Position numbers and translations under genes: made by a program. The notes below the pieces were generated by a model. It was not told where the DNA came from. It searched no databases and saw only the letters and a list, made by a program, of their open reading frames with translations. Shown piece after piece: positions 1 through 64,000 of a stretch of DNA of 64,000 bases. Origin of the DNA: Chitinophagales bacterium (GTDB taxonomy: Bacteria; Bacteroidota; Bacteroidia; Chitinophagales; Saprospiraceae); assembly GCA_013299105.1 (NCBI GenBank), contig JAAFJY010000005.1:62001-126000 (forward strand), written 5' to 3'. Each line of letters opens with the position of its first letter. The first letter of the stretch is position 1.

Positions 1-711
1 CAGGGGCCGTAACCAATGCTCACCATTCGGTTTGAATTGCTGCAAGTTTTGGCCATCGTACTTGTAAACGCCTTCGATACCCCGGCCACCAAACCAAATG
101 TGACCATTTTGATCCTCCACCAGGGCTTCAGCACCCAAAGCGGAGTAAACTTGGCTATCCGAAAGCGCACCATATTGATTGCTGATGTGCGTGAAGGTTT
201 TGCCATCGTATCGGTGCAGGCCATGCGAGGTACCCAACCAATATACCCCGGTTCGATCTTGCAGAATACTGTTTACACTGTTCTCGACTGGGTGCGTCGC
301 CCCATAGGAGTCTCGATAAGTTTTGCGGTAAGCCGTGCGATTTTGGATTTTAGTGATGGGAATGCTGCTGAAAGTTTTGCCGTCGTAGCAAGTCACCCCA
401 TCGGCAGTGCCGAACCAGATCACGCCTTTGTTGTCCTCAAAAATAGTGTTGACATCATTGTGGCTCAAGCCGTCTTCTTCGGAGTATTTGGTAAAATTTT
501 TACCGTCGTAGCGGTAAACGCCGCCGTCTTTGGCACCGTACCAAATGTGGCCAGCGCGGTCTTGTAACATCGGGCTGCTGGCGCTGGAGCTGGTTTTTGC
601 GATGAGCTCGGGGACGGCTTTGGTGTTTTTTGAGGACGAATGCTGCTGATCCTGGGCTTGGCAGGAAGTAAAAAGCAGGATGAAAAGTGCAAAAAGTGTG
701 ATGCGAGGCAT
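1..711 (-). CDS. beta-propeller lipoprotein (two-component regulator propeller repeats), 3' end outside the window
   Basis: The frame stays open from the ATG at 711 to base 1, giving 237 residues with no stop, so the C-terminus is missing. The N-terminus is a lipoprotein signal with lipobox FTSC (Cys17). After a Ser-rich linker come repeats of the form HIWYG..GGVYRYDGKNFT and VIWFGTADGVTCYDGKTF, about 40 residues each. This is the blade signature of the 'two-component regulator propeller' family (Reg_prop). In hybrid sensor kinases such blades form the periplasmic sensing domain; here they are attached to a lipid anchor, so the protein is probably a periplasmic or surface binding protein. It is a paralogue of the next leftward gene. 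No enzymatic motif is visible and the ligand is unknown. Confidence 0.85.
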   Translation of the reverse strand, partial: MPRITLFALFILLFTSCQAQDQQHSSSKNTKAVPELIAKTSSSASSPMLQDRAGHIWYGAKDGGVYRYDGKNFTKYSEEDGLSHNDVNTIFEDNKGVIWFGTADGVTCYDGKTFSSIPITKIQNRTAYRKTYRDSYGATHPVENSVNSILQDRTGVYWLGTSHGLHRYDGKTFTHISNQYGALSDSQVYSALGAEALVEDQNGHIWFGGRGIEGVYKYDGQNLQQFKPNGEHWLRPL

Positions 712-1094
712 GGAGAAAAATTAAAGGTTGAATATTTTTTGAAAACTTCGGAGAAAAGCGATCTCGACAATCAAGCAAGGTTTTTGTCTAAACCGAATTT
801 TTGTCTAAACCAGAATTTTCAGAATTTCAGAATTGTAGAATTACTTGCATGACGTTGACCAAGACAGAATTTGAAAGAATTTCAGAATGGGCCCGCTTCG
901 CGGTCAAAAGGCATCATGCTGGCGGGGGCTGTAGGCCCCTAAGGTCGGTAGCATGAATGTCCGCATCATGTTCAGCGGGGCCGTAGGTCCCTAATGTTGG
1001 TCAGTCAACGTCACGCGAGCAATCATGTTCATGACAAAAATCACAACTAGAGAAACTTTTCCGAAGTTTCCAGTAGGCTAAGTATTACAAGCTC
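712..1094. other. intergenic region with short repeats
   Basis: Gene-free stretch between two paralogous propeller lipoprotein genes. It holds the GTTGAC/GTCAAC motifs near 853 and 1012 that recur in other intergenic repeats of the window, a palindromic CCCGCTTCGCGG near 891, and the REP-like pair listed separately. No coding potential is seen. Confidence 0.6.
911..1003. repeat. REP-like direct repeat pair with internal palindrome
   Basis: Two imperfect copies of about 42 bp begin at 911 and 963 (period 52). Both start GCATCATG and contain a GC-rich core of the form GGGGCYGTAGGYCCCTAA. The core is itself a small palindrome (GGGGCY..GTAG..GYCCC). I saw no third copy in the window. Confidence 0.6.
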
Positions 1095-2195
1095 TTACCA
1101 AAATTTAGTAAAAGTTTTTCCATCATATTTGGTCAAGCTAGTGTTTCTTCCGCCTATCCAAAGATGCTTATTGCGGTCTTCAAAAACAGTAAAAATCGCG
1201 TTGTTGGATAAACCGTCTGTTGTGGTAAAATTCTTCAACTTTTTACCATCGTAACGCCAAACTCCGCCTGTAGATTGACGTTTTGATACATCGTCGGCTT
1301 CCGTACCAAACCAAATATTCCCTGCGTTATCTTGTATCATTGAATAGACAACAGCCTCCTTCAGTCCAAGACTAGTCAATTGACTGGTAAAATTTTTTCC
1401 GTCAAATTGGTAAACGCCATCACCAGCTCGGTTTCCTACCCAAATATTTCCTTTACTGTCCTCGAAAATGCTATAAAACCACTTTAAATTATTGGGTTGA
1501 TAATTAACAAGTTCCGAGCCATCGAAACAATAAACACCTTCAGCCCTGGTTGTGAACCAAATGTTTCCTTTTTTATCCTCTATCATACCTATCACATTTT
1601 TAGGGTTGAATTTTTTGGCGTTGACGAGATTCGGATTGTCTATAAACCAGGTAAATTCTTTCCCATCATAACAGAAAACACCACTTTCACTTGCAAACCA
1701 AAACATTCCTTTTTTATCTTGTAAAATGGTATTCACAAAAATATTTGAAGCTTGTACCTTTTCAAAATTTCCAATTTGATTTTCATTGAAGGTGATTGGT
1801 ATCTGGGAAAACGTTTTTCCATCAAAACAAGATAAACCATGGTCAGTACCAAACCATATTTTTCCTGTTTTATCCTGCAACATAGCAAACACGCCATTAC
1901 TCAGCAGCCCATCTTTGGTCGTGAAATTGGTAAAAGTTTTACCGTCATACCGATAAACGCCATTTCCGGTGGTAGCAAACCAAAGATTCATAGTTCGGTC
2001 TTGGATGACCCGATGAACGTTGTCGCCTTCATTTGAACTATGCGGCCTCATTAGTTTTGCTTGTTCTACCGAAATAGCCGCTTGTTGTTTTGTTTTTAAC
2101 TGCCCACTGCAAGTAAATAAAAACATGGTCCCCAAAATGATTGAGTACCGACTTAGGTGTTTACAGATTTTCATATTCATGAAGTTGTGCTGCAA
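1095..2195 (-). CDS. beta-propeller lipoprotein (two-component regulator propeller repeats)
   Basis: A 366-residue protein with a signal ending in the lipobox LFTC. Residues from about 55 onward form seven or so blades, each carrying IWFGT or similar followed by GVYRYDGKTFTNF. The spacing and the YDGK(T/N)FT motif define Reg_prop repeats. Unlike SusR-type hybrid two-component systems there is no transmembrane kinase portion, so it cannot signal by itself; a role in ligand binding at the outer membrane or periplasm is an inference. It is a paralogue of the gene at the left edge, suggesting tandem duplication. Translation may begin at Met6 or Met8 instead of Met1, since the signal peptide is more typical from there. 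Confidence 0.85.
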   Translation of the reverse strand: MQHNFMNMKICKHLSRYSIILGTMFLFTCSGQLKTKQQAAISVEQAKLMRPHSSNEGDNVHRVIQDRTMNLWFATTGNGVYRYDGKTFTNFTTKDGLLSNGVFAMLQDKTGKIWFGTDHGLSCFDGKTFSQIPITFNENQIGNFEKVQASNIFVNTILQDKKGMFWFASESGVFCYDGKEFTWFIDNPNLVNAKKFNPKNVIGMIEDKKGNIWFTTRAEGVYCFDGSELVNYQPNNLKWFYSIFEDSKGNIWVGNRAGDGVYQFDGKNFTSQLTSLGLKEAVVYSMIQDNAGNIWFGTEADDVSKRQSTGGVWRYDGKKLKNFTTTDGLSNNAIFTVFEDRNKHLWIGGRNTSLTKYDGKTFTKFW

Positions 2196-2286
2196 TTTTT
2201 TGTTATCACGCGAGTCTGTGGATACGCGTTACAAACGCGTGTAAAATGGTTCCGGTCAGAGACCTGGAACCAGCGTTGAATCAAAA

Positions 2287-2331
2287 CAAAAAAAGCCGAA
2301 CAGCGAAGGCAATAAGCCCCTTTGTCCGGCC
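2287..2331 (-). terminator. rho-independent terminator of the Cys-rich protein gene
   Basis: Read leftward: an imperfect stem GCCGGACAAAGG pairing with CCTTCGCTGTTCGGC (a three-base bulge), followed by seven T. It lies 20 bp after the stop codon of the 125-residue Cys-rich protein. Confidence 0.6.
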
Positions 2332-2351
2332 CTTTCTGACAACAAAAATAT

Positions 2352-2729
2352 TTACTTTTTGTCCACACTGGCAATCACCGCAGTTTTGGCGGGCTTGTTG
2401 GCAGCTGTAGTGGCTTGAGCTTTAGGCGCGTTGCAGCAGGCTTTCTCAGTGCTCTTTTTGGCATTCGACTGGGAGAATGGATCGTAGTTCACGGCTTGGG
2501 CATTGCTGTAGCTGGCGATTTTTGAGCTGGCTTCAGCGCTGGTAGCACAAGCTTTTTCGGATTTAATTTCACAACCTGGATCGCCAGGCTTACAACCAGG
2601 GGGGCAGTTTTTCACCTCGGCAGTTGTACAAGCTTTGGCGCAAGCCTTCGCGCAAGAACCGCTTTGGGCCAACAGTGAACCAGTACTTACGGCGCTGAAA
2701 AACAGCAACATCATCATCATTTTTTTCAT
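2352..2729 (-). CDS. small secreted Cys/Ala/Lys-rich protein
   Basis: A 125-residue protein with a clear Sec signal peptide (cleavage likely after LLAQ, near residue 22). The mature part has about 11 cysteines: CAKACAKAC near the start, NCPPGCKPGDPGCE in the middle and ACC near residue 98, followed by an Ala/Lys-rich tail. I recognise no family. The Cys spacing could bind metal or undergo disulfide exchange, but nothing proves it. It is divergent from a histidine kinase whose periplasmic part also contains four cysteines, with both -7 promoter elements in the 160-bp gap, so co-regulation is plausible. Confidence 0.75.
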   Translation of the reverse strand: MKKMMMMLLFFSAVSTGSLLAQSGSCAKACAKACTTAEVKNCPPGCKPGDPGCEIKSEKACATSAEASSKIASYSNAQAVNYDPFSQSNAKKSTEKACCNAPKAQATTAANKPAKTAVIASVDKK

Positions 2730-2783
2730 GACGGTTTGAAATTTGTAGGTGCTACGCTAAGGCACCTGGATGAATTGATGCTG

Positions 2784-2791
2784 CAAAGTTA
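2784..2791 (-). promoter_or_regulatory. Bacteroidota -7 element
   Basis: On the minus strand the sequence reads TAACTTTG, an exact match to TAnnTTTG, 54 bp before the start of the Cys-rich protein gene. No convincing -33 TTG was found. Confidence 0.45.
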
Positions 2792-2812
2792 GGGGCAGAC
2801 TTGCTACGGGGC

Positions 2813-2842
2813 TGTTACCCACTTGTTATCGACTTGTTATCG
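2813..2842. promoter_or_regulatory. three tandem 11-bp-spaced TGTTA repeats (candidate response-regulator operator)
   Basis: TGTTAC at 2813, TGTTAT at 2824 and TGTTAT at 2835 are spaced exactly 11 bp apart, with ACTTGTTATCG perfectly duplicated at 2821 and 2832. Direct repeats at one helical turn are the usual binding mode of OmpR-family regulators (family knowledge). The site ends 36 bp before the kinase -7 element and lies between two divergent promoters. A related pair precedes the second kinase gene near 50357. Confidence 0.55.
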
Positions 2843-2877
2843 CTTCAATCGTGCTGGATTTTGGATTGATTTTGCAG

Positions 2878-2885
2878 TAACTTTG
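2878..2885 (+). promoter_or_regulatory. -7 element placed for a leaderless transcript
   Basis: TAACTTTG matches TAnnTTTG and is followed by only four bases (AACC) before the kinase ATG. A TTTG at about 2860 could serve as the -33 element, though the spacing is short. If used, transcription would begin at or next to the start codon. Confidence 0.45.
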
Positions 2886-2889
2886 AACC

Positions 2890-4116
2890 ATGAAATTCAA
2901 GATCAATCAACCAATGGCTTTGCTGATGGCCTCTATCTTGGCGGTGGTGGGGCTGGTCGTTTTCCAGCTCAGTTGGATGTTTCATACCCACAAGCTCACC
3001 GAGGAATTGTTTGAGGAAAGGGTGTGCATGGCCATGTGCTCGGCCATTGAAAAACACGAGAATGGCGAAAACAGCAATTTTGCAGCTTGCGGACCAGGCC
3101 AGGGTACAGAAAAACAACTGGCTGCTGGCACCATCGAAGACCCGGCTTTCAATCACATCTTGCGTAATTCCCTGAGCGAGTACAACGTCAATTTACCGTA
3201 TCAACTGCGCAGTCCTGAGGATCAAAGTAGTAACAGCCCGGGTACTTATTCTTGCAAAGTACCTGTAAGCAACACCAACAATGCCAACAACCCCGCTTAT
3301 GTGCGGCTGGATTTCCCCGGTAAAAGCCTGTTCATGATGAAACGGATGCAGGCGACAGTGGTGGCGACCTTCTTGATTCTGTTGTTTACGATCCTGGTTT
3401 TGTTGTACGCCAATTGGGCGCTCTTGAAGCAAAAAAGGCTTTTGCAAACCAACGTTGACTTTTTCAACAACATGGCCCACGAGTTCCGCACCCCCCTGGC
3501 CAATATGCGCCTGGCCCTCAATATGCTGACCAAAAAAAACCAAGACTTGCAGGCCAATCCGCTGGTAGACACTCTGCGCAGCGAAAATAAGCGCATGATG
3601 AATGAGGTGGAAAGGGTGCTGTACCTGGCCAAACCACAAGAGGGCGATTTTGCCCTGAAAAAAGAACAAATCCAGATCCTTCCCCTACTGAACAGCGTAG
3701 TGCAGGACCTGAACATGAAAATCGAAGCCCGCCAAGCCAAAGTAGAAATCGAAGCCATGCCCCCCGAACTGAGCTTTGAAGGCGACCGCCAACACTTGTA
3801 CAATGTATTCCGCAACCTGGTCGAAAACGCCCTCAAATACAATCAATCTGAACATCCCGAAATCAAGTTGGCCGCTTTAGCTACTGAAAAAGGCATCATG
3901 GTCAGCGTGGAAGACAATGGCATTGGCATCCCAGCCCACCAGAAATCACAAATTTTTGAACGCTTCCAAAGGGCGCACCAAGGCGACCAATACGAAAAAG
4001 GTTTCGGCTTGGGCTTGGCTTATGTAAAGTGCATCGTCAAATTGCACCAGGGCTTCGTGAGAGTCAACAGCGAAGTGAACAAGGGCAGCCGTTTTGAATT
4101 GTTTTTACCCGCCTAA
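2890..4116 (+). CDS. sensor histidine kinase (HisKA/HATPase_c)
   Basis: A 408-residue membrane kinase. Transmembrane segments lie at about 9-30 and 155-175, enclosing a periplasmic region of about 125 residues that contains four cysteines (46, 50, 67, 122). The dimerisation box NNMAHEFRTPLANM places the phosphoacceptor at His197. The ATP-binding domain shows the N box RNLVENALKYN (about 308-318), G1 DNGIGIP and G2 GFGLGLAYV. There is no HAMP domain and no fused receiver. It is followed after 10 bp by an OmpR-type regulator, so the two form one operon. The pair is paralogous to the kinase/regulator pair near 50.5-52.5 kb. The signal is unknown; the cysteines make redox or metal sensing worth considering. 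Confidence 0.92.
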   Translation: MKFKINQPMALLMASILAVVGLVVFQLSWMFHTHKLTEELFEERVCMAMCSAIEKHENGENSNFAACGPGQGTEKQLAAGTIEDPAFNHILRNSLSEYNVNLPYQLRSPEDQSSNSPGTYSCKVPVSNTNNANNPAYVRLDFPGKSLFMMKRMQATVVATFLILLFTILVLLYANWALLKQKRLLQTNVDFFNNMAHEFRTPLANMRLALNMLTKKNQDLQANPLVDTLRSENKRMMNEVERVLYLAKPQEGDFALKKEQIQILPLLNSVVQDLNMKIEARQAKVEIEAMPPELSFEGDRQHLYNVFRNLVENALKYNQSEHPEIKLAALATEKGIMVSVEDNGIGIPAHQKSQIFERFQRAHQGDQYEKGFGLGLAYVKCIVKLHQGFVRVNSEVNKGSRFELFLPA

Positions 4117-4126
4117 GCTGTAATGA

Positions 4127-4840
4127 ATGCGTAGTACTGCCAAAATTTTATTGGTCGAAGACGACCTCTCAATGGGTTTTCTACTGAGTGAATACCTGGA
4201 AAGCGAGGGTTTCGAAGTAAAATTGTGCCGCGATGGCGAAAGCGGCCTGGCTGCTTTTCAACGAGCGGAGTTCGACCTCTGCATCTTGGACGTAATGATG
4301 CCAAAAATGGATGGTTTTGCCCTCGCCCAAGCCATTCGAAAGCTCAATTTGCAGGCTTCGATCCTTTTTTTGACTGCTCGTTCGCTCAAAGACGACAAAC
4401 TCAAGGGCTTCGAGCTAGGTGCTGAAGATTATGTGTGCAAACCTTTTGACGAGGAAGAATTGCTCTGCCGCATCAAGGTTTTATTGCGCCGTAAAACGAC
4501 AGAAATCAATTCTTCGACACAATTATTTACACTTGGTAATTATCGTTTTGACTACACCAAACAGGAACTGAGCCTAGACAAAGAAGTATGGCGTCTCACC
4601 GAAACCGAAACCGAGGTGCTGCGCCTTTTGTGCGAAAACCAAAACCAAATTCTGCGCCGCGACGATGCAGTGGAAAAAATTTATGGCAAACGGGACTACT
4701 TCCTGGGTCGCAGCTTTGATGTGTTCATTTCAAAACTAAGAAAGTTGTTGCAGCAAGACCCCCAGATCCGCATCGAGAATGTGTACAAAGTTGGATTCAT
4801 CCTCCAAGTAGGGGAGCATGTTGACGAGCCGAGGATTTGA
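4127..4840 (+). CDS. OmpR/PhoB-family response regulator
   Basis: A 237-residue regulator with an N-terminal receiver (VEDD acidic pair at 10-13, phosphoacceptor Asp55 in CILDVMMP, switch residues in FLTARS, Lys in VCKPF) and a C-terminal winged helix (about 135-230) ending in the RxxDVFISKLRK recognition-helix pattern. It is cotranscribed with the preceding kinase and is its evident partner. Its closest visible relative in the window is the regulator near 51.8 kb: both share the unusual stretches DLCILDVM and FLGRSxDVFIS. Binding to the tandem TGTTA repeats upstream of the kinase gene is an inference. Confidence 0.93.
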   Translation: MRSTAKILLVEDDLSMGFLLSEYLESEGFEVKLCRDGESGLAAFQRAEFDLCILDVMMPKMDGFALAQAIRKLNLQASILFLTARSLKDDKLKGFELGAEDYVCKPFDEEELLCRIKVLLRRKTTEINSSTQLFTLGNYRFDYTKQELSLDKEVWRLTETETEVLRLLCENQNQILRRDDAVEKIYGKRDYFLGRSFDVFISKLRKLLQQDPQIRIENVYKVGFILQVGEHVDEPRI

Positions 4841-5243
4841 CTGTTTACCCTCTTTTCTCAAGTAAGTTCTCAATACGTTTTCAAGACAATCGAAAAGTCA
4901 ACTTTGGAGTCCTTTGAGGAAGCTGTAAACGATCAGATTGATCCTCCGCAGCTTTTCTGATACTATATACGGTCGTCCAAAAATCTATTCCCCACTGATC
5001 TTGAGGCGAGCAAAAGTTCGGAGAACTTTGACGTTTGTAGCCACAGCGACGGGGCCTCAATTGGCACTTCGGATGAAGTGCGACGTTTAAAAAATCCTAT
5101 TTAACATCGCACTTCATCCGAAGTGCCCATACGCCCTCGGTACCACTAGCTACAAACGTCTCTCTTCCCCGAAGAAAAGCGCTATCGGAGATACGGATTG
5201 AGAACTTACCTCCTCAACTCCTAAACCTCTCAACTCCTAAACA
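4841..5243. other. intergenic region with large nested palindrome
   Basis: No gene is seen. The stretch contains the double palindrome listed separately and, at its right end, low-complexity runs of CTCAACTCCTAAAC that are also found in other intergenic regions of the window. Confidence 0.6.
5030..5160. repeat. nested inverted repeat capable of cruciform formation
   Basis: Outer arms GACGTTTGTAGC (5030-5041) and its exact complement (5149-5160) enclose inner arms of 21 perfectly complementary bases (5063-5083 and 5107-5127) around a 23-bp A/T-rich loop. Each inner arm is itself a hairpin, GCACTTC-GGAT-GAAGTGC. It lies between the convergent ends of the regulator gene and the YD-repeat-like lipoprotein gene. 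Confidence 0.8.
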
Positions 5244-5990
5244 TTATTCATAAACATAAGTATAAACCTGACCATCCTCTTCAATTTTGAGGGGAAAGCC
5301 TTGCCCGTTGTATTGGGTGATTTTGCGGGTAAAGGTATTCGTAAATCCATCTGGTCCATTGGTCGCCGTTGACGACAAAACGTTGTTAGGACTTTGGTTG
5401 TAAGCGGTAACCAGACCTGGGCGTTGACGGATGTTAAATAAAGGGTTGCGCTGATCGTCGTAAGTGTAGGTCGTGGTCATGTCCAATTCCTTGGCTTTAA
5501 TCAGGTTGCCTTTTGAGTCATACTCATACTCCCCATAAACCTTGGGTTCAGAGGCAAAAATGGTGACTTTCACCACCTTGTTTTGGGCATTGTATGTAAA
5601 TTCGGTGTATGATTTTTCGCGCTTCAAGCGAAAAATGCGGCCTTTGTCGTCGTATTCATATTGGGTGTTACTGCGTAGGCCCGATTTGGGATCGCAGTGG
5701 GCACTGATGCTAGAAAACATCATGCGCGAAACTGATTTTTCTTCGACCACTTTGTTGTTGGCCAAAACATACTCTATTTCTTCGCTGGGGTTGTTTTCGC
5801 AAACGAAAAAGCTTTTTTCACTTTTCAGCACATCATTTTCGTAAGTAAAGACCTGTTGGAGTTTGTTGCCTTGTTTGATCGCTTTCAATTTGGACAATGG
5901 ATCCAATAAAGTATCATTTGGTTCACACGAAAAAAGACTGAGGGCCAAGAGGCTGATAAATAGCATTGGTTTCATAGCAATGGTTTTCAA
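5244..5990 (-). CDS. lipoprotein with YD-repeat-like strands
   Basis: A 248-residue protein with a lipoprotein signal (lipobox LFSC, Cys22). The body carries repeated short strands such as YEYDDKGRI, FTYNAQNKV, YEYDSKGNL and YTYDDQRNP, the pattern of RHS/YD-type beta repeats found in many Bacteroidota lipoproteins of unknown function. No Rhs core or toxin domain is present and the protein is far too short for a polymorphic toxin. It is monocistronic. The start could be Met1 or Met6; both precede the hydrophobic segment. Function unknown. Confidence 0.75.
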   Translation of the reverse strand: MKTIAMKPMLFISLLALSLFSCEPNDTLLDPLSKLKAIKQGNKLQQVFTYENDVLKSEKSFFVCENNPSEEIEYVLANNKVVEEKSVSRMMFSSISAHCDPKSGLRSNTQYEYDDKGRIFRLKREKSYTEFTYNAQNKVVKVTIFASEPKVYGEYEYDSKGNLIKAKELDMTTTYTYDDQRNPLFNIRQRPGLVTAYNQSPNNVLSSTATNGPDGFTNTFTRKITQYNGQGFPLKIEEDGQVYTYVYE

Positions 5991-6072
5991 GTTTAGACAG
6001 CAGGCCTATTGTTAAACGTTGGAAAGAGCAAGAGATTTCTGAAAATTATCAAGGAGCGAACCCGAAAGCTGC

Positions 6073-6080
6073 TACCTTTG
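6073..6080 (+). promoter_or_regulatory. Bacteroidota -7 element before tesB
   Basis: TACCTTTG matches TAnnTTTG and lies 25 bp before the GTG start of the thioesterase gene. No clear -33 element. Confidence 0.4.
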
Positions 6081-6105
6081 TTTTCTCAAACAAACCACCC
6101 AAACT

Positions 6106-6966
6106 GTGAAACACGTCTCCGAACTACTGCAACTCCTGGAACTGGAGCAACTGGAAGTCAATCTTTTCAGAGGGTATAGCAAAAGTGTGGGCAGCCCCCG
6201 GGTTTTTGGCGGGCAAGTCTTGGCCCAATCCTTGTACGCGGCCATCAAAACCGTTCCTGCGGATCGTTACGTGCATTCCTTGCACTCCTACTTTATCCTG
6301 GCTGGCGACCTCAATCTGCCCATTATTTTTCAGGTAGAAAGCATTCGCGACGGGGGCAGTTTCACGACCCGCCGGGTCAAGGCCATCCAAAAAGGCGAGG
6401 TCATTTTCTTGATGTCGGCTTCGTTTCAATTGGCGCAGGAGGGTTTCGACCATCAGATCAGTGCGCCCAGTGTGTCGCCGCCCGATTGGTTGGTGAGTTG
6501 GGATGAGTTGGTGAGCAAATACGGCGACATGCTGCCCGAAAACATCCGCAGTTTCCTCAATCTGGAGCGCCCCATCGAGTTTCGTCCGGTAGAGTTGACC
6601 AATCCTGCTTTGCCTTCTAAAAGCGACCCCTTTCGCCACGTGTGGATGAAAACCAAGGGCGAGATGCCTATCGATAATCCGTCCATGCAGCAATGTGTTT
6701 TGGCTTATGCTTCAGACTACAACCTGCTCACCACCGCCCTTTTACCCCACGGCAATGAGGCCTCATTTGGCGACATGCAGCTCGCTAGTCTGGATCATAG
6801 CATGTGGTTTCATCGCCCTTTCCGCATGGATGAGTGGCTGCTTTATGCCATCGACAGCCCCAGCGCTTCAGGGGCGCGGGGTTTTACCAGGGGAAATATT
6901 TTCACACAGGAAGGCGTATTGGTCGCCTCGGTGGTGCAAGAAGGGCTGATGCGACGAAAAGGGTGA
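6106..6966 (+). CDS. tesB: acyl-CoA thioesterase II
   Basis: A 286-residue double-hotdog thioesterase that hydrolyses acyl-CoA to free acid and CoA in the cytoplasm. The N-terminal hotdog has the motif RVFGGQVLAQSL (about 28-39) and SFTTRRV; the C-terminal hotdog ends in the family signature ASVVQEGLMR, whose Gln belongs to the Asp-Thr/Ser-Gln catalytic site of TesB. The length matches the family (about 285). The start is GTG; no in-frame ATG precedes the conserved N-terminus. It stands alone, with a -7 element upstream. Confidence 0.93.
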   Translation: MKHVSELLQLLELEQLEVNLFRGYSKSVGSPRVFGGQVLAQSLYAAIKTVPADRYVHSLHSYFILAGDLNLPIIFQVESIRDGGSFTTRRVKAIQKGEVIFLMSASFQLAQEGFDHQISAPSVSPPDWLVSWDELVSKYGDMLPENIRSFLNLERPIEFRPVELTNPALPSKSDPFRHVWMKTKGEMPIDNPSMQQCVLAYASDYNLLTTALLPHGNEASFGDMQLASLDHSMWFHRPFRMDEWLLYAIDSPSASGARGFTRGNIFTQEGVLVASVVQEGLMRRKG

Positions 6967-6987
6967 GAGTTTGGGGCTTTACTGATT

Positions 6988-7404
6988 TTACTCAAAGCGA
7001 AGTCGATATTCTTCGAGCATTGCCGTGGCCTCTTCTACAGTTCTATCTTCTGCTTGCAGTAAGTCAATCAGAATTTCTTGGACTTGCTCTTCGTCTAGTC
7101 CAACCAAGGATGCCATTTTCTTAAAGGAAAACTCTTGATGCGACCAGAGCGCCTGCACAAAATTGCGTTTCTCTAATTCGATGCCTTCTTCACGACCTTC
7201 TTCACGACCTAGTTCGATACCTTGTTCGATACCTTGTACACGGCCTTTCTCGATACCCTCCAGATAGAGGCCATCTTTTTCAATGTCGTAGTGGATATTC
7301 ATGGTTTCCATTTGATTTATGACGATGAGTTCCATGTTGCGTAAACGTGATAAAGTTAACAATTGTTTTTGAAATTTTCTGAGTAAAGTTCCGAGCCACA
7401 GTTA
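6988..7404 (-). pseudogene. 5'-truncated Rpn-family (PD-(D/E)XK) nuclease/transposase-like gene
   Basis: Only the C-terminal third of a recombination-promoting nuclease-like protein remains. The frame continues upstream of the first possible starts (TTG at 7362, ATG at 7335) with family-like sequence, LLRKFQKQLLTLSRLRN, until a stop at 7402-7404. What is left is the end of the core (MELIVINQME, YDIEKDGLYLEGIEKG), the charged GREEG-type repeats and a small helical tail ending EEYRLRFE. The catalytic PD-(D/E)XK part is absent. The upstream side abuts ATCCGT-type repeats, which may mark the breakpoint. A short product from 7335 could still be made. Confidence 0.7.
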
Positions 7405-7535
7405 GCTTTTTTGCCTGCTGCGCAGGCTGGTATTTGGAACACGGATGAGACGGATGAAACGGATGTACACTGATCGCTAACTTGATGTTGACCTTGCGCT
7501 AACCAATGGCCATGGCCAATTAATTCACTCCATTT
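7405..7535. repeat. GGATGA-type dispersed repeat with palindrome
   Basis: Contains the palindrome GCCTGCTGCGCAGGC near 7412, then an ACACGGATGAGACGGATGAAACGGATG run (7440-7466) and a TTGATGTTGACC motif. The same modules, in other order and orientation, occur near 7991-8090, 52.7-53.0 kb and 54.0-54.35 kb. Confidence 0.6.
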
Positions 7536-7919
7536 TTATCTTCTTTTGCGGTCATTAGTGAGGATAATGCGCTCAAATTCCGGTTTTTTTCCAAAATTTA
7601 ATACAAAACCAACTTCAATGTTAGTGGCTTTGAGGTAATTGAGCAATTGTATCTTGTGCTCATTAATAATGGCTTCACTAGCTTTCAGCTCCAAAATGAT
7701 AGCATCTTGAACCAAGATATCGGCATAGTATTCTCCGATCACCAATCCCTTGTAATATACCTGGCAAAGTTGTTGGGAAAGAGCGGTGCAACCTCTCAAT
7801 TGTAATTCATGCAACAATGCCTTTTGATAGACTTTTTCAAGAAAACCGTAGCCAAGTTCATTGTAAACATGGTAAAAGGAGTGAATGATCTCATCTGAAA
7901 TGTTGCTGTGAAGTAACAT
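7536..7919 (-). CDS. GxxExxY protein
   Basis: A 127-residue protein with the name-giving motif in GYGFLEKVYQKAL (about 23-35) and a PD-(D/E)XK-like core: YYADILV (Asp) followed by IILELKA (Glu-x-Lys), then the Gln of KIQLLNYLKA. The length fits the family. These small proteins are common in Bacteroidota, often several per genome and often beside intergenic repeats; their biological role is not established. Here the gene lies between two repeat-rich stretches and next to a decayed Rpn nuclease, so mobility by recombination is plausible. Confidence 0.9.
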   Translation of the reverse strand: MLLHSNISDEIIHSFYHVYNELGYGFLEKVYQKALLHELQLRGCTALSQQLCQVYYKGLVIGEYYADILVQDAIILELKASEAIINEHKIQLLNYLKATNIEVGFVLNFGKKPEFERIILTNDRKRR

Positions 7920-7990
7920 GTTAGCTATTTGTTGAAATTAGTAAAAAAATAAAGAAAGCATTTCGAAGCTTGATTTGGTTTGCTTTTGAG

Positions 7991-8090
7991 GTCAACATCG
8001 TGGTCAACGTCACACTGGAAATCCGTGTTCATCCGTTTCATCCGTTATATCCGTGTTCCTAGCATAGCCTCGCGAAGCGGGGCAAGAATC
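7991..8090 (+). repeat. composite dispersed repeat (GTCAAC / ATCCGT run / GC-rich palindrome)
   Basis: Order of modules: GTCAACATCGTGGTCAACGT, CTGGAAATCCG, four ATCCGT-like units, GTTCCTAG, then the palindrome-like CCTCGCGAAGCGGGGC. The same order is seen near 54.28-54.35 kb, and the first two modules are seen at 52.72 kb. Confidence 0.65.
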
Positions 8091-8399
8091 ACATGCACGA
8101 ATAAAATTTGCCGAACTAAAGATCAGTGGCCTCTATGGCGCATTTTTATTCCAGCCAAGGATCAGCACAAGATTTGGCCCCTGAAAGGACAAAAAACCAC
8201 TTTTGTCCCCTCAAGAATTGCTAAAAATCGAGGGCATACGTATTTACAAATTACTGAAAATAAGTCTTTTAGATCATTTTGAAACGGACCAAAAATCCAA
8301 AACCAGTTATGCTTTTAAATCGGATTTTTGTAAAAATTGTGCGCAGGGTGAGGCTTTAAACCGCTTTTCCGATTTTGATTTTTTTGAAAAACGATTTGC

Positions 8400-8407
8400 T
8401 ACTTTTG
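8400..8407 (+). promoter_or_regulatory. Bacteroidota promoter before the carbon-nitrogen hydrolase
   Basis: TACTTTTG matches TAnnTTTG, with a TTTG at 8374-8377 that could serve as -33 (22-bp spacer). It ends 19 bp before the ATG. Confidence 0.45.
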
Positions 8408-8426
8408 ACCCGAAACCAAAAAAGCC

Positions 8427-9275
8427 ATGCTTATGAAAATAGCCATCATCCAAGTGGCCTGTGGACCCGATATTTTGGCCAACGAAGAAAAGCACCAACT
8501 CAAGGTGCGAGAGGCAGCGGCGGCAGGTGCCAAGATCATCTGCCTACAAGAGTTGTACAATGCCCAGTATTTCCCGCAATACGTCAAGGTCGATTCGTAC
8601 AAATTTGCACAAAAAATTGATAGTCCAGGGGTGCAGGCAATGGCGGCTTTGGCCAAAGAACTAGGCGTGGTTTTGATCGTACCGATTTATGAAGAGGCCA
8701 TGCCTGGGGTGTATTTCAACACGGCCTTGGTGTACGATGCCGATGGCACTTACCTGGGCAAATACCGCAAAAACCATATTCCTGATGGGCCGCAATACCT
8801 GGAAAAATATTACTTCACCCCTGGCGACTTGGGCTATCCGGTTTTTGACACCCAATTTGGCCGCATCGCTGTGGGCATTTGCTGGGACGAGTGGTTTCCG
8901 GAGGTAGCGCGTTTGTTTGCTTTGCAGGGAGCAAACATCATTTTTTACCCATCGGCCATTGGAACGGAGCCAGACCGCCCTGAATACAGCAGCCACAAAG
9001 CCTGGCAAACCGTCATCAGCTCGCATGGCATCACCAATGGCGTTTTCATTGCAGCACCCAACCGGGTGGGCACCGAGGACGACATGACCTTTTACGGCCA
9101 CAGTTTCATCAGCGACCCATTTGGCGAGTTTTTGGCCGAAGCGGGCACCGAGGAAGCGATTTTATACGCCGATTGCGACCTTGACAAGGTGCGAGAAGCC
9201 CGCGAGCTCCTGCATTTCCTGCGCGATCGCCGGGTGGATACTTATGCGGGGCTTTTGCAAAAAGTGTTGGTTTGA
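8427..9275 (+). CDS. aguB: N-carbamoylputrescine amidase-like carbon-nitrogen hydrolase
   Basis: A 282-residue nitrilase-superfamily enzyme. The Glu-Lys-Cys triad is visible: Glu42 in CLQELYNAQYF, Lys115 in KYRKNHIPD and Cys152 in GICWDEWFPE. The sequence around the Cys and the motif FYPSAIGTEP are those of N-carbamoylputrescine amidases, which convert N-carbamoylputrescine to putrescine, CO2 and ammonia in the agmatine route of polyamine synthesis. The usual partner, agmatine deiminase (aguA), is not adjacent. An alternative ATG two codons downstream would give the more typical start MKIAIIQ. Substrate assignment rests on motif similarity only. Confidence 0.88.
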   Translation: MLMKIAIIQVACGPDILANEEKHQLKVREAAAAGAKIICLQELYNAQYFPQYVKVDSYKFAQKIDSPGVQAMAALAKELGVVLIVPIYEEAMPGVYFNTALVYDADGTYLGKYRKNHIPDGPQYLEKYYFTPGDLGYPVFDTQFGRIAVGICWDEWFPEVARLFALQGANIIFYPSAIGTEPDRPEYSSHKAWQTVISSHGITNGVFIAAPNRVGTEDDMTFYGHSFISDPFGEFLAEAGTEEAILYADCDLDKVREARELLHFLRDRRVDTYAGLLQKVLV

Positions 9276-9343
9276 GTTGAAAAGTGGAAATGTTGAAGGG
9301 TTGAAGGGTTGAAAAGAGGGGAGAGAATAGTTTTGCTTATCCA

Positions 9344-9408
9344 CAAATCTCTCCAGCGAGCCCCTAAATCATATATCGTATGTAGTCTATCGTATGTCGT
9401 ATGTAAAA
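9344..9408 (+). repeat. AGCGAGCC box plus TCGTATG microsatellite
   Basis: The box AAATCTCTCCAGCGAGCC is followed by a run of imperfect TATCGTATGT/TCGTATG units. Copies of the same composite lie near 42183, 52537 and 56773, and box-only relatives near 39077 and 56709. Confidence 0.65.
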
Positions 9409-9411
9409 GAC

Positions 9412-10416
9412 CTACTTCACTACTGCCTCAAAAACCTCCAACTGAGTCAGAATATCCTCTAAGTCAATCAGTGGAGCTTTGCCTTCGCGGATCACCTCAT
9501 ACATGTTTTGGAAGAGTGGGCTCCAGTTTCCAGGTAGGGGTTCTACTTGTCCGCGTATATGCAAGCCATTGATTTCGGTGTTGAGGGTGGCCCATTGGCT
9601 GGTAGGTTCGATGCCAAAACCAGGATTGCCGGGCATGATATTGGCTTTGAGGTGGTCTTCTTGTACGTCGATGCCGTATTTGACCAGCGAGCCTTTGGTG
9701 CCTTGAATGATGTAACGGGGCGTGTCCTCGCGCACCAACAGGCTGCACTTCAGGGTTACTTTGGTTTTGCCGTAGTCCAGGCGCAAGTCAAAAGCATCAT
9801 CGATTTCCGAGCCTTGGCGCTGGGTAAAGGTCTGGCCCCAAACCGACTGTGGTTTTCCAAACAACACGATACTTTGGTCGATGATGTGAGCCCCCAAGTC
9901 ATAGATCATGCCACTGCCAGGACCCTGGGTTTCTTTCCATTTTTTGGGATTTAAAATAGGCTTGTAGCGGTTGAAATGGGCCTCAAAGCTCAAAATCTCA
10001 CCCAAAAGGCCTTCTTGGATTACTTTTTCTACGGTCAGAAAATCGCTGTCCCAGCGTCGGTTTTGAAAAACGAATAGCTGCTTACCCACGCTTTTGGCCA
10101 GGGCGATCAGTTCCTTGGCTTCGGCTACAGTGGGGGTAAAAGGTTTTTCCACCAACACATGTTTACCTGTATGAAGGCACTGTTTGGCAAAATCGTAGTG
10201 TGTATCGTTGGGTGAAGCGATGCTCACCAGCTCGATCTCCGGGTCAGCCAGTACTTCGGCCAAGTTCAGGGCTTGGCCTACACCAGGATAGACCTCGGCG
10301 GGGTTTTGCCGGGTGGTGACAATGGTTTTTAAGTGAAAGTTGGGATTGTGCAGGAAAAATGGCGCTTGCAAATAGCGTCCGGATAGGCCAAAGCCTACGA
10401 TGGCGACGTTGAGCAT
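9412..10416 (-). CDS. Gfo/Idh/MocA-family NAD(P)-dependent oxidoreductase
   Basis: A 334-residue cytoplasmic dehydrogenase. The N-terminal Rossmann fold starts VAIVGFGLSGRY (4-15). The family motif EKPFT follows GKHVLV at about 94-99, and the C-terminal domain has the GSGMIYDLGAHIIDQ stretch with the conserved Asp and His. Enzymes of this group oxidise or reduce sugars and inositols. It starts three bases after the stop codon of the beta-helix protein gene, so the two are cotranscribed and probably act on the same carbohydrate. The substrate cannot be read from the sequence. Confidence 0.9.
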   Translation of the reverse strand: MLNVAIVGFGLSGRYLQAPFFLHNPNFHLKTIVTTRQNPAEVYPGVGQALNLAEVLADPEIELVSIASPNDTHYDFAKQCLHTGKHVLVEKPFTPTVAEAKELIALAKSVGKQLFVFQNRRWDSDFLTVEKVIQEGLLGEILSFEAHFNRYKPILNPKKWKETQGPGSGMIYDLGAHIIDQSIVLFGKPQSVWGQTFTQRQGSEIDDAFDLRLDYGKTKVTLKCSLLVREDTPRYIIQGTKGSLVKYGIDVQEDHLKANIMPGNPGFGIEPTSQWATLNTEINGLHIRGQVEPLPGNWSPLFQNMYEVIREGKAPLIDLEDILTQLEVFEAVVK

Positions 10417-10419
10417 GTT

Positions 10420-11682
10420 TTAATTTTTTCTTCTTTTAACGGCATAAAGTGTACCTCCCTTGGGCGCTTTTTCACTGCGCAAAAACACCAACGGTGCTTC
10501 AAATGAATGGGCTACCTCATAGACGCTGGAAAGTTGGTATTCCCCACTTTTTCGGGTGTAGCCTTTGTATCCCTTGGATTGTGCATCATTGTTGAATAGC
10601 AAATTGCCAGGGCCGGGTGGGCCATGCTTTTCAGGAATTCCTTTGGCGATAGCGTCCCAACTGTGCCAGCGGGGCGTTTTGAGACTGCAAGCCTCAACGA
10701 GGTTGTGGCCGTCGTCTTTGCTGTGAAAATTTACATCCACCTCAAACTGACAAGCATATACCACGTTGTATTTGCACCCCTCGTTCATGAGTGCAAAATG
10801 GCGAATCCTACTGACTTTTTCATTAAAAAACAAGCAATACTTCGAACTCCAGCAGCCATAATAGCCGCCGTGATGGGAATCCTGCTTGATGTATGCACGG
10901 TCGATGAAGTTGTTGCGGAAAGTCAGGTGTTCAGAAGAAAAAGCGCCTAAAGGATGTGCCCCGGCCCAAAGAAACTGGCAATTGTCCACCCAACAATTGC
11001 GGCTGCGCCAAAAAATCAGGAGGTTGACATATAAATTGGTGTCGCGAGTTTCTGGGCTGTGAAAAACGCGGCGGTCCCATTCGCCGTTGGGGTTGCTACG
11101 GTCATAGGGTTCGAAGTCGGCAGCTGCGTAGCGGATCGTTAGGTCTTCAAAACCCACCTTTTCAGCGTCTTCTACCGAGATGGCGGTAAGGGGCCTTGCT
11201 CCTTTTTGGTTTTTGAAAAAAGGGGCTTTCAACAAAACACGGATTTCGACCGCGTTCTTGTTTTCACCGCGCAAAACTACACCGGAGGGCACCCGAATAG
11301 GTTGTTTGAGTTCATAAATGCCTTTTTGCAGCAGCATAACGCCCCCACCCATTTTCTTTACCGTGTCAATGGCGGCTTGCAATGGTTCATTGGGGCCTAG
11401 CACCCGGCGGATGGGCAAATCACCACGAAATGGAATCCCTCCTTCTACTCCTGCCTTGGCCCATTCCTGCATGTCTGGATAAGCCGGATCAGCTCGCTTG
11501 GGGTCCCATTCCCAACCTGGATCGCCGATTTGAATGGGCTCTTGCTGTAATTTTTTTATTGCATTGACCTGGCCCCGCAGCATAAAAACAGAGCCCAGGA
11601 TTACCACCAAAACCCAAAGGCACCGCCTGATAAAACCAATGTGCCTATCAGAAAAGTTTGGAAGAAGTGTCGTTTCGAGCAT
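10420..11682 (-). CDS. secreted right-handed beta-helix protein (pectate-lyase-like)
   Basis: A 420-residue protein with one N-terminal hydrophobic segment (about residues 20-37, WVLVVILGSVFML) and a parallel beta-helix body. It opens with PLQAAIDTVKKMGGGVMLLQKGIY, a Pectate_lyase_3-type start, and continues with repeated strands such as GVVLRGENKNAVEIRV, NCWVDNCQFLWAGAHP and HLTFRNNFIDRAY. I chose the ATG at 11682 over an in-frame one at 11751 because the longer form puts 23 atypical residues before the signal and would place a promoter palindrome (11736-11752) inside the gene. Probably a polysaccharide lyase or glycosidase of the locus; catalytic residues were not identified. Confidence 0.8.
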   Translation of the reverse strand: MLETTLLPNFSDRHIGFIRRCLWVLVVILGSVFMLRGQVNAIKKLQQEPIQIGDPGWEWDPKRADPAYPDMQEWAKAGVEGGIPFRGDLPIRRVLGPNEPLQAAIDTVKKMGGGVMLLQKGIYELKQPIRVPSGVVLRGENKNAVEIRVLLKAPFFKNQKGARPLTAISVEDAEKVGFEDLTIRYAAADFEPYDRSNPNGEWDRRVFHSPETRDTNLYVNLLIFWRSRNCWVDNCQFLWAGAHPLGAFSSEHLTFRNNFIDRAYIKQDSHHGGYYGCWSSKYCLFFNEKVSRIRHFALMNEGCKYNVVYACQFEVDVNFHSKDDGHNLVEACSLKTPRWHSWDAIAKGIPEKHGPPGPGNLLFNNDAQSKGYKGYTRKSGEYQLSSVYEVAHSFEAPLVFLRSEKAPKGGTLYAVKRRKN

Positions 11683-11735
11683 GTCAATTTGCTTTTTTTG
11701 AACAAAAGCAGTGTAAAGTTTGTGAAAATAGAATG

Positions 11736-11752
11736 GGTGTGAAAAATACACT
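11736..11752. promoter_or_regulatory. candidate sugar-regulator operator (GTGT-N7-ACAC)
   Basis: GGTGT-GAAAAAT-ACACT lies in the divergent region between the beta-helix gene and the FAD oxidoreductase operon. It has the same geometry as the tandem palindromes at 18153-18199 upstream of susC and differs from the core AGTGT-N7-ACACT at one base. Confidence 0.5.
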
Positions 11753-11840
11753 TATTTTTGTTCTATCCTTTTTAATTGACCTGCTTGGGCTAAAATTGGC
11801 CAAATAGGCTCAAGAATTCAATTTCAACACTTGCTGATCC

Positions 11841-13850
11841 ATGTTTTTCAACACCATTAGAATTTCTTTTTTTTGCGCTGCACTACTATTGGGTTTACAT
11901 ACCTATGCGCAAAAAGCCGTAAAATATGACATCTGCATCTACGGTGGCAATGCTGCTGGGGTGATTGCTGCTTATACGGCTAAAATGTCGGGCAAATCGG
12001 TCCTGCTGATCGAGCCAGGCAAACACCTTGGTGGCCTCACCAGTGGTGGTCTTGGTTATACCGACATTGGCAACAAGTACGTGATCAGCGGCTTGGCCAG
12101 GAATTTTTATCGACGGATAGGGCAGCACTATGGCAAGTTTGAGCAATGGATTTTTGAACCGCATGTGGCCGAAAACATCCTGAACGATTACATCAAAAGG
12201 GCCAGAGTACCTGTGTGGTTTGATGCGCGCTTAAGCAGTGTGAAAAAGGACGGCACAAAGCTCAGCAGCATTACCATTGAAAATACACTTAATCCTCAAG
12301 CAACCACCCGCCAAGTCAACGCCAAAGTATATCTCGACTGTTCTTATGAAGGCGATTTGATGGCCCAGTCCAAAGTCAGCTACACCATTGGTCGCGAAGC
12401 CAATGCCCAATACAGCGAAACCTACAACGGTGTACAATTGCTCGAAAAACACCAACTACCCGATGGCATCGACCCTTACCGCGAGCCTGGCAATCCCGCC
12501 AGCGGTTTGGTTTGGGGTGTCTCTTCGCAGCCATTGGCCACCCAAGGTAGTGGCGACAGGAGTGTGCAGGCCTACAATTTTCGCATTTGTCTGAGTGAAG
12601 ACCCCAAAAATCAGGTGCAGATTACCCAGCCTGTTGATTACGATGCCTCCCGTTACGAATTGTTGTTGCGCAGTTTTGCCAAAAAGCAGCCTCGCTCCTT
12701 GGGCGCTTTTTTCAAATGGGACCGCATGCCCAATCAAAAAACTGACATCAATAACAATGGCGGTTTTTCGACCGACATGATCGGGATGAACCACCACTAC
12801 CCGGAAGCCGATTATGCGACGCGCAAAAAATTCATCCAAGACCTGGAAAATTACACCAAAGGCTTGCTTTATTTCGTGGGCAATGATCCGCGAGTACCAG
12901 AACCCGTAAGAAAGGAAATGCAGCGCTGGGGCTACCCCAAAGACGAATATACCGATAATGGACATTGGTCTTGGCAGCCCTACATCCGCGAGGCCCGGCG
13001 CATGGTCGGTGCCTATGTGATGACCCAGAAAAACTGTCAGGGCCACGAGACCGTGGATGATGCGGTGGGAATGGCGGCCTACACCATGGATTCACACAAC
13101 TGTCAAAGGATCATTCACAATGGCATGGTCAAAAACGAAGGGGATGTACAAATTGGAGGTTTCCCACCTTACCCCATCGCTTACCGCGCTTTAACACCCA
13201 AAAAGGAAGAATGTAGCAACTTATTGGTGCCCGTTTGCCTTTCAGCCAGCCACATTGCGTATGGTTCCATCCGCATGGAGCCCGTTTTCATGGTTTTGGC
13301 CCAAGCTGCAGCTGCCGCTGCTTGTCAGTCGCTAGATGAAAAAAAGGCCGTTCAGGACATCCAGGTTGAGCAGCTACGGGCCGAACTACGGCAAAATCCT
13401 TTGGCCGATGGTTCTACCGCCGAGGTACTGATCGACAATGACATCACGCCAAACCTGGTCAAAACCGAGGGAGAATGGTTGCTACAAAAACGCGGCGGAA
13501 GCCAGTTTGGCGCTGCTTATGGCGCAGCCATGTTGATGGATACCCTGGGGAATGCCCAAGCCAAACAAGTGACCTACCGCTTCGACGCCACTAAAGCAGG
13601 GCAGTATCAATTGATGATTTATGTACCCAATGTGCCCAAGCAGGCGGCTAAACTCAAAATCCAAGTAGAAAATGGCGCACAACAAGCCCAATTCGAGCCT
13701 TCCATCGCCGAATTGCGCAATGACTGGCTTTCGGTGGGTACTTTTTTGGTAAAGCCTAAAGTACCCTGTCTGGTGAAAATCATCAGTCAAAGTGCAAATG
13801 GGGTCATTGTGGCTGATGCGATGTTATGGGTTCCAATAAAAAAATCATGA
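11841..13850 (+). CDS. secreted FAD-dependent oxidoreductase with C-terminal golvesin-like domain
   Basis: A 669-residue protein with a Sec signal (cleavage near HTYAQ). The N-terminus is a dinucleotide-binding fold, YDICIYGGNAAGVIAAYTAK (about 29-48), followed by GKHLGGLTSGGLGYTD; this is the FAD_oxidored family often found in carbohydrate loci of Bacteroidota and Planctomycetota, with no settled substrate. Residues from about 540 form a beta-sandwich resembling golvesin/Xly-type binding domains (YRFDATKAGQYQLMIYVP). It is the first gene of a tight operon with GH42-like and GH29 genes, each joined by an ATGA overlap, implying translational coupling and action on the same glycan. Confidence 0.87.
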   Translation: MFFNTIRISFFCAALLLGLHTYAQKAVKYDICIYGGNAAGVIAAYTAKMSGKSVLLIEPGKHLGGLTSGGLGYTDIGNKYVISGLARNFYRRIGQHYGKFEQWIFEPHVAENILNDYIKRARVPVWFDARLSSVKKDGTKLSSITIENTLNPQATTRQVNAKVYLDCSYEGDLMAQSKVSYTIGREANAQYSETYNGVQLLEKHQLPDGIDPYREPGNPASGLVWGVSSQPLATQGSGDRSVQAYNFRICLSEDPKNQVQITQPVDYDASRYELLLRSFAKKQPRSLGAFFKWDRMPNQKTDINNNGGFSTDMIGMNHHYPEADYATRKKFIQDLENYTKGLLYFVGNDPRVPEPVRKEMQRWGYPKDEYTDNGHWSWQPYIREARRMVGAYVMTQKNCQGHETVDDAVGMAAYTMDSHNCQRIIHNGMVKNEGDVQIGGFPPYPIAYRALTPKKEECSNLLVPVCLSASHIAYGSIRMEPVFMVLAQAAAAAACQSLDEKKAVQDIQVEQLRAELRQNPLADGSTAEVLIDNDITPNLVKTEGEWLLQKRGGSQFGAAYGAAMLMDTLGNAQAKQVTYRFDATKAGQYQLMIYVPNVPKQAAKLKIQVENGAQQAQFEPSIAELRNDWLSVGTFLVKPKVPCLVKIISQSANGVIVADAMLWVPIKKS

Positions 13851-16051
13851 AACGGACAATGAAACCTGCAAGCTTTCTACTGGGGCTTTTTTTTCCTTGG
13901 TTTTTGTTGGCACAAAACGATGCTTTTTTGCAGGAAAAATACCGCCATCTGCACGATTCGCCACTGCAGGAAAAATTTCGGCACCTGGCTCCTATCCCCG
14001 TAGGTGCGGTATATGTGCAGCAGCCTGGAGAAGGAGAAGCCCAAATCCGCCAGCACTTCCGTAACATGAAAAAACTGGGTTTCAATTGCCTCAAGCAAAT
14101 CATGACCATACCCGGCTGGAGCATTGAGCAAGTACAATTATTGGCCTTGGAAGAAGGCATCATCCCTTGGTGGTACGGCGAAGGTGGTTGGGAGGATATC
14201 AACGAAGCCCTGCTGCAAAAACTGGGTATCCCGGCGAATACGCCAATCGCTCTGGTACGGAATGATCCAAAAATGCTGGCCTACCAGGCCCAGGTCCTAC
14301 GCGAACGGATACTCACGGCGCAGGCTTACCGCGAAAAAAAAGGCAAGGCCCTGCAAGACCGCAGCGTAGCTTATGAACCCGAATTAGGAGGCCGAGGTTT
14401 TGACCTCAGCGAGAGGGGCCAGGTGTTGTTTGTGGAGTGGTTGAAAAAAAAATACGGCAACATTGAACAAGTAAACAAGGTCTGGAATCAAGCCCATGCT
14501 GGCCTACAACCCGGTGAGCAGGACCCTTTCAAATCATGGGAAGACCTCGCTCTGCGCCACTCCAAAATGGGGGGCCGTGACTACCGCCGCCTGCACGATA
14601 TTTTGTTGTTTAAAGTAGAGCACAGCTTGGAAAATATCCGTAAAACCTGTGAAGCCTACCAAAGCGTGGCTCCCAGTGGCGCTTTCAGGGGTGGAGGAGA
14701 GATTGGTTTGTTCCATCCCCTGGCCTGGTATGGGGTGGACTTGGAGCGCATTGCGGACCTGATGCAAGAGTACGGGTCGTTCTACTCTTCAATTCATTAC
14801 GCTTGGCATTTTGGCGAAACGGATTACGAATTGGTACGGCCTTTTTACATGCAAGCTTCCCTAGCCAATGACTTTTTCAAAGGTGGTTGGGCGGCTACTT
14901 GGGAATCCACAGGCGGCCCACAACAGTTCAGTGGTGGTCGTGGTGGAGGGGCCTATTTTACTGTCGATGCGGGTACTTTGACCCAATTTTTGTTTTCCCA
15001 AATCGCTGCGGGTTTCAAAGGCTGGGGGGCTTGGACCTGGAGCACCCGCAGCGCAGGCTGGGAAGCAGGCGAATACGGCCTGCTGGACCGCAACAATCAA
15101 ATCAGTGAACGCGCCATTCGCATGGGCCAGATCGGCCAAACCGCCAATCGCTTTCGCGACGAACTATGGCAAGCCCAAAAAGAACCTTTGGTAGGGGTGT
15201 TGTATGATTGGGACAGCGAAGCCTTCTGGGCAGCAATGACCGAGGCCGGACGCGCCGAGTTCAAAGATGCAGGCATCCAGGCCCGCATCGGTGTCAGCCG
15301 AGCTTTGATCAATGCCAATGTACCCTTTGAATACGTCACCGCTACTGACTTACGACAGGGCTTGGCCGCTCGTTACAAAGTCATTTATTTGCCTGCGATT
15401 GTAAGCCTAAATAGCGACTTGCTGTCCATTTTGCAGCAGTATGTAAAAGCAGGTGGCCGCTTGGTCATGGATGCACCTACTGGCTATTTTGATGAGCAGG
15501 GCGCACTACTCAGTACCATCAAAGGCAGTGCATTTGAAAGCCTTTTTGGCTTGGAAATCAGGGATTATCAAGGTGCTGGCACCAATCGGGATTATTTTTT
15601 GAATGGGCAAAAAATGGTGGGTTTTGTACTCGACCTAGGCTTGACCACCGCTCAATCACTGGCTCGGTTCAACGATGGCAAAGTAGCAGTAGCAGAAAAC
15701 AAAGTCGGCAAAGGCAGTACCTTGGTATTGGGATACGAAGCCTCCAAGGCTTGCTTCAAACCCGGCAGGAAGTTAGCGGAGTCTAACTTACTCCGTTATG
15801 CACTGGGCAATTTGTCCAAGCCTTACACTTGCACCGGAGCCATCGCTTATCGCTTGAGTTCGCCCCAGGCCGATCATTATTTCCTCATCAACGATGGTCC
15901 CAATACCCAGGCCAATTTGCAGTTTGGCACTTACCAATACCGGAGTATCAACGATGCCATATCGGGGCAAGTATTGAAACCAGGCCAGCCAATAGCCCTT
16001 GAAGCACACAGTGGTCGCTGGATTCGCTGTGAAAAAAATGCACGCCGATGA
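13847..16051 (+). CDS. secreted GH42-like beta-galactosidase-family protein
   Basis: A 734-residue protein whose ATG overlaps the preceding TGA. After a signal peptide (to about residue 23) comes a TIM barrel beginning at the GH42-like IPVGAVYVQQP. A candidate acid/base Glu lies in YEPELGG (Glu177 or 179), followed by the GH42-typical FVEWLKKKYGNIEQVNKVW. The candidate nucleophile is Glu353 in TWESTGGP. Residues about 440-560 match the beta-galactosidase trimerisation (GATase-like) fold, as in VIYLPAIVSLN and YVKAGGRLVMDAPTG. The barrel is divergent from canonical GH42, so activity on beta-galactosides is not assured. Confidence 0.82.
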   Translation: MKRTMKPASFLLGLFFPWFLLAQNDAFLQEKYRHLHDSPLQEKFRHLAPIPVGAVYVQQPGEGEAQIRQHFRNMKKLGFNCLKQIMTIPGWSIEQVQLLALEEGIIPWWYGEGGWEDINEALLQKLGIPANTPIALVRNDPKMLAYQAQVLRERILTAQAYREKKGKALQDRSVAYEPELGGRGFDLSERGQVLFVEWLKKKYGNIEQVNKVWNQAHAGLQPGEQDPFKSWEDLALRHSKMGGRDYRRLHDILLFKVEHSLENIRKTCEAYQSVAPSGAFRGGGEIGLFHPLAWYGVDLERIADLMQEYGSFYSSIHYAWHFGETDYELVRPFYMQASLANDFFKGGWAATWESTGGPQQFSGGRGGGAYFTVDAGTLTQFLFSQIAAGFKGWGAWTWSTRSAGWEAGEYGLLDRNNQISERAIRMGQIGQTANRFRDELWQAQKEPLVGVLYDWDSEAFWAAMTEAGRAEFKDAGIQARIGVSRALINANVPFEYVTATDLRQGLAARYKVIYLPAIVSLNSDLLSILQQYVKAGGRLVMDAPTGYFDEQGALLSTIKGSAFESLFGLEIRDYQGAGTNRDYFLNGQKMVGFVLDLGLTTAQSLARFNDGKVAVAENKVGKGSTLVLGYEASKACFKPGRKLAESNLLRYALGNLSKPYTCTGAIAYRLSSPQADHYFLINDGPNTQANLQFGTYQYRSINDAISGQVLKPGQPIALEAHSGRWIRCEKNARR

Positions 16052-17151
16052 ACCGACGAGATTTTTTGCAATTGGGACCTGCATTGCCCGCTTTGGGAAC
16101 AATGTCGCTGGATTGGCAAGCTGGGGATCAAACAAACCCTTTATCCGCCGAACCAGAACCGTCCCCCGCTCAACGCCGCTGGATGGACTTAAAATTGGGA
16201 CTGATGGTACATTTTGGCATCAACACTTACTATGATGTTGAGTGGAGTGATGGCACTTTGAACCCCAACAAATACAATCCCCACCAACTCGACACCGATC
16301 AATGGTGCCGTGCAGCCCAGGCCGAAGGCATGAAATATTTGGTTTTTGTGACCAAACACCACGATGGTTTTTGCAACTGGCCTAGTAAAGTCACCGATTA
16401 CTGCGTGCGTAAAACACCTTATAAGAAGGATGTTTTAAGAAGAGTAGCGGAATCGGCAGAAAAACATGGCCTCAAACTGGGCTTGTACTACTCGCTGTGG
16501 GACCGCCACGAAAAGTCACATGACCAAAACGAGCAGCGCTATGTGGGTTTTATGAAAAAACAACTGGAGGAACTGCTCACCCAATACGGCCCGATTGTGG
16601 AACTGTGGTTCGATGGTTTTTGGAAAAAACAACGCACGGGTTGGACCAAAAAAGAAGAGATTGACGGTGAAAAAGTGACCCGAGGGGCTCGCGATGAAGC
16701 CTTTATCCAGGCCTGGCGCATGGAAGGTGCTTACCGCTGGCAAATGGACCACCTTTATCAATTCATCAAAGACTTGCAAGCCGATTGCATGGTAGCGAAC
16801 AACTCCACTACCGCATATCCGGGTTTACCACTGCACCCAGTGGACATTCGACCAGGAGAAAAAGCGACCCAGGCCAGGGCCGACCAAAAAATCTGGAATT
16901 GGTTGGGTAAGGATACTTACTTACCTATGCAAATTGAAACGACCCTTTCGGTAAAAGGCAAACCTCAATTCCCATCAGGCAACTGGTTTTGGCACGAGGA
17001 TGATCATTCCATCGCCAGCCGTGAACAAGTAGCCAATTACCTGCAAGTAGCCGAGCAGATGCAGGCCAATTTGCTGCTAAATGTGGGTCCTATGGCCAAT
17101 GGAAAATTGAGGCCGGAGGATGAAAAACTACTCATGCAACTACGTAGCTAA
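16048..17151 (+). CDS. GH29 alpha-L-fucosidase, Tat-exported
   Basis: A 367-residue glycosidase with a twin-arginine-like leader (NRRDFLQLG). The GH29 barrel is evident: MVHFGINTYYDVEWSDG, YLVFVTKHHDGFCNWPS, GLKLGLYYSLWDRH and the nucleophile motif VELWFDG (Asp189). It hydrolyses alpha-linked L-fucose, probably from a larger exported glycan. It is the last gene of the FAD oxidoreductase/GH42-like/GH29 operon and overlaps the GH42-like gene by ATGA. It lacks the C-terminal beta-sandwich of longer fucosidases. A family-1 hairpin element begins two bases after its stop codon. Confidence 0.92.
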   Translation: MNRRDFLQLGPALPALGTMSLDWQAGDQTNPLSAEPEPSPAQRRWMDLKLGLMVHFGINTYYDVEWSDGTLNPNKYNPHQLDTDQWCRAAQAEGMKYLVFVTKHHDGFCNWPSKVTDYCVRKTPYKKDVLRRVAESAEKHGLKLGLYYSLWDRHEKSHDQNEQRYVGFMKKQLEELLTQYGPIVELWFDGFWKKQRTGWTKKEEIDGEKVTRGARDEAFIQAWRMEGAYRWQMDHLYQFIKDLQADCMVANNSTTAYPGLPLHPVDIRPGEKATQARADQKIWNWLGKDTYLPMQIETTLSVKGKPQFPSGNWFWHEDDHSIASREQVANYLQVAEQMQANLLLNVGPMANGKLRPEDEKLLMQLRS

Positions 17152-17152
17152 A

Positions 17153-17278
17153 GGAACGTAAAGAAATAAGGTGGACGGATTGGGGTTTAGTGAAAAAAGA
17201 TAAGCAACTGACTGGAAGGATTTGTGTTCTTTTTTTACTAAATCTTAAAAGTAAATATGTCCACCTTATTTTAGCTCA
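17153..17278 (+). repeat. MITE-like hairpin element, family 1, copy A
   Basis: About 126 bp, with left end GGAACGTAAAGAAATAAGG and right end CCTTATTTTAGCTCA. The arms pair along most of their length (GGTGGAC with GTCCACC, TTTAGTgAAAAAAGA with TCTTTTTTTaCTAAA), leaving a short loop near CTGGAAGGA. The element ends 60 bp before the start codon of the Nudix regulator gene. Other copies: 36689, 37612 and 50155 (inverted). Confidence 0.85.
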
Positions 17279-17338
17279 AATACTAAGTGATAAAAGCCCC
17301 CTCAATTCACCCTAATTTTTACTTCAATCAAACTCAAG

Positions 17339-18100
17339 ATGCACACCATCAACAATCACTTACCTGGAGAAGGCAAAGTGCAGGGATACCACGCCCAGGA
17401 AATCAGCTTGCTCAACTCCGTCGATTGCGTCATTTTTGGTTTTGACGGTAAGGACTTGAAAGTATTACTGGTACGCTTTCCCTACGAACCCTATCGTGGG
17501 CATTGGTCGCTGATTGGGGGTTTTGTCAAACCTGATACCAGTATTGATGAAGCTGCCCGCCAAACTGTCGCAAATATGACAGGCCTGGAAGATGTGTACA
17601 TGGAGCAAATCTACACCTTTGGCGAGGTAGGTCGGGTACCTAGCGAAAGGGTGATCACCACTTGTTATTATGCTTTGATACGAGTAGAGCCTACCTTGCC
17701 CAGACTATCTAAGCAATTTGAAGCGACTTGGATATCGGTGGCCAAACTTCCCAATATGGTTTACGATCACGCTGACATGTTGGATCGTGCCTTGCGCCGC
17801 CTACGTCGACGGGTACGCTACCAGCCCATCGGATTTGAACTCCTGCCTCCCAAATTTACCATGACAGAACTGCGCAGTCTTTACAATTCTATTTTAGATA
17901 AAGACTTAGAGAAACGGAATTTTAGCAAAAAACTTTTGATTATGGGTTTACTCACCAAGCTGGATGAGCAAAATAAAGTTACATCACGCAGAGGAGCCTT
18001 TTATTTCCAATTCAACGAAGGAAAGTACCGTGAATTAATCGCAGATGGCTACCTTTTAGAGTTTGTTGCAGCCAAAAAGCCAAATAAAAAAGCAAATTGA
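17339..18100 (+). CDS. Nudix-domain transcriptional regulator (NrtR/AraR-like)
   Basis: A 253-residue protein with an N-terminal Nudix fold (about 24-150) and a C-terminal winged helix (about 165-240, with FTMTELRSLYNSIL and FSKKLLIMGLL). The Nudix box region GGFVKPDTSIDEAARQTVAN has lost the catalytic glutamates (the positions normally Glu are Thr, Thr, Asn and Met), so it should bind but not hydrolyse its ligand. Regulators of this architecture control sugar catabolism in Bacteroidota, the arabinose regulator AraR being the known example. Its position just before tandem palindromes and susC strongly suggests it controls this locus. The effector sugar or phospho-sugar is unknown. Confidence 0.9.
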   Translation: MHTINNHLPGEGKVQGYHAQEISLLNSVDCVIFGFDGKDLKVLLVRFPYEPYRGHWSLIGGFVKPDTSIDEAARQTVANMTGLEDVYMEQIYTFGEVGRVPSERVITTCYYALIRVEPTLPRLSKQFEATWISVAKLPNMVYDHADMLDRALRRLRRRVRYQPIGFELLPPKFTMTELRSLYNSILDKDLEKRNFSKKLLIMGLLTKLDEQNKVTSRRGAFYFQFNEGKYRELIADGYLLEFVAAKKPNKKAN

Positions 18101-18152
18101 GCATCTTTTTGTCAATAAAAAGGCAAGAACTGCCATTTTTTTGACATTTTAA

Positions 18153-18199
18153 TTTGAGTGTAATTTGTACACTCAAATAATAAGTGTTATTTTTACACT
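18153..18199. promoter_or_regulatory. tandem palindromic operators upstream of susC
   Basis: The first site is a perfect inverted repeat, TTTGAGTGTA-ATTTG-TACACTCAAA (18153-18177). The second, AGTGT-TATTTTT-ACACT (18183-18199), keeps the same AGTGT-N7-ACACT geometry. Their centres are 26 bp apart, and they lie between the Nudix regulator gene and susC, about 140 bp before the susC ATG. Confidence 0.65.
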
Positions 18200-18336
18200 C
18201 ATTATTTTCCTTACACCATCACCTTGTATTTGCAGGCAAAAAACATCAGTTGAGTTGGGTAAACATTTCCTTGTAATCAAACAGCCCAAAGCATAAGCTA
18301 AACCCTAATTATTTCGCTCACTTTAACCTACATTTC

Positions 18337-21300
18337 ATGAAAAGAGTTCTGTTCATGCTGGCCTTTTGGTTCAGCACTATCTATGCCTGGTCGCAATCCT
18401 CAACCGTCGTGGGGACTGTCACAAATGAAGCTGACGGACAAAGCCTTGCTGGCGTTACAATTATGGTAAAAGGGACCGCGACTGGCGTGGTCACTGATGT
18501 CGATGGTGAATTTTCGATCAATGCTGCTCCGGGAAGTACCCTGGTTTTCAGTTTCATTGGTTTCGAAACATTTGAGCAAATCATTGGCAATGAAACCCGT
18601 TTGCAAATAGGATTGAAAACGGATTCCAAATTGCTCAATGAAGTCGTGGTCGTGGGTTACGGTTCGCAAATCAAACGCGATGTGACCGGAGCCATTGCTA
18701 CAGTGAAAGGTTCCAGTATTGCCCAGTTGCCAGTACCCTCTTTTGACGCAGCGCTGCAAGGCCGAGCGGCTGGTTTGCAAGTTTCGCAGCAAGGTGGAGC
18801 CCCCGGTAGCCCGGTGCGGGTGCAAATCCGCGGCACAGGCTCTGTTTCCTCGGGTACAGAACCCTTGTACATCATTGATGGGATGCCCATTTTTCAGGAC
18901 ATAGGTGGCATTGCATCCGGTCGTACCAACAACAACCTCAACCCATTGGCCAACATCAATTCCAATGACATTGAGTCAATTGAAGTGTTGAAAGATGCAG
19001 CTGCAACGGCAATTTACGGTTCTCGGGGTGCTAACGGGGTCATTTTGGTGACCACCCGCACAGGCAAAAAAGGGCAAGGCCGCACTACCCTTGACTTCAA
19101 TCGAGGCACCTCAGAGGCGATCAACTTGATTGATTACGTGAATGGTTCGGACTGGTTGCGCATGGTAGACGAAAGCCGCCGCAACAGTGTCAATTATGGA
19201 ATCACCACGGGGCAAGAGCAATTTAACCCAGCGGTTTTGTCGAACAACACCTTGCCAACGCCCACAGGAATTTCTGGCCCTCAATTTGGCCCCTTGGCCA
19301 CTTGGACCCGTGCCCTTGCCGAGCAGACCAATACCAACTGGCGCGATCAGTTGCTACAACAGGGTACAACGCAGGAATACAATGTTTCTACCAGCAATGG
19401 ATTTGACAAGGGAGGCTTTTTCATTTCTGGCCAATACCGCGATGAAGAAGGGATTCTGAAAACCCACCGTTTGCAGCGCTACGCAGCTAGAGCCAACATT
19501 GATTTTTCGCCTAGCGACCGCTTGAGAGCAGGGGCGAAATTTAATTTCTCATACCTGCGTTTTACTCAACCTCAAATAGGCATCGGCAATAATGGCGGCG
19601 GCATTGGCCGTCAAAACTTTGGTGCAACGGGAGGATGGGCCCAAGCCAACCTGGGTTCCCTACCGATCATGCCCATCACCAATGCCGATGGCTCGTATTT
19701 TGACCCGCTGCGCGGTCGCAATGTGGTTTCGGGCATCGATCAAAACAATTTTGCCAGCTATACTGATCAAAACCGGACCATTGGTACAGCTTTTATTGAG
19801 TACAGCATCTTCAAAGGTTTGAATCTCCATGCAGAAGCCTCGGCTGACTTTTTGAACTCCAACTCCATTTATTGGGCCAGTGACGTGATCCGTTACAACC
19901 GGGTGGGCCAAGAAGAAGGTCGTTTCATCAACAACCGCAACGTCAATGCCTACCTGACTTACAACCTTTTAGGGCAGGAAAAACATGCTTTGACAGCTGT
20001 GGTGGGTTCTGAAATGCAAAAAACCACGACCCGCCGCCAGGATTATGCCTTTGAAGGGCTACAAGGCGCCCAACAAGAAATTGGTGAAATATCCAACGGC
20101 CAAACCCAGTTCATCACCGCCGTATCAGGCATTTTTCCTGATCGCTTCTTCTTGTCATATTTTGGCCGCCTCAACTATAAGTTCAACAACCGCTACTTGC
20201 TGGGCTTAAGTTTTCGCCGCGATGGCTCTACTGTTTTCGGCCCTGAAAACCGCTATGGTAACTTCCCGGCAGTTTCGGCAGGTTGGATCCTCTCGGATGA
20301 AGCTTTTATGCAAAAGGGTTTGTTCAGCAAATTTAACCTGTTGAAAATCCGTGCCAGCTACGGCCAAACAGGCAACGCCAATATCCCAAGTTTCGCTTTT
20401 GTGAATACTTACGCCAACTGGCCAGTGTACGGGCAGTCACCAGCCTTGGGTTTCAACGTTTTGGCCAACCCTAACATCGGTTGGGAGAAAAACAACCAAG
20501 TGGATGCCAGCTTGGAATTTGGCTTATTTAACAACCGTATTTCGGGTTCGGTAGGTTACTACAATCGTTTGTCACAGGACATGTTGCTAAACGTACCCGT
20601 AGCGCCCAACGTGGGCATCGGTACAGGAGCTTCTCAGGTGATCACCAACATCGGCGACCTGCGCAACCAAGGGATCGAATTGCAATTGAGCACCATGAAT
20701 GTCACCAAAGGTGCTTTCTCTTGGTCAACTGATTTCAACTTTACTACGGTACAAAATGAAGTAACCCGCTTGACGCCGCAATTCACTACCCTTCCAGGCG
20801 GCTCTTTGCCCGTAGCGAACGGCATCCAGTCGGGTGGAGCTACCATTACCCAGGTTGGTGGCCAATTGGGGACCTATTACCTAGCTGAATACGCTGGTCT
20901 GGATGCCCAGGGTTATGAAACGATTTACGAAATCGATCAAAATATCCTGCGTACTACTGGTAGAACTGTCAAAACTGGCAACATCATCCGCGCAACCCAG
21001 GCCAATATCAACGCCAACCGCGTTGTGCACGAGAGTGAAACGGGATTGCCGACCTTCTTTGGCGGTATGACCAATACCTTCCGCTTCAAGGGTTTTGAAT
21101 TGAGCGCTTTGCTTACTTTCCAAGGGGGCAACTACATTTATGATGGGCATGAGGAAGCCACTTCGTATATCCGTACGGGAAACAACGTGATTCGAGCCAG
21201 TGTTTTGAACAATTACTGGACCGAAAGCAATACCAACGCCACCAACCCACGCCTGACTTGGAACCTGCGCGACAACAACAACGATGCACAAGGTCGCCCA

Positions 21301-21603
21301 GCAGCTCAAACCCTCGGCACTCGTACCACCCGCTTTTTGTACAAAGGCGATTTCATTCGCTTAAAAACAGTACAAGTAGCCTACAATATTCCACAAGGTG
21401 TGAGCAAAAAAATTGGCTTACAAGGCTTACGCGTATATGCCAATGCCCAGAACCTCTGGACCTCCACCCAGTTCCCTGGCATGGATCCGGAGTTGGTGAT
21501 TTTGGGCGGCACCCAGGACCGAAACCTCAACCAAGGTGTAATCGGCAACTTGCTGCTGCCTCAAGTGGTAGCAATCAATGCCGGAGTGAGCGTATCATTT
21601 TGA
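18337..21603 (+). CDS. SusC/RagA-type TonB-linked outer-membrane transporter
   Basis: A 1088-residue protein imports oligosaccharides across the outer membrane with its SusD partner. Domains in order: signal peptide (to about 20), carboxypeptidase-like regulatory domain (about 25-100, VVGTVTNEADGQSLAGVTI), TonB-box/plug starting NEVVVVGYGSQIKRDVTGA with the SusC-typical YIIDGMPI and IESIEVLKDAAATAIYGSRG, then a 22-strand barrel ending in VSVSF. Length is normal for the family. The gene follows two palindromic operators and precedes susD by 65 bp. Specificity is not readable; the linked GH29 and GH42-like genes suggest a fucosylated or galactosylated glycan. Confidence 0.97.
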   Translation: MKRVLFMLAFWFSTIYAWSQSSTVVGTVTNEADGQSLAGVTIMVKGTATGVVTDVDGEFSINAAPGSTLVFSFIGFETFEQIIGNETRLQIGLKTDSKLLNEVVVVGYGSQIKRDVTGAIATVKGSSIAQLPVPSFDAALQGRAAGLQVSQQGGAPGSPVRVQIRGTGSVSSGTEPLYIIDGMPIFQDIGGIASGRTNNNLNPLANINSNDIESIEVLKDAAATAIYGSRGANGVILVTTRTGKKGQGRTTLDFNRGTSEAINLIDYVNGSDWLRMVDESRRNSVNYGITTGQEQFNPAVLSNNTLPTPTGISGPQFGPLATWTRALAEQTNTNWRDQLLQQGTTQEYNVSTSNGFDKGGFFISGQYRDEEGILKTHRLQRYAARANIDFSPSDRLRAGAKFNFSYLRFTQPQIGIGNNGGGIGRQNFGATGGWAQANLGSLPIMPITNADGSYFDPLRGRNVVSGIDQNNFASYTDQNRTIGTAFIEYSIFKGLNLHAEASADFLNSNSIYWASDVIRYNRVGQEEGRFINNRNVNAYLTYNLLGQEKHALTAVVGSEMQKTTTRRQDYAFEGLQGAQQEIGEISNGQTQFITAVSGIFPDRFFLSYFGRLNYKFNNRYLLGLSFRRDGSTVFGPENRYGNFPAVSAGWILSDEAFMQKGLFSKFNLLKIRASYGQTGNANIPSFAFVNTYANWPVYGQSPALGFNVLANPNIGWEKNNQVDASLEFGLFNNRISGSVGYYNRLSQDMLLNVPVAPNVGIGTGASQVITNIGDLRNQGIELQLSTMNVTKGAFSWSTDFNFTTVQNEVTRLTPQFTTLPGGSLPVANGIQSGGATITQVGGQLGTYYLAEYAGLDAQGYETIYEIDQNILRTTGRTVKTGNIIRATQANINANRVVHESETGLPTFFGGMTNTFRFKGFELSALLTFQGGNYIYDGHEEATSYIRTGNNVIRASVLNNYWTESNTNATNPRLTWNLRDNNNDAQGRPAAQTLGTRTTRFLYKGDFIRLKTVQVAYNIPQGVSKKIGLQGLRVYANAQNLWTSTQFPGMDPELVILGGTQDRNLNQGVIGNLLLPQVVAINAGVSVSF

Positions 21604-21668
21604 GCCAGTCTAAGCGGGATGTACACCCACTCTGGCTTTTCCTTTTTTGACCAAAAAGTATCTTCCAC

Positions 21669-23261
21669 ATGAAAAATATCTTTTCCTATACTTCTCTCAT
21701 TGCCCTGCTGTTTTTATTCAGCGCTTGCGATGAAGATTTTTTTGATGATGCCCGCCAACAATCCAATGTCGCCAGTGATTCCTGGGGTAGCACCCTGGAC
21801 CTGGAGCGCCTGGTAGCGGGGGCTTATTATGGCGTTAGTGGTTATGCTGGTTTCCGGGGCTTGCACGGCCTACAAGGAGTACACGAAGCCTTTATGTCGG
21901 ACATCGGATTACTACACGTTAGTGGTGCAACCGGCGATTGGGAACAGGACCTATACAACCGTCGCAATGCCCGCAACGACATCTTTTTGTATGGCAGTAT
22001 GTGGTCGGGAGGCTATCAAGCCGCAGCGCTTTGCAACGAAGTCGTTGGTTGGGTAGAAAAAAATGGGGCTTTCAAAGACCAGTATGGACCTACTTGGACC
22101 GATCGCCTGGTGGGCGAAAGTTTGTTCTTGCGCTCTTGGGTATATTTCCACTTGGTGCGCATGCACGCCCCAGCTTACGGAGCCAACAACAGTGCGCCTT
22201 CGATCATCCTGAACCTTCAACCATCCAAAGAACCATTTGCCAATCCAGGCCGGGCTACGGTGCAGCAGGTGTATGATCAGTTGCTCAAAGACTTGGAGCA
22301 AGCCATTCGGTTGTTGCCAGAAACCTACAATGCACAGCGTGATCCACTGGAGTACCAGGATCGCGCCAACCGCGATGCGGCTCGTTTTTTGCTGGCTCAA
22401 GTGCATTTTCAAATGAAAAGCTATGCCAAAGCCAAGGAACAGATCGACCTGCTAATTGCCCCCAACCGTTATCCAATGACCGATGACCCCATTGAAGCAT
22501 GGAACAAAACAGGGCTGGCTCAAAAAGGCAAAGAAGTAGTCTGGCAATATGTACAATACAGCACCTCTCAACAACAATGGAAAGGCTCTCCAGCTGGCGC
22601 TTATTTTGGCTTCACCGCCAGAGGCAACTCTTCCCAGATCAACGGAGGCCGCATCATGTCAGCTAGTGATGCTTTCTTAAAAACAGTAGGTTGGGATGCA
22701 GACAAGCTAAGAGTCACCAATGTACCCGCCAACCGCCCTCCAGGAACCCTGGGCACCCAAACCAATTTTACCATCGATAATCCCGACAAGCGCGTAGCAC
22801 AATTGTGGAGAGCCATTCCGGCTGGTTTTGACCCTCGCACCGAGTTTACTGGCTATACCCGCACTTATGTATGGTGCAACAAGTGGAACCGCATTGCCGG
22901 ACCAACCAACAATAACCTTTTCAGCTTGCCGCTGATGCGCATTGCTGAAATGTACCTTACCCGTGCAATCATCCGCTTCAACGAAGGCGACCGCAAAGGT
23001 GCTGCTGATGACTTAAATGTAGTTCGTCGTCGAGCTGGACTGACGGCAATAGCTGAAGCCGACATCACCGCCAATGAAATTCACAATGAGCGCATGCGTG
23101 AATTGGCATTTGAGAACGACCGCTTGTACTACCTCCAGGCACTGAGTTTACCAATTCCGGCAGGGGATCGTGCAGACCAAGCTACCATTCCCTGGAACAG
23201 CGATAAATTTGCCATGCCGCTGCCCAACACTGAAGTGGATGTGAACCCTGGAGCCCGTTGA
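21669..23261 (+). CDS. SusD/RagB-type nutrient-binding lipoprotein
   Basis: A 530-residue surface lipoprotein (lipobox FSAC, Cys20) that caps the SusC barrel and binds the glycan. It has the tetratricopeptide-like helical framework of the family: FLRSWVYFHLVRMHAPAYG, RFLLAQVHFQMKSYAKAKEQ and, near the C-terminus, LPLMRIAEMYLTRAIIRFNEGD followed by NEIHNERMRELAFENDRLYYL. It forms an operon with the preceding susC and ends in a strong terminator. A half copy of the family-3 element lies directly after the stop codon. Confidence 0.96.
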   Translation: MKNIFSYTSLIALLFLFSACDEDFFDDARQQSNVASDSWGSTLDLERLVAGAYYGVSGYAGFRGLHGLQGVHEAFMSDIGLLHVSGATGDWEQDLYNRRNARNDIFLYGSMWSGGYQAAALCNEVVGWVEKNGAFKDQYGPTWTDRLVGESLFLRSWVYFHLVRMHAPAYGANNSAPSIILNLQPSKEPFANPGRATVQQVYDQLLKDLEQAIRLLPETYNAQRDPLEYQDRANRDAARFLLAQVHFQMKSYAKAKEQIDLLIAPNRYPMTDDPIEAWNKTGLAQKGKEVVWQYVQYSTSQQQWKGSPAGAYFGFTARGNSSQINGGRIMSASDAFLKTVGWDADKLRVTNVPANRPPGTLGTQTNFTIDNPDKRVAQLWRAIPAGFDPRTEFTGYTRTYVWCNKWNRIAGPTNNNLFSLPLMRIAEMYLTRAIIRFNEGDRKGAADDLNVVRRRAGLTAIAEADITANEIHNERMRELAFENDRLYYLQALSLPIPAGDRADQATIPWNSDKFAMPLPNTEVDVNPGAR

Positions 23262-23270
23262 TTTCAGAGG

Positions 23271-23325
23271 TTTACGAAGAGTAGTCGAAATTGGGCCGTT
23301 TTACGGCAAACAAAAAGCATTAAAC
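23271..23325 (+). repeat. half copy of hairpin element family 3
   Basis: About 55 bp similar at roughly four of five positions to 61399-61449: both contain ACGAAGnGTAGnCGAAATT, GGCCGTTTTAnGGCAAAC and end in TTAAAC. The other half of the element, with its left inverted repeat, is missing here. Confidence 0.55.
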
Positions 23326-23354
23326 TACTCTACACCAACTGTTCTTATTCTAAA

Positions 23355-23399
23355 AGGAGTGCCCCGCCGAAAGTTTCGGTCGGGGCACTCCTTCTTTTT
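23355..23399 (+). terminator. rho-independent terminator after susD
   Basis: A long GC-rich hairpin, GGAGTGCCCCGCCGAAAG pairing with CGGTCGGGGCACTCC, followed by TTCTTTTT. It also faces the convergent LytTR gene, whose stop codon is 26 bp further right. Confidence 0.85.
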
Positions 23400-23424
23400 G
23401 AAGAGGCATGTCAAGCATCCCCCC

Positions 23425-24171
23425 TCACAACCTATTTTTGTCAATCATGCTGTCCAGCTCATCCCGATAATTCTTACCCACTGGCAGGTGCTTCGGTTGG
23501 TTTTTTTCCATTACTTCCACCATGTTGCCCACGATGGCGTTGATCCGGTCGATGTTGATGATGTAAGAGCGGTGGATGCGCTTGAAGCGGTTGGATGGCA
23601 GTTTGTCTTCCAGACTTTTCATGGTTTGTAAGGTCACTACGCGTTGGGTGTCCATGCGGATGATTACGTAGTCCTTCAAGCCTTCGATGTAAATGATCTC
23701 GTTGTAATTGACTTTGACCAGTTTCTTATCGGCTTTGACAAAAATATAGTCCAGGTGCTCTTCACCCGCGCTTTGGTTTCCTGTTGAACTGTTTGCCGAG
23801 GTATCTTTTCTTAACAGTTCAATTTGCTCCACGGCTTTGTTCACAGCTTTCATGAAGCGGTCGAGCGAAATGGGCTTGAGTAGGTAGTCGAGCGCATTGA
23901 GCTCGAAACCCTCGATGGCATAATTGGCGTAGGCAGTGGTAAAAATCACTTTGGGTGGCTTACTCAAGGTTTTGAGAAAGTCAATGCCCGTCAATTGTGG
24001 CATTTGGATGTCCAGAAACATCAGGTCTACATCTTCGGTTTTCAGCACTTCATTGGCTTCTAGGGCATTGCTGCACTTTTTCACCAAAGTCAGCTCCGGC
24101 ATTTTTTCGATGTAGGTTTCCAATACATCCTGAGCCAGCGGCTCATCATCAACAATGATTACTCTTACCAT
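23425..24171 (-). CDS. LytTR-family response regulator
   Basis: A 248-residue regulator with an N-terminal receiver (VDDEP at 7-11, phosphoacceptor Asp54 in LMFLDIQMP, TTAYANYA switch, LLKPI) and a C-terminal LytTR DNA-binding domain (about 145-245, with FVKADKKLVKVNYNEIIYIEG and RIHRSYIINIDRI). The sensor kinase gene is immediately upstream in the same direction, so the two form a LytS/LytR-type pair. Unusually, a 163-bp family-2 hairpin element fills the gap between them and ends 15 bp before this start codon. Targets are unknown; the pair lies next to the first susCD operon. Confidence 0.93.
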   Translation of the reverse strand: MVRVIIVDDEPLAQDVLETYIEKMPELTLVKKCSNALEANEVLKTEDVDLMFLDIQMPQLTGIDFLKTLSKPPKVIFTTAYANYAIEGFELNALDYLLKPISLDRFMKAVNKAVEQIELLRKDTSANSSTGNQSAGEEHLDYIFVKADKKLVKVNYNEIIYIEGLKDYVIIRMDTQRVVTLQTMKSLEDKLPSNRFKRIHRSYIINIDRINAIVGNMVEVMEKNQPKHLPVGKNYRDELDSMIDKNRL

Positions 24172-24185
24172 TACCTTGTTTTTAG

Positions 24186-24348
24186 GTAAAAGTTTACGTC
24201 GTTCCCATTTCGGTCAAAAAAGGCCGTTCTTCCGTGATCCTTCGCCTCTTTTCTCAGCCGATGCTTGGGCATCGACTTCAAAAAGCAGACTAGGCTGAAG
24301 AAAAATCGTCATCTTTTTTGTCTCGAAACCACTGACCTAAACTTTTAC
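24186..24348 (-). repeat. MITE-like hairpin element, family 2, copy A
   Basis: 163 bp flanked by GTAAAAGTTTA and TAAACTTTTAC. Inside, CAAAAAAGG pairs with ATCTTTTTTG, CTCAGCC with GGCTGAAG, and the apex is GATGC-TTGG-GCATC. It lies in the gap of the LytS/LytTR operon. Other copies: 55875 and 63419 (inverted). Confidence 0.85.
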
Positions 24349-24388
24349 GTTTTTTAGGGTTGGAGGTTTTGTGGCACAGATACCACCT

Positions 24389-25474
24389 TTATTTCTCCTG
24401 ATCATCCAAATCAATATCCAAATGTACGGAATAGGTTTTTGGATTGTTGTCAATTTTTAGTTCATAGCGCTTGGGGTAGATCAAATTCAGGCGCCGGTGT
24501 ACATTGACCAGCCCGATGCCCCCACTACGGCGGTTGGGATCGGACATGGGGGCTTTTTCAGGTTTGCTGTTTTCGATGGTAAAATCCACTTTCAAACCAT
24601 CTACTTTTAAATGCACATTCACAAAAGCCCCACCAGAAATGTAGTGGTTAACACCGTGCTTAAAACTATTCTCCACAAAGGGTATAAAAAGCAAAGGCGC
24701 GATCTTTTGTTCACTGACTAGCCCTTCTACGCTCAATTTTATTTCCACCACATTGCCTTGGCGCAAGCGCTCCAGGTCCAGGTAGTTTTGCAGGTAGGCA
24801 ATTTCTTTGCTCAACATCACACGCTTCTCGTTGCAATCATACAACATATAACGCATCATTTCCGACAATTTGATCACAATTTCAGGAGCCAGGTCGGATT
24901 TTTTCAAAGTCAGGGCGTACAAGCTGTTCAGGGTGTTGAACAAAAAGTGTGGGTTGATTTGAGATTTCAGAAAACGCAACTCCGATTGCATGGTTTCGTT
25001 TTCCAGTTCCTGCTTTTCACGCAGTTGCGTCACCCAATCGGTTACAATTTTATAAATCGTTGAGGTGGTGGCGACAAAAAAATTGATCAAAAAATAAGCC
25101 AATTGGTGGTCCAACAACTCGCGTTGACTGGCTGGCACGTGGCTGAATTTGAGGTAAAAAACCAAAATTTTGATCGGCGTAATGAGTACAATGGCCAAAA
25201 CCAAATACGCAGCATAGGCCAAAAATCGCTTTTGGGTCAGGTATTTGGGAATGAGATAAAAAAGATTCAGGTAAACAATCAACGCGTAAAAAAATACATT
25301 GATCAGTTCGTTGGTCAATGTAAAACCAAAGCCGTGGCGGGTACCCTCCACAATCGTCAGAATGATCAACACGATGCCCCAGAAGATCATATGGTAAGCA
25401 CCATTGGTTGAAAGGATGACATCAGCGGGTTTCTCACCCGCAGAAAAAGGATTTTTAAGTAAGCGCTCCATCAA
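24389..25474 (-). CDS. LytS-type sensor histidine kinase (His_kinase/HATPase_c)
   Basis: A 361-residue membrane kinase. Four hydrophobic segments lie between about residues 28 and 142 (FWGIVLIILTIV, VFFYALIVYLNLFYLI, YAAYLVLAIVLI, YFLINFFVATTSTI). After a coiled-coil linker comes the His_kinase motif QINPHFLFNTLNSLYAL with phosphoacceptor His176. The ATPase domain has PFVENSFKHGV and GGIGLVNVHRRL. It phosphorylates the LytTR regulator encoded next. There is no large extracellular domain, so the signal is likely sensed in or at the membrane. Confidence 0.92.
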   Translation of the reverse strand: MMERLLKNPFSAGEKPADVILSTNGAYHMIFWGIVLIILTIVEGTRHGFGFTLTNELINVFFYALIVYLNLFYLIPKYLTQKRFLAYAAYLVLAIVLITPIKILVFYLKFSHVPASQRELLDHQLAYFLINFFVATTSTIYKIVTDWVTQLREKQELENETMQSELRFLKSQINPHFLFNTLNSLYALTLKKSDLAPEIVIKLSEMMRYMLYDCNEKRVMLSKEIAYLQNYLDLERLRQGNVVEIKLSVEGLVSEQKIAPLLFIPFVENSFKHGVNHYISGGAFVNVHLKVDGLKVDFTIENSKPEKAPMSDPNRRSGGIGLVNVHRRLNLIYPKRYELKIDNNPKTYSVHLDIDLDDQEK

Positions 25475-25524
25475 TCAATGTCGGAATACCTTGGTTTGTT
25501 TGGTTCCAATTTTGGACAAAATAG

Positions 25525-25532
25525 TACTTTTG
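25525..25532 (+). promoter_or_regulatory. Bacteroidota -7 element before fabD
   Basis: TACTTTTG matches TAnnTTTG. TTG at 25500-25502 gives a 22-bp spacer. The element lies about 90 bp before the fabD ATG, in the divergent region with the LytS-type kinase gene. Confidence 0.4.
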
Positions 25533-25620
25533 CCCAAAATTGGAACGTCAAAGGAGCAAAATCCTGGAATTTTACTTCGATTTAGCCACCTTACAAAGAC
25601 GATCATAAAACAATCTATTG

Positions 25621-26502
25621 ATGAAAGCATATGTTTTCCCGGGGCAAGGTGCCCAGTTCGTGAGCATGGGCAAAGACCTGTATGACACCAATAGCCAGGC
25701 CCGTGATTTGTTTGAGCAAGCCAACGGCATTTTGGGTTTTTCGCTTTCCGATGTAATGTTCAATGGCACAGAAGAAGACCTGAAACAAACCCGGATCACC
25801 CAGCCTGCGATTTTCTTGCATTCGATCATCAAGGCACGTTTGGCAGGTGCTGATTTTCAGCCCGATGCGGTCGCTGGTCACTCATTGGGCGAGTTTTCGG
25901 CCCTTGTTGCTGCTGGTGCTTTGGGTTTTGAAGCAGGTTTGAGCCTGGTTTACCAGCGTGCCCAAGCCATGCAAAAGGCATGCGAATTGCAGCCCAGTAC
26001 CATGGCGGCCATCCTGGGGCTGTCGGACGAGGCGGTGGAAGAAATCTGTGCTTCTATCAGCGATGACATCGTGGTACCTGCCAACTACAACTGCCCAGGG
26101 CAATTGGTGATCTCAGGCACCATTTCTGGTATTGAAAAGGCCGTGGCCAAGTGCCAGGAAGCAGGCGCACTCAAAGCGATCGTGTTGCAAGTGGGCGGTG
26201 CTTTCCACTCGCCCTTGATGCAACCTGCTCAAGATGAATTGGCAGCGGCCATTGCCCAAACGCCATTCCAGCGTCCTTTGTGTCCGGTTTATCAAAACGT
26301 ACATGCCTTGGCCGAACAGGATCCACAAGCCATCCAAGCCAACCTGATCAAGCAACTCACTGCACCAGTACGTTGGACCCAAACCATGCAAAACATGATT
26401 GCAGCCGGGGTAAGCAGTTTTACTGAAGTAGGCGGCACGGGCAAAGTGCTGCAAGGCATGGTCAAAAAAATCGACCGTGCTTTTCCCACCAGTGCAATTT
26501 GA
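25621..26502 (+). CDS. fabD: malonyl-CoA:ACP transacylase
   Basis: A 293-residue enzyme that transfers malonyl from CoA to acyl carrier protein at the start of fatty acid elongation. It begins with the family signature AYVFPGQGAQF. The nucleophile is Ser88 in GHSLGEFSAL and the catalytic His is His196 in GGAFHSPLM; the Arg of YQRAQAMQ binds the malonyl carboxylate. Full length for FabD. I use the ATG at 25621; a TTG codon directly before it is in frame but unlikely. The other fab genes are not nearby. Confidence 0.96.
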   Translation: MKAYVFPGQGAQFVSMGKDLYDTNSQARDLFEQANGILGFSLSDVMFNGTEEDLKQTRITQPAIFLHSIIKARLAGADFQPDAVAGHSLGEFSALVAAGALGFEAGLSLVYQRAQAMQKACELQPSTMAAILGLSDEAVEEICASISDDIVVPANYNCPGQLVISGTISGIEKAVAKCQEAGALKAIVLQVGGAFHSPLMQPAQDELAAAIAQTPFQRPLCPVYQNVHALAEQDPQAIQANLIKQLTAPVRWTQTMQNMIAAGVSSFTEVGGTGKVLQGMVKKIDRAFPTSAI

Positions 26503-26598
26503 GTTGAGACTGTCAGCGAGGCGGCGATAATTTTTGTATCCCTGCTGGCATCTTATGAGTATTCCCCTTAATTTTGAGTGATCGGAAAAACTCTATTC

Positions 26599-27150
26599 AT
26601 GAGCGAACTGAAGAAAGGTGTAATATTATTGGCAGAGCCCTTCATGGTTGACCCCAATTTCAAACGCAGCGCAGTGTTGTTGTGTGAGCACGGGAAAGAA
26701 GGCAGTGTTGGTTTTGTGCTGAACCACCCGCTTTCGCACCGGGTGGATATGCTCATTGAAGACTTCCCAGAATTCGACGCCCATGTTTACCTGGGCGGGC
26801 CCGTGGAAGCTGATTCAACCTTGCACTACCTGCACAATGTGGGAGATTTATTGGAAAACAGCGTCAAAGTGAGCCGTGGCATTTATTGGGGCGGAGATTT
26901 TGACAAGCTCAAGTTCTTGATCTCCAACGAGCTAATCCAGCCCCACAACATTCGTTTTTTTATTGGCTATTCTGGCTGGGAAACCGGACAGTTGGATGAA
27001 GAACTGAAAAGTGGCTCCTGGGTAATCGCGGACAATGACATCAATTACCTTTTCAACAACGAAAGCGATAACCTCTGGAAAGAAATCATGGAAAACAAAG
27101 GGAATACTTTTTCAGTGATCGCCAGGATGTCGGATAGTAGCCTGAATTGA
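26599..27150 (+). CDS. YqgE/AlgH family protein
   Basis: A 183-residue cytoplasmic protein with the family hallmarks GVILLAEPFMVDPNFKRSAV at the N-terminus, GSVGFVLNHPL, VYLGGPVEADSTLHYLH and FFIGYSGWETGQLDEEL. The family is widespread and structurally known, but its molecular function is unsettled. The ATG at 26599 is preferred over an in-frame GTG at 26578 because the family starts just before this conserved segment. It follows fabD by about 100 bp and may be cotranscribed with it. Confidence 0.93.
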   Translation: MSELKKGVILLAEPFMVDPNFKRSAVLLCEHGKEGSVGFVLNHPLSHRVDMLIEDFPEFDAHVYLGGPVEADSTLHYLHNVGDLLENSVKVSRGIYWGGDFDKLKFLISNELIQPHNIRFFIGYSGWETGQLDEELKSGSWVIADNDINYLFNNESDNLWKEIMENKGNTFSVIARMSDSSLN

Positions 27151-27190
27151 GTTGAGGAGAACGTGACTATACAAAAAAACGATAAACCGA

Positions 27191-27224
27191 AAGAGGGCTG
27201 CCCAATTGGGCAGCCCTCTTCTCA
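27191..27224. terminator. bidirectional terminator between yqgE and susD
   Basis: A 14-bp perfect stem, AGAGGGCTGCCCAATTGGGCAGCCCTCT, forms with almost no loop between the convergent YqgE and second SusD genes. It is followed by TCTCATTTT on one side and TTCGGTTTATCGTTTTTT on the other. Confidence 0.85.
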
Positions 27225-27258
27225 TTTTCAGGTCTCAGCTAAAAAGCAGAAACTAGCA

Positions 27259-29001
27259 TCAATACCCAGGATTCTGCTTCAAAGTAGCTTTGCCACCTAC
27301 AGAACTGTTGACGATTTCACTCTGAGGAATCGGGAAATACTCACTCTTACCTTTGGTGAACTTGGCACCACGCATGAATGCACGAAGCGTTGATTCATAA
27401 GTGATGTAAGCATTCAACGCCTGATCAGCAGTACCATAACGCACCAAATCGTAGAAACGGTGGCCTTCCATGGCCAATTCCAGCTTGCGCTCGAATTGCA
27501 CAGCGTTGCGGGCTACGTCCTTGTTGGTCCAGGCAGTGTTGTATAGACCGATCACATAGTTGGCAGCATTGGAGCCATCGGCAGCTTTTACAAAGTCAGC
27601 TGGATTAGCAGCGCGGGCACGGATTTGGTTCACATACTCACGGGCCTTTTCCAAAGAACCGATTTCTACTTCGCTCTCGGCAGCCATCAGCAGTACGTCA
27701 GCAAAGCGGATCAAGTTAACGTTGTTGGCGCTAGCCCCTTGAGCCCAGCCAGAAGCAGTAGAACCACTGCCCTTTTCAGCACGCTTGAACACGTTCTTTT
27801 TTGGTGAAAATGGACCTGCATAGGCCTGGTCGCGAATCCAACCCTGACCAGGGTGTGGACCCCAGTCCAAATAAGGAATGCCACGGCGACCTACTGAGTG
27901 ATCAAGACGAGGATCCAAGGAACCTGCATCAGGCGTAAAGGCACTATTGGAAGGAATACCCTGGTCATTCTTTACCACATTGGCACCCGTATTGTAAGAT
28001 CCATCCAAGAGTGGCAGACCGTTGGCATTAACACGGTAAGAATTCACCAGTTCCTGAGAAGGCTGATAAAAACCACAGCATTCGCCAGGGCCGCCCGTGT
28101 ATGGGAAGTTCAATACATCGCCATAATTGCCGTTTTCACCGTCAGCACCATCGTTTACAGAGGATTGAACTGCAAATACTGACTCCGAGCTGTTTTTACC
28201 CGAGATCACGAAGTTATCGCTGTACTTGGCTTGCAGGGCATACTTCTTACCACCAGAAGTCTGACCTTGGGCAATCACTACATCCAACAAAGCTTTAGCT
28301 TCAGCAAATTTACGTTGAAACATATAAGCCTTGGCCAACATAGCACCAGCTGCCCACTTGTTTACACGGCCTACCTGAGCCTGGGTGGTTGGCAGGTTGT
28401 CGTAAGCAAACTTCAGGTCGTTCTCAATGTCAGGCCATACGTTGCGATCGTTAGGGATGTTGAAATCCACTGCCTTATCGTCTACGTAAGGGATGTTGTT
28501 GAAGGTTTTCTTGAGCTCGAAGTGGTAGTGACCACGCAGGAAGCGCGCTTCTGCTTCAACACCTTTTTTCGCATCAGCAGACATATCAGTCGCCTTGCCC
28601 AACAATTTCAAAGCAGAGTTGGAACGGGCTACGCCATCAAAGCATGCGCGCCATTTGCCACGGAAATATTCGTTATCGGCCAAGCCTTCGTAACGAGCGA
28701 TGGGGTTGATGGCAGGTTGGTCAGATGCATCTGAGCCCTTGTTGGCGTCGCCACCACAAATACCACCGTACACCCAGTTGGAAGCAGCTGAAGTCCATAC
28801 GGCTCCACCGCCCCAACCCTGGCCCCAGCCATCCAGCAAAGAATAAGCGCCGATCAATACAGCGTCTACTCCTTTTTGGTTGGAAAGGGTCCCTTCGTCT
28901 AGACCACCAATGGGTTGGCGATCTAGGAAGTTATCCGAACAGGCGTAAAAAACTCCGCCCATCGTTAGTGCGATTACGCACAAATAAAAGATCCTTTTCA
29001 T
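27259..29001 (-). CDS. SusD/RagB-type nutrient-binding lipoprotein (second pair)
   Basis: A 580-residue surface lipoprotein with lipobox FYAC (about Cys21). Family features include RFLRGHYHFELKKTFNNIPYV, a helical repeat AKAYMFQRKFAEAKALLD, and the C-terminal LIRFADVLLMAAESEVEIG plus QFERKLELAMEGHRFYDLVRYG. I start at the ATG at 29001, 13 codons inside the longest frame, because it is followed directly by the signal peptide. It is cotranscribed with the susC gene 66 bp upstream. It differs strongly from the first SusD, so the two pairs likely bind different ligands. Confidence 0.96.
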   Translation of the reverse strand: MKRIFYLCVIALTMGGVFYACSDNFLDRQPIGGLDEGTLSNQKGVDAVLIGAYSLLDGWGQGWGGGAVWTSAASNWVYGGICGGDANKGSDASDQPAINPIARYEGLADNEYFRGKWRACFDGVARSNSALKLLGKATDMSADAKKGVEAEARFLRGHYHFELKKTFNNIPYVDDKAVDFNIPNDRNVWPDIENDLKFAYDNLPTTQAQVGRVNKWAAGAMLAKAYMFQRKFAEAKALLDVVIAQGQTSGGKKYALQAKYSDNFVISGKNSSESVFAVQSSVNDGADGENGNYGDVLNFPYTGGPGECCGFYQPSQELVNSYRVNANGLPLLDGSYNTGANVVKNDQGIPSNSAFTPDAGSLDPRLDHSVGRRGIPYLDWGPHPGQGWIRDQAYAGPFSPKKNVFKRAEKGSGSTASGWAQGASANNVNLIRFADVLLMAAESEVEIGSLEKAREYVNQIRARAANPADFVKAADGSNAANYVIGLYNTAWTNKDVARNAVQFERKLELAMEGHRFYDLVRYGTADQALNAYITYESTLRAFMRGAKFTKGKSEYFPIPQSEIVNSSVGGKATLKQNPGY

Positions 29002-29067
29002 GATCTGAAGGTTATGAGAATTTGAGTAAATGTACGACAATACATACGATACCCAAATAACATTTTG

Positions 29068-32000
29068 TTAGAATGACAAATTCACGCCAAAAATCAACTG
29101 TTTTACCAGTGGATAATAGCCATAGTCGATACCAATTGTTGAGTCTGCACCGCCGCCAAAACCAGCAGTAGTAATTGCGGGGTTGTAACCACGGTATTTG
29201 GTGAACATCAACAAGTTGGTTGCTTGTGCATAAATGCGCAGTTTTTCAGGACGGAATTTACCCAAGCCTCCCAAGGTGTAGCCCAAAGTAGCCTGGCGCA
29301 AACCGAAGTAAGAACCATCTTCTACATAATAGCTAACTGGTGATTGGTTGGAAATCTGGTCAGAGAAATCCAAGCGTGGCAGTGAAGCGTTGCGGTTTTC
29401 TGGTGACCACGAATCGTACAAAGCTTCTTTTGAACGGTTACCATTGAAGGTTTCAAAGTCGATCCAATAACGGTTGTAGTTGAAAACTTCGTTGCCTTGT
29501 ACACCTTGGAAGAAAGCGCTGAAATCAAAGTTTTTATAGCTCAAGTCAAAGTTGATCCCGTAAGTGAAATCAGGGTGTGGATTGCCAATGAAGGTCTGAT
29601 CCTGATCGTTGACTACTTTATCATTGTTCAGGTCAGCAAAACGCCAGCGGCCTACTTTTTTCTCTCCAGGTTGAGCAGGAGAGTTGGCCACTTCTTCGTC
29701 GCTCTGGAAGAAGCCTACGATTTGATAACCCCAGAAGGAAGAAATGGGTTGGCCAATTACCGAGCGGGTAATACCCTGGCCTGCGAAACGTGAGCCACCA
29801 CCTGTGAAGAAAGATGCAGGGTTGGTACCTACGCGCAAGATTTCGTTCTTATACGTACCAAATACTACGCTAACGTTGTACTTCAGTTTGTCACCAACGC
29901 CTTTGCCACGGTAGGTCAGCTGAGCATCAACGCCTACGTTTTTCATGTCACCGATGTTGATCGAAGGAGCTGCTACATCACCTGCAGTACCAGGCAATTC
30001 CTGTGGGTAGAGCAAGTCGGTTGTGCGGCGATTCCACCATTCGATTGAAAAGTCCAACTTGTTGTCCAAAATGGTCATATCCAAACCAATGTTAGTAGAA
30101 GTGGTGGTTTCCCACTTAGAGGCTAAGTTGCCCAAACGGTTGGCATCGAAACCCAACAATGGGGTAGTACCCGTGCCATTGATGTCGTAAGCAGTAGAGC
30201 CAGGGCCAGAGCCAAAGGTGCTGAACTGGTTATTGCCGTCGATCTTTTGGTTACCCGTTTGGCCCCAACCAAAACGTAGCTTCATGTCATTGACTGCCGA
30301 AACGTTTTGCATGAAGTTTTCGCTAGATACCCGCCAGGCTAAACCTGCGGCTGGGAATACCCCATAGCGGTTTTCAGGACCAAATACTGAAGATCCATCA
30401 CGACGTACCGTACCATTGATGATGTAACGGTCTTTTAAGCTATACTCCAATCGACCAAACTGAGAGTACAGGGCAGGGCCAGAATAAGCACCACCGTTTA
30501 CACTCTGACCAAGTGGGTTACCCGCACTCAGGGTCCAGAAGTTTTGGCTATCCACAAAGTAGTTGAAGCGGGTACCGTCAATGTTGCGGCCCGATCCCAG
30601 GTTGGCTTCGGTACCTACATAAATTTTCAACTTCTGAGATTCGCTCAATTGGTGATCGAAAGTCAGGGTGTTGTACCAGGTCCAGGTCAAACCGTAACCA
30701 GCGCCTTGGAAGAACTGGTTAGAAGAGTTGGGTTCTGCGGATTCAATGGTACGATAGTTGAAGCCATAGTAATTGTACATGCCGTAGTCGATCCCCAATT
30801 GGGTGCGGAAAGTCAGGCTATTCAACAAACCACCACCAAAAATTCCCAGGTTCAAGCTACTGTAAATGTTACCAAAAGCGTTCAAACCGTAACCCCGGTT
30901 ATCCTTGGCACGGAGCAACTGTGCCACTGGGTTGCCAGCGTTGGACAAAATTCCCTTGGCACCTGCAAAGTTGCCCTGGATGTCGTAAATCGGCATGATC
31001 GCCTGAGCACGCAACGCTCCAGTAATTGGAGAACCTTCACCCGGACCATTAGGAATGGCACGTACGTCTTCGTTGTGCGAAATCTTCATACTCTCGCCGA
31101 TGGTCAGGTACTTTCCGACTTTGAAGTCGGTGTTCAAACGCATGCTGTAGCGCTTGTTGTACGTAGCCAACAATAGACCTTCCTGGTTGTAATAGTTCAA
31201 GATCAAAGCATAGTTGCTGTTCTTGTTGCCCCCCGTAAAGGAGAGGTTGTGGTCTTGAATCGGAGCCACTTGCATGATTTCTTCCTGCCAGTTGGTCCCT
31301 GCTTTATTGGCACGGGTGATCAGGTTGAAATTCGGACTATTGATGTCCGCATTGTAAGCACTAGGCTGAACTTTTGGGTCACCCTCTTTTGCACCCGTTG
31401 GCAGGATGTAGTCAGGCAATACCGGAGTAGCTCCTGTACCATACAAGGACGCAATGTTGCCAGAAGGAACCTGGCCAGCATTTTTCAAAGCAGTAAAGCG
31501 CTGGGTAGCCCATTCCTGAGCATCCAGTACATCGATCAATTTACCGTGACGCTGGGTACCATAGTAGCCGTTGTACTGCACTTTGGTTTGACCCGCTTTG
31601 CCACGCTTGGTGGTGATGATGATTACCCCGTTACCTGCGCGAGAGCCATAAATCGATGCTGCCGAGGCGTCCTTCAGAATCTGGATTGATTCGATGTCGT
31701 TCGGGTTGATGTCGATCATGCGGTTGTTGTCGCGAGGCACCCCGTCAATGATGTACAGCGGGTCGTTGTTGCCAAAGGTACCGATCCCGCGAATACGAAT
31801 ACTCGTAGGCGAGCCAGGCTCACCCGTGTCCCCTACTACAACCCCAGCTGCACGGCCATTGAGTTGTTGCTGGAAGTTACCAGAAGGAACCGAAAGCAGG
31901 TCCTTGGTTTTGACCACGGAAACGGCACCCGTAAGGTCTTTTTTCTGTTGGGTCGAATAACCCGTTACAAGCACTTCTTCTAGGGCAAGGTCGCTTTCGT

Positions 32001-32304
32001 CCAAAGTTACAGAAACGTTGGATTGATTCCCACTAAGTGCTACCTCTTTGGTACGGTAGCCCAGATAAGAAACGATCAATCCACTAGCGTCGCCTTCAAG
32101 TGTGAGTGTAAAACCTCCGTCGTCGTCGGTGTAAGTGCCGTTGGTGGTACCCTTTACGATGACGGAAGCGCCAATCAAAGGGTTACCAGCAACATCGACC
32201 ACCTTACCGCTAACGCTGCGTTGTGCCAACGCCGCTACGGAGAATAGGCAGAAAAGGGCTGCAAAAGCCAGGAATTTCTGCCAGTTTTGGTAGGCATGAA
32301 CCAT
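29068..32304 (-). CDS. SusC/RagA-type TonB-linked outer-membrane transporter (second pair)
   Basis: A 1078-residue transporter: signal peptide ending near ALAQ (28), carboxypeptidase-like regulatory domain (about 30-110, VSGKVVDVAGNPLIGASVIV), then the plug with LEEVLVTGYSTQQKKDLTGA, PLYIIDGVPRDN and IESIQILKDASAASIYGSRA, and a barrel ending in FGVNLSF. It is the first gene of a susCD operon and is divergent from the sulfatase gene across a 541-bp region that holds one GTGT-N7-ACAC palindrome. Ligand unknown; the adjacent sulfatase suggests a sulfated polysaccharide. Confidence 0.97.
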   Translation of the reverse strand: MVHAYQNWQKFLAFAALFCLFSVAALAQRSVSGKVVDVAGNPLIGASVIVKGTTNGTYTDDDGGFTLTLEGDASGLIVSYLGYRTKEVALSGNQSNVSVTLDESDLALEEVLVTGYSTQQKKDLTGAVSVVKTKDLLSVPSGNFQQQLNGRAAGVVVGDTGEPGSPTSIRIRGIGTFGNNDPLYIIDGVPRDNNRMIDINPNDIESIQILKDASAASIYGSRAGNGVIIITTKRGKAGQTKVQYNGYYGTQRHGKLIDVLDAQEWATQRFTALKNAGQVPSGNIASLYGTGATPVLPDYILPTGAKEGDPKVQPSAYNADINSPNFNLITRANKAGTNWQEEIMQVAPIQDHNLSFTGGNKNSNYALILNYYNQEGLLLATYNKRYSMRLNTDFKVGKYLTIGESMKISHNEDVRAIPNGPGEGSPITGALRAQAIMPIYDIQGNFAGAKGILSNAGNPVAQLLRAKDNRGYGLNAFGNIYSSLNLGIFGGGLLNSLTFRTQLGIDYGMYNYYGFNYRTIESAEPNSSNQFFQGAGYGLTWTWYNTLTFDHQLSESQKLKIYVGTEANLGSGRNIDGTRFNYFVDSQNFWTLSAGNPLGQSVNGGAYSGPALYSQFGRLEYSLKDRYIINGTVRRDGSSVFGPENRYGVFPAAGLAWRVSSENFMQNVSAVNDMKLRFGWGQTGNQKIDGNNQFSTFGSGPGSTAYDINGTGTTPLLGFDANRLGNLASKWETTTSTNIGLDMTILDNKLDFSIEWWNRRTTDLLYPQELPGTAGDVAAPSINIGDMKNVGVDAQLTYRGKGVGDKLKYNVSVVFGTYKNEILRVGTNPASFFTGGGSRFAGQGITRSVIGQPISSFWGYQIVGFFQSDEEVANSPAQPGEKKVGRWRFADLNNDKVVNDQDQTFIGNPHPDFTYGINFDLSYKNFDFSAFFQGVQGNEVFNYNRYWIDFETFNGNRSKEALYDSWSPENRNASLPRLDFSDQISNQSPVSYYVEDGSYFGLRQATLGYTLGGLGKFRPEKLRIYAQATNLLMFTKYRGYNPAITTAGFGGGADSTIGIDYGYYPLVKQLIFGVNLSF

Positions 32305-32845
32305 GATAGTGATGGTTTTGTTAGTAAAATGTTTATAGTTATAGTTACTTGACCTTAGTGCATACTACTGTCAGTCAGCAACCGTGCTTTGACACACATG
32401 CTGTGGTTTTCATAGTTTCACATCCAACAAAATCGGGGAATTCGATCATTTTAAGCACCCAATACTTAGGAGTTTTCTAATGTTAAATTGAGTGCTTTCA
32501 GTATTGAACCATGTTTTTGATCGCAAACATCCTTCAGCTGACGATCTCTGCACTTTTAACGAAAAAGCTGCACAGATTGCTGCTTGGGGAATTAGGATAT
32601 AATTTGGCTTTACTAAGCAATAAAAAAAGATCGTGTGGTAAAAACACTAAGTTCGAGGCGAAAATTCAGCATTTCTCTTAGAACCTGCAACAAATGCCCG
32701 TTTTTTTTTACAATTTTTTTTTGCTTTATACAACCCTTAAAGCTAAAACACGTTCAGCCTCTGCATTTTGAGAAAGGATCCCTAGGACAAAAATTCATGC
32801 TTATATTTAGCTGGACGATTTTACACATCCTTAACATTCAATGTC
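32305..32845. other. divergent regulatory region between susC and sulfatase genes
   Basis: An A/T-rich 541-bp region with no convincing gene. It must contain promoters for both directions; I could not identify a clean TAnnTTTG on either strand. The palindrome at 32632-32648 is the only structured signal I found. Confidence 0.6.
32632..32648. promoter_or_regulatory. candidate sugar-regulator operator (GTGT-N7-ACAC)
   Basis: CGTGT-GGTAAAA-ACACT has one mismatch to AGTGT-N7-ACACT, the core of the tandem sites upstream of the first susC. It lies about 200 bp before the sulfatase start in the divergent susC/sulfatase region. Confidence 0.4.
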
Positions 32846-34456
32846 ATGCTGCGCCTTTTAACACTTCTCCTATCCCTTGTTTTTCTATTGGGTTTTCGCT
32901 CAGAAAGGCCTGCAACAGCACTCAACATCCTTTGGCTCAGTGTAGAGGACATGAGCCCTCACTTGGGTTGTTATGGTGATTTCACGGTTCCAACACCAAA
33001 CATTGACCGCTTGGCTAACGAAGGTATTCGCCATACCAAAGTTTATTGTACAGCGGGAGTATGTGCGCCAAGTCGCAATGCCATCATCACCGGGCGCTGG
33101 CAAACCAGCAACGGTGGGCACAACATGCGTACCCTATTCGATACTTACCCTCAAAAAACCCAACTGCCAAAATCATACTCTAGTGTACCTCCCGCCGAAG
33201 TCCGTGCATTCCCAGAATACCTCAGGTTAAAAGGTTACTACTGCACCAACAATGAAAAAACTGATTATCAATTTGAACACAGTCCTCTGGCTTGGGACGA
33301 AAGCAACAGCAAAGCCCATTACCAAAACAGAAAGCCCAAACAACCTTTCTTTGCCATTTTCAATCATTTAGGGACCCATGAATCACAGGTTTGGGTCAAA
33401 AAAAATAAGCCACTACGAGTGGACCCAGCCAAAATCAAGGTCCCGCCTTATTACCCCGACAATGCCCTAACCAGGCAAGACATGGCTCGCTTTTTTACGA
33501 ACATCAGCGAAATGGACGATTGGGTGGGTGAAAAAATCGCCGAATTGGCAAAAAATGGGCTACTCGACAACACCATCATTTTCTTCTGGAGCGACCACGG
33601 CGATGGCCTGCCTTATGTGAAACGCGAGCTTTACGACCGGGGCTTGCAAGTCCCCTTGATCGTGCGTTTTCCTGATAAAAGACAAGCTGGAACCAGTAAC
33701 GAGCGCCTGATCTCGATGATCGACCTGGCACCAACCGTGCTTTCTTTGGCCAATATCTCAACACCAAAACATATGTACGGCAAGGCCTTTTTGGGGCAAT
33801 ATGCGACGCCAAAAGGTCACGACTACATCTTCGCTGCCCGCGATCGTATGGACTCCGAATATGACCGCGTGCGCGCCCTGAGCGATGGCAGATACAAGTA
33901 TATTTACAATTTTGAACCCCAAAAACCCGCCTACCAAGACATTCAGTTCCGTCTCCAACAACCCATGATGGCCGAAATAATCCGCCTGCGTGATGCAGGC
34001 TTACTGCAAGGAGAAGCCGCGCGTTGGTTCGCCTCCAACAAACCACAGGAAGAATTGTACGACACTCAAAATGATCCTTATGAGTTCGAAAACTTGGTAG
34101 CTGACCCCAAGCACAAAAAAGTCTTGGCCCACCTGCGCAAAGTGATGCAGGATTGGCAAAAAAACGTGCCCGACTACGGCGCTACCCCCGAAAAAGAGCT
34201 CATCAAACAATGGTGGAATGGCAAAAATGAGCCCCCCGTCACCGCAAAACCAAGCTTGAATCTGCAAAATGGCCGCGCAAGCCTCCATTGCGAAACCCCA
34301 GGTGCTAGCATCGGCTACAAAGTGTATCCTGTGGATGGCTCTGCGCCAGAACGCTGGGAAATTTACCAAGCCCCCTTTGAAGTGCCTCGTAGAGCCAAGG
34401 TCCTGGCTCGTGCATGGAGAATTGGATATACTGGTAGTGCGGTGGCTACAGATTGA
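32846..34456 (+). CDS. S1-family sulfatase, secreted
   Basis: A 536-residue arylsulfatase-type enzyme with a signal peptide (to about residue 24). The metal-binding start ILWLSVEDMSPHLGCYG precedes the modification motif CAPSRNAIITGR, in which Cys73 would be converted to formylglycine by a sulfatase-maturating enzyme not encoded in this window. Downstream motifs FFWSDHGDGLPYVKRELYDRG and VPLIVRFP are typical. About 60 C-terminal residues form a beta-rich extension. It removes sulfate esters, most likely from the glycan imported by the divergent SusCD pair. The ATG at 32846 is used; an overlapping ATG at 32841 is out of frame. Confidence 0.94.
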   Translation: MLRLLTLLLSLVFLLGFRSERPATALNILWLSVEDMSPHLGCYGDFTVPTPNIDRLANEGIRHTKVYCTAGVCAPSRNAIITGRWQTSNGGHNMRTLFDTYPQKTQLPKSYSSVPPAEVRAFPEYLRLKGYYCTNNEKTDYQFEHSPLAWDESNSKAHYQNRKPKQPFFAIFNHLGTHESQVWVKKNKPLRVDPAKIKVPPYYPDNALTRQDMARFFTNISEMDDWVGEKIAELAKNGLLDNTIIFFWSDHGDGLPYVKRELYDRGLQVPLIVRFPDKRQAGTSNERLISMIDLAPTVLSLANISTPKHMYGKAFLGQYATPKGHDYIFAARDRMDSEYDRVRALSDGRYKYIYNFEPQKPAYQDIQFRLQQPMMAEIIRLRDAGLLQGEAARWFASNKPQEELYDTQNDPYEFENLVADPKHKKVLAHLRKVMQDWQKNVPDYGATPEKELIKQWWNGKNEPPVTAKPSLNLQNGRASLHCETPGASIGYKVYPVDGSAPERWEIYQAPFEVPRRAKVLARAWRIGYTGSAVATD

Positions 34457-34465
34457 AGTATGGAC

Positions 34466-36622
34466 TTAATTTTTCAGAAAACTTCCAACACAACGCCGAT
34501 TTTCTTGTACCTGCTCGATCAAATACTGGCCCTTTGGCAGTTTTTGCAAGCTGATTTCCTGGCGCTTGGCACTGGCATTCAGGTTCAGTTCCAGTACTTT
34601 TCGGCCTTGTAGGTCACTGATTCGCACTTGACCCACTTGATTTTTTGTACCGTTGGTGTTTTCCAAAACCACATAATCGGCACCTGGATTGGGGTACAAA
34701 GTGAAGCAATCTTTTTTGAGGGGCAAATCGCGGCTTGCGGTAAGCGGGTTGATGCTGAATTGGATCAGGCCTTGACCCTCAGTACCCAGGGTAATGCGAT
34801 TACCACTTGCAAAAAGTAGGTCACTGACTTGGGCAGGATTAATGCCCGCCAAATCGGCCCAGGGATAGAGCTTGAACTGTTTGCCATCGGCCCCAATTTC
34901 CAGTAAGCCTTCATTAACGCTGGTCCACACTTCACTGTTGAGGGGATTTGCCTCGAAGAATAGATTACTGAAATTAAACCGTGTACCAGGGTAATTGGGC
35001 AAAGCTATTTTGGTCCAGGTTTTTGTATCTGTTGAAAGTATTATCTCACCTGCAATGGTTTTTATCCAAATTTTGCCATCTGCCGCTACGGTATACCCCA
35101 AAAGGGAAGTACCTGGCTGCCCCTGGCCAGGGTATAGGTTCTCCCCCACCCCATTGCGTACTCTGCCCACAAAGGCAGTGCTGGCCATAAAATAAACATC
35201 ACCACTGCGGCGGTCCACCTGTACTTGATTGACCGAACCATTGAACTGGGCCACTTGGCCGTTCACCGACAGAACCTGGTCGTTGGCACTCAGTTGCCAG
35301 AGCCCTTCAAATCCCGTACCTATCCAAATTTTACCATCGTTGCCAACCGCAAGCGAGCGAATTTCTTTGCGATCTAGGCGATTGTTGAGATTGGAAGGGA
35401 TCAATACACCGTTATTCAAGTAAAAAAGGCCATTGAATGTACCGACTACAATTTTGTTTTCAGGGGTCTCAGCCATCGCCTGAATATAGGGCTGTCGGGC
35501 GTTGGTGTTGGGGGCCAGGTTGAGCAATTGCCACTGCTGGCCATTTTGCTGGTACAAACCTAAAGGCGTATACATATATAAGGTACCCCCAGCAGTCCGA
35601 AACAACCCCAATATCCCATCCCCCGGTGGAAAATTACTCGATTGATAAGAAACGGGTTGGGTAAATGAACCGATGATGCCTTGTACCCCATTTCCCAGGG
35701 TAGCGACCATTACAATATCATCTTGCACCCGAAAACGAAATGCGCTACCCAAGGGGTTATTAGAAATTTGAGGGTTGATGTAAAAACCTGTTTCGCTGCT
35801 CAATGCGGTGTACCCCGCAGTACTTGCAGCAAAAACCTCTCCTCGTGGACCTCTTGCCAGATCGTACACCACAGCTTCTTTGGCTAGCCCACGGGCAGTC
35901 CAGTCAATTTCTTGGGGCGTAATGGTATCCCTACGAACAATATTGAGTTTGTACCCGAAAGTACTGCCACTAAAAAAAGAGCTCCCGACGACCAAATCAT
36001 TACCGAACTGAAAAATATTTTGGGGAAAATGCGTCAAAGGGTCCTGTGGAATCGGTATTTGGCGCACATTGCCATCTTTGAGCCGATATACTGTGATCCC
36101 CAAAATGGCTAGGATTAAATCATTGCTTGGGTCGTAGCGCATGGCATTGACCTCTTGATCTGGAAGGTTGGCCACTTTACTAAGCGTGCCGTTTTGCAAG
36201 CCAAAAACTCCAGCGGTAGTGCCTAGCCAGATGCGCCCTTTTTTATCAGCTACAATTCTTTTGAATTGCAAGCCCTGCGGAAGATTACCTGGCGTCAGGT
36301 TTTGCAGGGTATTGTTGGGGTTCAGCCTGAAAATTTGCCTTGAATAAATAAAATAAAGGCTGTCGCGCCCATACACTTCCATCTGCTCTGGCAGCGCTTG
36401 CGGCAAACCTATCGCTTTGAGGTCGATGCGTTTTTTGATCGCCCCTGGATTGCCAATAGGGAAAACCTCCAAGGCGGTTGAGCTGAAGGCCCATGCGCTG
36501 TCTTTGCGAATCACCAAGTGCAAAACTTGGTTTTGGGCTTGAAAACGCTGGATGTTTTGTTGGGCATAAACGGTGGAGCACAGGAGGATCAATCCCCAAA
36601 AAAAGAGTATGCCTGGTTTCAT
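34466..36622 (-). CDS. secreted beta-propeller protein with T9SS sorting domain
   Basis: A 718-residue exported protein with a signal peptide (cleavage near VYAQ). Residues about 40-630 are propeller repeats such as GRIWLGTTAGVFGLQNG, NKIVVGTFNGLFYLNNG and GKIWIGTGFEGLWQLS, similar to two-component regulator propellers. The last 80 residues are a type A T9SS C-terminal domain, starting FTLYPNPGADYVVLE and including VRISDLQGRKVLEL and LPKGQYLIE. It should therefore be secreted or cell-surface attached through type IX secretion, whose core genes gldLMN are at the right end of the window. Probably a glycan- or protein-binding surface protein; no catalytic site was seen. It converges on the sulfatase gene with a 9-bp gap. 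Confidence 0.9.
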   Translation of the reverse strand: MKPGILFFWGLILLCSTVYAQQNIQRFQAQNQVLHLVIRKDSAWAFSSTALEVFPIGNPGAIKKRIDLKAIGLPQALPEQMEVYGRDSLYFIYSRQIFRLNPNNTLQNLTPGNLPQGLQFKRIVADKKGRIWLGTTAGVFGLQNGTLSKVANLPDQEVNAMRYDPSNDLILAILGITVYRLKDGNVRQIPIPQDPLTHFPQNIFQFGNDLVVGSSFFSGSTFGYKLNIVRRDTITPQEIDWTARGLAKEAVVYDLARGPRGEVFAASTAGYTALSSETGFYINPQISNNPLGSAFRFRVQDDIVMVATLGNGVQGIIGSFTQPVSYQSSNFPPGDGILGLFRTAGGTLYMYTPLGLYQQNGQQWQLLNLAPNTNARQPYIQAMAETPENKIVVGTFNGLFYLNNGVLIPSNLNNRLDRKEIRSLAVGNDGKIWIGTGFEGLWQLSANDQVLSVNGQVAQFNGSVNQVQVDRRSGDVYFMASTAFVGRVRNGVGENLYPGQGQPGTSLLGYTVAADGKIWIKTIAGEIILSTDTKTWTKIALPNYPGTRFNFSNLFFEANPLNSEVWTSVNEGLLEIGADGKQFKLYPWADLAGINPAQVSDLLFASGNRITLGTEGQGLIQFSINPLTASRDLPLKKDCFTLYPNPGADYVVLENTNGTKNQVGQVRISDLQGRKVLELNLNASAKRQEISLQKLPKGQYLIEQVQENRRCVGSFLKN

Positions 36623-37067
36623 GAATACGGGTTTGGGATGAATGGATACCAGGTAATAACGCCAATTCGAGCCTTGAATTTTGCTAAGAGAGCGTAAAAA
36701 AATAAGGCAAACGAGTTTGGGTTTAGTGAAAAAAGATAAGCAACTGGATGAAAGGAAGTTGTGTTCTTTTTTTGCTAAACCTCAAAAGCAAAGTTGTTTA
36801 CCTTATTTTAGCTCAGGTATTAAATTTGGATGCTTGACCAAGATTTGACATTTATTCAATTCAACAACATTTAACACCCTATTGCGCGTATTTTGTTAAA
36901 TAAATATTTCCAACAATTGATTCTTGACAAAAAAAGCTTTTCACCACTTGGCGATTCCCCGAAGAATGATTACTTTAGTGCATGCCAAATCTGTAAATGG
37001 CTTGGCTAGCGGTTGCCGAAAAGCTCAAAGAGTAGGCACAGACTCTATTTTTCCTAAAACTTGTACC
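36623..37067. other. intergenic region with hairpin element
   Basis: Divergent region between the T9SS propeller gene and a small membrane protein gene. It contains family-1 element copy B. An open frame extends the downstream gene leftward to 36924, but that segment lacks coding character. Confidence 0.6.
36689..36815 (+). repeat. MITE-like hairpin element, family 1, copy B
   Basis: 127 bp with ends AGAGCGTAAAAAAATAAGG and CCTTATTTTAGCTCA. The inner arm reads GCAAACGAGTTTGGGTTTAG and pairs imperfectly with CTAAACCTCAAAAGCAAAG. The outer GGTGGAC of the other copies is GGCAAAC here, matched by GTTTACC on the other arm, so the change is largely compensated. Confidence 0.85.
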
Positions 37068-37550
37068 ATGAGATTCAATTACAAATTCTTGTCCTTACTT
37101 GTGATGGCCCTTTTGATTTCGTTCAGCGGATTTTCTGCGGGCATGATGAAACGTGAAATGGCTCCCTTGACCACCGCCGAGTTCGTAAAAATGACCCCGG
37201 CCGAACTAGAAACCCGCACGGGTGAAAAAATGGGCTTCACCAAGCGCATGGCACTGCGCATGGTGCAAAACAAGCTGGAGAAAAAAATGAAGAAAAATCC
37301 TGACCTGGCAAGTGCCCCAGTCTCAGGTGGTAATGGTTTGGCTTTGGCATCTATGCTTTTGGGCATCGGGGGGCTTTTCATCTCCTTCTTTGCAGGTTTG
37401 GGCCTTTTGCTTGGCGCAGCGGGATTTGTGCTGGGGATCATCGCTTTGGGCAAAGGACAAAACAAAATCATGTCCATTCTGGGCATTGTTTTTGGGGCCA
37501 TTTCCTTCGTCTTGGGCTTGCTGGTATTGGTAGCGGTATCCATTATTTGA
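37068..37550 (+). CDS. small membrane protein with C-terminal DUF4190-like hydrophobic hairpin
   Basis: A 160-residue protein. An N-terminal signal/transmembrane segment (FLSLLVMALLISFSGFSAG) is followed by a charged segment that includes TPAELETRTGEKMGFTKRMA and a Lys-rich helix. Two strongly hydrophobic Gly-rich segments follow (LALASMLLGIGGLFISFFAG and IMSILGIVFGAISFVLGLLV). The pattern occurs in many uncharacterised Bacteroidota proteins. I chose ATG 37068 because the 48 residues encoded before it have no coding character. Function unknown. Confidence 0.8.
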   Translation: MRFNYKFLSLLVMALLISFSGFSAGMMKREMAPLTTAEFVKMTPAELETRTGEKMGFTKRMALRMVQNKLEKKMKKNPDLASAPVSGGNGLALASMLLGIGGLFISFFAGLGLLLGAAGFVLGIIALGKGQNKIMSILGIVFGAISFVLGLLVLVAVSII

Positions 37551-37584
37551 TTTAATATCTTTGACAACTCAAAATATTTATACC

Positions 37585-37764
37585 TTAAAGTGCTCATTTT
37601 TGGCTCATTAGGGAGCGTAAATAAATAAGGTGGACAGATTTGGGTTTAGTTAAAAAAGAAAAACAACTGGATGAAAGGAAGTTGTGTTCTTTTTTTGCTA
37701 AACCTCAAAAGCAAATGTGTCCATCTTATTTTAGCTCAAATCTTAGCCGAAATGAGCACTTTTA
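37585..37764. repeat. outer inverted repeat enclosing family-1 copy C
   Basis: AAAGTGCTCATTT-TT-GGCT (37587-37605) is complementary to AGCC-G-AAATGAGCACTTT (37745-37763): 13 plus 4 paired bases around a small internal loop. The family-1 copy lies entirely inside. None of the other three copies has such an outer arm. Confidence 0.75.
37612..37738 (+). repeat. MITE-like hairpin element, family 1, copy C
   Basis: 127 bp with ends GGAGCGTAAATAAATAAGG and TCTTATTTTAGCTCA. AAACAACT pairs with AGTTGTGTT near the apex, around the loop GGATGAAAGGA. It ends 62 bp before the start codon of the sugar permease gene. Confidence 0.87.
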
Positions 37765-37800
37765 CTTTTTCACCTGCATCAACTACAAACAAACGCAAGC

Positions 37801-39039
37801 ATGTCTAAGATCGCAAGTACGGCGCTTTCCTTCGCCCTGGTAACCAGCCTGTTTTTTCTTTGGGCCTTTGTCCACAACCTTGAGCCGATCCTCATTCCAC
37901 ACCTCCGCAAAGCTTGCCAACTCAGCGATTTGCAGTCCGCCTTGGTCGATTCGGCGGTGTACCTGGCTTATTTTCTAATGGCATTACCTGCTGGCCTGGT
38001 CATGCGCAAGTACGGGTTTCGCAGGGGCATCATCATTGGCTTATTGTTGTATGCCATTGGGGCTTTGCTGTTCATCCCAGCAGCCAGCACCCGTGCTTAT
38101 CCATTTTTCCTGGGGGCCTTATTTGTTGTAGCGGCTGGTTGTACATTTTTGGAAACCGTAGCCAATCCTTACGTTACCTTGCTTGGAAAACCTGAAGGAG
38201 CTACCACCCGCCTCAATCTCAGCCAATCTTTCAATGGTTTGGGTGCTTTCATCGCCCCATTGCTGGGTGGCATGTTCATCCTCAGTGGGGTGGAAATGAC
38301 CCAAGCGGAAATTGCGGCCATGCCCGTCGATCAAATGAATATCTACTTGCAAAGCGAGGCCAATACGGTTAAAATCCCTTACTTGATCATCGCCTTGGTG
38401 GTGCTCTTGGTCATGGGCCTGTTCCTATTTTATCGCACTCCTGAACCTGGACAAAATGCCTCCGAAAACAAAGGCTCTCTGGCCCAAGCGCTCAAGCGCA
38501 AGCACCTGAGCGCGGGCGTGATTGCCCAATTTTTTTACGTGGGGGGCCAAGTCTGTGTCACCAGTTTTTTCATTCGTTTTGCCCAATACACCAATGCTAC
38601 CCCCGAAAAAACGGCAGCGATTTGGCTGAGTTGGGCCATGTTTGGCTTCATGGTAGGGCGTTTTGTGGGTACGGCGCTCACCAAATTCATTGCTCCCAAT
38701 CGCCTTTTGGCCATTTACGCCTTTGTTTGCATCATTTTATTGGCATTAGCGGTGGGTGTAAAATCAGAACTTGCCCTTGTCGCCTTGGCCCTGATTCCAT
38801 TCTTCGAGTCGATCATGTTTCCGACCATTTTCTCTTTGGCCATCGAAGATTTGAAAGAAAACACCGAGCTCGGTTCTTCACTAGTAGTCATGGCCATTGT
38901 GGGTGGGGCCTTTTTCCCGCTGATCATGGGTTATGTGTCGGACCAATCCAACATCCAGTTGTCCTATGTAGTGCCAATGGTTTGTTTCCTGGCAGTAGCT
39001 TGGTTTGGCTGGAAAGGCCACCGTTTGGGTAGGGCTTAA
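37801..39039 (+). CDS. fucP: FucP-family L-fucose:H+ symporter (MFS)
   Basis: A 412-residue permease with about 12 transmembrane helices. FucP-type signatures include TSLFFLWAFVHNLEPILIPHL (helix 1), DSAVYLAYFLMALPAGLVMRK (helix 2 with its Asp), GCTFLETVANPYVTLLG (the Glu and Asn-Pro of helix 4) and LNLSQSFNGLGAFIAPLLGG. The family moves L-fucose or related sugars with protons across the inner membrane. The next gene is a deoxyhexose mutarotase, and a GH29 fucosidase and GH106-like enzyme are in the same region, which fits L-fucose or L-rhamnose. Which of the two is not decidable from sequence. Confidence 0.92.
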   Translation: MSKIASTALSFALVTSLFFLWAFVHNLEPILIPHLRKACQLSDLQSALVDSAVYLAYFLMALPAGLVMRKYGFRRGIIIGLLLYAIGALLFIPAASTRAYPFFLGALFVVAAGCTFLETVANPYVTLLGKPEGATTRLNLSQSFNGLGAFIAPLLGGMFILSGVEMTQAEIAAMPVDQMNIYLQSEANTVKIPYLIIALVVLLVMGLFLFYRTPEPGQNASENKGSLAQALKRKHLSAGVIAQFFYVGGQVCVTSFFIRFAQYTNATPEKTAAIWLSWAMFGFMVGRFVGTALTKFIAPNRLLAIYAFVCIILLALAVGVKSELALVALALIPFFESIMFPTIFSLAIEDLKENTELGSSLVVMAIVGGAFFPLIMGYVSDQSNIQLSYVVPMVCFLAVAWFGWKGHRLGRA

Positions 39040-39049
39040 ATGTTGGTTA

Positions 39050-39225
39050 TTAATTATGGGTTATGGGTTATGAGTGAGGCTCGCTGGCAAGATTTTAAGG
39101 GTATCACAGCATTCGTCTGCACGGTTTGGGCTTGCTGAAATGTGAAATTCATGTAAGGGCCACTGTTCGAGAATCCCCACCCATAACTCATAACTTATAA
39201 CTTATAACTCATAACTCACATAAAC
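39050..39225. repeat. AGCGAGCC box flanked by TTATGGG and ATAACTC microsatellites
   Basis: Left: repeated TTATGGG/TTATGAG units (39050-39075). Centre: GGCTCGCTGGCAAGATTTT and CGTCTGCACGGTTTGGG. Right: five imperfect ATAACTC/ATAACTTAT units (39183-39222). The left and right arrays are roughly complementary (GGGTTATGAG against CTCATAACTTAT) and could pair. Confidence 0.6.
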
Positions 39226-39228
39226 AAC

Positions 39229-39570
39229 ATGCAACGACACTGCCTGGCCTTGGACCTCAAAGACGATCCTAAATTGATCGCCGAATACGAAAAATACCAC
39301 GAGAAAATCTGGCCGGAAATCACCGCCAGCATCCACGCTGCTGGCATCACCGCACTGGAAATTTACCGCACCGGCAACCGCTTGTTCATGATCCTGGAGG
39401 CCGAAGATCATTTCTCTTTTGCCGAAAAAGCCACCGCTGATGCCACCAACCCCAAAGTGCAGGAATGGGAAACCCTGATGTGGACCTACCAACAAGCCCT
39501 GCCCCAAGCCAAGCTGGGCGAGAAGTGGCTGCTGATGGAGCGCATTTTTGTGCTGGAGGAGAAGGTGTAG
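39229..39570 (+). CDS. L-rhamnose mutarotase (RhaM/FucU-like)
   Basis: A 113-residue enzyme that interconverts the alpha and beta anomers of L-rhamnose (or L-fucose). Family residues: RHCLALDLKDDPKLIAEYEK, the catalytic His24 in KYHEKIWPEI, GITALEIYRTGNRLFMI and the C-terminal EKWLLMERIFVLE. The length matches the family. It follows the permease gene in the same direction after a repeat-rich 189-bp gap and converges on the GH106-like gene. It supports a deoxyhexose as the sugar handled here. Confidence 0.92.
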   Translation: MQRHCLALDLKDDPKLIAEYEKYHEKIWPEITASIHAAGITALEIYRTGNRLFMILEAEDHFSFAEKATADATNPKVQEWETLMWTYQQALPQAKLGEKWLLMERIFVLEEKV

Positions 39571-39575
39571 AAAAC

Positions 39576-42053
39576 CTACTGCGATATTTTCACTGGCCCT
39601 ATCAAGCCCGCTGGCATTACTGGCCACTTGCTGGCATCCAAAGGGCGGTAGCGGATGTCGACTATATTGATGTCATAAAAATTTTTCCACCTCGGTGCCT
39701 GCGTATCCCGCAGGCGCAGGTAGTTGGCCGAGGCATTCGTGACTTGGACTTCCAAGACATTGCCGCGCTTTTTCAATAAACCAATTGGAATTTTTTGCTC
39801 AAAAGGCAAACACCACAAAGTGCCCAATTCGCGACCATTGAGGCGGATGTTGGCTACATCACTTACCTGATTCAATTGCAGGTAACTGGGTTTTTGCACC
39901 TTCCAGTCCGTAGGCAAATCAAAACGACAAGTGTAGCGCCCCTGGCCCCAGAAATAAGCCGCCGAATCACTCAAAGTATGCCAAGATTGTACCTGGGACA
40001 TCGCAAAAGTACCCTGAATGCTGGGTTTTCCTGCTAAAAAAGCAAAGCTCCAAGGGTTTTTGAGCTCAAAAGTTTTAGGCTGAACGGGCGAAGCGGGTGC
40101 TTTTAGGGGCAATTGGGTTTTGACCGTTTCGGGACGGATTTCCAAAAAACAAGATTGCCCTGGCGGTAGGTTCAACCAAATGCCCTGGGTTGTTTTTTCC
40201 AGTAAAATGCGTTCCTGGTTCAATGGGTCGTAGCGATAAACCACGCCTTTTTCGGCCAATTGCACCCAATCCGCTTGGAACTCGCGGCCCAAATTGGCGA
40301 TGAAGTAAATGCTTTTTTGCCCGCTCATCACATCGCCACTCTTTTTGCGGATAAAAGACAAACCTTTTGCAGCCCAGGCTTCGCGGCGCAAGTTGGGGGT
40401 ATGCAATTGAGCCAAATTGGCTTCGTGCACTACTTTTACCCCTTGTTTTTCCAAATCGCGCAAGCGCTCCAGGGTTTTCGCAGGAAAAACGGAGGCTGGT
40501 GGCAACAAAATAGCCCGGTACTGCCCACCTCCTGGGGCCACGATCCCTTTTTGAGCATCTACTTTGAGCAGGTTCAACAAAGAATCAGATACATAATCGA
40601 AAGTATAACCGTCCTTTTGTAAACTATCGCACAAGCGCCCAAAGGGCATGGGCAAAAGCCAGCGGTCCACATGGTGTACTTCGAGCAGGTGTACCCCGCC
40701 AGCGGAAGGTGAAGGGTTTTTCCAGAGGTTGTGAATCGGGAAATAAACCAGTAAATCGTTGTCGGGGCGGCTGTTTTGTAAAAGCTCCTGACAGTCGCTG
40801 ATGTATTCGTTGAGCAAAGACAAATAAGGCCAAAAATGCGACGACTCCCCATAATTGGTCGAGGCATAAAACAACCAGCCCGGCCAGCCCGCCTCCTGCG
40901 GTGAATAAGTGGTGCCGTGGTAAAAAATGTGGTTGACCCCAGCCGTAAAAAGCTCGTCAATCTGGGGTTTGATTTGCGCCAAACTGACTTTAAAATGGTC
41001 AGCTAACCAAGTACTTGTTTCAGCACTGACCAAGGGTTTGCCCATCAGATGCGCCGCCGAACTGGCAAATTTCATGGCCAGGGGGCTGGGTGTACCGAAA
41101 CGCTCGGGCTCATAATTTTCGTCCACCCGCAAGCCTGGAATCGAAAATCGGCTGCTGCCAAATGACTCGGTCTCCGGAATATCGGCCAGGGTGTACAGGT
41201 CGATTAGGTTGCCTGGCGAACCATGTGCCTGGTTGCGCAGCAAGTAACCATTTTGCCTGGCCCAAGCTGCCAAAGGGGCTGTAAATTCATCTCGCAAAAG
41301 TTCGGCCAGGGTTTGGTGGTAATCCCGCCGCACTTGTTGGGCTGCGGGTACAGGGCCTTTTTCCTGAAAAGAAGCAAGGCGCTCGGCGAACGAGTAGCCG
41401 TGTTTTCGGGAGAAATGTTCAGGAAAGCGCTCGGTCCAGTTTGCGCCATACACCTCGTAAGAATCGTTGTAAATGGCCCGCGGTTTGATGGCCATTTTAG
41501 CCAAAGTGGAGTCAAAATGGGCCAGGTATTGCTGGATTTTGAGGTGATCAAAAGGATCCAACACCAGCCCCTCTCCTCCCGGCGCGGCGCGTTTGACCTG
41601 CTGTTTGGTGCCCTGCACTGCGATTTGCCCATCTTGCCATCTCCACTGCATGGCAGCCATGTCCGAGCTTACATTTGGGCCACCATAAGGCCAGCCAGTG
41701 CCCAGGGTCAGGTCTACACCCATGTCTAGTCGCTTGGCTTCTCGCAAGGTATGGGCAAAAACCTCCAACCAACGCTCGCTCAAAAATGGGATAAACTGCT
41801 TTTCGTAGCCTTTAACCCCATAAATCGGGATTACATGCACTCCGCCCAAACCCACTTTGGCCATTTGCTCCAGTTGGCGGGTGATTTCACCTTCGTTCAC
41901 GGCGCTGCCCATCCACCACCAGTAGGTCCAGGGGCGGGTAGTTTGGGAGTAGTCTTGGGCGAAAAGATTACTATTCAACAAGCAGAGCCAGAACAGCAAT
42001 GCCAATCGAGCAACAGTTTGAATCAGGTTAGGTGATAGTTGCAAAATCATCAT
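39576..42053 (-). CDS. GH106-like alpha-L-rhamnosidase-family glycosidase, secreted
   Basis: An 825-residue exported enzyme (signal to about residue 33, NLFAQ). The N-terminal barrel opens with RPWTYWWWMGSAVNEGEITR and GLGGVHVIPIYGVKGYEK, typical of GH106-like proteins, followed by TLGTGWPYGGPNVS and YNDSYEVYGANWTERFPEHF. The middle contains SAETSTWLADHFKVS and HIFYHGTTYSPQEAGWPGW. The C-terminus (about 690-825) is a galactose-binding-like beta-sandwich with YFWGQGRYTCRFDLP and LNGRELGTLW. GH106 members cleave alpha-L-rhamnosides, which fits the neighbouring mutarotase. Divergence from characterised enzymes leaves the specificity open. Confidence 0.85.
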   Translation of the reverse strand: MMILQLSPNLIQTVARLALLFWLCLLNSNLFAQDYSQTTRPWTYWWWMGSAVNEGEITRQLEQMAKVGLGGVHVIPIYGVKGYEKQFIPFLSERWLEVFAHTLREAKRLDMGVDLTLGTGWPYGGPNVSSDMAAMQWRWQDGQIAVQGTKQQVKRAAPGGEGLVLDPFDHLKIQQYLAHFDSTLAKMAIKPRAIYNDSYEVYGANWTERFPEHFSRKHGYSFAERLASFQEKGPVPAAQQVRRDYHQTLAELLRDEFTAPLAAWARQNGYLLRNQAHGSPGNLIDLYTLADIPETESFGSSRFSIPGLRVDENYEPERFGTPSPLAMKFASSAAHLMGKPLVSAETSTWLADHFKVSLAQIKPQIDELFTAGVNHIFYHGTTYSPQEAGWPGWLFYASTNYGESSHFWPYLSLLNEYISDCQELLQNSRPDNDLLVYFPIHNLWKNPSPSAGGVHLLEVHHVDRWLLPMPFGRLCDSLQKDGYTFDYVSDSLLNLLKVDAQKGIVAPGGGQYRAILLPPASVFPAKTLERLRDLEKQGVKVVHEANLAQLHTPNLRREAWAAKGLSFIRKKSGDVMSGQKSIYFIANLGREFQADWVQLAEKGVVYRYDPLNQERILLEKTTQGIWLNLPPGQSCFLEIRPETVKTQLPLKAPASPVQPKTFELKNPWSFAFLAGKPSIQGTFAMSQVQSWHTLSDSAAYFWGQGRYTCRFDLPTDWKVQKPSYLQLNQVSDVANIRLNGRELGTLWCLPFEQKIPIGLLKKRGNVLEVQVTNASANYLRLRDTQAPRWKNFYDINIVDIRYRPLDASKWPVMPAGLIGPVKISQ

Positions 42054-42182
42054 TGATAAAGTAACGTGAATTCTGGGAAAAGGAGGTTGCTTTTCAAAGA
42101 ATGATTCGAGAAAACAGGCAAGGAATGATCAATTTAAAATTTCAATAATCTCAAACCGTGCAGACGAGAACCTAAAACACGA

Positions 42183-42246
42183 CAAATTTCCCCAGCGAGC
42201 CTCTAAATCGTATGTCGTATGTCGTATGTCATATGTCGTATGTCAA
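42183..42246 (+). repeat. AGCGAGCC box plus TCGTATG heptamer array
   Basis: CCCAGCGAGCCTCTAAATCG is followed by TCGTATG, TCGTATG, TCGTATG, TCATATG and TCGTATG in perfect 7-bp register (42208-42242). This is the cleanest array of the family. A TGCAGACGA motif near 42159 matches one in the 39.1-kb copy. Confidence 0.7.
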
Positions 42247-42284
42247 AACAACATGCCGAACAAAACAGAACTCACATTAAAGCC

Positions 42285-43604
42285 CTAAACCAAAGGCTCC
42301 CAGCCCTTTTCATACGTCCGGCCCCACAGCTTCATGGCCTCCTTGTCGTTCAGGATGCGGCCATTGCTGGGGTCGATGTTCAAAGCGCGGCCTGTGCGGT
42401 AAGCGATGTTGCCCAGTTGCGGCAAAAGGGTCGATTTGTGTCCTTCCAGAATGGGCGATTGTAGTTTTTCTTTGCCCCTGATGGATTCGCAGAAGTTGAC
42501 CAGGTGCAGGGTATCTTGCTTTTCCATCGGGCTCACCGGATTGGCTGGGTCAAAGGGGGTGGTGTCTTTGACTTCGGAGATCAGCTTGTTGCCCAAGTCA
42601 TAGACCTTGAAACTATTGCCGCCTGGATAGACCAGCGTACCTTGGTCGCCGTAAAAAATCACCCCACGTCCGCCACCTTCGGTTTCAAAGGAGTTGCAAC
42701 TGCGGCCTTCCCAGGTGCAGCCTGTATTGTTCGGAAATTTGAAAGAAATGGTCTGCGTATCTGGGGTTTCCCAATCGTCTTGAAAATGAAAGCGGCCACC
42801 GCTTGACACCACCTGGCTTGGATAATCCACGCCCAGCCCCCAACGCACCACATCCAGTTCGTGAGTGCCATTATTCAATGCCTCGCCCGTGCCCCAGTGC
42901 CAAAACCAGTGCCAATTGTAGTGCACGAGGTTGTCTTGGTAGTTGCGGCGGGGAGCGGGGCCTTGCCACAGGTCAAAATTGAGGTGGGCTGGTGGATTAA
43001 CTACATTGCCCTTGCCAATCGACTTTCGCGCATTCACATACCAAGCGCGGGCAAAATAAGCCCGACCAATCACCCCCTTGTGCAGTTGTTTGATCATTTC
43101 CTGCACATTGGTATAGTTGCGGCGCTGGTTGCCCATTTGAATCAGGCCCTTGTGTTTGTTGCTGGCGGCGACCAGCAATTCGCCCTCGCGGGGGTTGTGG
43201 CTGCATGGTTTTTCGACATACACATGCTTGCCTGCTTGCAAGCCCATGATCGCTGCTGGGGCGTGCCAATGGTCCGGGGCGGCGATGACCAGGGCATCCA
43301 GGTCCTTCAGTTCCAACATTTTGCGAATGTCGCTGAATCCTTGTGGACTGGTCCCCGTTTGCTTGGTTAGCTCGTCCGTGCATTTGGCCAAGACCTGCGC
43401 ATCGGGGTCGCAGAGGTAAGCGACTTTTACATTGGACAAGGTGGCAAATTTTTTAGCCAAAAAGTCGCCCCGGCTTTTGACGCCCATCACCCCGATTTTG
43501 ATGGTTTCGTTGGGCGAGCCCGTGTAAGCAGCCAAAGGTGAAGCGAGCATTAATCCGGCTCCGCTGAGTGCGGTGTTTTTGAGAAAATCCCTGCGATTTG
43601 ACAT
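42285..43604 (-). CDS. Tat-exported Gfo/Idh/MocA-family oxidoreductase
   Basis: A 439-residue protein with a twin-arginine leader (SNRRDFLKNTALSGAGLML). The Rossmann domain starts IKIGVMGVKSRGDFLAKKFA. The EKP motif is present in GKHVYVEKPCSHN, preceded by AAPDHWHAPA. The C-terminal domain has NWHWFWHWGTGEALNNGTHEL. Exported members of this superfamily include enzymes with a tightly held NAD, such as GH109 glycosidases, and various sugar dehydrogenases; I cannot tell which applies. It is monocistronic but lies beside the permease, mutarotase and GH106-like genes. Confidence 0.9.
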   Translation of the reverse strand: MSNRRDFLKNTALSGAGLMLASPLAAYTGSPNETIKIGVMGVKSRGDFLAKKFATLSNVKVAYLCDPDAQVLAKCTDELTKQTGTSPQGFSDIRKMLELKDLDALVIAAPDHWHAPAAIMGLQAGKHVYVEKPCSHNPREGELLVAASNKHKGLIQMGNQRRNYTNVQEMIKQLHKGVIGRAYFARAWYVNARKSIGKGNVVNPPAHLNFDLWQGPAPRRNYQDNLVHYNWHWFWHWGTGEALNNGTHELDVVRWGLGVDYPSQVVSSGGRFHFQDDWETPDTQTISFKFPNNTGCTWEGRSCNSFETEGGGRGVIFYGDQGTLVYPGGNSFKVYDLGNKLISEVKDTTPFDPANPVSPMEKQDTLHLVNFCESIRGKEKLQSPILEGHKSTLLPQLGNIAYRTGRALNIDPSNGRILNDKEAMKLWGRTYEKGWEPLV

Positions 43605-43683
43605 GAAAATTGGTGTTTTTGAGTGATCTGAAAGATAAACTTACAAAAAATCGCAGATTGATCATCGAAGCTACACAAAAACA

Positions 43684-43728
43684 ATTGCCCGTTGCCGATC
43701 ATCGGATCAGGACAGCGGGCAAGTTTGT
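43684..43728 (-). terminator. rho-independent terminator after the DUF2892 gene
   Basis: On the minus strand, TTGCCCGCTG pairs with CAACGGGCAA (one G-U). An inner CCGAT-ATCGG stem sits between them, and TTGTTTTTGTG follows. It lies 22 bp beyond the stop codon. Confidence 0.6.
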
Positions 43729-43750
43729 GACTTTGTTTAAACGTTGATCC

Positions 43751-43963
43751 TTATTTCCCAGGCTTTACCGAGCAGGTGCTGATCCCAAATGGTGCATAGA
43801 GCGGGCAAAAACTCACCACACTGGTCAGCACGAATATACCAGCCAATGCCATGAACACAATGCCCAAGGTGCCAGGAATAATACCAGTGAAATAAAGAAT
43901 GGCTACAACGGCAGCGATGATGACCCTGATCGTGCGGTCTGCGGTTCCCATATTTGCTTTCAT
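43751..43963 (-). CDS. DUF2892 (YgaP-like) small membrane protein
   Basis: A 70-residue protein with the family pattern: NMGTADRTIRVIIAAVVAIL, then two short hydrophobic helices (VVAILYFTGIIPG, LGIVFMALAGIFVLTSVVSF) and CPLYAPFGISTC with two cysteines. DUF2892 is the membrane part found alone or attached to rhodanese domains. I start at the ATG at 43963, because the 24 residues encoded before it are atypical and overlap a -7 element. It lies 74 bp after the Crp/Fnr gene in the same direction, a common pairing in Bacteroidota. Confidence 0.85.
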   Translation of the reverse strand: MKANMGTADRTIRVIIAAVVAILYFTGIIPGTLGIVFMALAGIFVLTSVVSFCPLYAPFGISTCSVKPGK

Positions 43964-43991
43964 AACTAGCAGTTTTAAAATTGTTATGGTG

Positions 43992-43999
43992 CAAAAGTA
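43992..43999 (-). promoter_or_regulatory. Bacteroidota -7 element before the DUF2892 gene
   Basis: The minus strand reads TACTTTTG, matching TAnnTTTG, 28 bp before the start codon. This would give the small membrane protein its own promoter, independent of the Crp/Fnr gene. Confidence 0.45.
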
Positions 44000-44037
44000 G
44001 GCTTGCCTAAATTGCTGCGCAGTGACCGCAGTCACCG

Positions 44038-44658
44038 TTATTCCATAATTTTTATCCCTTTTTTCTCTTGTTGAATTTTCCCCTCTATTTCCAGCTTTTT
44101 CAACATGCGAGTCACGACCTCCCGGGCAGTGCCCAGTTCGCTGGCAATTTGGCCATGACTCAGTTTGATCGTGGCGTTTTTGGTCATGTCAGCTTTCTTT
44201 TTCAGGTGCTCGTAAATTCTTTTGTCCATTTTATCCAGCAACAAATGCCCGATGGTGTCCAATAATTCAGCGTAGCGCAAGTTGTATTGGTTGTAAATCA
44301 GCTCGTTAAAAGTTGGATAAATCCTCAGTAGGTTTGTGAGGTGCTGTACCGGAATCAGTAGCAATTGAGCATCCTCTTCGATGGTGGCAAAAACCTTGCT
44401 GGGTGTATGTTTCAGCGCAGCATAAAAGGACATGATGCAGCTCTGGGCAGGTTCAATATAGTATAGCAACAGTTCTTTTTCTTCAAACCTGGAATAGACC
44501 TTGACCAGGCCGCTCAAAACAATAGGCAAAACATGGACGTACTGCTTTTCCCTTAAAATTTCTGTTCCCTTTAAATAGCTTTTGACTGCTGAGCAGTTGA
44601 TGATTTCTTCTAACAATTGTGGCTGTAAAAAGGCAAGTTTTTTTCTGACCAACTCCAT
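44038..44658 (-). CDS. Crp/Fnr-family transcriptional regulator
   Basis: A 206-residue regulator with an N-terminal cyclic-nucleotide-binding-like fold (about 15-120: KGTEILREKQYVHVLPIVLSG, LLLYYIEPAQSCIMSF) and a C-terminal helix-turn-helix (about 140-205: IKLSHGQIASELGTAREVVTRM). The cysteines are not in the Fnr iron-sulfur arrangement, and the cAMP-binding RxS motif is absent, so the ligand is unknown. It precedes the DUF2892 gene. A 13-bp perfect palindrome lies 60 bp before its start codon and may be its own operator. Confidence 0.9.
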   Translation of the reverse strand: MELVRKKLAFLQPQLLEEIINCSAVKSYLKGTEILREKQYVHVLPIVLSGLVKVYSRFEEKELLLYYIEPAQSCIMSFYAALKHTPSKVFATIEEDAQLLLIPVQHLTNLLRIYPTFNELIYNQYNLRYAELLDTIGHLLLDKMDKRIYEHLKKKADMTKNATIKLSHGQIASELGTAREVVTRMLKKLEIEGKIQQEKKGIKIME

Positions 44659-44717
44659 TGATGACGTTTGAATTCAACTAAAAATAGCTGACAAGATAGA
44701 AATTGGCAAATAAGTAG

Positions 44718-44751
44718 AAAGGGTTCTGACACATTTGCGTCAGAACCCTTT
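44718..44751. promoter_or_regulatory. 13-bp perfect inverted repeat upstream of the Crp/Fnr gene
   Basis: AAAGGGTTCTGAC-ACATTTGC-GTCAGAACCCTTT. It resembles a terminator stem but has no T-run on either side and no gene ends here, so an operator or 5'-UTR structure is more likely. Confidence 0.5.
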
Positions 44752-45016
44752 CAAATTTCATGAGATTATAGGCCCCAATAAAAAAAAGTTGTAGCTTGTC
44801 GAGCCTTGGGGTAGCCCTGTTGTGTGGGATTAACAATTTGTCAATGGTCGGTCGTCGTGTTGGTCGTCTTCAAAGAACCAGGCTCCCTTGCCTGTATTCG
44901 TTGTTGGAATTATAATTTGCTAGCGTGAGCCGTTTTGTGAGGTTCAGAAAAGGCACTTTTGATTGTGTCCCTGTTCATCTCCTTTCACAGTACAAATATG
45001 CAATGGTATTTTGGGC

Positions 45017-45047
45017 TTGATAAGTACAAATTCTATTATTACTTTTG
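45017..45047 (+). promoter_or_regulatory. Bacteroidota promoter before the 486-residue gene
   Basis: TTG (45017-45019), a 20-bp spacer and TACTTTTG (45040-45047): the best complete -33/-7 pair I found in the window. The leader to the ATG is about 80 bp. Confidence 0.5.
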
Positions 45048-45134
45048 TGATGCCGAAGACGTTTTTTAGTTCAAAAAACTGAAAATCAAATCTTTATCAT
45101 TTTCAAAAACCCTCAAAACTATATTTTATAAAAA

Positions 45135-46595
45135 ATGCAGGACAGTAAATTGGTCAAAAATATTTCTGATTTGCCCCAAAAAGACCGCGAACGCTTCCGC
45201 CAATTCGTGATTTCGCCCTTTTTTAACCAGCATAAGCCCACCCTGGAGTTGCTGGACCACTTGCTGAAAACCATCGACAAAGCCAAACCAGATTTCAATC
45301 GGGAGTCGATTTTTAAAAAAATCTACCCCAAGGAGAATGCGTACGACGAGCAGAAGCTCCACAACGTAATGTCGAACCTCAAAAAACTATACCACCGTTT
45401 TTTGGCCATCGACCAGTTTGAAAAAGAGCCCCTACTGGAAGAACTTTACACCCTGGCCTCGGCATCCGACCGCAACCAGTTTGAGTTGATGATCAACCGG
45501 GCCAAGTTGCTGGACCGCCAGTTTGATGAGTTGCCAGCCCGCGAAGACAATTACAACTTCCTGCAATACCACAAACACCGCTTGCTGGGTTACTACGAAG
45601 CCAACTATGTAGACCGCACCAATACCGATCCCCTGCAAAAAATGTTGGACTATCTCGACAAATTTTACCTGATCGAAAAACTGCGCAATTGCTGCCACCT
45701 AACCGCCAACATGATGCTGATGAATACCCAGTATGATTTTGGCTTGCTGGAAAGTGTATTGCCTGCGGTGGCCGAGCGCTCGCAAGAAGAACCCAGCAAC
45801 AAAGAAGATTGGCCCATCGTGATGTACCACCGGGTATTGCTGACCATGCGCTTTGAAGACGACTCCCAGCATTACCAAAACCTGACGGCCCTTTTTGGCG
45901 AAGCCTTTGCCCACCTCAACCCCCTCCAACAAAAGGACTTGTTCAGTTTTGCTTGCAATTATTGCATCCGCCGCAGCAATTTGGGCGACGTTACTTACAA
46001 AAAAGAGCTGTTTGAACTGTACAAAAAGGGTTTGAACCTTGGCCTGATGCTCGAAAATGGGATCATTTCCGAATTTACTTACAAAAACATTGCAACCCTA
46101 GGCTGCAATTTGCGCGAATTTGAATGGACCGAGCAATTTTTGCAGCAATACCGCAGCAAACTCTTGCCCAACAAACGCGACAATGCTTACCACCTCAACC
46201 TGGCTACGGTATATTACAACAAGCGACAATACCGGGAGGTGCTTTCCAGCCTCTTGCGGGTACAGTTCACAGATGTAGTCTATCACCTCAACTCGAACTT
46301 TTTGCTCCTCCGCTCTTATTACGCCCTAAAAGATACCGAAGCCCTGCTTTCCTTGATTGAGACCTTCCGCATTTATGTGATGCGCAGCCGCAAAATGACC
46401 GCCAGCCAGCGCCGGGCCTATACCAACTTCTTGCGTTTTGCCAAAAAATTGGTTGAGCTGAGGCACAATGGCTTCACGATGTCTAGAGAAGTACTCAACA
46501 AAAAACTACAAGAGCTGCACACCAAAGTCCAGGAATCAGACAATGTGGTAAACCGGGAATGGTTGTTGGAAGAGAGCAAGGTGGAAGAGAATTGA
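45135..46595 (+). CDS. uncharacterised helical-repeat protein
   Basis: A 486-residue cytoplasmic protein without signal peptide or membrane segment, predominantly helical and rich in Leu, Tyr and charged residues. The N-terminal 100 residues (LPQKDRERFRQFVISPFFNQ, MSNLKKLYHRFLAID) look like a compact helical domain. The rest resembles degenerate tetratricopeptide repeats, for example AYHLNLATVYYNKRQYREVLSSL and LLLRSYYALKDTEALLSLI. I recognise no named family or active site. TilS follows 77 bp downstream on the same strand, so the two may be cotranscribed. A protein-interaction role is an inference. Confidence 0.8.
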   Translation: MQDSKLVKNISDLPQKDRERFRQFVISPFFNQHKPTLELLDHLLKTIDKAKPDFNRESIFKKIYPKENAYDEQKLHNVMSNLKKLYHRFLAIDQFEKEPLLEELYTLASASDRNQFELMINRAKLLDRQFDELPAREDNYNFLQYHKHRLLGYYEANYVDRTNTDPLQKMLDYLDKFYLIEKLRNCCHLTANMMLMNTQYDFGLLESVLPAVAERSQEEPSNKEDWPIVMYHRVLLTMRFEDDSQHYQNLTALFGEAFAHLNPLQQKDLFSFACNYCIRRSNLGDVTYKKELFELYKKGLNLGLMLENGIISEFTYKNIATLGCNLREFEWTEQFLQQYRSKLLPNKRDNAYHLNLATVYYNKRQYREVLSSLLRVQFTDVVYHLNSNFLLLRSYYALKDTEALLSLIETFRIYVMRSRKMTASQRRAYTNFLRFAKKLVELRHNGFTMSREVLNKKLQELHTKVQESDNVVNREWLLEESKVEEN

Positions 46596-46672
46596 AAAAT
46601 CGGTGCTTTAGACTTTACAGTACTTTTTCCGTTCAAAAGCACCTCAAACTGGAGTTTAAACTCGCCTTATCA

Positions 46673-48001
46673 ATGATCGAACTCTTTTTCCATAACCTGC
46701 GCCGTTTGCTGGGCGAAGACCCGCAAAACCAGCGGTTTTTGCTGGCCGTGAGCGGCGGACAAGACTCGGTGATCATGGCCGACTTGTTTTTTGTCAGTGG
46801 CATTCCTTTTGGCATGGCCCACTGCAATTACCAGTTGCGGGGCGAGGATTCGGACTTGGACTTGGCATTTGTAAAAAAATTGGCGGCGCACTACGAGGTA
46901 CCTTTTTACCAAAATACTTTTGACACCAAAAAACTGGCGGCGCAAAGAAAACAATCCATCCAGGTGGTCGCCCGGCAATTGCGCTACGACTGGCTGGAGG
47001 AGATTCGGGAAAAAGAGGGCTACCATTGTATATGTACCGCCCACCACCTCAACGACACGGTGGAAACAATCTTGTACAACCTGATCAAAGGTACGGGTTT
47101 GAAGGGCTTGACGGGGATTCCTGAAAAAAATGGCCATATCTTGCGGCCATTGTTGTTTGCGACCAAAGAAGACTTGGTGAAGTACTACCGCGAAGCCGAA
47201 CTCAGCCACCGCGAAGACTACTCAAACAGCGAAACCAGCTATGCCCGCAACCAGATCCGCCACAAGGTCATCCCGCCCCTGCGCGAGATCAACCCTTCGC
47301 TGGAGCATACGATGGGCCGCAACCTGGGCTATTGGCGCGAAATTCGCCAATGGTTTGAGGTCGAAGCCGAGAAACTACGCGGCGAATGGATGGAAGAAAG
47401 CCCCGGACGCATCAAAATCGACCTGGAACACTTATGCGCCCAGCCAGCCAGCAGCAGTCTTTTACATTTTTGGCTGCAAGCCTATGGTTTTTTCCCAGAG
47501 CAACTGGAAAACATCCTCCAGGCTTACCAAAACGGGGCCAAAAGCCGCATTTTCCTCAGTGCTACTCACCGGGCACTATTGTACCAACAACATTTGATCA
47601 TTGAGGCGCAATTTACCGGGCGTGCAGAATTTTTCGTATTGGAACGCGAAGCTGGGAATTTGGAAAACCCTAAACTCAGTTGGACCCACGAGCCTCGGCC
47701 AGCGGCTTTCAGTACGGTGCCCCATTTGGCTTTTTTCAGCGCCAAAGACCTGGTTTTCCCTTTGAAACTGCGCCACTGGCAGGCTGGCGACCTGTTTTAT
47801 CCCTTGGGCATGGGCGGCAAGGCCAAAAAGTTGCAAGACTTTTTCAGCGATGAAAAAATCGACCGCTTCGCCCGCGAACGCGCCTGGATCCTTTGCAATG
47901 GCGATGGGCAATTGATGTGGGTTCTGGGAAAACGGATTGACGAGCGATTCAAGGTTCGGGATGGGGAGGACTTGGTGTTGCGGGTGGAGCTTGGGGCTTG
48001 A
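46673..48001 (+). CDS. tilS: tRNA(Ile)-lysidine synthetase
   Basis: A 442-residue enzyme that attaches lysine to C34 of the tRNA(Ile) CAU anticodon using ATP, which switches its decoding to AUA. The PP-loop motif is SGGQDSVIMADLF (about 28-40), followed by GMAHCNYQLRGEDSDLD, ARQLRYDWLEEI and CTAHHLNDTVETILYNLIKGTG; the substrate-binding SYARNQIRHKVIPPL is present. The C-terminal TilS domain is seen in LRHWQAGDLFYPLGMGGKAK and DFFSDEKIDRFARERAWIL. I use the ATG at 46673; a longer frame from 46559 adds 38 unrelated residues that overlap the upstream gene. Confidence 0.96.
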   Translation: MIELFFHNLRRLLGEDPQNQRFLLAVSGGQDSVIMADLFFVSGIPFGMAHCNYQLRGEDSDLDLAFVKKLAAHYEVPFYQNTFDTKKLAAQRKQSIQVVARQLRYDWLEEIREKEGYHCICTAHHLNDTVETILYNLIKGTGLKGLTGIPEKNGHILRPLLFATKEDLVKYYREAELSHREDYSNSETSYARNQIRHKVIPPLREINPSLEHTMGRNLGYWREIRQWFEVEAEKLRGEWMEESPGRIKIDLEHLCAQPASSSLLHFWLQAYGFFPEQLENILQAYQNGAKSRIFLSATHRALLYQQHLIIEAQFTGRAEFFVLEREAGNLENPKLSWTHEPRPAAFSTVPHLAFFSAKDLVFPLKLRHWQAGDLFYPLGMGGKAKKLQDFFSDEKIDRFARERAWILCNGDGQLMWVLGKRIDERFKVRDGEDLVLRVELGA

Positions 48002-48052
48002 GGCTTTGTGCTGCTTTTTTTGGACTAGAAAAATATAGATTTCTTGGGCCAA

Positions 48053-49585
48053 TCAGCCCCCAATCTCCTCCCAAATGATCTTTTCTACTTCTTTTTTCTT
48101 TTTGCTAAAATTGATACCAATGGCGTGGCAAGGTTTTCCTTTGTTCAAAAAAGGAGCCAGATAGCCTTTGTCATGAATTTGCGCCAGGGCCTCTTCGGCG
48201 CTTTTGTCAAGCTTGAATTCCAGGCAGAAAACACCTTCCTCTACTTGGATGATTGCGTCCGCTCGCCCGTCTTTGGTCTGCACTTCACTGTTGATATAAA
48301 CGCCCATTAGACTAAAGAGCAAATGCACAATCGCGTGGTAAAACTGCTCATTTTCTTTTTGCCAAAGCGGATTGGGGATGTGCTCAAAGGCTTTGTTGAT
48401 ATTCTCTTTTAGCGTCTGGGCGCTTTTGTTCTTCAGGGCTTTGATCAAATTAGACATAATGACCTTAGCCGGATAAATCTGTGATCCAATATACGTATCC
48501 GCCAACTTGTTCAGGTATGCCCCCTTCACTTCGTGATTTGGAAACGACAAAGTGAAATTGTCCATCACATCATCGTAATCCTTGATGGTCAAATATCCTG
48601 TTTGAAAAAGCAAAGGAACCAGGTTGATGTTTTCAAAATCAAAGGATTGTAGGCTAAGGCTGTCAGCAGTGATGTCTTCAAAGCGATAAAAGTGCTCCTT
48701 TTTACTGATCTCCATCAAAAAAGTGGGCGTGCCAGTGGTGTACCAGTAATTGAAAAAATCGCCATTGCTTGAAAAGAAGTTGAGCATCGAAAAAGGATTG
48801 TACAACGTATCACCCTTGATGTGCCAGCGGTAACCATTGTACCAGTGTCGGATTTTTTCGCGATCAAAAGTTTCCAGTTCTTGAGGAAAATAGGCTTCCA
48901 GTTCAACTTGACTGATCCCACATATCTCGTTGAAATCTTGCCTCATACTCAGGTCGTACAAGTTGTTCAAATCAGAAAAAATGCTGACTTGGCTGAACTT
49001 GCTGACACCAGTAATAAAAACCAATTTAAGGTAAGGATCTGCATCCTTCAAAATGCTGTAAAAGCTCTTGAGGATGCCTCGGTTTTCGCGGGCCTTGGGG
49101 AGTTGGTCTTGGTCGAGGTAGTCGATGATCGGCTTGTCATATTCATCGATTAAAATGACGACTTGCTTTTGAAAACGCTGATAAAGTGCTCGAATGAGTT
49201 CGTCGAATCTCAAGGAGGTAGAGGGCGTAGTTAAAACAATGCCATATTCAGCAGCATTGTTTTCCATTTGTAGCGCAATGGCTTTTTCCAGCCCTATTTC
49301 CCGATAACCACTGTTGGCAAAACTGATTTTGATCACCGGATATTCCTCAAAAGCCCACTTATCTGCAATGTACAAACCCTCAAAGAGCGCTTTTTCGCCT
49401 TTGAAAAGATAATGTAAGACACTAACAAACAAAGATTTGCCAAAACGACGCGGGCGAGAAAGAAAATAATACCCACCTTTTTCAAGCAGTTGATGCACAT
49501 ACCGCGTTTTGTCCACATAGACAAAATCGTTAGTGATGATTTTTTTAAAATCTTGATGCCCAACCGGGTATTTTTGAATATCCAT
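48053..49585 (-). CDS. AAA-ATPase-like protein with C-terminal PD-(D/E)XK nuclease domain
   Basis: A 510-residue protein of the AAA-ATPase_like/DUF1703 type. It begins with the family signature KYPVGHQDFKKIITNDFVYV, then a Walker A-like SRPRRFGKS (43-51) and Walker B VVILIDEYDKP. The C-terminal 100 residues form a PD-(D/E)XK domain with GRADAIIQV (Asp) and FCLEFKLD (Glu-x-Lys). Such genes occur in many copies in Bacteroidota and are suspected to be selfish or defence-related; no function is proven. It is transcribed alone, from a -7 element only four bases before its ATG. Codon use looks like its neighbours. Confidence 0.92.
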   Translation of the reverse strand: MDIQKYPVGHQDFKKIITNDFVYVDKTRYVHQLLEKGGYYFLSRPRRFGKSLFVSVLHYLFKGEKALFEGLYIADKWAFEEYPVIKISFANSGYREIGLEKAIALQMENNAAEYGIVLTTPSTSLRFDELIRALYQRFQKQVVILIDEYDKPIIDYLDQDQLPKARENRGILKSFYSILKDADPYLKLVFITGVSKFSQVSIFSDLNNLYDLSMRQDFNEICGISQVELEAYFPQELETFDREKIRHWYNGYRWHIKGDTLYNPFSMLNFFSSNGDFFNYWYTTGTPTFLMEISKKEHFYRFEDITADSLSLQSFDFENINLVPLLFQTGYLTIKDYDDVMDNFTLSFPNHEVKGAYLNKLADTYIGSQIYPAKVIMSNLIKALKNKSAQTLKENINKAFEHIPNPLWQKENEQFYHAIVHLLFSLMGVYINSEVQTKDGRADAIIQVEEGVFCLEFKLDKSAEEALAQIHDKGYLAPFLNKGKPCHAIGINFSKKKKEVEKIIWEEIGG

Positions 49586-49589
49586 AGTT

Positions 49590-49597
49590 CAAAGATA
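49590..49597 (-). promoter_or_regulatory. -7 element placed for a leaderless transcript
   Basis: The minus strand reads TATCTTTG, then AACT and the ATG of the AAA-ATPase/nuclease gene. The spacing is the same as for the histidine kinase gene at 2890 (TAACTTTG, AACC, ATG). Confidence 0.45.
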
Positions 49598-49638
49598 GCG
49601 AAAATTAGGCTTCGCAGGTCTGGGCTGGCGAAAATCCC

Positions 49639-50139
49639 TCACTCCACCTCCCCTTTGATGCGCAGCACCACCGGATTTTTGGAAAAATTGGTAAAAACCG
49701 AGATCTGTTTGCTGAAAACACCCGCTACTTCGGCATTAAAAACCGTTTTGATTTCCGTGCTTTTGCCTGGCAGAATGGGCTTCTTGGAGTATTCGGGGAT
49801 AGTACAACCGCAGGAAGTTTGAATATCTGCAATGACCAAAGGTGAGCGGGTCTTGTTTTTGACCTTGAACTTGGCCGTAGCGGGCTTGCCCTGTCGGATT
49901 TTGCCAAAATCGTGCTCGGTTTCGTTCCAAATCAGGGCACTGGGCTTGGGGGCTTTGGCCTTGTCTTTTTTATCGGCTTTTTTGTCGGCTTTGACCGCTT
50001 TAGCCTGTTGTTGCTTTGCCGGGTCTTTTTTGCTTTGCTCTTTTTTGGGTGCTTTGGGGGTATCTGGGACCTTGTTCTGTGCGGTACAAATCCCCAAAGC
50101 AGTGGTGATGAGCAGCAGTGTCAGTAAAATATGTTTCAT
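49639..50139 (-). CDS. secreted DUF1573 protein
   Basis: A 166-residue exported protein: signal peptide (cleavage near CTAQ), a Lys/Ala-rich linker (about 25-65) and one DUF1573 immunoglobulin-like domain. The domain has the family pattern NETEHDFGKIRQGKPATAKF, then KNKTRSPLVIADIQTSCGCT with the hallmark CGC, then PGKSTEIKTVFNA. The family is abundant in Bacteroidota and lacks an agreed function. Family-1 copy D lies 15 bp upstream of its start codon, so its promoter must be inside or beyond that element. Confidence 0.92.
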   Translation of the reverse strand: MKHILLTLLLITTALGICTAQNKVPDTPKAPKKEQSKKDPAKQQQAKAVKADKKADKKDKAKAPKPSALIWNETEHDFGKIRQGKPATAKFKVKNKTRSPLVIADIQTSCGCTIPEYSKKPILPGKSTEIKTVFNAEVAGVFSKQISVFTNFSKNPVVLRIKGEVE

Positions 50140-50154
50140 GGTACCATTGGTGTT

Positions 50155-50282
50155 TGAGCTAAAATAAGGTGGACATATTTGCCTTTAAGGTTTAGCAAAA
50201 AAAGAACACAACTTCCTTTCATCCAGTTGCTTTTCTTTTTTCACTAAACCCAAATCCGTCCACCTTATTTTTTTACGCTCCC
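50155..50282 (-). repeat. MITE-like hairpin element, family 1, copy D (inverted)
   Basis: 128 bp in the opposite orientation to copies A-C: it starts TGAGCTAAAATAAGGTGGAC and ends CCACCTTATTTTTTTACGCTCC. The sequence around the apex, ACTTCCTTTCATCCAGTTG, is the exact complement of that in copy C except at the flanks. Confidence 0.87.
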
Positions 50283-50356
50283 TTGGTTAAAAACGTAGCA
50301 TTTGCTCCAAAAATAATGGCTTTCTACTTGAAATGTTGCGACCAAAAGCGAATTAA

Positions 50357-50373
50357 TGTTAACGGCCTGTTAA
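50357..50373. promoter_or_regulatory. direct TGTTAA repeats, 11-bp spaced (candidate response-regulator operator)
   Basis: TGTTAA at 50357 and 50368, one helical turn apart, 35 bp before the -7 element of the second histidine kinase gene. It resembles the three TGTTA repeats before the paralogous kinase gene at 2890. Confidence 0.45.
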
Positions 50374-50402
50374 TCAGTAATGATGCATGACCCCAATCCC
50401 CT

Positions 50403-50410
50403 TATCTTTG
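50403..50410 (+). promoter_or_regulatory. Bacteroidota -7 element before the second histidine kinase gene
   Basis: TATCTTTG matches TAnnTTTG, about 80 bp before the ATG. No TTG is seen at the expected -33 position, consistent with a promoter that needs an activator. Confidence 0.4.
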
Positions 50411-50489
50411 GGTCTTCAAACTCAGGCATGTGGCTTGAAACCGGGTTCATACTTTTCAACCCTACAACTTTTCAACCTTTCAACTCAAA

Positions 50490-51803
50490 ATGAAAGACGT
50501 CATCATTCAGCGGGTTTTCCTCTTCGGGGTTTTGGCCATCCTCAGCATTGTGGCCCTGCAAACCTATTGGATGGTGACTACCTGGAACGCCAACGAGGAG
50601 GAATTCGACGAAAAGGCCCGCACTGCCCTGTACCGGGTGGCCTCCTCCTTGGCCGATTACCACAACCTGACCCTACCTGCCCGCAACCTGATCAAGCGCC
50701 GCAGCCAAAATTATTACGTGGTCAACATCGAAACCGAAATCAACCCCGAAGCCCTGGAGATTTTTCTACAAAAAGAATTACAAGCCAAGGACCTGACCCT
50801 CGATTTTGAGTACGCGGTGTTCGATTGCAGCAGCAAACAGATGGTATACGGCGATTACTGCGCCCACGAGGATGACAAGGGCAAAAAGGGCAAGGTCTCT
50901 AATTTGCCCCTCGACCCGGAGTTTACCTATTATTTTGGAGTGCGTTTCCCGACCCATTCCAATTTCCTGCTCGACCGGATGCAGGTGTCTTTTATCCTGA
51001 CAGGCATTCTGTTGATTACCGTTTTGTTTTTTGCCTATTCGCTTTGGGTCATTTTCAGCCAGCGCCGCTACTCGGAAATGCAGAAAGATTTCATCAACAA
51101 CATGACCCACGAGTTCAAAACGCCCCTTTCAACTATTCAAATCGCGGCGGACGTGTTTTTGAACAACCCCGCTGTGCAAGAAAACGCCCGCTTGCACCAA
51201 TATGCAGGCATCATCAAGGAGCAAAATACCCGCCTGAACCAACAAGTGGAGCGGGTTTTGCAAATCGCCCGTTTTGAACAGGACGATTTTGAGCTGCAAC
51301 GCGAGCCTGTCTTGATCCAAGAATTGATCCAAACGGTGGCGGGAAGCGCCATTTTGAGGGTCGACGAACGTCAGGGAAAACTGAACCTGGAACTCGACTC
51401 CAACGCGCCCTCCATCAATGCCGACCGTTTTCACCTGACCAACTTGCTGCACAGCTTGCTTGACAATGCGGTGAAATACTCCAAAAATGCGCCGCAAATC
51501 AACATCTACCTCCGGCAAAGCGAAAACCAGCTCAAACTGGCCATCCAAGACCAGGGTATTGGTATTCCGAAGGAGTTTCAGGCCAAAATTTTTGAAAAAT
51601 TTTACCGGGTGCCCACCGGCAACATCCACAACGTGAAGGGTTTTGGCCTGGGTTTGTACTACGTGCAACGCATTTGCCTGGCCCACGGCTGGAAAATCCG
51701 CCTAGAAAGCACGCCCGAAACAGGGACGACGTTTTATATTACCATGCCAAAACCGATTTCAAAACCACAAGCTGCTTATGAAGGCACACCTGCTGTACGT
51801 TGA
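50490..51803 (+). CDS. sensor histidine kinase (HisKA/HATPase_c), paralogue of the one at 2890
   Basis: A 437-residue membrane kinase with transmembrane segments at about 8-29 and 166-188 and a periplasmic region of about 135 residues (cysteines at 112 and 124). HisKA motif NNMTHEFKTPLSTIQ places the phosphoacceptor at His207. The ATPase domain has LLDNAVKYSKN, DQGIGIPKEFQAKIFEKFYR and GFGLGLYYVQ. No HAMP domain. The last 26 bases overlap the response regulator gene, so they are translationally coupled. The kinase core is close to that at 2890, while the sensor regions differ, indicating duplication and divergence of input. Confidence 0.93.
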   Translation: MKDVIIQRVFLFGVLAILSIVALQTYWMVTTWNANEEEFDEKARTALYRVASSLADYHNLTLPARNLIKRRSQNYYVVNIETEINPEALEIFLQKELQAKDLTLDFEYAVFDCSSKQMVYGDYCAHEDDKGKKGKVSNLPLDPEFTYYFGVRFPTHSNFLLDRMQVSFILTGILLITVLFFAYSLWVIFSQRRYSEMQKDFINNMTHEFKTPLSTIQIAADVFLNNPAVQENARLHQYAGIIKEQNTRLNQQVERVLQIARFEQDDFELQREPVLIQELIQTVAGSAILRVDERQGKLNLELDSNAPSINADRFHLTNLLHSLLDNAVKYSKNAPQINIYLRQSENQLKLAIQDQGIGIPKEFQAKIFEKFYRVPTGNIHNVKGFGLGLYYVQRICLAHGWKIRLESTPETGTTFYITMPKPISKPQAAYEGTPAVR

Positions 51804-52464
51804 GGATGATCTCAGTCTCAGTTTTGTAACCCGCGACAACCTGGAACTGCAAGGTTACCAGATCACCTGTTTTGACAACGGCCTGAAAGCGATGGAAGCA
51901 GTGCGCAGCCAGCGTTTTGACCTCTGTATTCTCGACGTAATGCTGCCTGATGCAGATGGTTTTGCCGTCGCCAAAGAGATTCGAAAATACGACCAGGAGG
52001 TGCCGATTTTGTTCTTGAGTGCCAAATCATTGAAGGAAGACCGCCTGCACGGCCTGACCATTGGCGGCGACGATTACCTCACCAAGCCCTTCAGTATCGA
52101 AGAATTGATCCTGAAAATCGAGATTTTCCTGCGCCGTCGCAAACTGAGCGTGGCCGAAGCCCCCAAAGTCATCAAGCTGGGAGTCTACGTTTTTGACCAT
52201 AGCAACCTAAGCCTGGAATACCAAGGCAAAATCAAGCGCCTCACCCAACGCGAAGCCGATTTGCTGCAATACCTGTTCGTGAACCGCAAGCAAGTGGTGC
52301 GCCGCTCCAGCATCCTTGAGCAATTGTGGGGCGAAGACGATTACTTTCTGGGCCGCAGCCTGGACGTGTTCATCTCGCGCCTGCGCAAGTACCTGCAAGA
52401 GGAACAAGGCATCCGCATTGAGAATGTACACGGGATCGGGTTTCAGTTTGTGTGCCCGGAGTGA
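51778..52464 (+). CDS. OmpR/PhoB-family response regulator, paralogue of the one at 4127
   Basis: A 228-residue regulator: receiver with YVEDDLSLSF, phosphoacceptor Asp53 in CILDVMLPD, FLSAKS switch and LTKPF; then a winged helix (about 130-226) with RLTQREADLLQYL and RSLDVFISRLRKYL. The gene overlaps the end of its partner kinase gene. The strong similarity to the regulator at 4127 in both domains suggests the two could bind similar operators, which fits the shared TGTTA repeats before both kinase genes. Confidence 0.94.
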   Translation: MKAHLLYVEDDLSLSFVTRDNLELQGYQITCFDNGLKAMEAVRSQRFDLCILDVMLPDADGFAVAKEIRKYDQEVPILFLSAKSLKEDRLHGLTIGGDDYLTKPFSIEELILKIEIFLRRRKLSVAEAPKVIKLGVYVFDHSNLSLEYQGKIKRLTQREADLLQYLFVNRKQVVRRSSILEQLWGEDDYFLGRSLDVFISRLRKYLQEEQGIRIENVHGIGFQFVCPE

Positions 52465-52536
52465 GGCGGCGCAGTTGAAATATTGAAATGTTGCAGAGAG
52501 GTGGCGAAATCAAAGTGAGCGAGGGGTTATTTTTTT

Positions 52537-52605
52537 ACATACGATAGACGAAATACGAAATACGACATATGACATATGATTGGGGGCTCGCTGGGAAGAT
52601 TTGGG
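52537..52605 (-). repeat. AGCGAGCC box with degenerate heptamer array (inverted)
   Basis: Reading leftward: CAAATCTTCCCAGCGAGCCC, then ATCATATGTCATATGTCGTATTTCGTATTTCGTCTATCGTATG. It is the inverted counterpart of the copies at 9344, 42183 and 56773. Confidence 0.65.
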
Positions 52606-52720
52606 GTGCCTCAATTTCACGTTTGTCCGGTTTGAGCTTTTTGGAATTTTTGACCTTTCGACCATAAAAAAATAAGCCCCCTCAGTGTACCCAATGAATC
52701 ATAGATCATGAATTTGTATG

Positions 52721-52970
52721 GTCAACGTCATGGTCAACGTCATGCTGGAAATCCGCAAGAATGGGTGTGTCGTGTGTAAGTGTGAGTTCGAGTGTGGGGG
52801 CTTCGAGCAGAATTTATCAACTCAGCTAATTGGAAATGGGGTTTATACACACTCACACCCAAACAAGCACACCCAAACCCAATTTTATCCGTGTGCTAAA
52901 AAATAGCACCGCGCAGCGAGGCACGCCTTGGCATGAGTCTGGCAAGCACCGCGCAGCGGGGCAATCAATT
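52721..52970 (+). repeat. composite dispersed repeat with GTGT-rich arms
   Basis: Contains GGTCAACGTCAT twice, CTGGAAATCCG as in the 7991 copy, then GTGTG-rich sequence (52763-52799), whose near complement CACACTCACACCC occurs at 52848-52860, and the palindromic CACCGCGCAGCGAGGC and CACCGCGCAGCGGGGC. Confidence 0.6.
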
Positions 52971-53025
52971 GCAAATTGGAATGGTCATTTGTAGCTCGTC
53001 ACCAATTCATCCGAGGCTACCCAAA

Positions 53026-53769
53026 TCAAGCATTCCGCACATGGCTAATCTGCCCTTCGCCCAAAATTGGCTGCCGACGCAGGCGCAGATAACATTGAAT
53101 CGTGGCCAAAACATCCTTTTCGCAGTACAATGAAATACGCTCGGTATCTTTTTCCTGCCAATAAACCCGGCCTACCATGCTGCCGTCGATGTCGTCTTTG
53201 GGCGAGGGAAAATCGAGCACCGCAGCCAGGGTTTTAAGCGAGGTATAGCTTTTGCGGTCGCCAAATTTCCACATTTCCATGGTGTCGATCAGGTGCAGGG
53301 TTTCCCAGGGTTTTTTGCCCTCCAGGTCGAGCAGGGCCGGAAAAGGCAGGTTGTTCACCACCATGCGCCGACAGATGTAAGGCACATCAAACTCCTTGAT
53401 GTTGTGGCCGCAGATGCCGTGTTTGGCGGGATTTTGGTAATATTGGTTCATCATTTCGCTGAAATCGAGCAAAATCTGGCGCTCATCGTCCCCGGCGAAA
53501 GACTTGAGGCGCACCCGCAGTTGCTTGTCGGCATCGCGATAAACCGCCCCTACCGAGATGCACATGATTTTGCCGTATTCCGCATAGATGGCGGCGCGGT
53601 CCACGTAAGAAGCAGCCAATGCTTCCTCGCTCAAGCCTTCTTCGGTTTTGACCAAAGACTCGGCTTTGTGCCGCCACAAGTCTTGGAATACTTCGGGCAC
53701 TTGGTCAAAAGTAGGGTAAGCACTGACCGTTTCGATGTCGAGAAAGAGGATATTGGCGATGTCTTGCAT
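53026..53769 (-). CDS. DnaQ-like 3'-5' exonuclease (DNA_pol_B_exo2 type)
   Basis: A 247-residue nuclease of the RNase H fold. The three exonuclease motifs are visible: Exo I LFLDIETVSAYP (about 8-19), Exo II GHNIKEFDVPYICRRM and Exo III YCEKDVLATIQCYLR, supplying the acidic metal ligands. Members are described as predicted 3'-5' exonucleases related to the proofreading domain of family B polymerases. I start at the ATG at 53769, directly before the first motif; the longer frame to 53838 adds 23 atypical residues. A TATTTTTG -7 match lies near 53873 on the minus strand. Specific role unknown. Confidence 0.9.
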   Translation of the reverse strand: MQDIANILFLDIETVSAYPTFDQVPEVFQDLWRHKAESLVKTEEGLSEEALAASYVDRAAIYAEYGKIMCISVGAVYRDADKQLRVRLKSFAGDDERQILLDFSEMMNQYYQNPAKHGICGHNIKEFDVPYICRRMVVNNLPFPALLDLEGKKPWETLHLIDTMEMWKFGDRKSYTSLKTLAAVLDFPSPKDDIDGSMVGRVYWQEKDTERISLYCEKDVLATIQCYLRLRRQPILGEGQISHVRNA

Positions 53770-54348
53770 GGTGTTGAGCTGCGTTGTGGTTTTGAAAGTT
53801 GGGGTGGCAACAAAATGAGTTGAGTAAGTCGCTATCACAACAATTTATTACATTTTAAAGTTCCTTGTAAAACAAAAATAGCAAAAATTTGGAGTGGGGC
53901 AAGGGCTTGGGTTTTGTGGTGCCTCGGATGATTGGCAACTTCGTTGTTCCGCTGCGCGGAGTTTACCTCGCTGCGCGAGGCTTTTTTTTGCACACGGATT
54001 ACACGGTTTACACGGATTTACACGGATTTACACGGATTGCCAGCGTGACATTAACCGTGATTTTACAGCTCGTGCAACTTGCTGAAAAAGGCAGGTTTTG
54101 GGACTCACAATGCGTCAGGAGACGCGCCTGGGTACGTCCCCGTCGGGAGACGATCGGGTTTGGGTGTGCAAGTGTGGGTATGGGTGTGTGTGGGCTTTGC
54201 GCTGAATCTTTGGGCTCAAGCTGCGGGAGCTGGGTTTCGCTCTCAATGCGCCAGCGGAGGAGCGCTGGGTCAAGGTCTAGTTGGCAATCCGTGAAAATCC
54301 GTCTCATCCGTTTCATCCGTGTTCCTAACCAAGGGCCGCGCAGCGGAC
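53770..54348. other. repeat-rich intergenic region
   Basis: No gene is recognised. It holds CGCTGCGCGG/CTCGCTGCGCGAGGC palindromes (53950-53982), a tandem ACACGGATT array (53992-54040), a GTGTGGGT-rich stretch (54166-54200) and a second ATCCGT module (54283-54355). Confidence 0.6.
53947..54045 (+). repeat. GC-rich palindromes and tandem ACACGGATT array
   Basis: CTCGCTGCGCGAGG forms a tight palindrome before TTTTTTTTG. ACACGGATT, ACACGGTTT, ACACGGATTT, ACACGGATTT and ACACGGATT follow in tandem with a period of 9-10 bp. This is the complement of the ATCCGT units seen at 8024 and 54283. Confidence 0.65.
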
Positions 54349-54355
54349 CTAATCA
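54283..54355 (+). repeat. composite dispersed repeat (ATCCGT run plus GC-rich palindrome)
   Basis: Four ATCCGT/TCCGT units, GTTCCTAACCAAG, then GGCCGCGCAGCGGACC. The order of modules matches 8010-8090. It ends at the stop codon of purU. Confidence 0.65.
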
Positions 54356-55191
54356 AACACAATCGTCTTGTTCCCCACCACCGCTACTTTGTCGCTGAAA
54401 ACCAGCTTCAGGGCGCGGGCCAGCACGATTTTTTCCACGTCCTTGCCGCTCTGGATCATGTCCTGGATCGAGAAAGTATGGTCCACAGGGATGACGTTTT
54501 GCACCAGGATGGGGCCTTCGTCGAGGTCGTTGTTGACGAAGTGCGCGGTGGCACCGATGATTTTCACCCCACGCTCATAAGCCTGCCGATAAGGGCTGGC
54601 CCCGATGAAAGCAGGCAAAAACGAGTGGTGGATATTGATGATGCGATGGGGAAAATGCTTCACAAAATCGGCAGAAAGGATGCGCATGTACTTGGCGAGC
54701 ACCACGTATTCGGGGTTGTAGCGCATGGCTACTTCGAGCACTTCTTTTTCGTGCTGTTCGCGGCTTTTGCCTTCGTGTGAGATGAGGTGAAAATTGACCC
54801 CAAACTGGTGGGTAAAAGACTTCAAAGTTTCGTGGTTGCCGATGACCGCGAGGATATTGGCGTTCAGCTCGTCGAATTGGTGCCGGACCAACAGTTCGCC
54901 CAGGCAATGCTGCTCCTTGGTAACCAAGACCACGATGTTTTTCTTTTCGCGGCGCGAAAGGGTCACATGGGCATCGGCAGGCAAAACCTCGGCCAATTCA
55001 CTGAGGATAGCCTTTTCGTCCACCGCCCCGGAGAAGGTGGTACGCATGAAAAAGCGCTCTTGCTCACGCTCCACAAACTCTTGATTGCCAATGATGTTCA
55101 CATTTTGGCGGTACAAAACGCCAGTCACTTGGTGTACCAAACCCTTTTGGTCGGCGCAATCGATCAACAATACAGAAGAGGGTTGTTCCAT
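54349..55191 (-). CDS. purU: formyltetrahydrofolate deformylase
   Basis: A 280-residue enzyme that hydrolyses 10-formyl-THF to formate and THF, balancing the one-carbon pool. The N-terminal ACT domain (about 5-80) begins VLLIDCADQKGLVHQVTG. The formyltransferase-like catalytic domain contains VLAKYMRILS, INIHHSFLPAFIGASPY with the catalytic His, and GATAHFVNNDLDEGPIL with the catalytic Asp. Length is normal for PurU. The ATG at 55191 is used; the frame extends upstream but would place 28 unrelated residues ahead of the ACT domain and cover a -7 element. Confidence 0.95.
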   Translation of the reverse strand: MEQPSSVLLIDCADQKGLVHQVTGVLYRQNVNIIGNQEFVEREQERFFMRTTFSGAVDEKAILSELAEVLPADAHVTLSRREKKNIVVLVTKEQHCLGELLVRHQFDELNANILAVIGNHETLKSFTHQFGVNFHLISHEGKSREQHEKEVLEVAMRYNPEYVVLAKYMRILSADFVKHFPHRIINIHHSFLPAFIGASPYRQAYERGVKIIGATAHFVNNDLDEGPILVQNVIPVDHTFSIQDMIQSGKDVEKIVLARALKLVFSDKVAVVGNKTIVFD

Positions 55192-55214
55192 GCTGGATGG
55201 GATTTTTTTCGGGG

Positions 55215-55222
55215 CAAAGATA
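55215..55222 (-). promoter_or_regulatory. Bacteroidota -7 element before purU
   Basis: The minus strand reads TATCTTTG, matching TAnnTTTG, 23 bp before the ATG. Confidence 0.45.
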
Positions 55223-55351
55223 GGGAATTGGGGGAAATTGGTGTTCGGGAAAAAGCCAATCATCCCAATTTGCAACTGCCTTGCATTGCTTCATGCGGAA
55301 TGCAATACAGCAAGCAAGACAATTTTTGGAACTAGAGATATTGTCTTTACC

Positions 55352-55390
55352 AAAAAGGGCCTCCCCGCAAACACGGAGAGGCCCTTTTTT
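55352..55390 (-). terminator. rho-independent terminator after the LysM gene
   Basis: AAAAAGGGCCTC pairs with GAGGCCCTTTTTT across the short loop CCCGCAAACACGGA, which can itself add CCG-CGG pairs. T-runs occur on both strands; the LysM gene ends 18 bp to the right. Confidence 0.85.
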
Positions 55391-55407
55391 ATGGATCAAG
55401 CTCAATC

Positions 55408-55803
55408 TCAAGGAGCAGGAATCACCAACACCTGGCCGACCTTGATCATGTCAGGATCGCTCAAGATATCGCGGTTTGCTTCGAAGATTTTCTTGTAGTC
55501 AGCAGCATTGTCCAGGTAATGCTTGGCAATTTTGCCCAAAGTATCACCAGAAACCACGGTATGGCGGTGAAAAACACTGCTGTCAGCAACTGAAATGTTC
55601 GCTTTGATTTCCGCAGGAGCGGCAGCTTCCTTGTCCAAGCCATTGATTGACTTGAATTTGTCCCAAATCAAGTTGCGCTCATAAGGAGTGGCTACTTCAC
55701 CATTGAAAACGAGTTCGCCGTTTTCTTCGTGAAAATTCTCCATTTTAGCGTCCAGTGATTTGGCGAGGTCCAACGCAGGCTGATACTTGTCTTTTAGTGA
55801 CAT
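55408..55803 (-). CDS. small LysM-domain protein (Kbp/YgaU-like)
   Basis: A 131-residue protein without a signal peptide. The N-terminal half (MSLKDKYQPALDLAKSLDAK, then VFNGEVATPYERNLIWDKFK) resembles a small BON-like fold. The C-terminal LysM domain (about 82-130) reads HTVVSGDTLGKIAKHYLDNA and ends IKVGQVLVIPAP. The arrangement matches E. coli Kbp (YgaU), a cytoplasmic potassium-binding protein; whether this one binds potassium is an inference. I start at ATG 55803, since the longer frame runs through family-2 copy B. Confidence 0.88.
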   Translation of the reverse strand: MSLKDKYQPALDLAKSLDAKMENFHEENGELVFNGEVATPYERNLIWDKFKSINGLDKEAAAPAEIKANISVADSSVFHRHTVVSGDTLGKIAKHYLDNAADYKKIFEANRDILSDPDMIKVGQVLVIPAP

Positions 55804-55874
55804 GTTGTTTTGGTTTTTGTGAGGTAATGTTTTTTCTACGCGGCAAATATGGGCAATTTTGAGCGAACTAAATT

Positions 55875-56036
55875 GTAAATGTTTAAGTCGTTCGCATTTC
55901 GGCCAAAAAAGGGCGTTTTTCCGTGATTCTTCGCCTCTTTTTGTGAAGGTAGCCCCGGCTAATCCACAAAAAGTAGGCTCGGCTGACGAAAAACCGTCAT
56001 CTTTTTTGTCTCGAAACCACTGACCTAAAATTTTAC
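55875..56036 (-). repeat. MITE-like hairpin element, family 2, copy B
   Basis: 162 bp with ends GTAAATGTTTAAGTCG and CACTGACCTAAAATTTTAC. Flanks match copies A and C (TTTCGGCCAAAAAAGG, CGTCATCTTTTTTGTCTCGA), but the apical part differs: TTTTTGTG with CACAAAAA, and AGCCCCGGCT at the tip. It lies in the divergent region of the LysM and DinB genes. Confidence 0.85.
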
Positions 56037-56106
56037 CTAAAGTTATTTTTTCGTGAGCATCAACCAAAGTAGCATATGGACCGTTTTTCAAATAAACACC
56101 CAAGCA

Positions 56107-56676
56107 ATGCCTAATTACCTCTCCGACGCCATCGGCCAATTTGAGTACTACAAAATGCTAGGCGACAAGACCTTTGCCCAACTGAGCGACGAGCAATTGT
56201 TTTGGCAAGCCAATGCCGATAGCAACAGCATCGCTACCATCGTCAAACACCTGTGGGGGAACATGCTTTCGCGCTGGACCGATTTTTTGAACAGCGATGG
56301 CGAAAAAGAATGGCGCAACCGCGAGGCTGAATTTGACAACGACATCCAAACCCGGGCCGAAATGCTCGAAAAATGGGAAGCGGGCTGGTCCTGCCTGCTC
56401 AACACCCTGCGCTCCCTGAGCGAAGCTGATTTAGCACGCAACATTTACATTCGCAACCAGGGCCACACCGTCACCCAGGCCATCAATCGGCAGTTGGCGC
56501 ATTATCCTTACCATGTGGGGCAAATCGTTTTTTTGGGAAAAATACTCTGCGGGGGCAATTGGCAGTCGCTTTCGATCCCACGCGGCGGATCTCAAGCCTT
56601 CAACGCGGAAAAATTTGCCCGCGAAAAAGAACAAGGCAGTTTTTTGGAGGTGATGAAGAAGGAGGGGGAACTTTGA
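56107..56676 (+). CDS. DinB/DUF1572-family protein
   Basis: A 189-residue four-helix-bundle protein of the DinB/YfiT superfamily, DUF1572 type. The putative metal-binding His residues are in ATIVKHLWGNMLSRW and in QLAHYPYHVGQIVFLGKIL; QLFWQANADSNSIA precedes the first. Many members are metal-dependent thiol transferases or of unknown function. The ATG at 56107 is chosen because the family begins directly there (MPNYLSDAIGQFEYYKMLG); upstream in-frame sequence adds 18 unrelated residues and approaches family-2 copy B. Confidence 0.9.
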   Translation: MPNYLSDAIGQFEYYKMLGDKTFAQLSDEQLFWQANADSNSIATIVKHLWGNMLSRWTDFLNSDGEKEWRNREAEFDNDIQTRAEMLEKWEAGWSCLLNTLRSLSEADLARNIYIRNQGHTVTQAINRQLAHYPYHVGQIVFLGKILCGGNWQSLSIPRGGSQAFNAEKFAREKEQGSFLEVMKKEGEL

Positions 56677-56725
56677 GTTATGGGTTATGAATGATGAGTT
56701 ATGAGTTGGGCTCGCTGGTAATGTG
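56675..56725 (+). repeat. TTATGGG microsatellite plus AGCGAGCC box (inverted)
   Basis: GAGTTATGGGTTATGAATGATGAGTTATGAG followed by GGGCTCGCTGG. The same pair of modules occurs at 39050-39095. Confidence 0.6.
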
Positions 56726-56772
56726 AGCCTACATCACCCCCACCCCGTGCAAACCGATGCCCAACCTGACTC

Positions 56773-56838
56773 CAAATCTTCCCAGCGAGCCCCCAAATCA
56801 CATGTCGTCTATCGTCTTTCGTCTATCGTATGTAAAAA
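56773..56838 (+). repeat. AGCGAGCC box plus TATCGTC/TCGTATG array
   Basis: AAATCTTCCCAGCGAGCCC, then CATGTCGTCTATCGTCTTTCGTCTATCGTATGTA. It faces the inverted box at 56709, about 70 bp away. Confidence 0.65.
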
Positions 56839-56930
56839 AACAAGCTTCCTGGTCCCAGAATTCCTGTTCAATCAAACCATTTTCCCGTCACTGCGTTATC
56901 CATCTTCATCCAATATCATCCTTCTTCACC

Positions 56931-58496
56931 ATGGAAAAAACCCTGGATACCGCCACCATTCGTCATCGCACCGCCAATTTGTTGTCAGCCCTGGGCAAAG
57001 GCTTGTATGAGCGTGAAGAAGCCCTGAATTTGGCTTTGCTCAGCGCCTTGGCGGGCGAGAGTATTTTCCTGCTCGGCCCTCCGGGAGTAGGCAAAAGCCT
57101 GGTGGCAAGGCGGCTCAAAAACGCTTTTCGCGACGGGGTGTCTTTTGAGTACCTGATGAGTAAATTCAGCACCCCTGATGAGGTATTCGGCCCCGTGTCG
57201 ATCCGCAAACTCAAGGACGAAGACAAGTACGAGCGCCAAACCGAGCGCTACCTGCCCGGCGCGAATGTGGTTTTCTTGGATGAAATCTGGAAGGCTGGAC
57301 CCGCGATCCAAAACGCGCTCTTGACCATTTTGAACGAAAAAATTTACCGCAACGGCGACCAAGACTTGCGCGTAAACCTGCGCGGCATCCTCACCGCCTC
57401 GAACGAACTACCCCCTCGAAATGCCAGCCTGGATCCCATTTGGGACCGCTTTTTGCTGCGCCTTGAAATGGGCAATATCCGCCAGTACCGCAATTTTTTG
57501 AACATGATTGTGGATACGGAAGAACTATTGGATACGCAAATTCCCGCAGAATTGGCCTTTGGTGAGGCCGAACTGGCGGACATGGACCTGCAAATCAGCG
57601 AAATTGACGTGCCTGCGGAGGTTTTGAACACCATCCAGGTGATCAAAATGCGCATCGACGAGCACAATACCCGGCCCAACAACCAAGACAACCTCATTCC
57701 CGTGCACGATCGGCGCTGGAAAAAAATCGTTAGGCTGCTGCGCACCAGTGCTTTTTTGAATGGCCGACCAAAAGTAGACTTGATGGACTGTTTTTTGATG
57801 CTCCATTGCCTGTGGTCCAACCCTGAGCAAAAAGACCTGCTGCAAGAACTCGTCAGCGATGCCATCCGCAAGCACGGTTATACCCAAGCCGTCAACCTGG
57901 GCATGATCAAAACCGAAGTCGAAGATTTTGAAAAAGAAGTACTCGAAGAAATACAAGTCAAACGCCAAGTAGCCGAAGAACAACTGATGGTGGTGCAAGA
58001 AGACTACTACGAGCTCATCAAGGAAGAACAGCATTTTGAGGGCTTGCTCATCCCGGTCAAGCAATTCCGCCAATTGACTTTGGATGAAGCACAAGTGACC
58101 AATTTTTACGACCAAAACCTCAACCTGGTCAATCGCTTACGCAGCAAAAAAGGGGCTGATGAATTCAGCATCGAAGTCTTGCACAACGACCGCACCTTCA
58201 CCTATCCTTTGCGTACCAAAAAAGGAGAAAAAACCGAGATCATTTTCAAAAAACCACACCCTCTGGTGCAGCGATTTTGGGAAGAGCGCCTGGGCCAAAT
58301 CCGCACTTACCTCGACAAGCAAGTGCAACACCTAAACGAACACGCCCCCAGCGAAATGGAATACCTGGAGCAAAACCTGTTTGTAGACGCCCAATACGCC
58401 GAAATCGTGAAGCACAACTGGCGTGAGGTGCAGGAAGCGCTGAAAAGGCTGGGCTTGCAATTGGAGAAAATCCAGTTTTTGTATGAGCGGGGGTGA
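56931..58496 (+). CDS. MoxR-family AAA+ ATPase, RavA-like
   Basis: A 521-residue protein. The AAA+ module has Walker A GPPGVGKS (49-56), EYLMSKFSTPDEVFGP, Walker B NVVFLDEIWKAGP (about 112-124), sensor 1 ILTASNELPPRN and a sensor-2 region. The long C-terminal part includes a coiled coil (about 320-360) and a RavA-like middle. MoxR ATPases act as chaperones for metal or redox proteins, usually with a VWA-domain partner such as ViaA. None is adjacent here, which is unusual. The start ATG at 56931 follows a repeat array; the longer frame reads through that repeat. Confidence 0.9.
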   Translation: MEKTLDTATIRHRTANLLSALGKGLYEREEALNLALLSALAGESIFLLGPPGVGKSLVARRLKNAFRDGVSFEYLMSKFSTPDEVFGPVSIRKLKDEDKYERQTERYLPGANVVFLDEIWKAGPAIQNALLTILNEKIYRNGDQDLRVNLRGILTASNELPPRNASLDPIWDRFLLRLEMGNIRQYRNFLNMIVDTEELLDTQIPAELAFGEAELADMDLQISEIDVPAEVLNTIQVIKMRIDEHNTRPNNQDNLIPVHDRRWKKIVRLLRTSAFLNGRPKVDLMDCFLMLHCLWSNPEQKDLLQELVSDAIRKHGYTQAVNLGMIKTEVEDFEKEVLEEIQVKRQVAEEQLMVVQEDYYELIKEEQHFEGLLIPVKQFRQLTLDEAQVTNFYDQNLNLVNRLRSKKGADEFSIEVLHNDRTFTYPLRTKKGEKTEIIFKKPHPLVQRFWEERLGQIRTYLDKQVQHLNEHAPSEMEYLEQNLFVDAQYAEIVKHNWREVQEALKRLGLQLEKIQFLYERG

Positions 58497-58661
58497 GGTA
58501 GGGGCCACTACAATGGTTTTAGGTTTCAATCAAAATCAAGCATTCATTCACCAAGTATATAGACATTTATTTTGTTTCCTAACCCACTAGGCTGGCAAAT
58601 TAGCGCTGACTTTTCATCACGTATCATTTGTTTGCAAAACCTAGCATTTCAAAATTTTCAC

Positions 58662-58669
58662 TACATTTG
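58662..58669 (+). promoter_or_regulatory. Bacteroidota -7 element before the amidase gene
   Basis: TACATTTG matches TAnnTTTG, 65 bp before the ATG. No clear -33. Confidence 0.35.
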
Positions 58670-58734
58670 AACACTGCCAGTGGTCCTAATCTCCCTAAAC
58701 TCTTCCACCTTTCACTCTTCAACTCAAACCGCCT

Positions 58735-60219
58735 ATGTCCTTCAAAGAATACCGCCAATACGATGCCCTGGGGCTCGCCGAATTGATCCGCAACAAGCAA
58801 GTCACAGCTGAAGAAGTGCTGGAGGCGGCCATTGCCCGTTACGAGGCGGTCAATGGCCGAATCAATGCCGTTAACACTCCTCTGTTCGATCTTGCTCGCC
58901 AAATGCTGAATCAAGCTGATCCAAATGCGCCTTTTGCCGGAGTACCCCTGCTCATCAAAGACCTCAACATTCCCGTGAAAGGTACCCTGATGAAGGACGG
59001 CAACCGGGCTTTTGGGCAGCGGGTTTCACAATACGACAGTTATTTTGCGCAAAAATTGAGGACTGGTGGTTTCGCTTTTTTGGGCAAAAGCAATACGCCT
59101 GAATTTGGCCTTACGCCCTACACCGAGCCCATTGAGGCAGGCCCAACCCGCAGCCCCTGGAACCTGGCCCGCACTGCTGGGGGCTCTAGCGGTGGTTCCG
59201 GGGCAGGCGTAGCTGCTGGCATCGTGCCCATTGCCACCGCCAGTGACGGTGGCGGTTCAATCCGCATTCCGGCACACCACAATGGTTTAGTGGGCTTGAA
59301 AACGACCCGGGGCCGCATTAGTCTAGGGCCGGATTATGGCGAAAACTGGGCTGGGGCCGTGGTCGAAAATTGTGTGAGCCGCAGCGTACGCGACAGTGCG
59401 GCATTCCTGGATGCCATGCACGGCGATTTCCCCGGTGAACTGCACATCACAAGAGCACCTGAGCAAAGTTTTTCAGCAGCAGCGGGAAAAGACCCCGGCA
59501 AATTGCGCATTGCCGTGAGCACCAAACACGCCCTCGCCAAGCCCGTTGACACCCAAACCATTGAGGCAATTGACCAGACGGTGGCGCTGTTGACCAGCCT
59601 GGGCCACCAAGTGGAAGAAATTGAACTGCCTTATACCCAACAGGATTTGGTCAACAATTTCATCCCCATCATCGCAGGCGAATCCGGGGCCATCGTGCAA
59701 AGCATCAGCAAGTACCTGGGCCGCCCCGCCAAACCCAGCGATATGGAACCCAATACCTTCACCCTGGGCCTCTTGGGCCTGGCCATGAGCGCACAGGATT
59801 ACGCGATGGCGCTACAAGGTTGGAATGACCTGGCTCGCCGCATGGGCCAATTGCACCAGACCTATGATTTACTACTGACCCCGGTAACAGCGCTGCATAG
59901 TTTCACCATTGGCGATCTCCACGCCAGCAAAGCCGAAGAACGTTTGGTCAACATCATCAATCGCTTCAAGTTGAAAGGCCTGGTGAAGGCTTCGGTGGAT
60001 CAATTGGCGGATAAAGTCTTCACTTACATGGCTTATACGCCCATCGCCAACATGACTGGGCAGCCTGCAATCTCGCTGCCTTTGCACTGGACAGCGGACA
60101 ATATTCCGGTGGGCTCCATGTTTACGGCTGCCATTGGGCGCGACGACTTGTTGTTTAGCCTAGCCGGGCAATTGGAAAAGGCGAAACCTTGGATGGGGAA
60201 ATATGCGGAGATTGAGTGA
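58735..60219 (+). CDS. amidase-signature-family amidase
   Basis: A 494-residue hydrolase with the Ser-cisSer-Lys triad: Lys75 in VPLLIKDLN, the cis-Ser in TAGGSSGGSGAGVAAG (151/152) and nucleophile Ser175 in DGGGSIRIPAHHNGLVGLK. Full length for amidases such as 6-aminohexanoate-cyclic-dimer hydrolase. It could be mistaken for GatA, but it lacks neighbouring gatB/gatC genes and its C-terminal half diverges, so I call it a general amidase. The substrate is unknown. It has its own promoter region and ends at a bidirectional terminator. Confidence 0.93.
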   Translation: MSFKEYRQYDALGLAELIRNKQVTAEEVLEAAIARYEAVNGRINAVNTPLFDLARQMLNQADPNAPFAGVPLLIKDLNIPVKGTLMKDGNRAFGQRVSQYDSYFAQKLRTGGFAFLGKSNTPEFGLTPYTEPIEAGPTRSPWNLARTAGGSSGGSGAGVAAGIVPIATASDGGGSIRIPAHHNGLVGLKTTRGRISLGPDYGENWAGAVVENCVSRSVRDSAAFLDAMHGDFPGELHITRAPEQSFSAAAGKDPGKLRIAVSTKHALAKPVDTQTIEAIDQTVALLTSLGHQVEEIELPYTQQDLVNNFIPIIAGESGAIVQSISKYLGRPAKPSDMEPNTFTLGLLGLAMSAQDYAMALQGWNDLARRMGQLHQTYDLLLTPVTALHSFTIGDLHASKAEERLVNIINRFKLKGLVKASVDQLADKVFTYMAYTPIANMTGQPAISLPLHWTADNIPVGSMFTAAIGRDDLLFSLAGQLEKAKPWMGKYAEIE

Positions 60220-60223
60220 AAAC

Positions 60224-60262
60224 AAAAATCCCCGACCAGCGTCACACTGATCGGGGATTTTT
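60224..60262. terminator. bidirectional terminator between amidase gene and gldN
   Basis: AAAAATCCCCGA pairs with TCGGGGATTTTT around CCAGCGTCACACTGA, in which CAG-CTG can extend the stem. T-runs on both strands serve the two convergent genes. Confidence 0.9.
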
Positions 60263-60288
60263 GTTTTCAACTCAGAACGAGATGAGGA

Positions 60289-61161
60289 TCAATACGTCCA
60301 CAAGTCGTGTTCGAAGTTGAAGATTTCGTTTTTGATCTTATCAGCTTCCATCAGCAGGTCGCGACCTTTGTACTGGTCTTGCAGGCGCAGGTCCTTTACG
60401 TTGGAGGTCTTGGTGATGTAACTGGAGAAGAAACGGTTTTCAAACACGTCCTCCCAAGTCATTGGTGCTGCGTCGTTCATTTCGTTGAACACGCGTTCGC
60501 GGGCCAGTGCTTCGCGGGCGTCTGGGTAGTAGATCCAAAACATGATGTTTTCACCTACTTTTTCGCCCGTTGACACCTTGATAGGCAAGACTGGGGCAAT
60601 ACCAATGATCCGCACTTGCATGGTAGAAGATTCTTTGTCGAAAAACCACATTTCTTTGACGCGGATGCGCTGTACATCGGAACTGACGTCGATATCGCTG
60701 CGCACGATTTCGTTGCGCACTTCGTAGGTCACAGGGTCCGTGATGGGCACGGTGTCGATCTTGAAAAGCAAGCCATTGACCTGAGAAGTGTCCATTTCTG
60801 TCTTGAATTCTTCATCAGCAAAGATGCGCAGGGGGCGTTCTTTGTCATTGATGGCTTCCAAGAGGATTTTCACAAAAGGACGCTTTGGGAAAGCGAAAGG
60901 CTGGTTCATTTTCTCGCGCACGTCGATTACCCGCCATACACGTTTTTTCCAGAAAATGTCTGCTTCGCGAGGCTGGTCATAAGGCAATACGCGCTTACGG
61001 GCAGTAATGGTACTTTCTACCACATCGTCGATGGGGTTCGGACGTGCGTTGGTGGCAGGTCCTGACTCTGTTTGAACAGGGTCCATGGTCTGCGCATTCA
61101 GCGAGCCGAGGGCAACAAAAATTGCAACAAAAAGACCAAATACTTTGGCGGTCAATTTCAT
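60289..61161 (-). CDS. gldN: gliding motility/type IX secretion protein GldN (PorN)
   Basis: A 290-residue periplasmic protein with a signal peptide (VALGSLNAQ, about residue 24). Family sequence follows: ADIFWKKRVWRVIDVREKMN, NQPFAFPKRPFVKILLEAI, RVKEMWFFDKESSTMQVRII and ENIMFWIYYPDAREALARE. GldN joins GldK in the periplasmic ring of the type IX secretion system. In most genomes gldKLMN are contiguous; here gldN is separated from gldM by 637 bp containing a terminator and a hairpin element. The ATG at 61161 precedes the signal peptide directly. Confidence 0.95.
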   Translation of the reverse strand: MKLTAKVFGLFVAIFVALGSLNAQTMDPVQTESGPATNARPNPIDDVVESTITARKRVLPYDQPREADIFWKKRVWRVIDVREKMNQPFAFPKRPFVKILLEAINDKERPLRIFADEEFKTEMDTSQVNGLLFKIDTVPITDPVTYEVRNEIVRSDIDVSSDVQRIRVKEMWFFDKESSTMQVRIIGIAPVLPIKVSTGEKVGENIMFWIYYPDAREALARERVFNEMNDAAPMTWEDVFENRFFSSYITKTSNVKDLRLQDQYKGRDLLMEADKIKNEIFNFEHDLWTY

Positions 61162-61293
61162 AGTGCTGCGGTTTAAAAAGCTAATTTTTATGATTGTGGG
61201 CAAAGCCAGTTCGTCACACGCGAAGAGTACTCCTAATGAGCACTTTGCCTTGAAACTCTACCACTAACGGCAAATGAACTACCGCTAGTATGT

Positions 61294-61458
61294 AAGAGCA
61301 TGTTTAAATATTGGAAGTTTAGTCGTAAAACGAGTCAAATTTTGGCTAATCGAGGCAGGAAAAGCGGAGTTATGCAGGGCATAATGAGCATTTTCCTAAC
61401 GAAGGGTAGACGAAATTAGGCCGTTTTATGGCAAACTAATAATTTTAAACACGCTCTT
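61294..61458 (+). repeat. MITE-like hairpin element, family 3
   Basis: 165 bp with near-perfect 15-bp ends AAGAGCATGTTTAAA and TTTAAACACGCTCTT. The similarity of the arms continues inward (AGTTTAGTCGTAAAACGAG against AGTTTGCCATAAAACGGCC). Inner sequence includes CATTATG-type short palindromes near 61378. A half copy lies at 23271. Confidence 0.8.
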
Positions 61459-61735
61459 GAGGTTTTCTCTTTTTTCGAGGCACAAAAATACAATTCAAGG
61501 GCATTCGGGCTACTTTCTGAGCCATATTTTAGCCGTAAAAATTTAGCGCGGTGGTTTCGAGTCCGGAAAGTACAGAAAGGCTTGAGAAAATTGGCCTTTC
61601 AGGACTAGTTAAAACAAGAATTAGGCATTTTCGCTTGCCCAAAACAAGACAGAAATAGGTATGAGTCCTTCTCCTCAACTTCTCAATTCCTCAACTTCTC
61701 TACTTTTTTCAGCTTGTCTACTTTTTTCAGCTTAC

Positions 61736-61780
61736 AAAAAAACGAGGCTAAAGTACAAAACACCTTAACCTCGTTTTTTT
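61736..61780 (-). terminator. rho-independent terminator after gldM
   Basis: AAAAAAACGAGGCTAAAG pairs with CCTTAACCTCGTTTTTTT around TACAAAACA, with single-base mismatches. It lies 19 bp past the gldM stop codon and would stop read-through into gldN. Confidence 0.85.
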
Positions 61781-61798
61781 ATCAACAGGATATTGCAT

Positions 61799-63379
61799 TT
61801 ACAATACCCGGAGCGTCACACTGTTGATGGTACGTCCTGCGGCATCACCAGGGCACTTGGCGCGTACATCGTCGAAAATGTACTGGTCGCCAGGCTTGGC
61901 TTTGTTCAGTAGGGCACGAGAAGAGCCATTGAACGCACCGCCTGGGTTTACTGATTGCTCAGGATCCTGGCGACGGGCCACGTAGATCAACTTGAAGCCT
62001 TGGATGTCGCAACGCGCTTCAAAGTCGAAGTTTTCCAGCACTGGAATCACCCCACCTTGTGCTTTGAGGACACCGTTGCCAAGTTCACCGCCCGTTTTAC
62101 CAGCTACTTTGGCCACTGGGTCAGGAATGCGCTTCACGCGGAATTCAAAGCTGGTTGTTTTCAAGCCGCCGCCGGATACGGTGACGTTTGCTTTTCCTTC
62201 AGCAGTACCCATCACGGTGAATTTAGTACTACTGCCTCCAGTTCTGCGTGCGTTGCCGCTTAAGCCAACATTCAATGAATTGGTAGAAACACCCGCCGCA
62301 ACTACTGATACTGGATTGTCAACACCCATGTAGAATACGTTCATCTTATCGGCAGAAACCGTTACCGCACGACGACCTACTTCGTATTCAAAGGTCTTTT
62401 CAGCAGTTTCGACATCACCTGTAGTTGGGTTTTTAACTGCAATGCGAACGTTGTATTTCTTTACACCTGGATCGCCAGAAGTAGCGGTGAACTTTGCCGT
62501 GCCATCCACGACTCTCAATGATGCACCATTTACTGTAATGGAAGTATTTTCGTTGAAAGACTTAGAACTAGCGCCAACAGAGATGTCAGCTTCGAAGGGT
62601 TCACCAGCAATCACATAACTCTTTACAGCAGAAGCAATGGGTACAAATTTGTCCACCTTGAAGTCGGATGCACCAATTTGACTTGCCAAATAGTTCAGAA
62701 TAGCAGCTTCTGAGCTCTTCATGTCGTTCTGGTACTTGGTCAACAGTGGGAAAGCAGCAGCCAGTGGCAATTGCTTGAAGGTGTACTCCGACCAATTGCT
62801 GATCCCACGCTCTTTTTTCCAATCGGAATCAGAAATCTGGAGCGTAATGCTATTCTCCAGTTGAGTCAAGCTTTCTTCTTTAATGTTGGTTCCCTTTAAG
62901 CCTTTGAGTGAACGAACAATGCTAATCAATTTATCACGAGTAGCATTGATATTGGTCTTGAGCTTCTCGCCATTGCCCTGGTTGACCAGGTAACGCGTGG
63001 TGATGTCTTTGTTCTTGTAGCCTTTAGGTTGACCTGCATGATGTGCGTCGGTTTCAGGATAATAACCTCCTGTTTGCTGCACCATATCCTCACGGGCTTT
63101 TTCAACGCTAGCGATGAACTCTTTGGCCAAAGATTGAACATCTTGAGCTGCAGTTACTATACGACCATATTTAGTCAAGTCTTGCTCGGCGTTCTTTTTC
63201 AGCGTTTTTACAATCGTTTCGTTCGATTCGCTGATGCGTGAGTTGGTAGTCTTAATACCTTTGTCGATCACAAAAAAGGCATTGATGATCTTGGCCGATA
63301 CGTTGAGGGCCAGCATGGCGGTCAACACCAAGTACATGATGTTGATCATCAACTGCCGGGGCTCCTTTGGAATGGACAT
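61799..63379 (-). CDS. gldM: gliding motility/type IX secretion protein GldM (PorM)
   Basis: A 526-residue inner-membrane protein. It starts with the family signature SIPKEPRQLMINIMYLVLTA, which contains the single transmembrane helix (about 10-33), followed by SNETIVKTLKKNAEQDLTKY and a large periplasmic part built of four domains (D1-D4 in known PorM/GldM structures). GldM partners with GldL to form the proton-driven T9SS motor and reaches GldK/GldN in the periplasm. A family-2 hairpin element sits 40 bp upstream of the start codon, between gldL and gldM. Confidence 0.96.
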   Translation of the reverse strand: MSIPKEPRQLMINIMYLVLTAMLALNVSAKIINAFFVIDKGIKTTNSRISESNETIVKTLKKNAEQDLTKYGRIVTAAQDVQSLAKEFIASVEKAREDMVQQTGGYYPETDAHHAGQPKGYKNKDITTRYLVNQGNGEKLKTNINATRDKLISIVRSLKGLKGTNIKEESLTQLENSITLQISDSDWKKERGISNWSEYTFKQLPLAAAFPLLTKYQNDMKSSEAAILNYLASQIGASDFKVDKFVPIASAVKSYVIAGEPFEADISVGASSKSFNENTSITVNGASLRVVDGTAKFTATSGDPGVKKYNVRIAVKNPTTGDVETAEKTFEYEVGRRAVTVSADKMNVFYMGVDNPVSVVAAGVSTNSLNVGLSGNARRTGGSSTKFTVMGTAEGKANVTVSGGGLKTTSFEFRVKRIPDPVAKVAGKTGGELGNGVLKAQGGVIPVLENFDFEARCDIQGFKLIYVARRQDPEQSVNPGGAFNGSSRALLNKAKPGDQYIFDDVRAKCPGDAAGRTINSVTLRVL

Positions 63380-63418
63380 GATTTTTCGTTTTTGTCGTTA
63401 AAAATATATTCCAACCAA

Positions 63419-63580
63419 GTAAAAGTGTGGGCCTGTGGTTTCGAGTCAAAAAAGATGACGGTTTTTCGTCAGCCGAGTCTACTTTTTGAAGGCGATGCCT
63501 AGCATCGGCTGAAAAAAGAGGCGAAGGATCACGGAAAAGCGGCCTTTTTTGGTCGAAATATGAACGGCCTAAACTTTTAC
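63419..63580 (+). repeat. MITE-like hairpin element, family 2, copy C (inverted)
   Basis: 162 bp, opposite in orientation to copies A and B: it starts GTAAAAGTGTGGGCCTGTGG and ends GGCCTAAACTTTTAC. The apex GATGC-CTA-GCATC is as in copy A. It fills nearly the whole gldL-gldM gap and begins 13 bp downstream of the gldL stop codon. Confidence 0.87.
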
Positions 63581-63593
63581 TTTTTCAAGGAGA

Positions 63594-64000
63594 TTAGCCA
63601 TTCTGGCGCACGTTGGCCATTGCGGAGATCACGCCACCGTACACCTGATTCAACGAAGAGTAGGTGCCATTCAGGCGAGCGATGTTCTTGTTAAGTTCCG
63701 AAAGGTTTTCTTTCACGGCCTTGCTCTCTTCGGTGGAGTCGGTCAGATCGGCCATGGCTTCGTTGAGCTTAGTGTAGAAATTGCTCATGGCTTTCAGTTG
63801 GTCCTTGGTGCCAGAGAAATCCACTTCCTGCAGGGCCTTCAGTGAGCCCAAGCTGCGTGACATGCCTTGCAATTCGGTCAACATGCCACCCAATTGCTGC
63901 TCCACTACTTCGCCGTTCAAGGCTGGCAAATTAGGCTGGGCAATTTTGAGGTCGCCACCACCTACGGCCATTGGCTGCACTGGTGCGCTGTAATCGTTCA
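63594..64000 (-). CDS. gldL: gliding motility/type IX secretion protein GldL (PorL), 5' end outside the window
   Basis: The C-terminal 135 codons of a leftward gene that continues beyond base 64000. The visible part reads NDYSAPVQPMAVGGG, then LNGEVVEQQLGGMLTELQGM, then LNEAMADLTDSTEESKAVKE and ends YGGVISAMANVRQNG, a helical, coiled-coil-rich cytoplasmic tail. Together with gldM and gldN directly downstream this identifies GldL. The two N-terminal transmembrane helices that carry the motor residues are outside the window. An internal ATG near 63980 is not the start, because coding sequence continues upstream of it. Confidence 0.92.
   Translation of the reverse strand, partial: NDYSAPVQPMAVGGGDLKIAQPNLPALNGEVVEQQLGGMLTELQGMSRSLGSLKALQEVDFSGTKDQLKAMSNFYTKLNEAMADLTDSTEESKAVKENLSELNKNIARLNGTYSSLNQVYGGVISAMANVRQNG

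Follow-up and report, generated by a model that had tools for sequence, protein, structure and literature searches.

The genome studied here carries a family of roughly 200 copies of a 133-bp element, very probably a non-autonomous MITE that consists of one imperfect palindrome with unequal unpaired tips and contains no gene; each of the four congeners examined carries a similar family. The original prediction rested on four hairpin copies, each upstream of a start codon, in the window (the whole 64,000-nucleotide stretch of DNA that was analysed), and proposed either a MITE mobilised in trans or a domesticated 5'-UTR module. All four copies (A to D) are present, and each folds into one long hairpin; folding energies for the element strand range from -43 to -54 kcal/mol, with z scores between -6.8 and -9.7, and 0 of 200 shuffles did as well. 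The repeat itself had been recognised correctly, but its boundaries had not. The true unit, set by a 3-bp duplication, is 133 bp long and ends in AGCTCAAATAC; it begins 1 base outside the predicted start (at the same base in copy D) and extends about 5 bases past the predicted 3' end. With these ends the copies are placed as follows.

17152..17283, plus strand: candidate MITE copy A, flanked by TAA (17149-17151) and TAA (17284-17286)
36688..36820, plus strand: candidate MITE copy B, flanks TAA/TAA, stem of the AA/TT subfamily
37611..37742, plus strand: candidate MITE copy C, flanks TTA/TTA if one tip base is deleted, otherwise TTA/TAG
50150..50282, minus strand: candidate MITE copy D, flanks CAA/CAA; the DUF1573 gene, on the minus strand, starts at 50139, 10 bp from the right end of the copy

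All four copies do lie upstream of start codons, at corrected distances of about 55 (A), 65 (B), 58 (C) and 10 bp (D) in place of 60, 66, 62 and 15, and Pfam searches bear out the predicted neighbours (NUDIX with NrtR_WHD, Reg_prop with Por_Secre_tail, MFS_1 and DUF1573). Copy B turns its left end toward the start of the minus-strand propeller gene (34466-36622) and is thus no plus-strand leader of that gene. The left TAA of copy A doubles as the stop codon of the open reading frame at 16048-17151; this copy has GGAACG instead of GGAGCG at its end and differs in the loop (GACTGGAAGGA). On either side of copy C stand the two arms of an inverted repeat, AAAGTGCTCATTTTTGGCT and AGCCGAAATGAGCACTTT (approximately 37588-37607 and 37746-37765); the copy apparently inserted into the loop of a pre-existing palindrome. 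Closely 3' of copy B, at 37006-37038, there is a match to the Rfam DUF805b RNA (RF02914, 38.2 bits), ahead of an open reading frame (37068-37550) that has no Pfam match.

To count copies, we searched the host genome (7.67 Mb in 77 contigs) with a 26-base core allowing up to 3 mismatches, which gave 197 matches (89 forward, 108 reverse; reversed control 0), far from the few further copies that would have spoken against a repeat family. BLASTn with copy D pointed to 416 candidate places; 40 of these were scored, and every one matched over at least 126 of 128 bases with 93-100% identity. A profile built from the four window copies yielded 199 non-overlapping matches, 165 of them full length, in 2.64 Mb (34% of the genome), fetched in stretches largely chosen around near-consensus copies. 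We anchored 138 of these 165 full copies at both ends; the 27 that failed the end patterns were dropped, copy A among them on account of its GGAACG end. The element runs from GGGAGCGTAAAAAAATAAGG to CTTATTTTAGCTCAAATAC (GGGAGCG...AATAC) between 3-bp direct repeats, with the end patterns GGG(A)GCG..TAAAA..TAAG on the left and CTTATTTT.GC.C.A.TAC on the right. It is short, non-coding and repeated, with terminal inverted repeats, as expected of a MITE; the palindrome spans GAGC to GCTC and leaves the tips GG (left) and AAATAC (right) unpaired, and the outer 15 bases of the two ends form no clean inverted repeat. As originally noted, the element encodes no transposase, having no coding capacity at all. 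Across the 138 copies, median identity to the consensus is 0.932, mean pairwise divergence is 0.111 and the median distance to the nearest neighbour is 0.038, and 18 copies carry an internal insertion variant.

The evidence for transposition comes from the flanks. We compared every left-flank position with every right-flank position and found exactly three matching pairs and no others; a 4-bp YTAR target, considered earlier, was dropped on this result. The flanking triplets were identical in 82 of the 138 anchored copies and matched at two positions in 37, at one in 12 and at none in 7, while 2000 trials with shuffled right triplets averaged 23.1 perfect matches and never exceeded 36. The target consensus is TWA: the left triplet is TNA in 82 of 138 copies and TAA or TTA in 77. 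Against the MITE account stand the 56 copies without a perfect triplet, 19 of which match at one position or none. We also joined the flanks and searched the fetched DNA for unoccupied paralogous sites. Three of the six pairs inspected were clean empty sites with a single TAA each (two paralogues on contig C3 of one filled site, and one on C41 of a filled site on C56); the other three had CAA for TAA (C34), AAT for AAA (C4), or TAA with poor alignment beyond it (C3). Target-site duplication and empty sites are thus both present. A 27-bp remnant retains both tips with TAA on each side, and some copies are nested in other repeats or broken up by them.

The two strands fold unequally well. In 136 of 138 copies the plus strand gives the more stable fold (-46.8 versus -33.9 on average), all near-fixed wobbles lie on it, and 591 cells hold G.U against 58 with A.C, an excess due in part to our taking the pairs from the plus-strand consensus fold, which favours G.U over A.C at the consensus level. 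In a covariation test restricted to 46 of the 138 copies, paired cells make up 97.4%, and the covariation score lies above all 500 shuffles and all slid controls; seven pairs had changes on both sides, a count reached by 63 of 500 shuffles, and the other four measures were reached by 0, 0, 5 and 0. The compensatory change that had been pointed out in copy B is real and recurrent: stem columns 22,23/111,112 read GG/CC in 91 of 138 copies and AA/TT in 18, alongside GG/TT in 3, GA/TT in 4, AG/TT in 2 and AA/CC in 0, and a single A.C at these columns in two copies. The stem therefore does hold compensatory changes, yet these are mostly differences between subfamilies. At Watson-Crick consensus pairs, variants found in at least 5 copies comprise 102 G.U, 101 compensated and 24 A.C cells (G>A is common at unpaired positions, at 128), whereas private changes show no such preference, with G.U to A.C at 11:11 for singletons and 21:20 for changes in at most 2 copies; for those in at most 4 copies the ratio is 52:29. 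Common changes mostly keep pairing and private ones do not, so pairing seems to matter during multiplication; as shared variant cells are not independent and represent few events, the contrast is suggestive of pairing kept among multiplying source copies rather than in each settled copy. The pairing-preserving bias of the shared variants, the lack of AA/CC copies and the strand of the near-fixed wobbles would suit a requirement of multiplication for the plus-strand hairpin itself, in RNA or single-stranded DNA form. We consider this improbable; were it so, this would be an element that makes 3-bp duplications and is mobilised via a folded strand.

Beyond this genome, BLASTn with copy D found no close copies in the four congeners and, in 39 other genomes, one match of 81% over 46 bp (G030, related at the order level). 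The strict end pattern occurred 175 times here and once each in 3 of 119 other genomes of the family, which is chance level given a total of 5 in the reversed controls. Neither copy D nor its patterns matched viral contigs, plasmids or phages, and the sister element described below matched no plasmids, in searches that may leave out near records. The covariance model gave weak matches in all four congeners (G001 to G004), the best being L183 in G004 (E value 2.2e-9), with the left end GGAGCGGTAAAAAAATAAGTGTTCATTTT; of the six such matches that were read, L183 alone seems a real relative, L184-L188 being other palindromes. The inner part of the L183 end occurs 129, 51, 199 and 284 times in G001 to G004, 5 times in the present genome, and 0 or 1 times in controls. 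In G002 we found 20 opposed-end pairs with spacings of 34-221 bp (81-83 bp in 16 of the pairs), as well as 11 single sites. The sister copies read were L183, four short ones from G001 and G002 and one longer form, with none from G003. The short copies measure 118-122 bp, and the flanking triplets of five of them match at three positions in 1, two in 3 and one in 1, so that a duplication is not established for this family. The longer form (L193, G002:C1:2872640-2872950) has a strong inner hairpin, and two more end pairs are equally wide (212-221 bp). By architecture and ends, these four other Haliscomenobacter genomes thus appear to carry their own similar, related-looking hairpin family, and we infer that it may share common descent with the MITE.

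What the element does where it lands bears on the proposal of a domesticated 5'-UTR RNA module, in which the hairpin would be transcribed in leaders and its structure selected gene by gene. The four window copies suit this idea, all being upstream of start codons, as does the better fold of the plus strand. Gene models came from a crude caller, and 133 of the 138 anchored copies had neighbours on both sides; 132 of these 133 are intergenic. Of the 132, 37 are no more than 30 bp from a start, where gap bases predict about 14, but 31 are equally close to a stop, where about 13 are predicted. Nor do the copies near starts have the consistent placement and orientation of a leader, with 22 facing the start by the right end and 15 by the left (p = 0.32); near stops the split is 10 right to 21 left (p = 0.07). 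By gap class, 73 copies are in tandem, 40 in divergent and 19 in convergent gaps, where the gap bases predict about 83, 29 and 20, and in tandem gaps 47 copies run with the genes and 26 against them, a weak codirectional bias (p = 0.019, one of several tests). Eight of the 132 copies abut a stop codon exactly, the adjoining triplet being the stop codon, and the opposite triplet is identical in 3 of these 8. Placement relative to start codons thus comes close to random in the sense that starts and stops are treated alike and in both orientations, and it looks like that of an element inserting into non-coding DNA where genes begin and end rather than that of a leader module. With private substitutions that ignore pairing (11 G.U to 11 A.C among singletons, where a structure kept in individual copies would show otherwise) and no Rfam family at gathering score on the window copies, we regard the 5'-UTR module as very unlikely, and we found nothing showing that the host has put the element to use.

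Two further accounts take the same repeats as something other than a MITE. The first, a transcription terminator that works in both directions and was spread by duplication of genes or by recombination, with no transposable element involved, would suit the small hairpin CAACT...AGTTG with A- and T-tracts flanking it on both strands. The target duplications and empty sites speak against it, the duplications already refuting a terminator as the origin; convergent gaps show no excess (19 of 132 against about 20 expected), a scan of the consensus places no terminator within copy B or copy C, and we give this account almost no credence. The second, a REP-like palindrome mobilised by a Y1 (RAYT) transposase, would share with our element its high copy number and intergenic placement, and the sister family strengthens the resemblance: its other strand begins with GTAG beside the hairpin (GTAGTGGGGC), like GTAG-tagged REPs, while the family described here reads GTATTTGAGC at the corresponding end. 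Target duplication is not known from Y1 enzymes. REPs are put at 20-40 bp in one account (PMC3733652), whereas our element has 133 bp, a 3-bp target duplication and empty sites, and a RAYT origin accordingly seems a slim prospect.

The original proposal of a MITE mobilised in trans is backed by the many copies, the 3-bp target duplications, the paralogous sites that are empty and the absence of any gene in the element, although no mobiliser turned up in the 34% of the genome examined. In those 2.64 Mb there was no open reading frame between MITE ends and no insertion sequence (IS) with the same ends, and in congener G002 no inner-end pair lay 0.4-5 kb apart, except for one that used an already paired site. 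Across the whole genome, transposase domains occur as PF01609 in 8 places, PF13340 in 2 and PF13359 in 1. The single intact DUF4096-type gene is an IS5-family transposase (NF033580); searching the contigs of other genomes with it turned up a single relative (48%), which belongs to a Thiotrichaceae MAG. The inverted ends of this resident IS5, GAAGCCGTTTTAAAATCC, differ from each other by one mismatch, are each flanked by TTA and do not match those of the MITE.

Three ISs adjoining MITE sequence all proved to be inserted into MITE copies. At one end of contig C1 a transposase is joined to the left end of a MITE; it was considered as a partner and rejected: a copy on C37 has the same left part of the IS without the MITE, and the IS at C1 landed in a MITE copy. 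On C62, where an IS end lies beside a MITE right end, the 123-bp repeat (G000:C62:1-123) stops before MITE sequence; it is common to seven contig ends and at C62 sits inside a MITE copy, so a multi-copy IS evidently broke the assembly there. An IS5 fragment on C43 (the second DUF4096 match) is inserted in a MITE copy at TAA. A DDE_Tnp_4 gene on C26, another candidate, showed no MITE-like ends.

We hold the IS5/IS1031 group to be the likeliest source of the transposase, a call we put at about even. IS1031-group elements are described as preferring TNA and making 3-bp repeats (PMC12016507), and the 3-bp duplication at TNA found here agrees with that description, so the mechanism fits. The outermost end base is G in both, and the resident IS5 shares the TTA/TTA flanks. 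The differences are that the MITE has no transposase, that its outer ends form no clean inverted repeat and that the ends of the resident IS5 are unlike its own. Copies insert with a 3-bp duplication, preferably at TWA and almost always between genes. A DDE transposase supplied in trans would cut both ends, and these would be joined to 3-bp staggered cuts. Inserted copies would then decay without visible selection on pairing, which would be kept in the source copies that multiply.

Elements of the MITE type are well known; the present family is a new one. In the Haliscomenobacter and Saprospiraceae literature, a limited search of titles found no report of such a miniature inverted element. By description, it resembles the MITEs of Porphyromonas gingivalis, also in Bacteroidota, which are presented as non-autonomous inverted-repeat elements (PMC4596501). 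Eukaryotic PIF/Harbinger-derived MITEs are likewise non-coding and of high copy number, and are described with TWA 3-bp duplications (PMC4482050); the present element is bacterial, and the likeness, again one of description, implies no common mobiliser. Copies near starts or exactly on stop codons, which the duplication can restore, are natural insertions for studying what gene boundaries tolerate, and setting shared against private mutations is an easy means of telling selection that acts on a hairpin while the element amplifies from selection that acts once it has inserted.

Several other repeats were noticed. A second hairpin repeat, roughly 163 bp long (GTAAAAGTTTA...TAAACTTTTAC), lies at 24186-24348, 55875-56036 and 63419-63580 of the window and has 32 non-overlapping matches in the 2.64 Mb, 19 of them near full length. 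A 66-bp CGTATGT-rich repeat occurs in three copies that are 82-85% identical (9343-9408, 42182-42247 and 56772-56837), and ATCCGT-rich dispersed repeats, both direct and inverted, are found at 7417-7500, 8002-8080 and 54261-54346; ATCCGT-like stretches break MITE copies elsewhere, for example at L038. Finally, a small repeat with ends like GGGGTGGCAAAAAAATAAGTTA and GTTATTTTTTCAGTGGCCC beside TAA (L168:13605-13800 and L038:3120-3310) is perhaps a further MITE family with similar ends.
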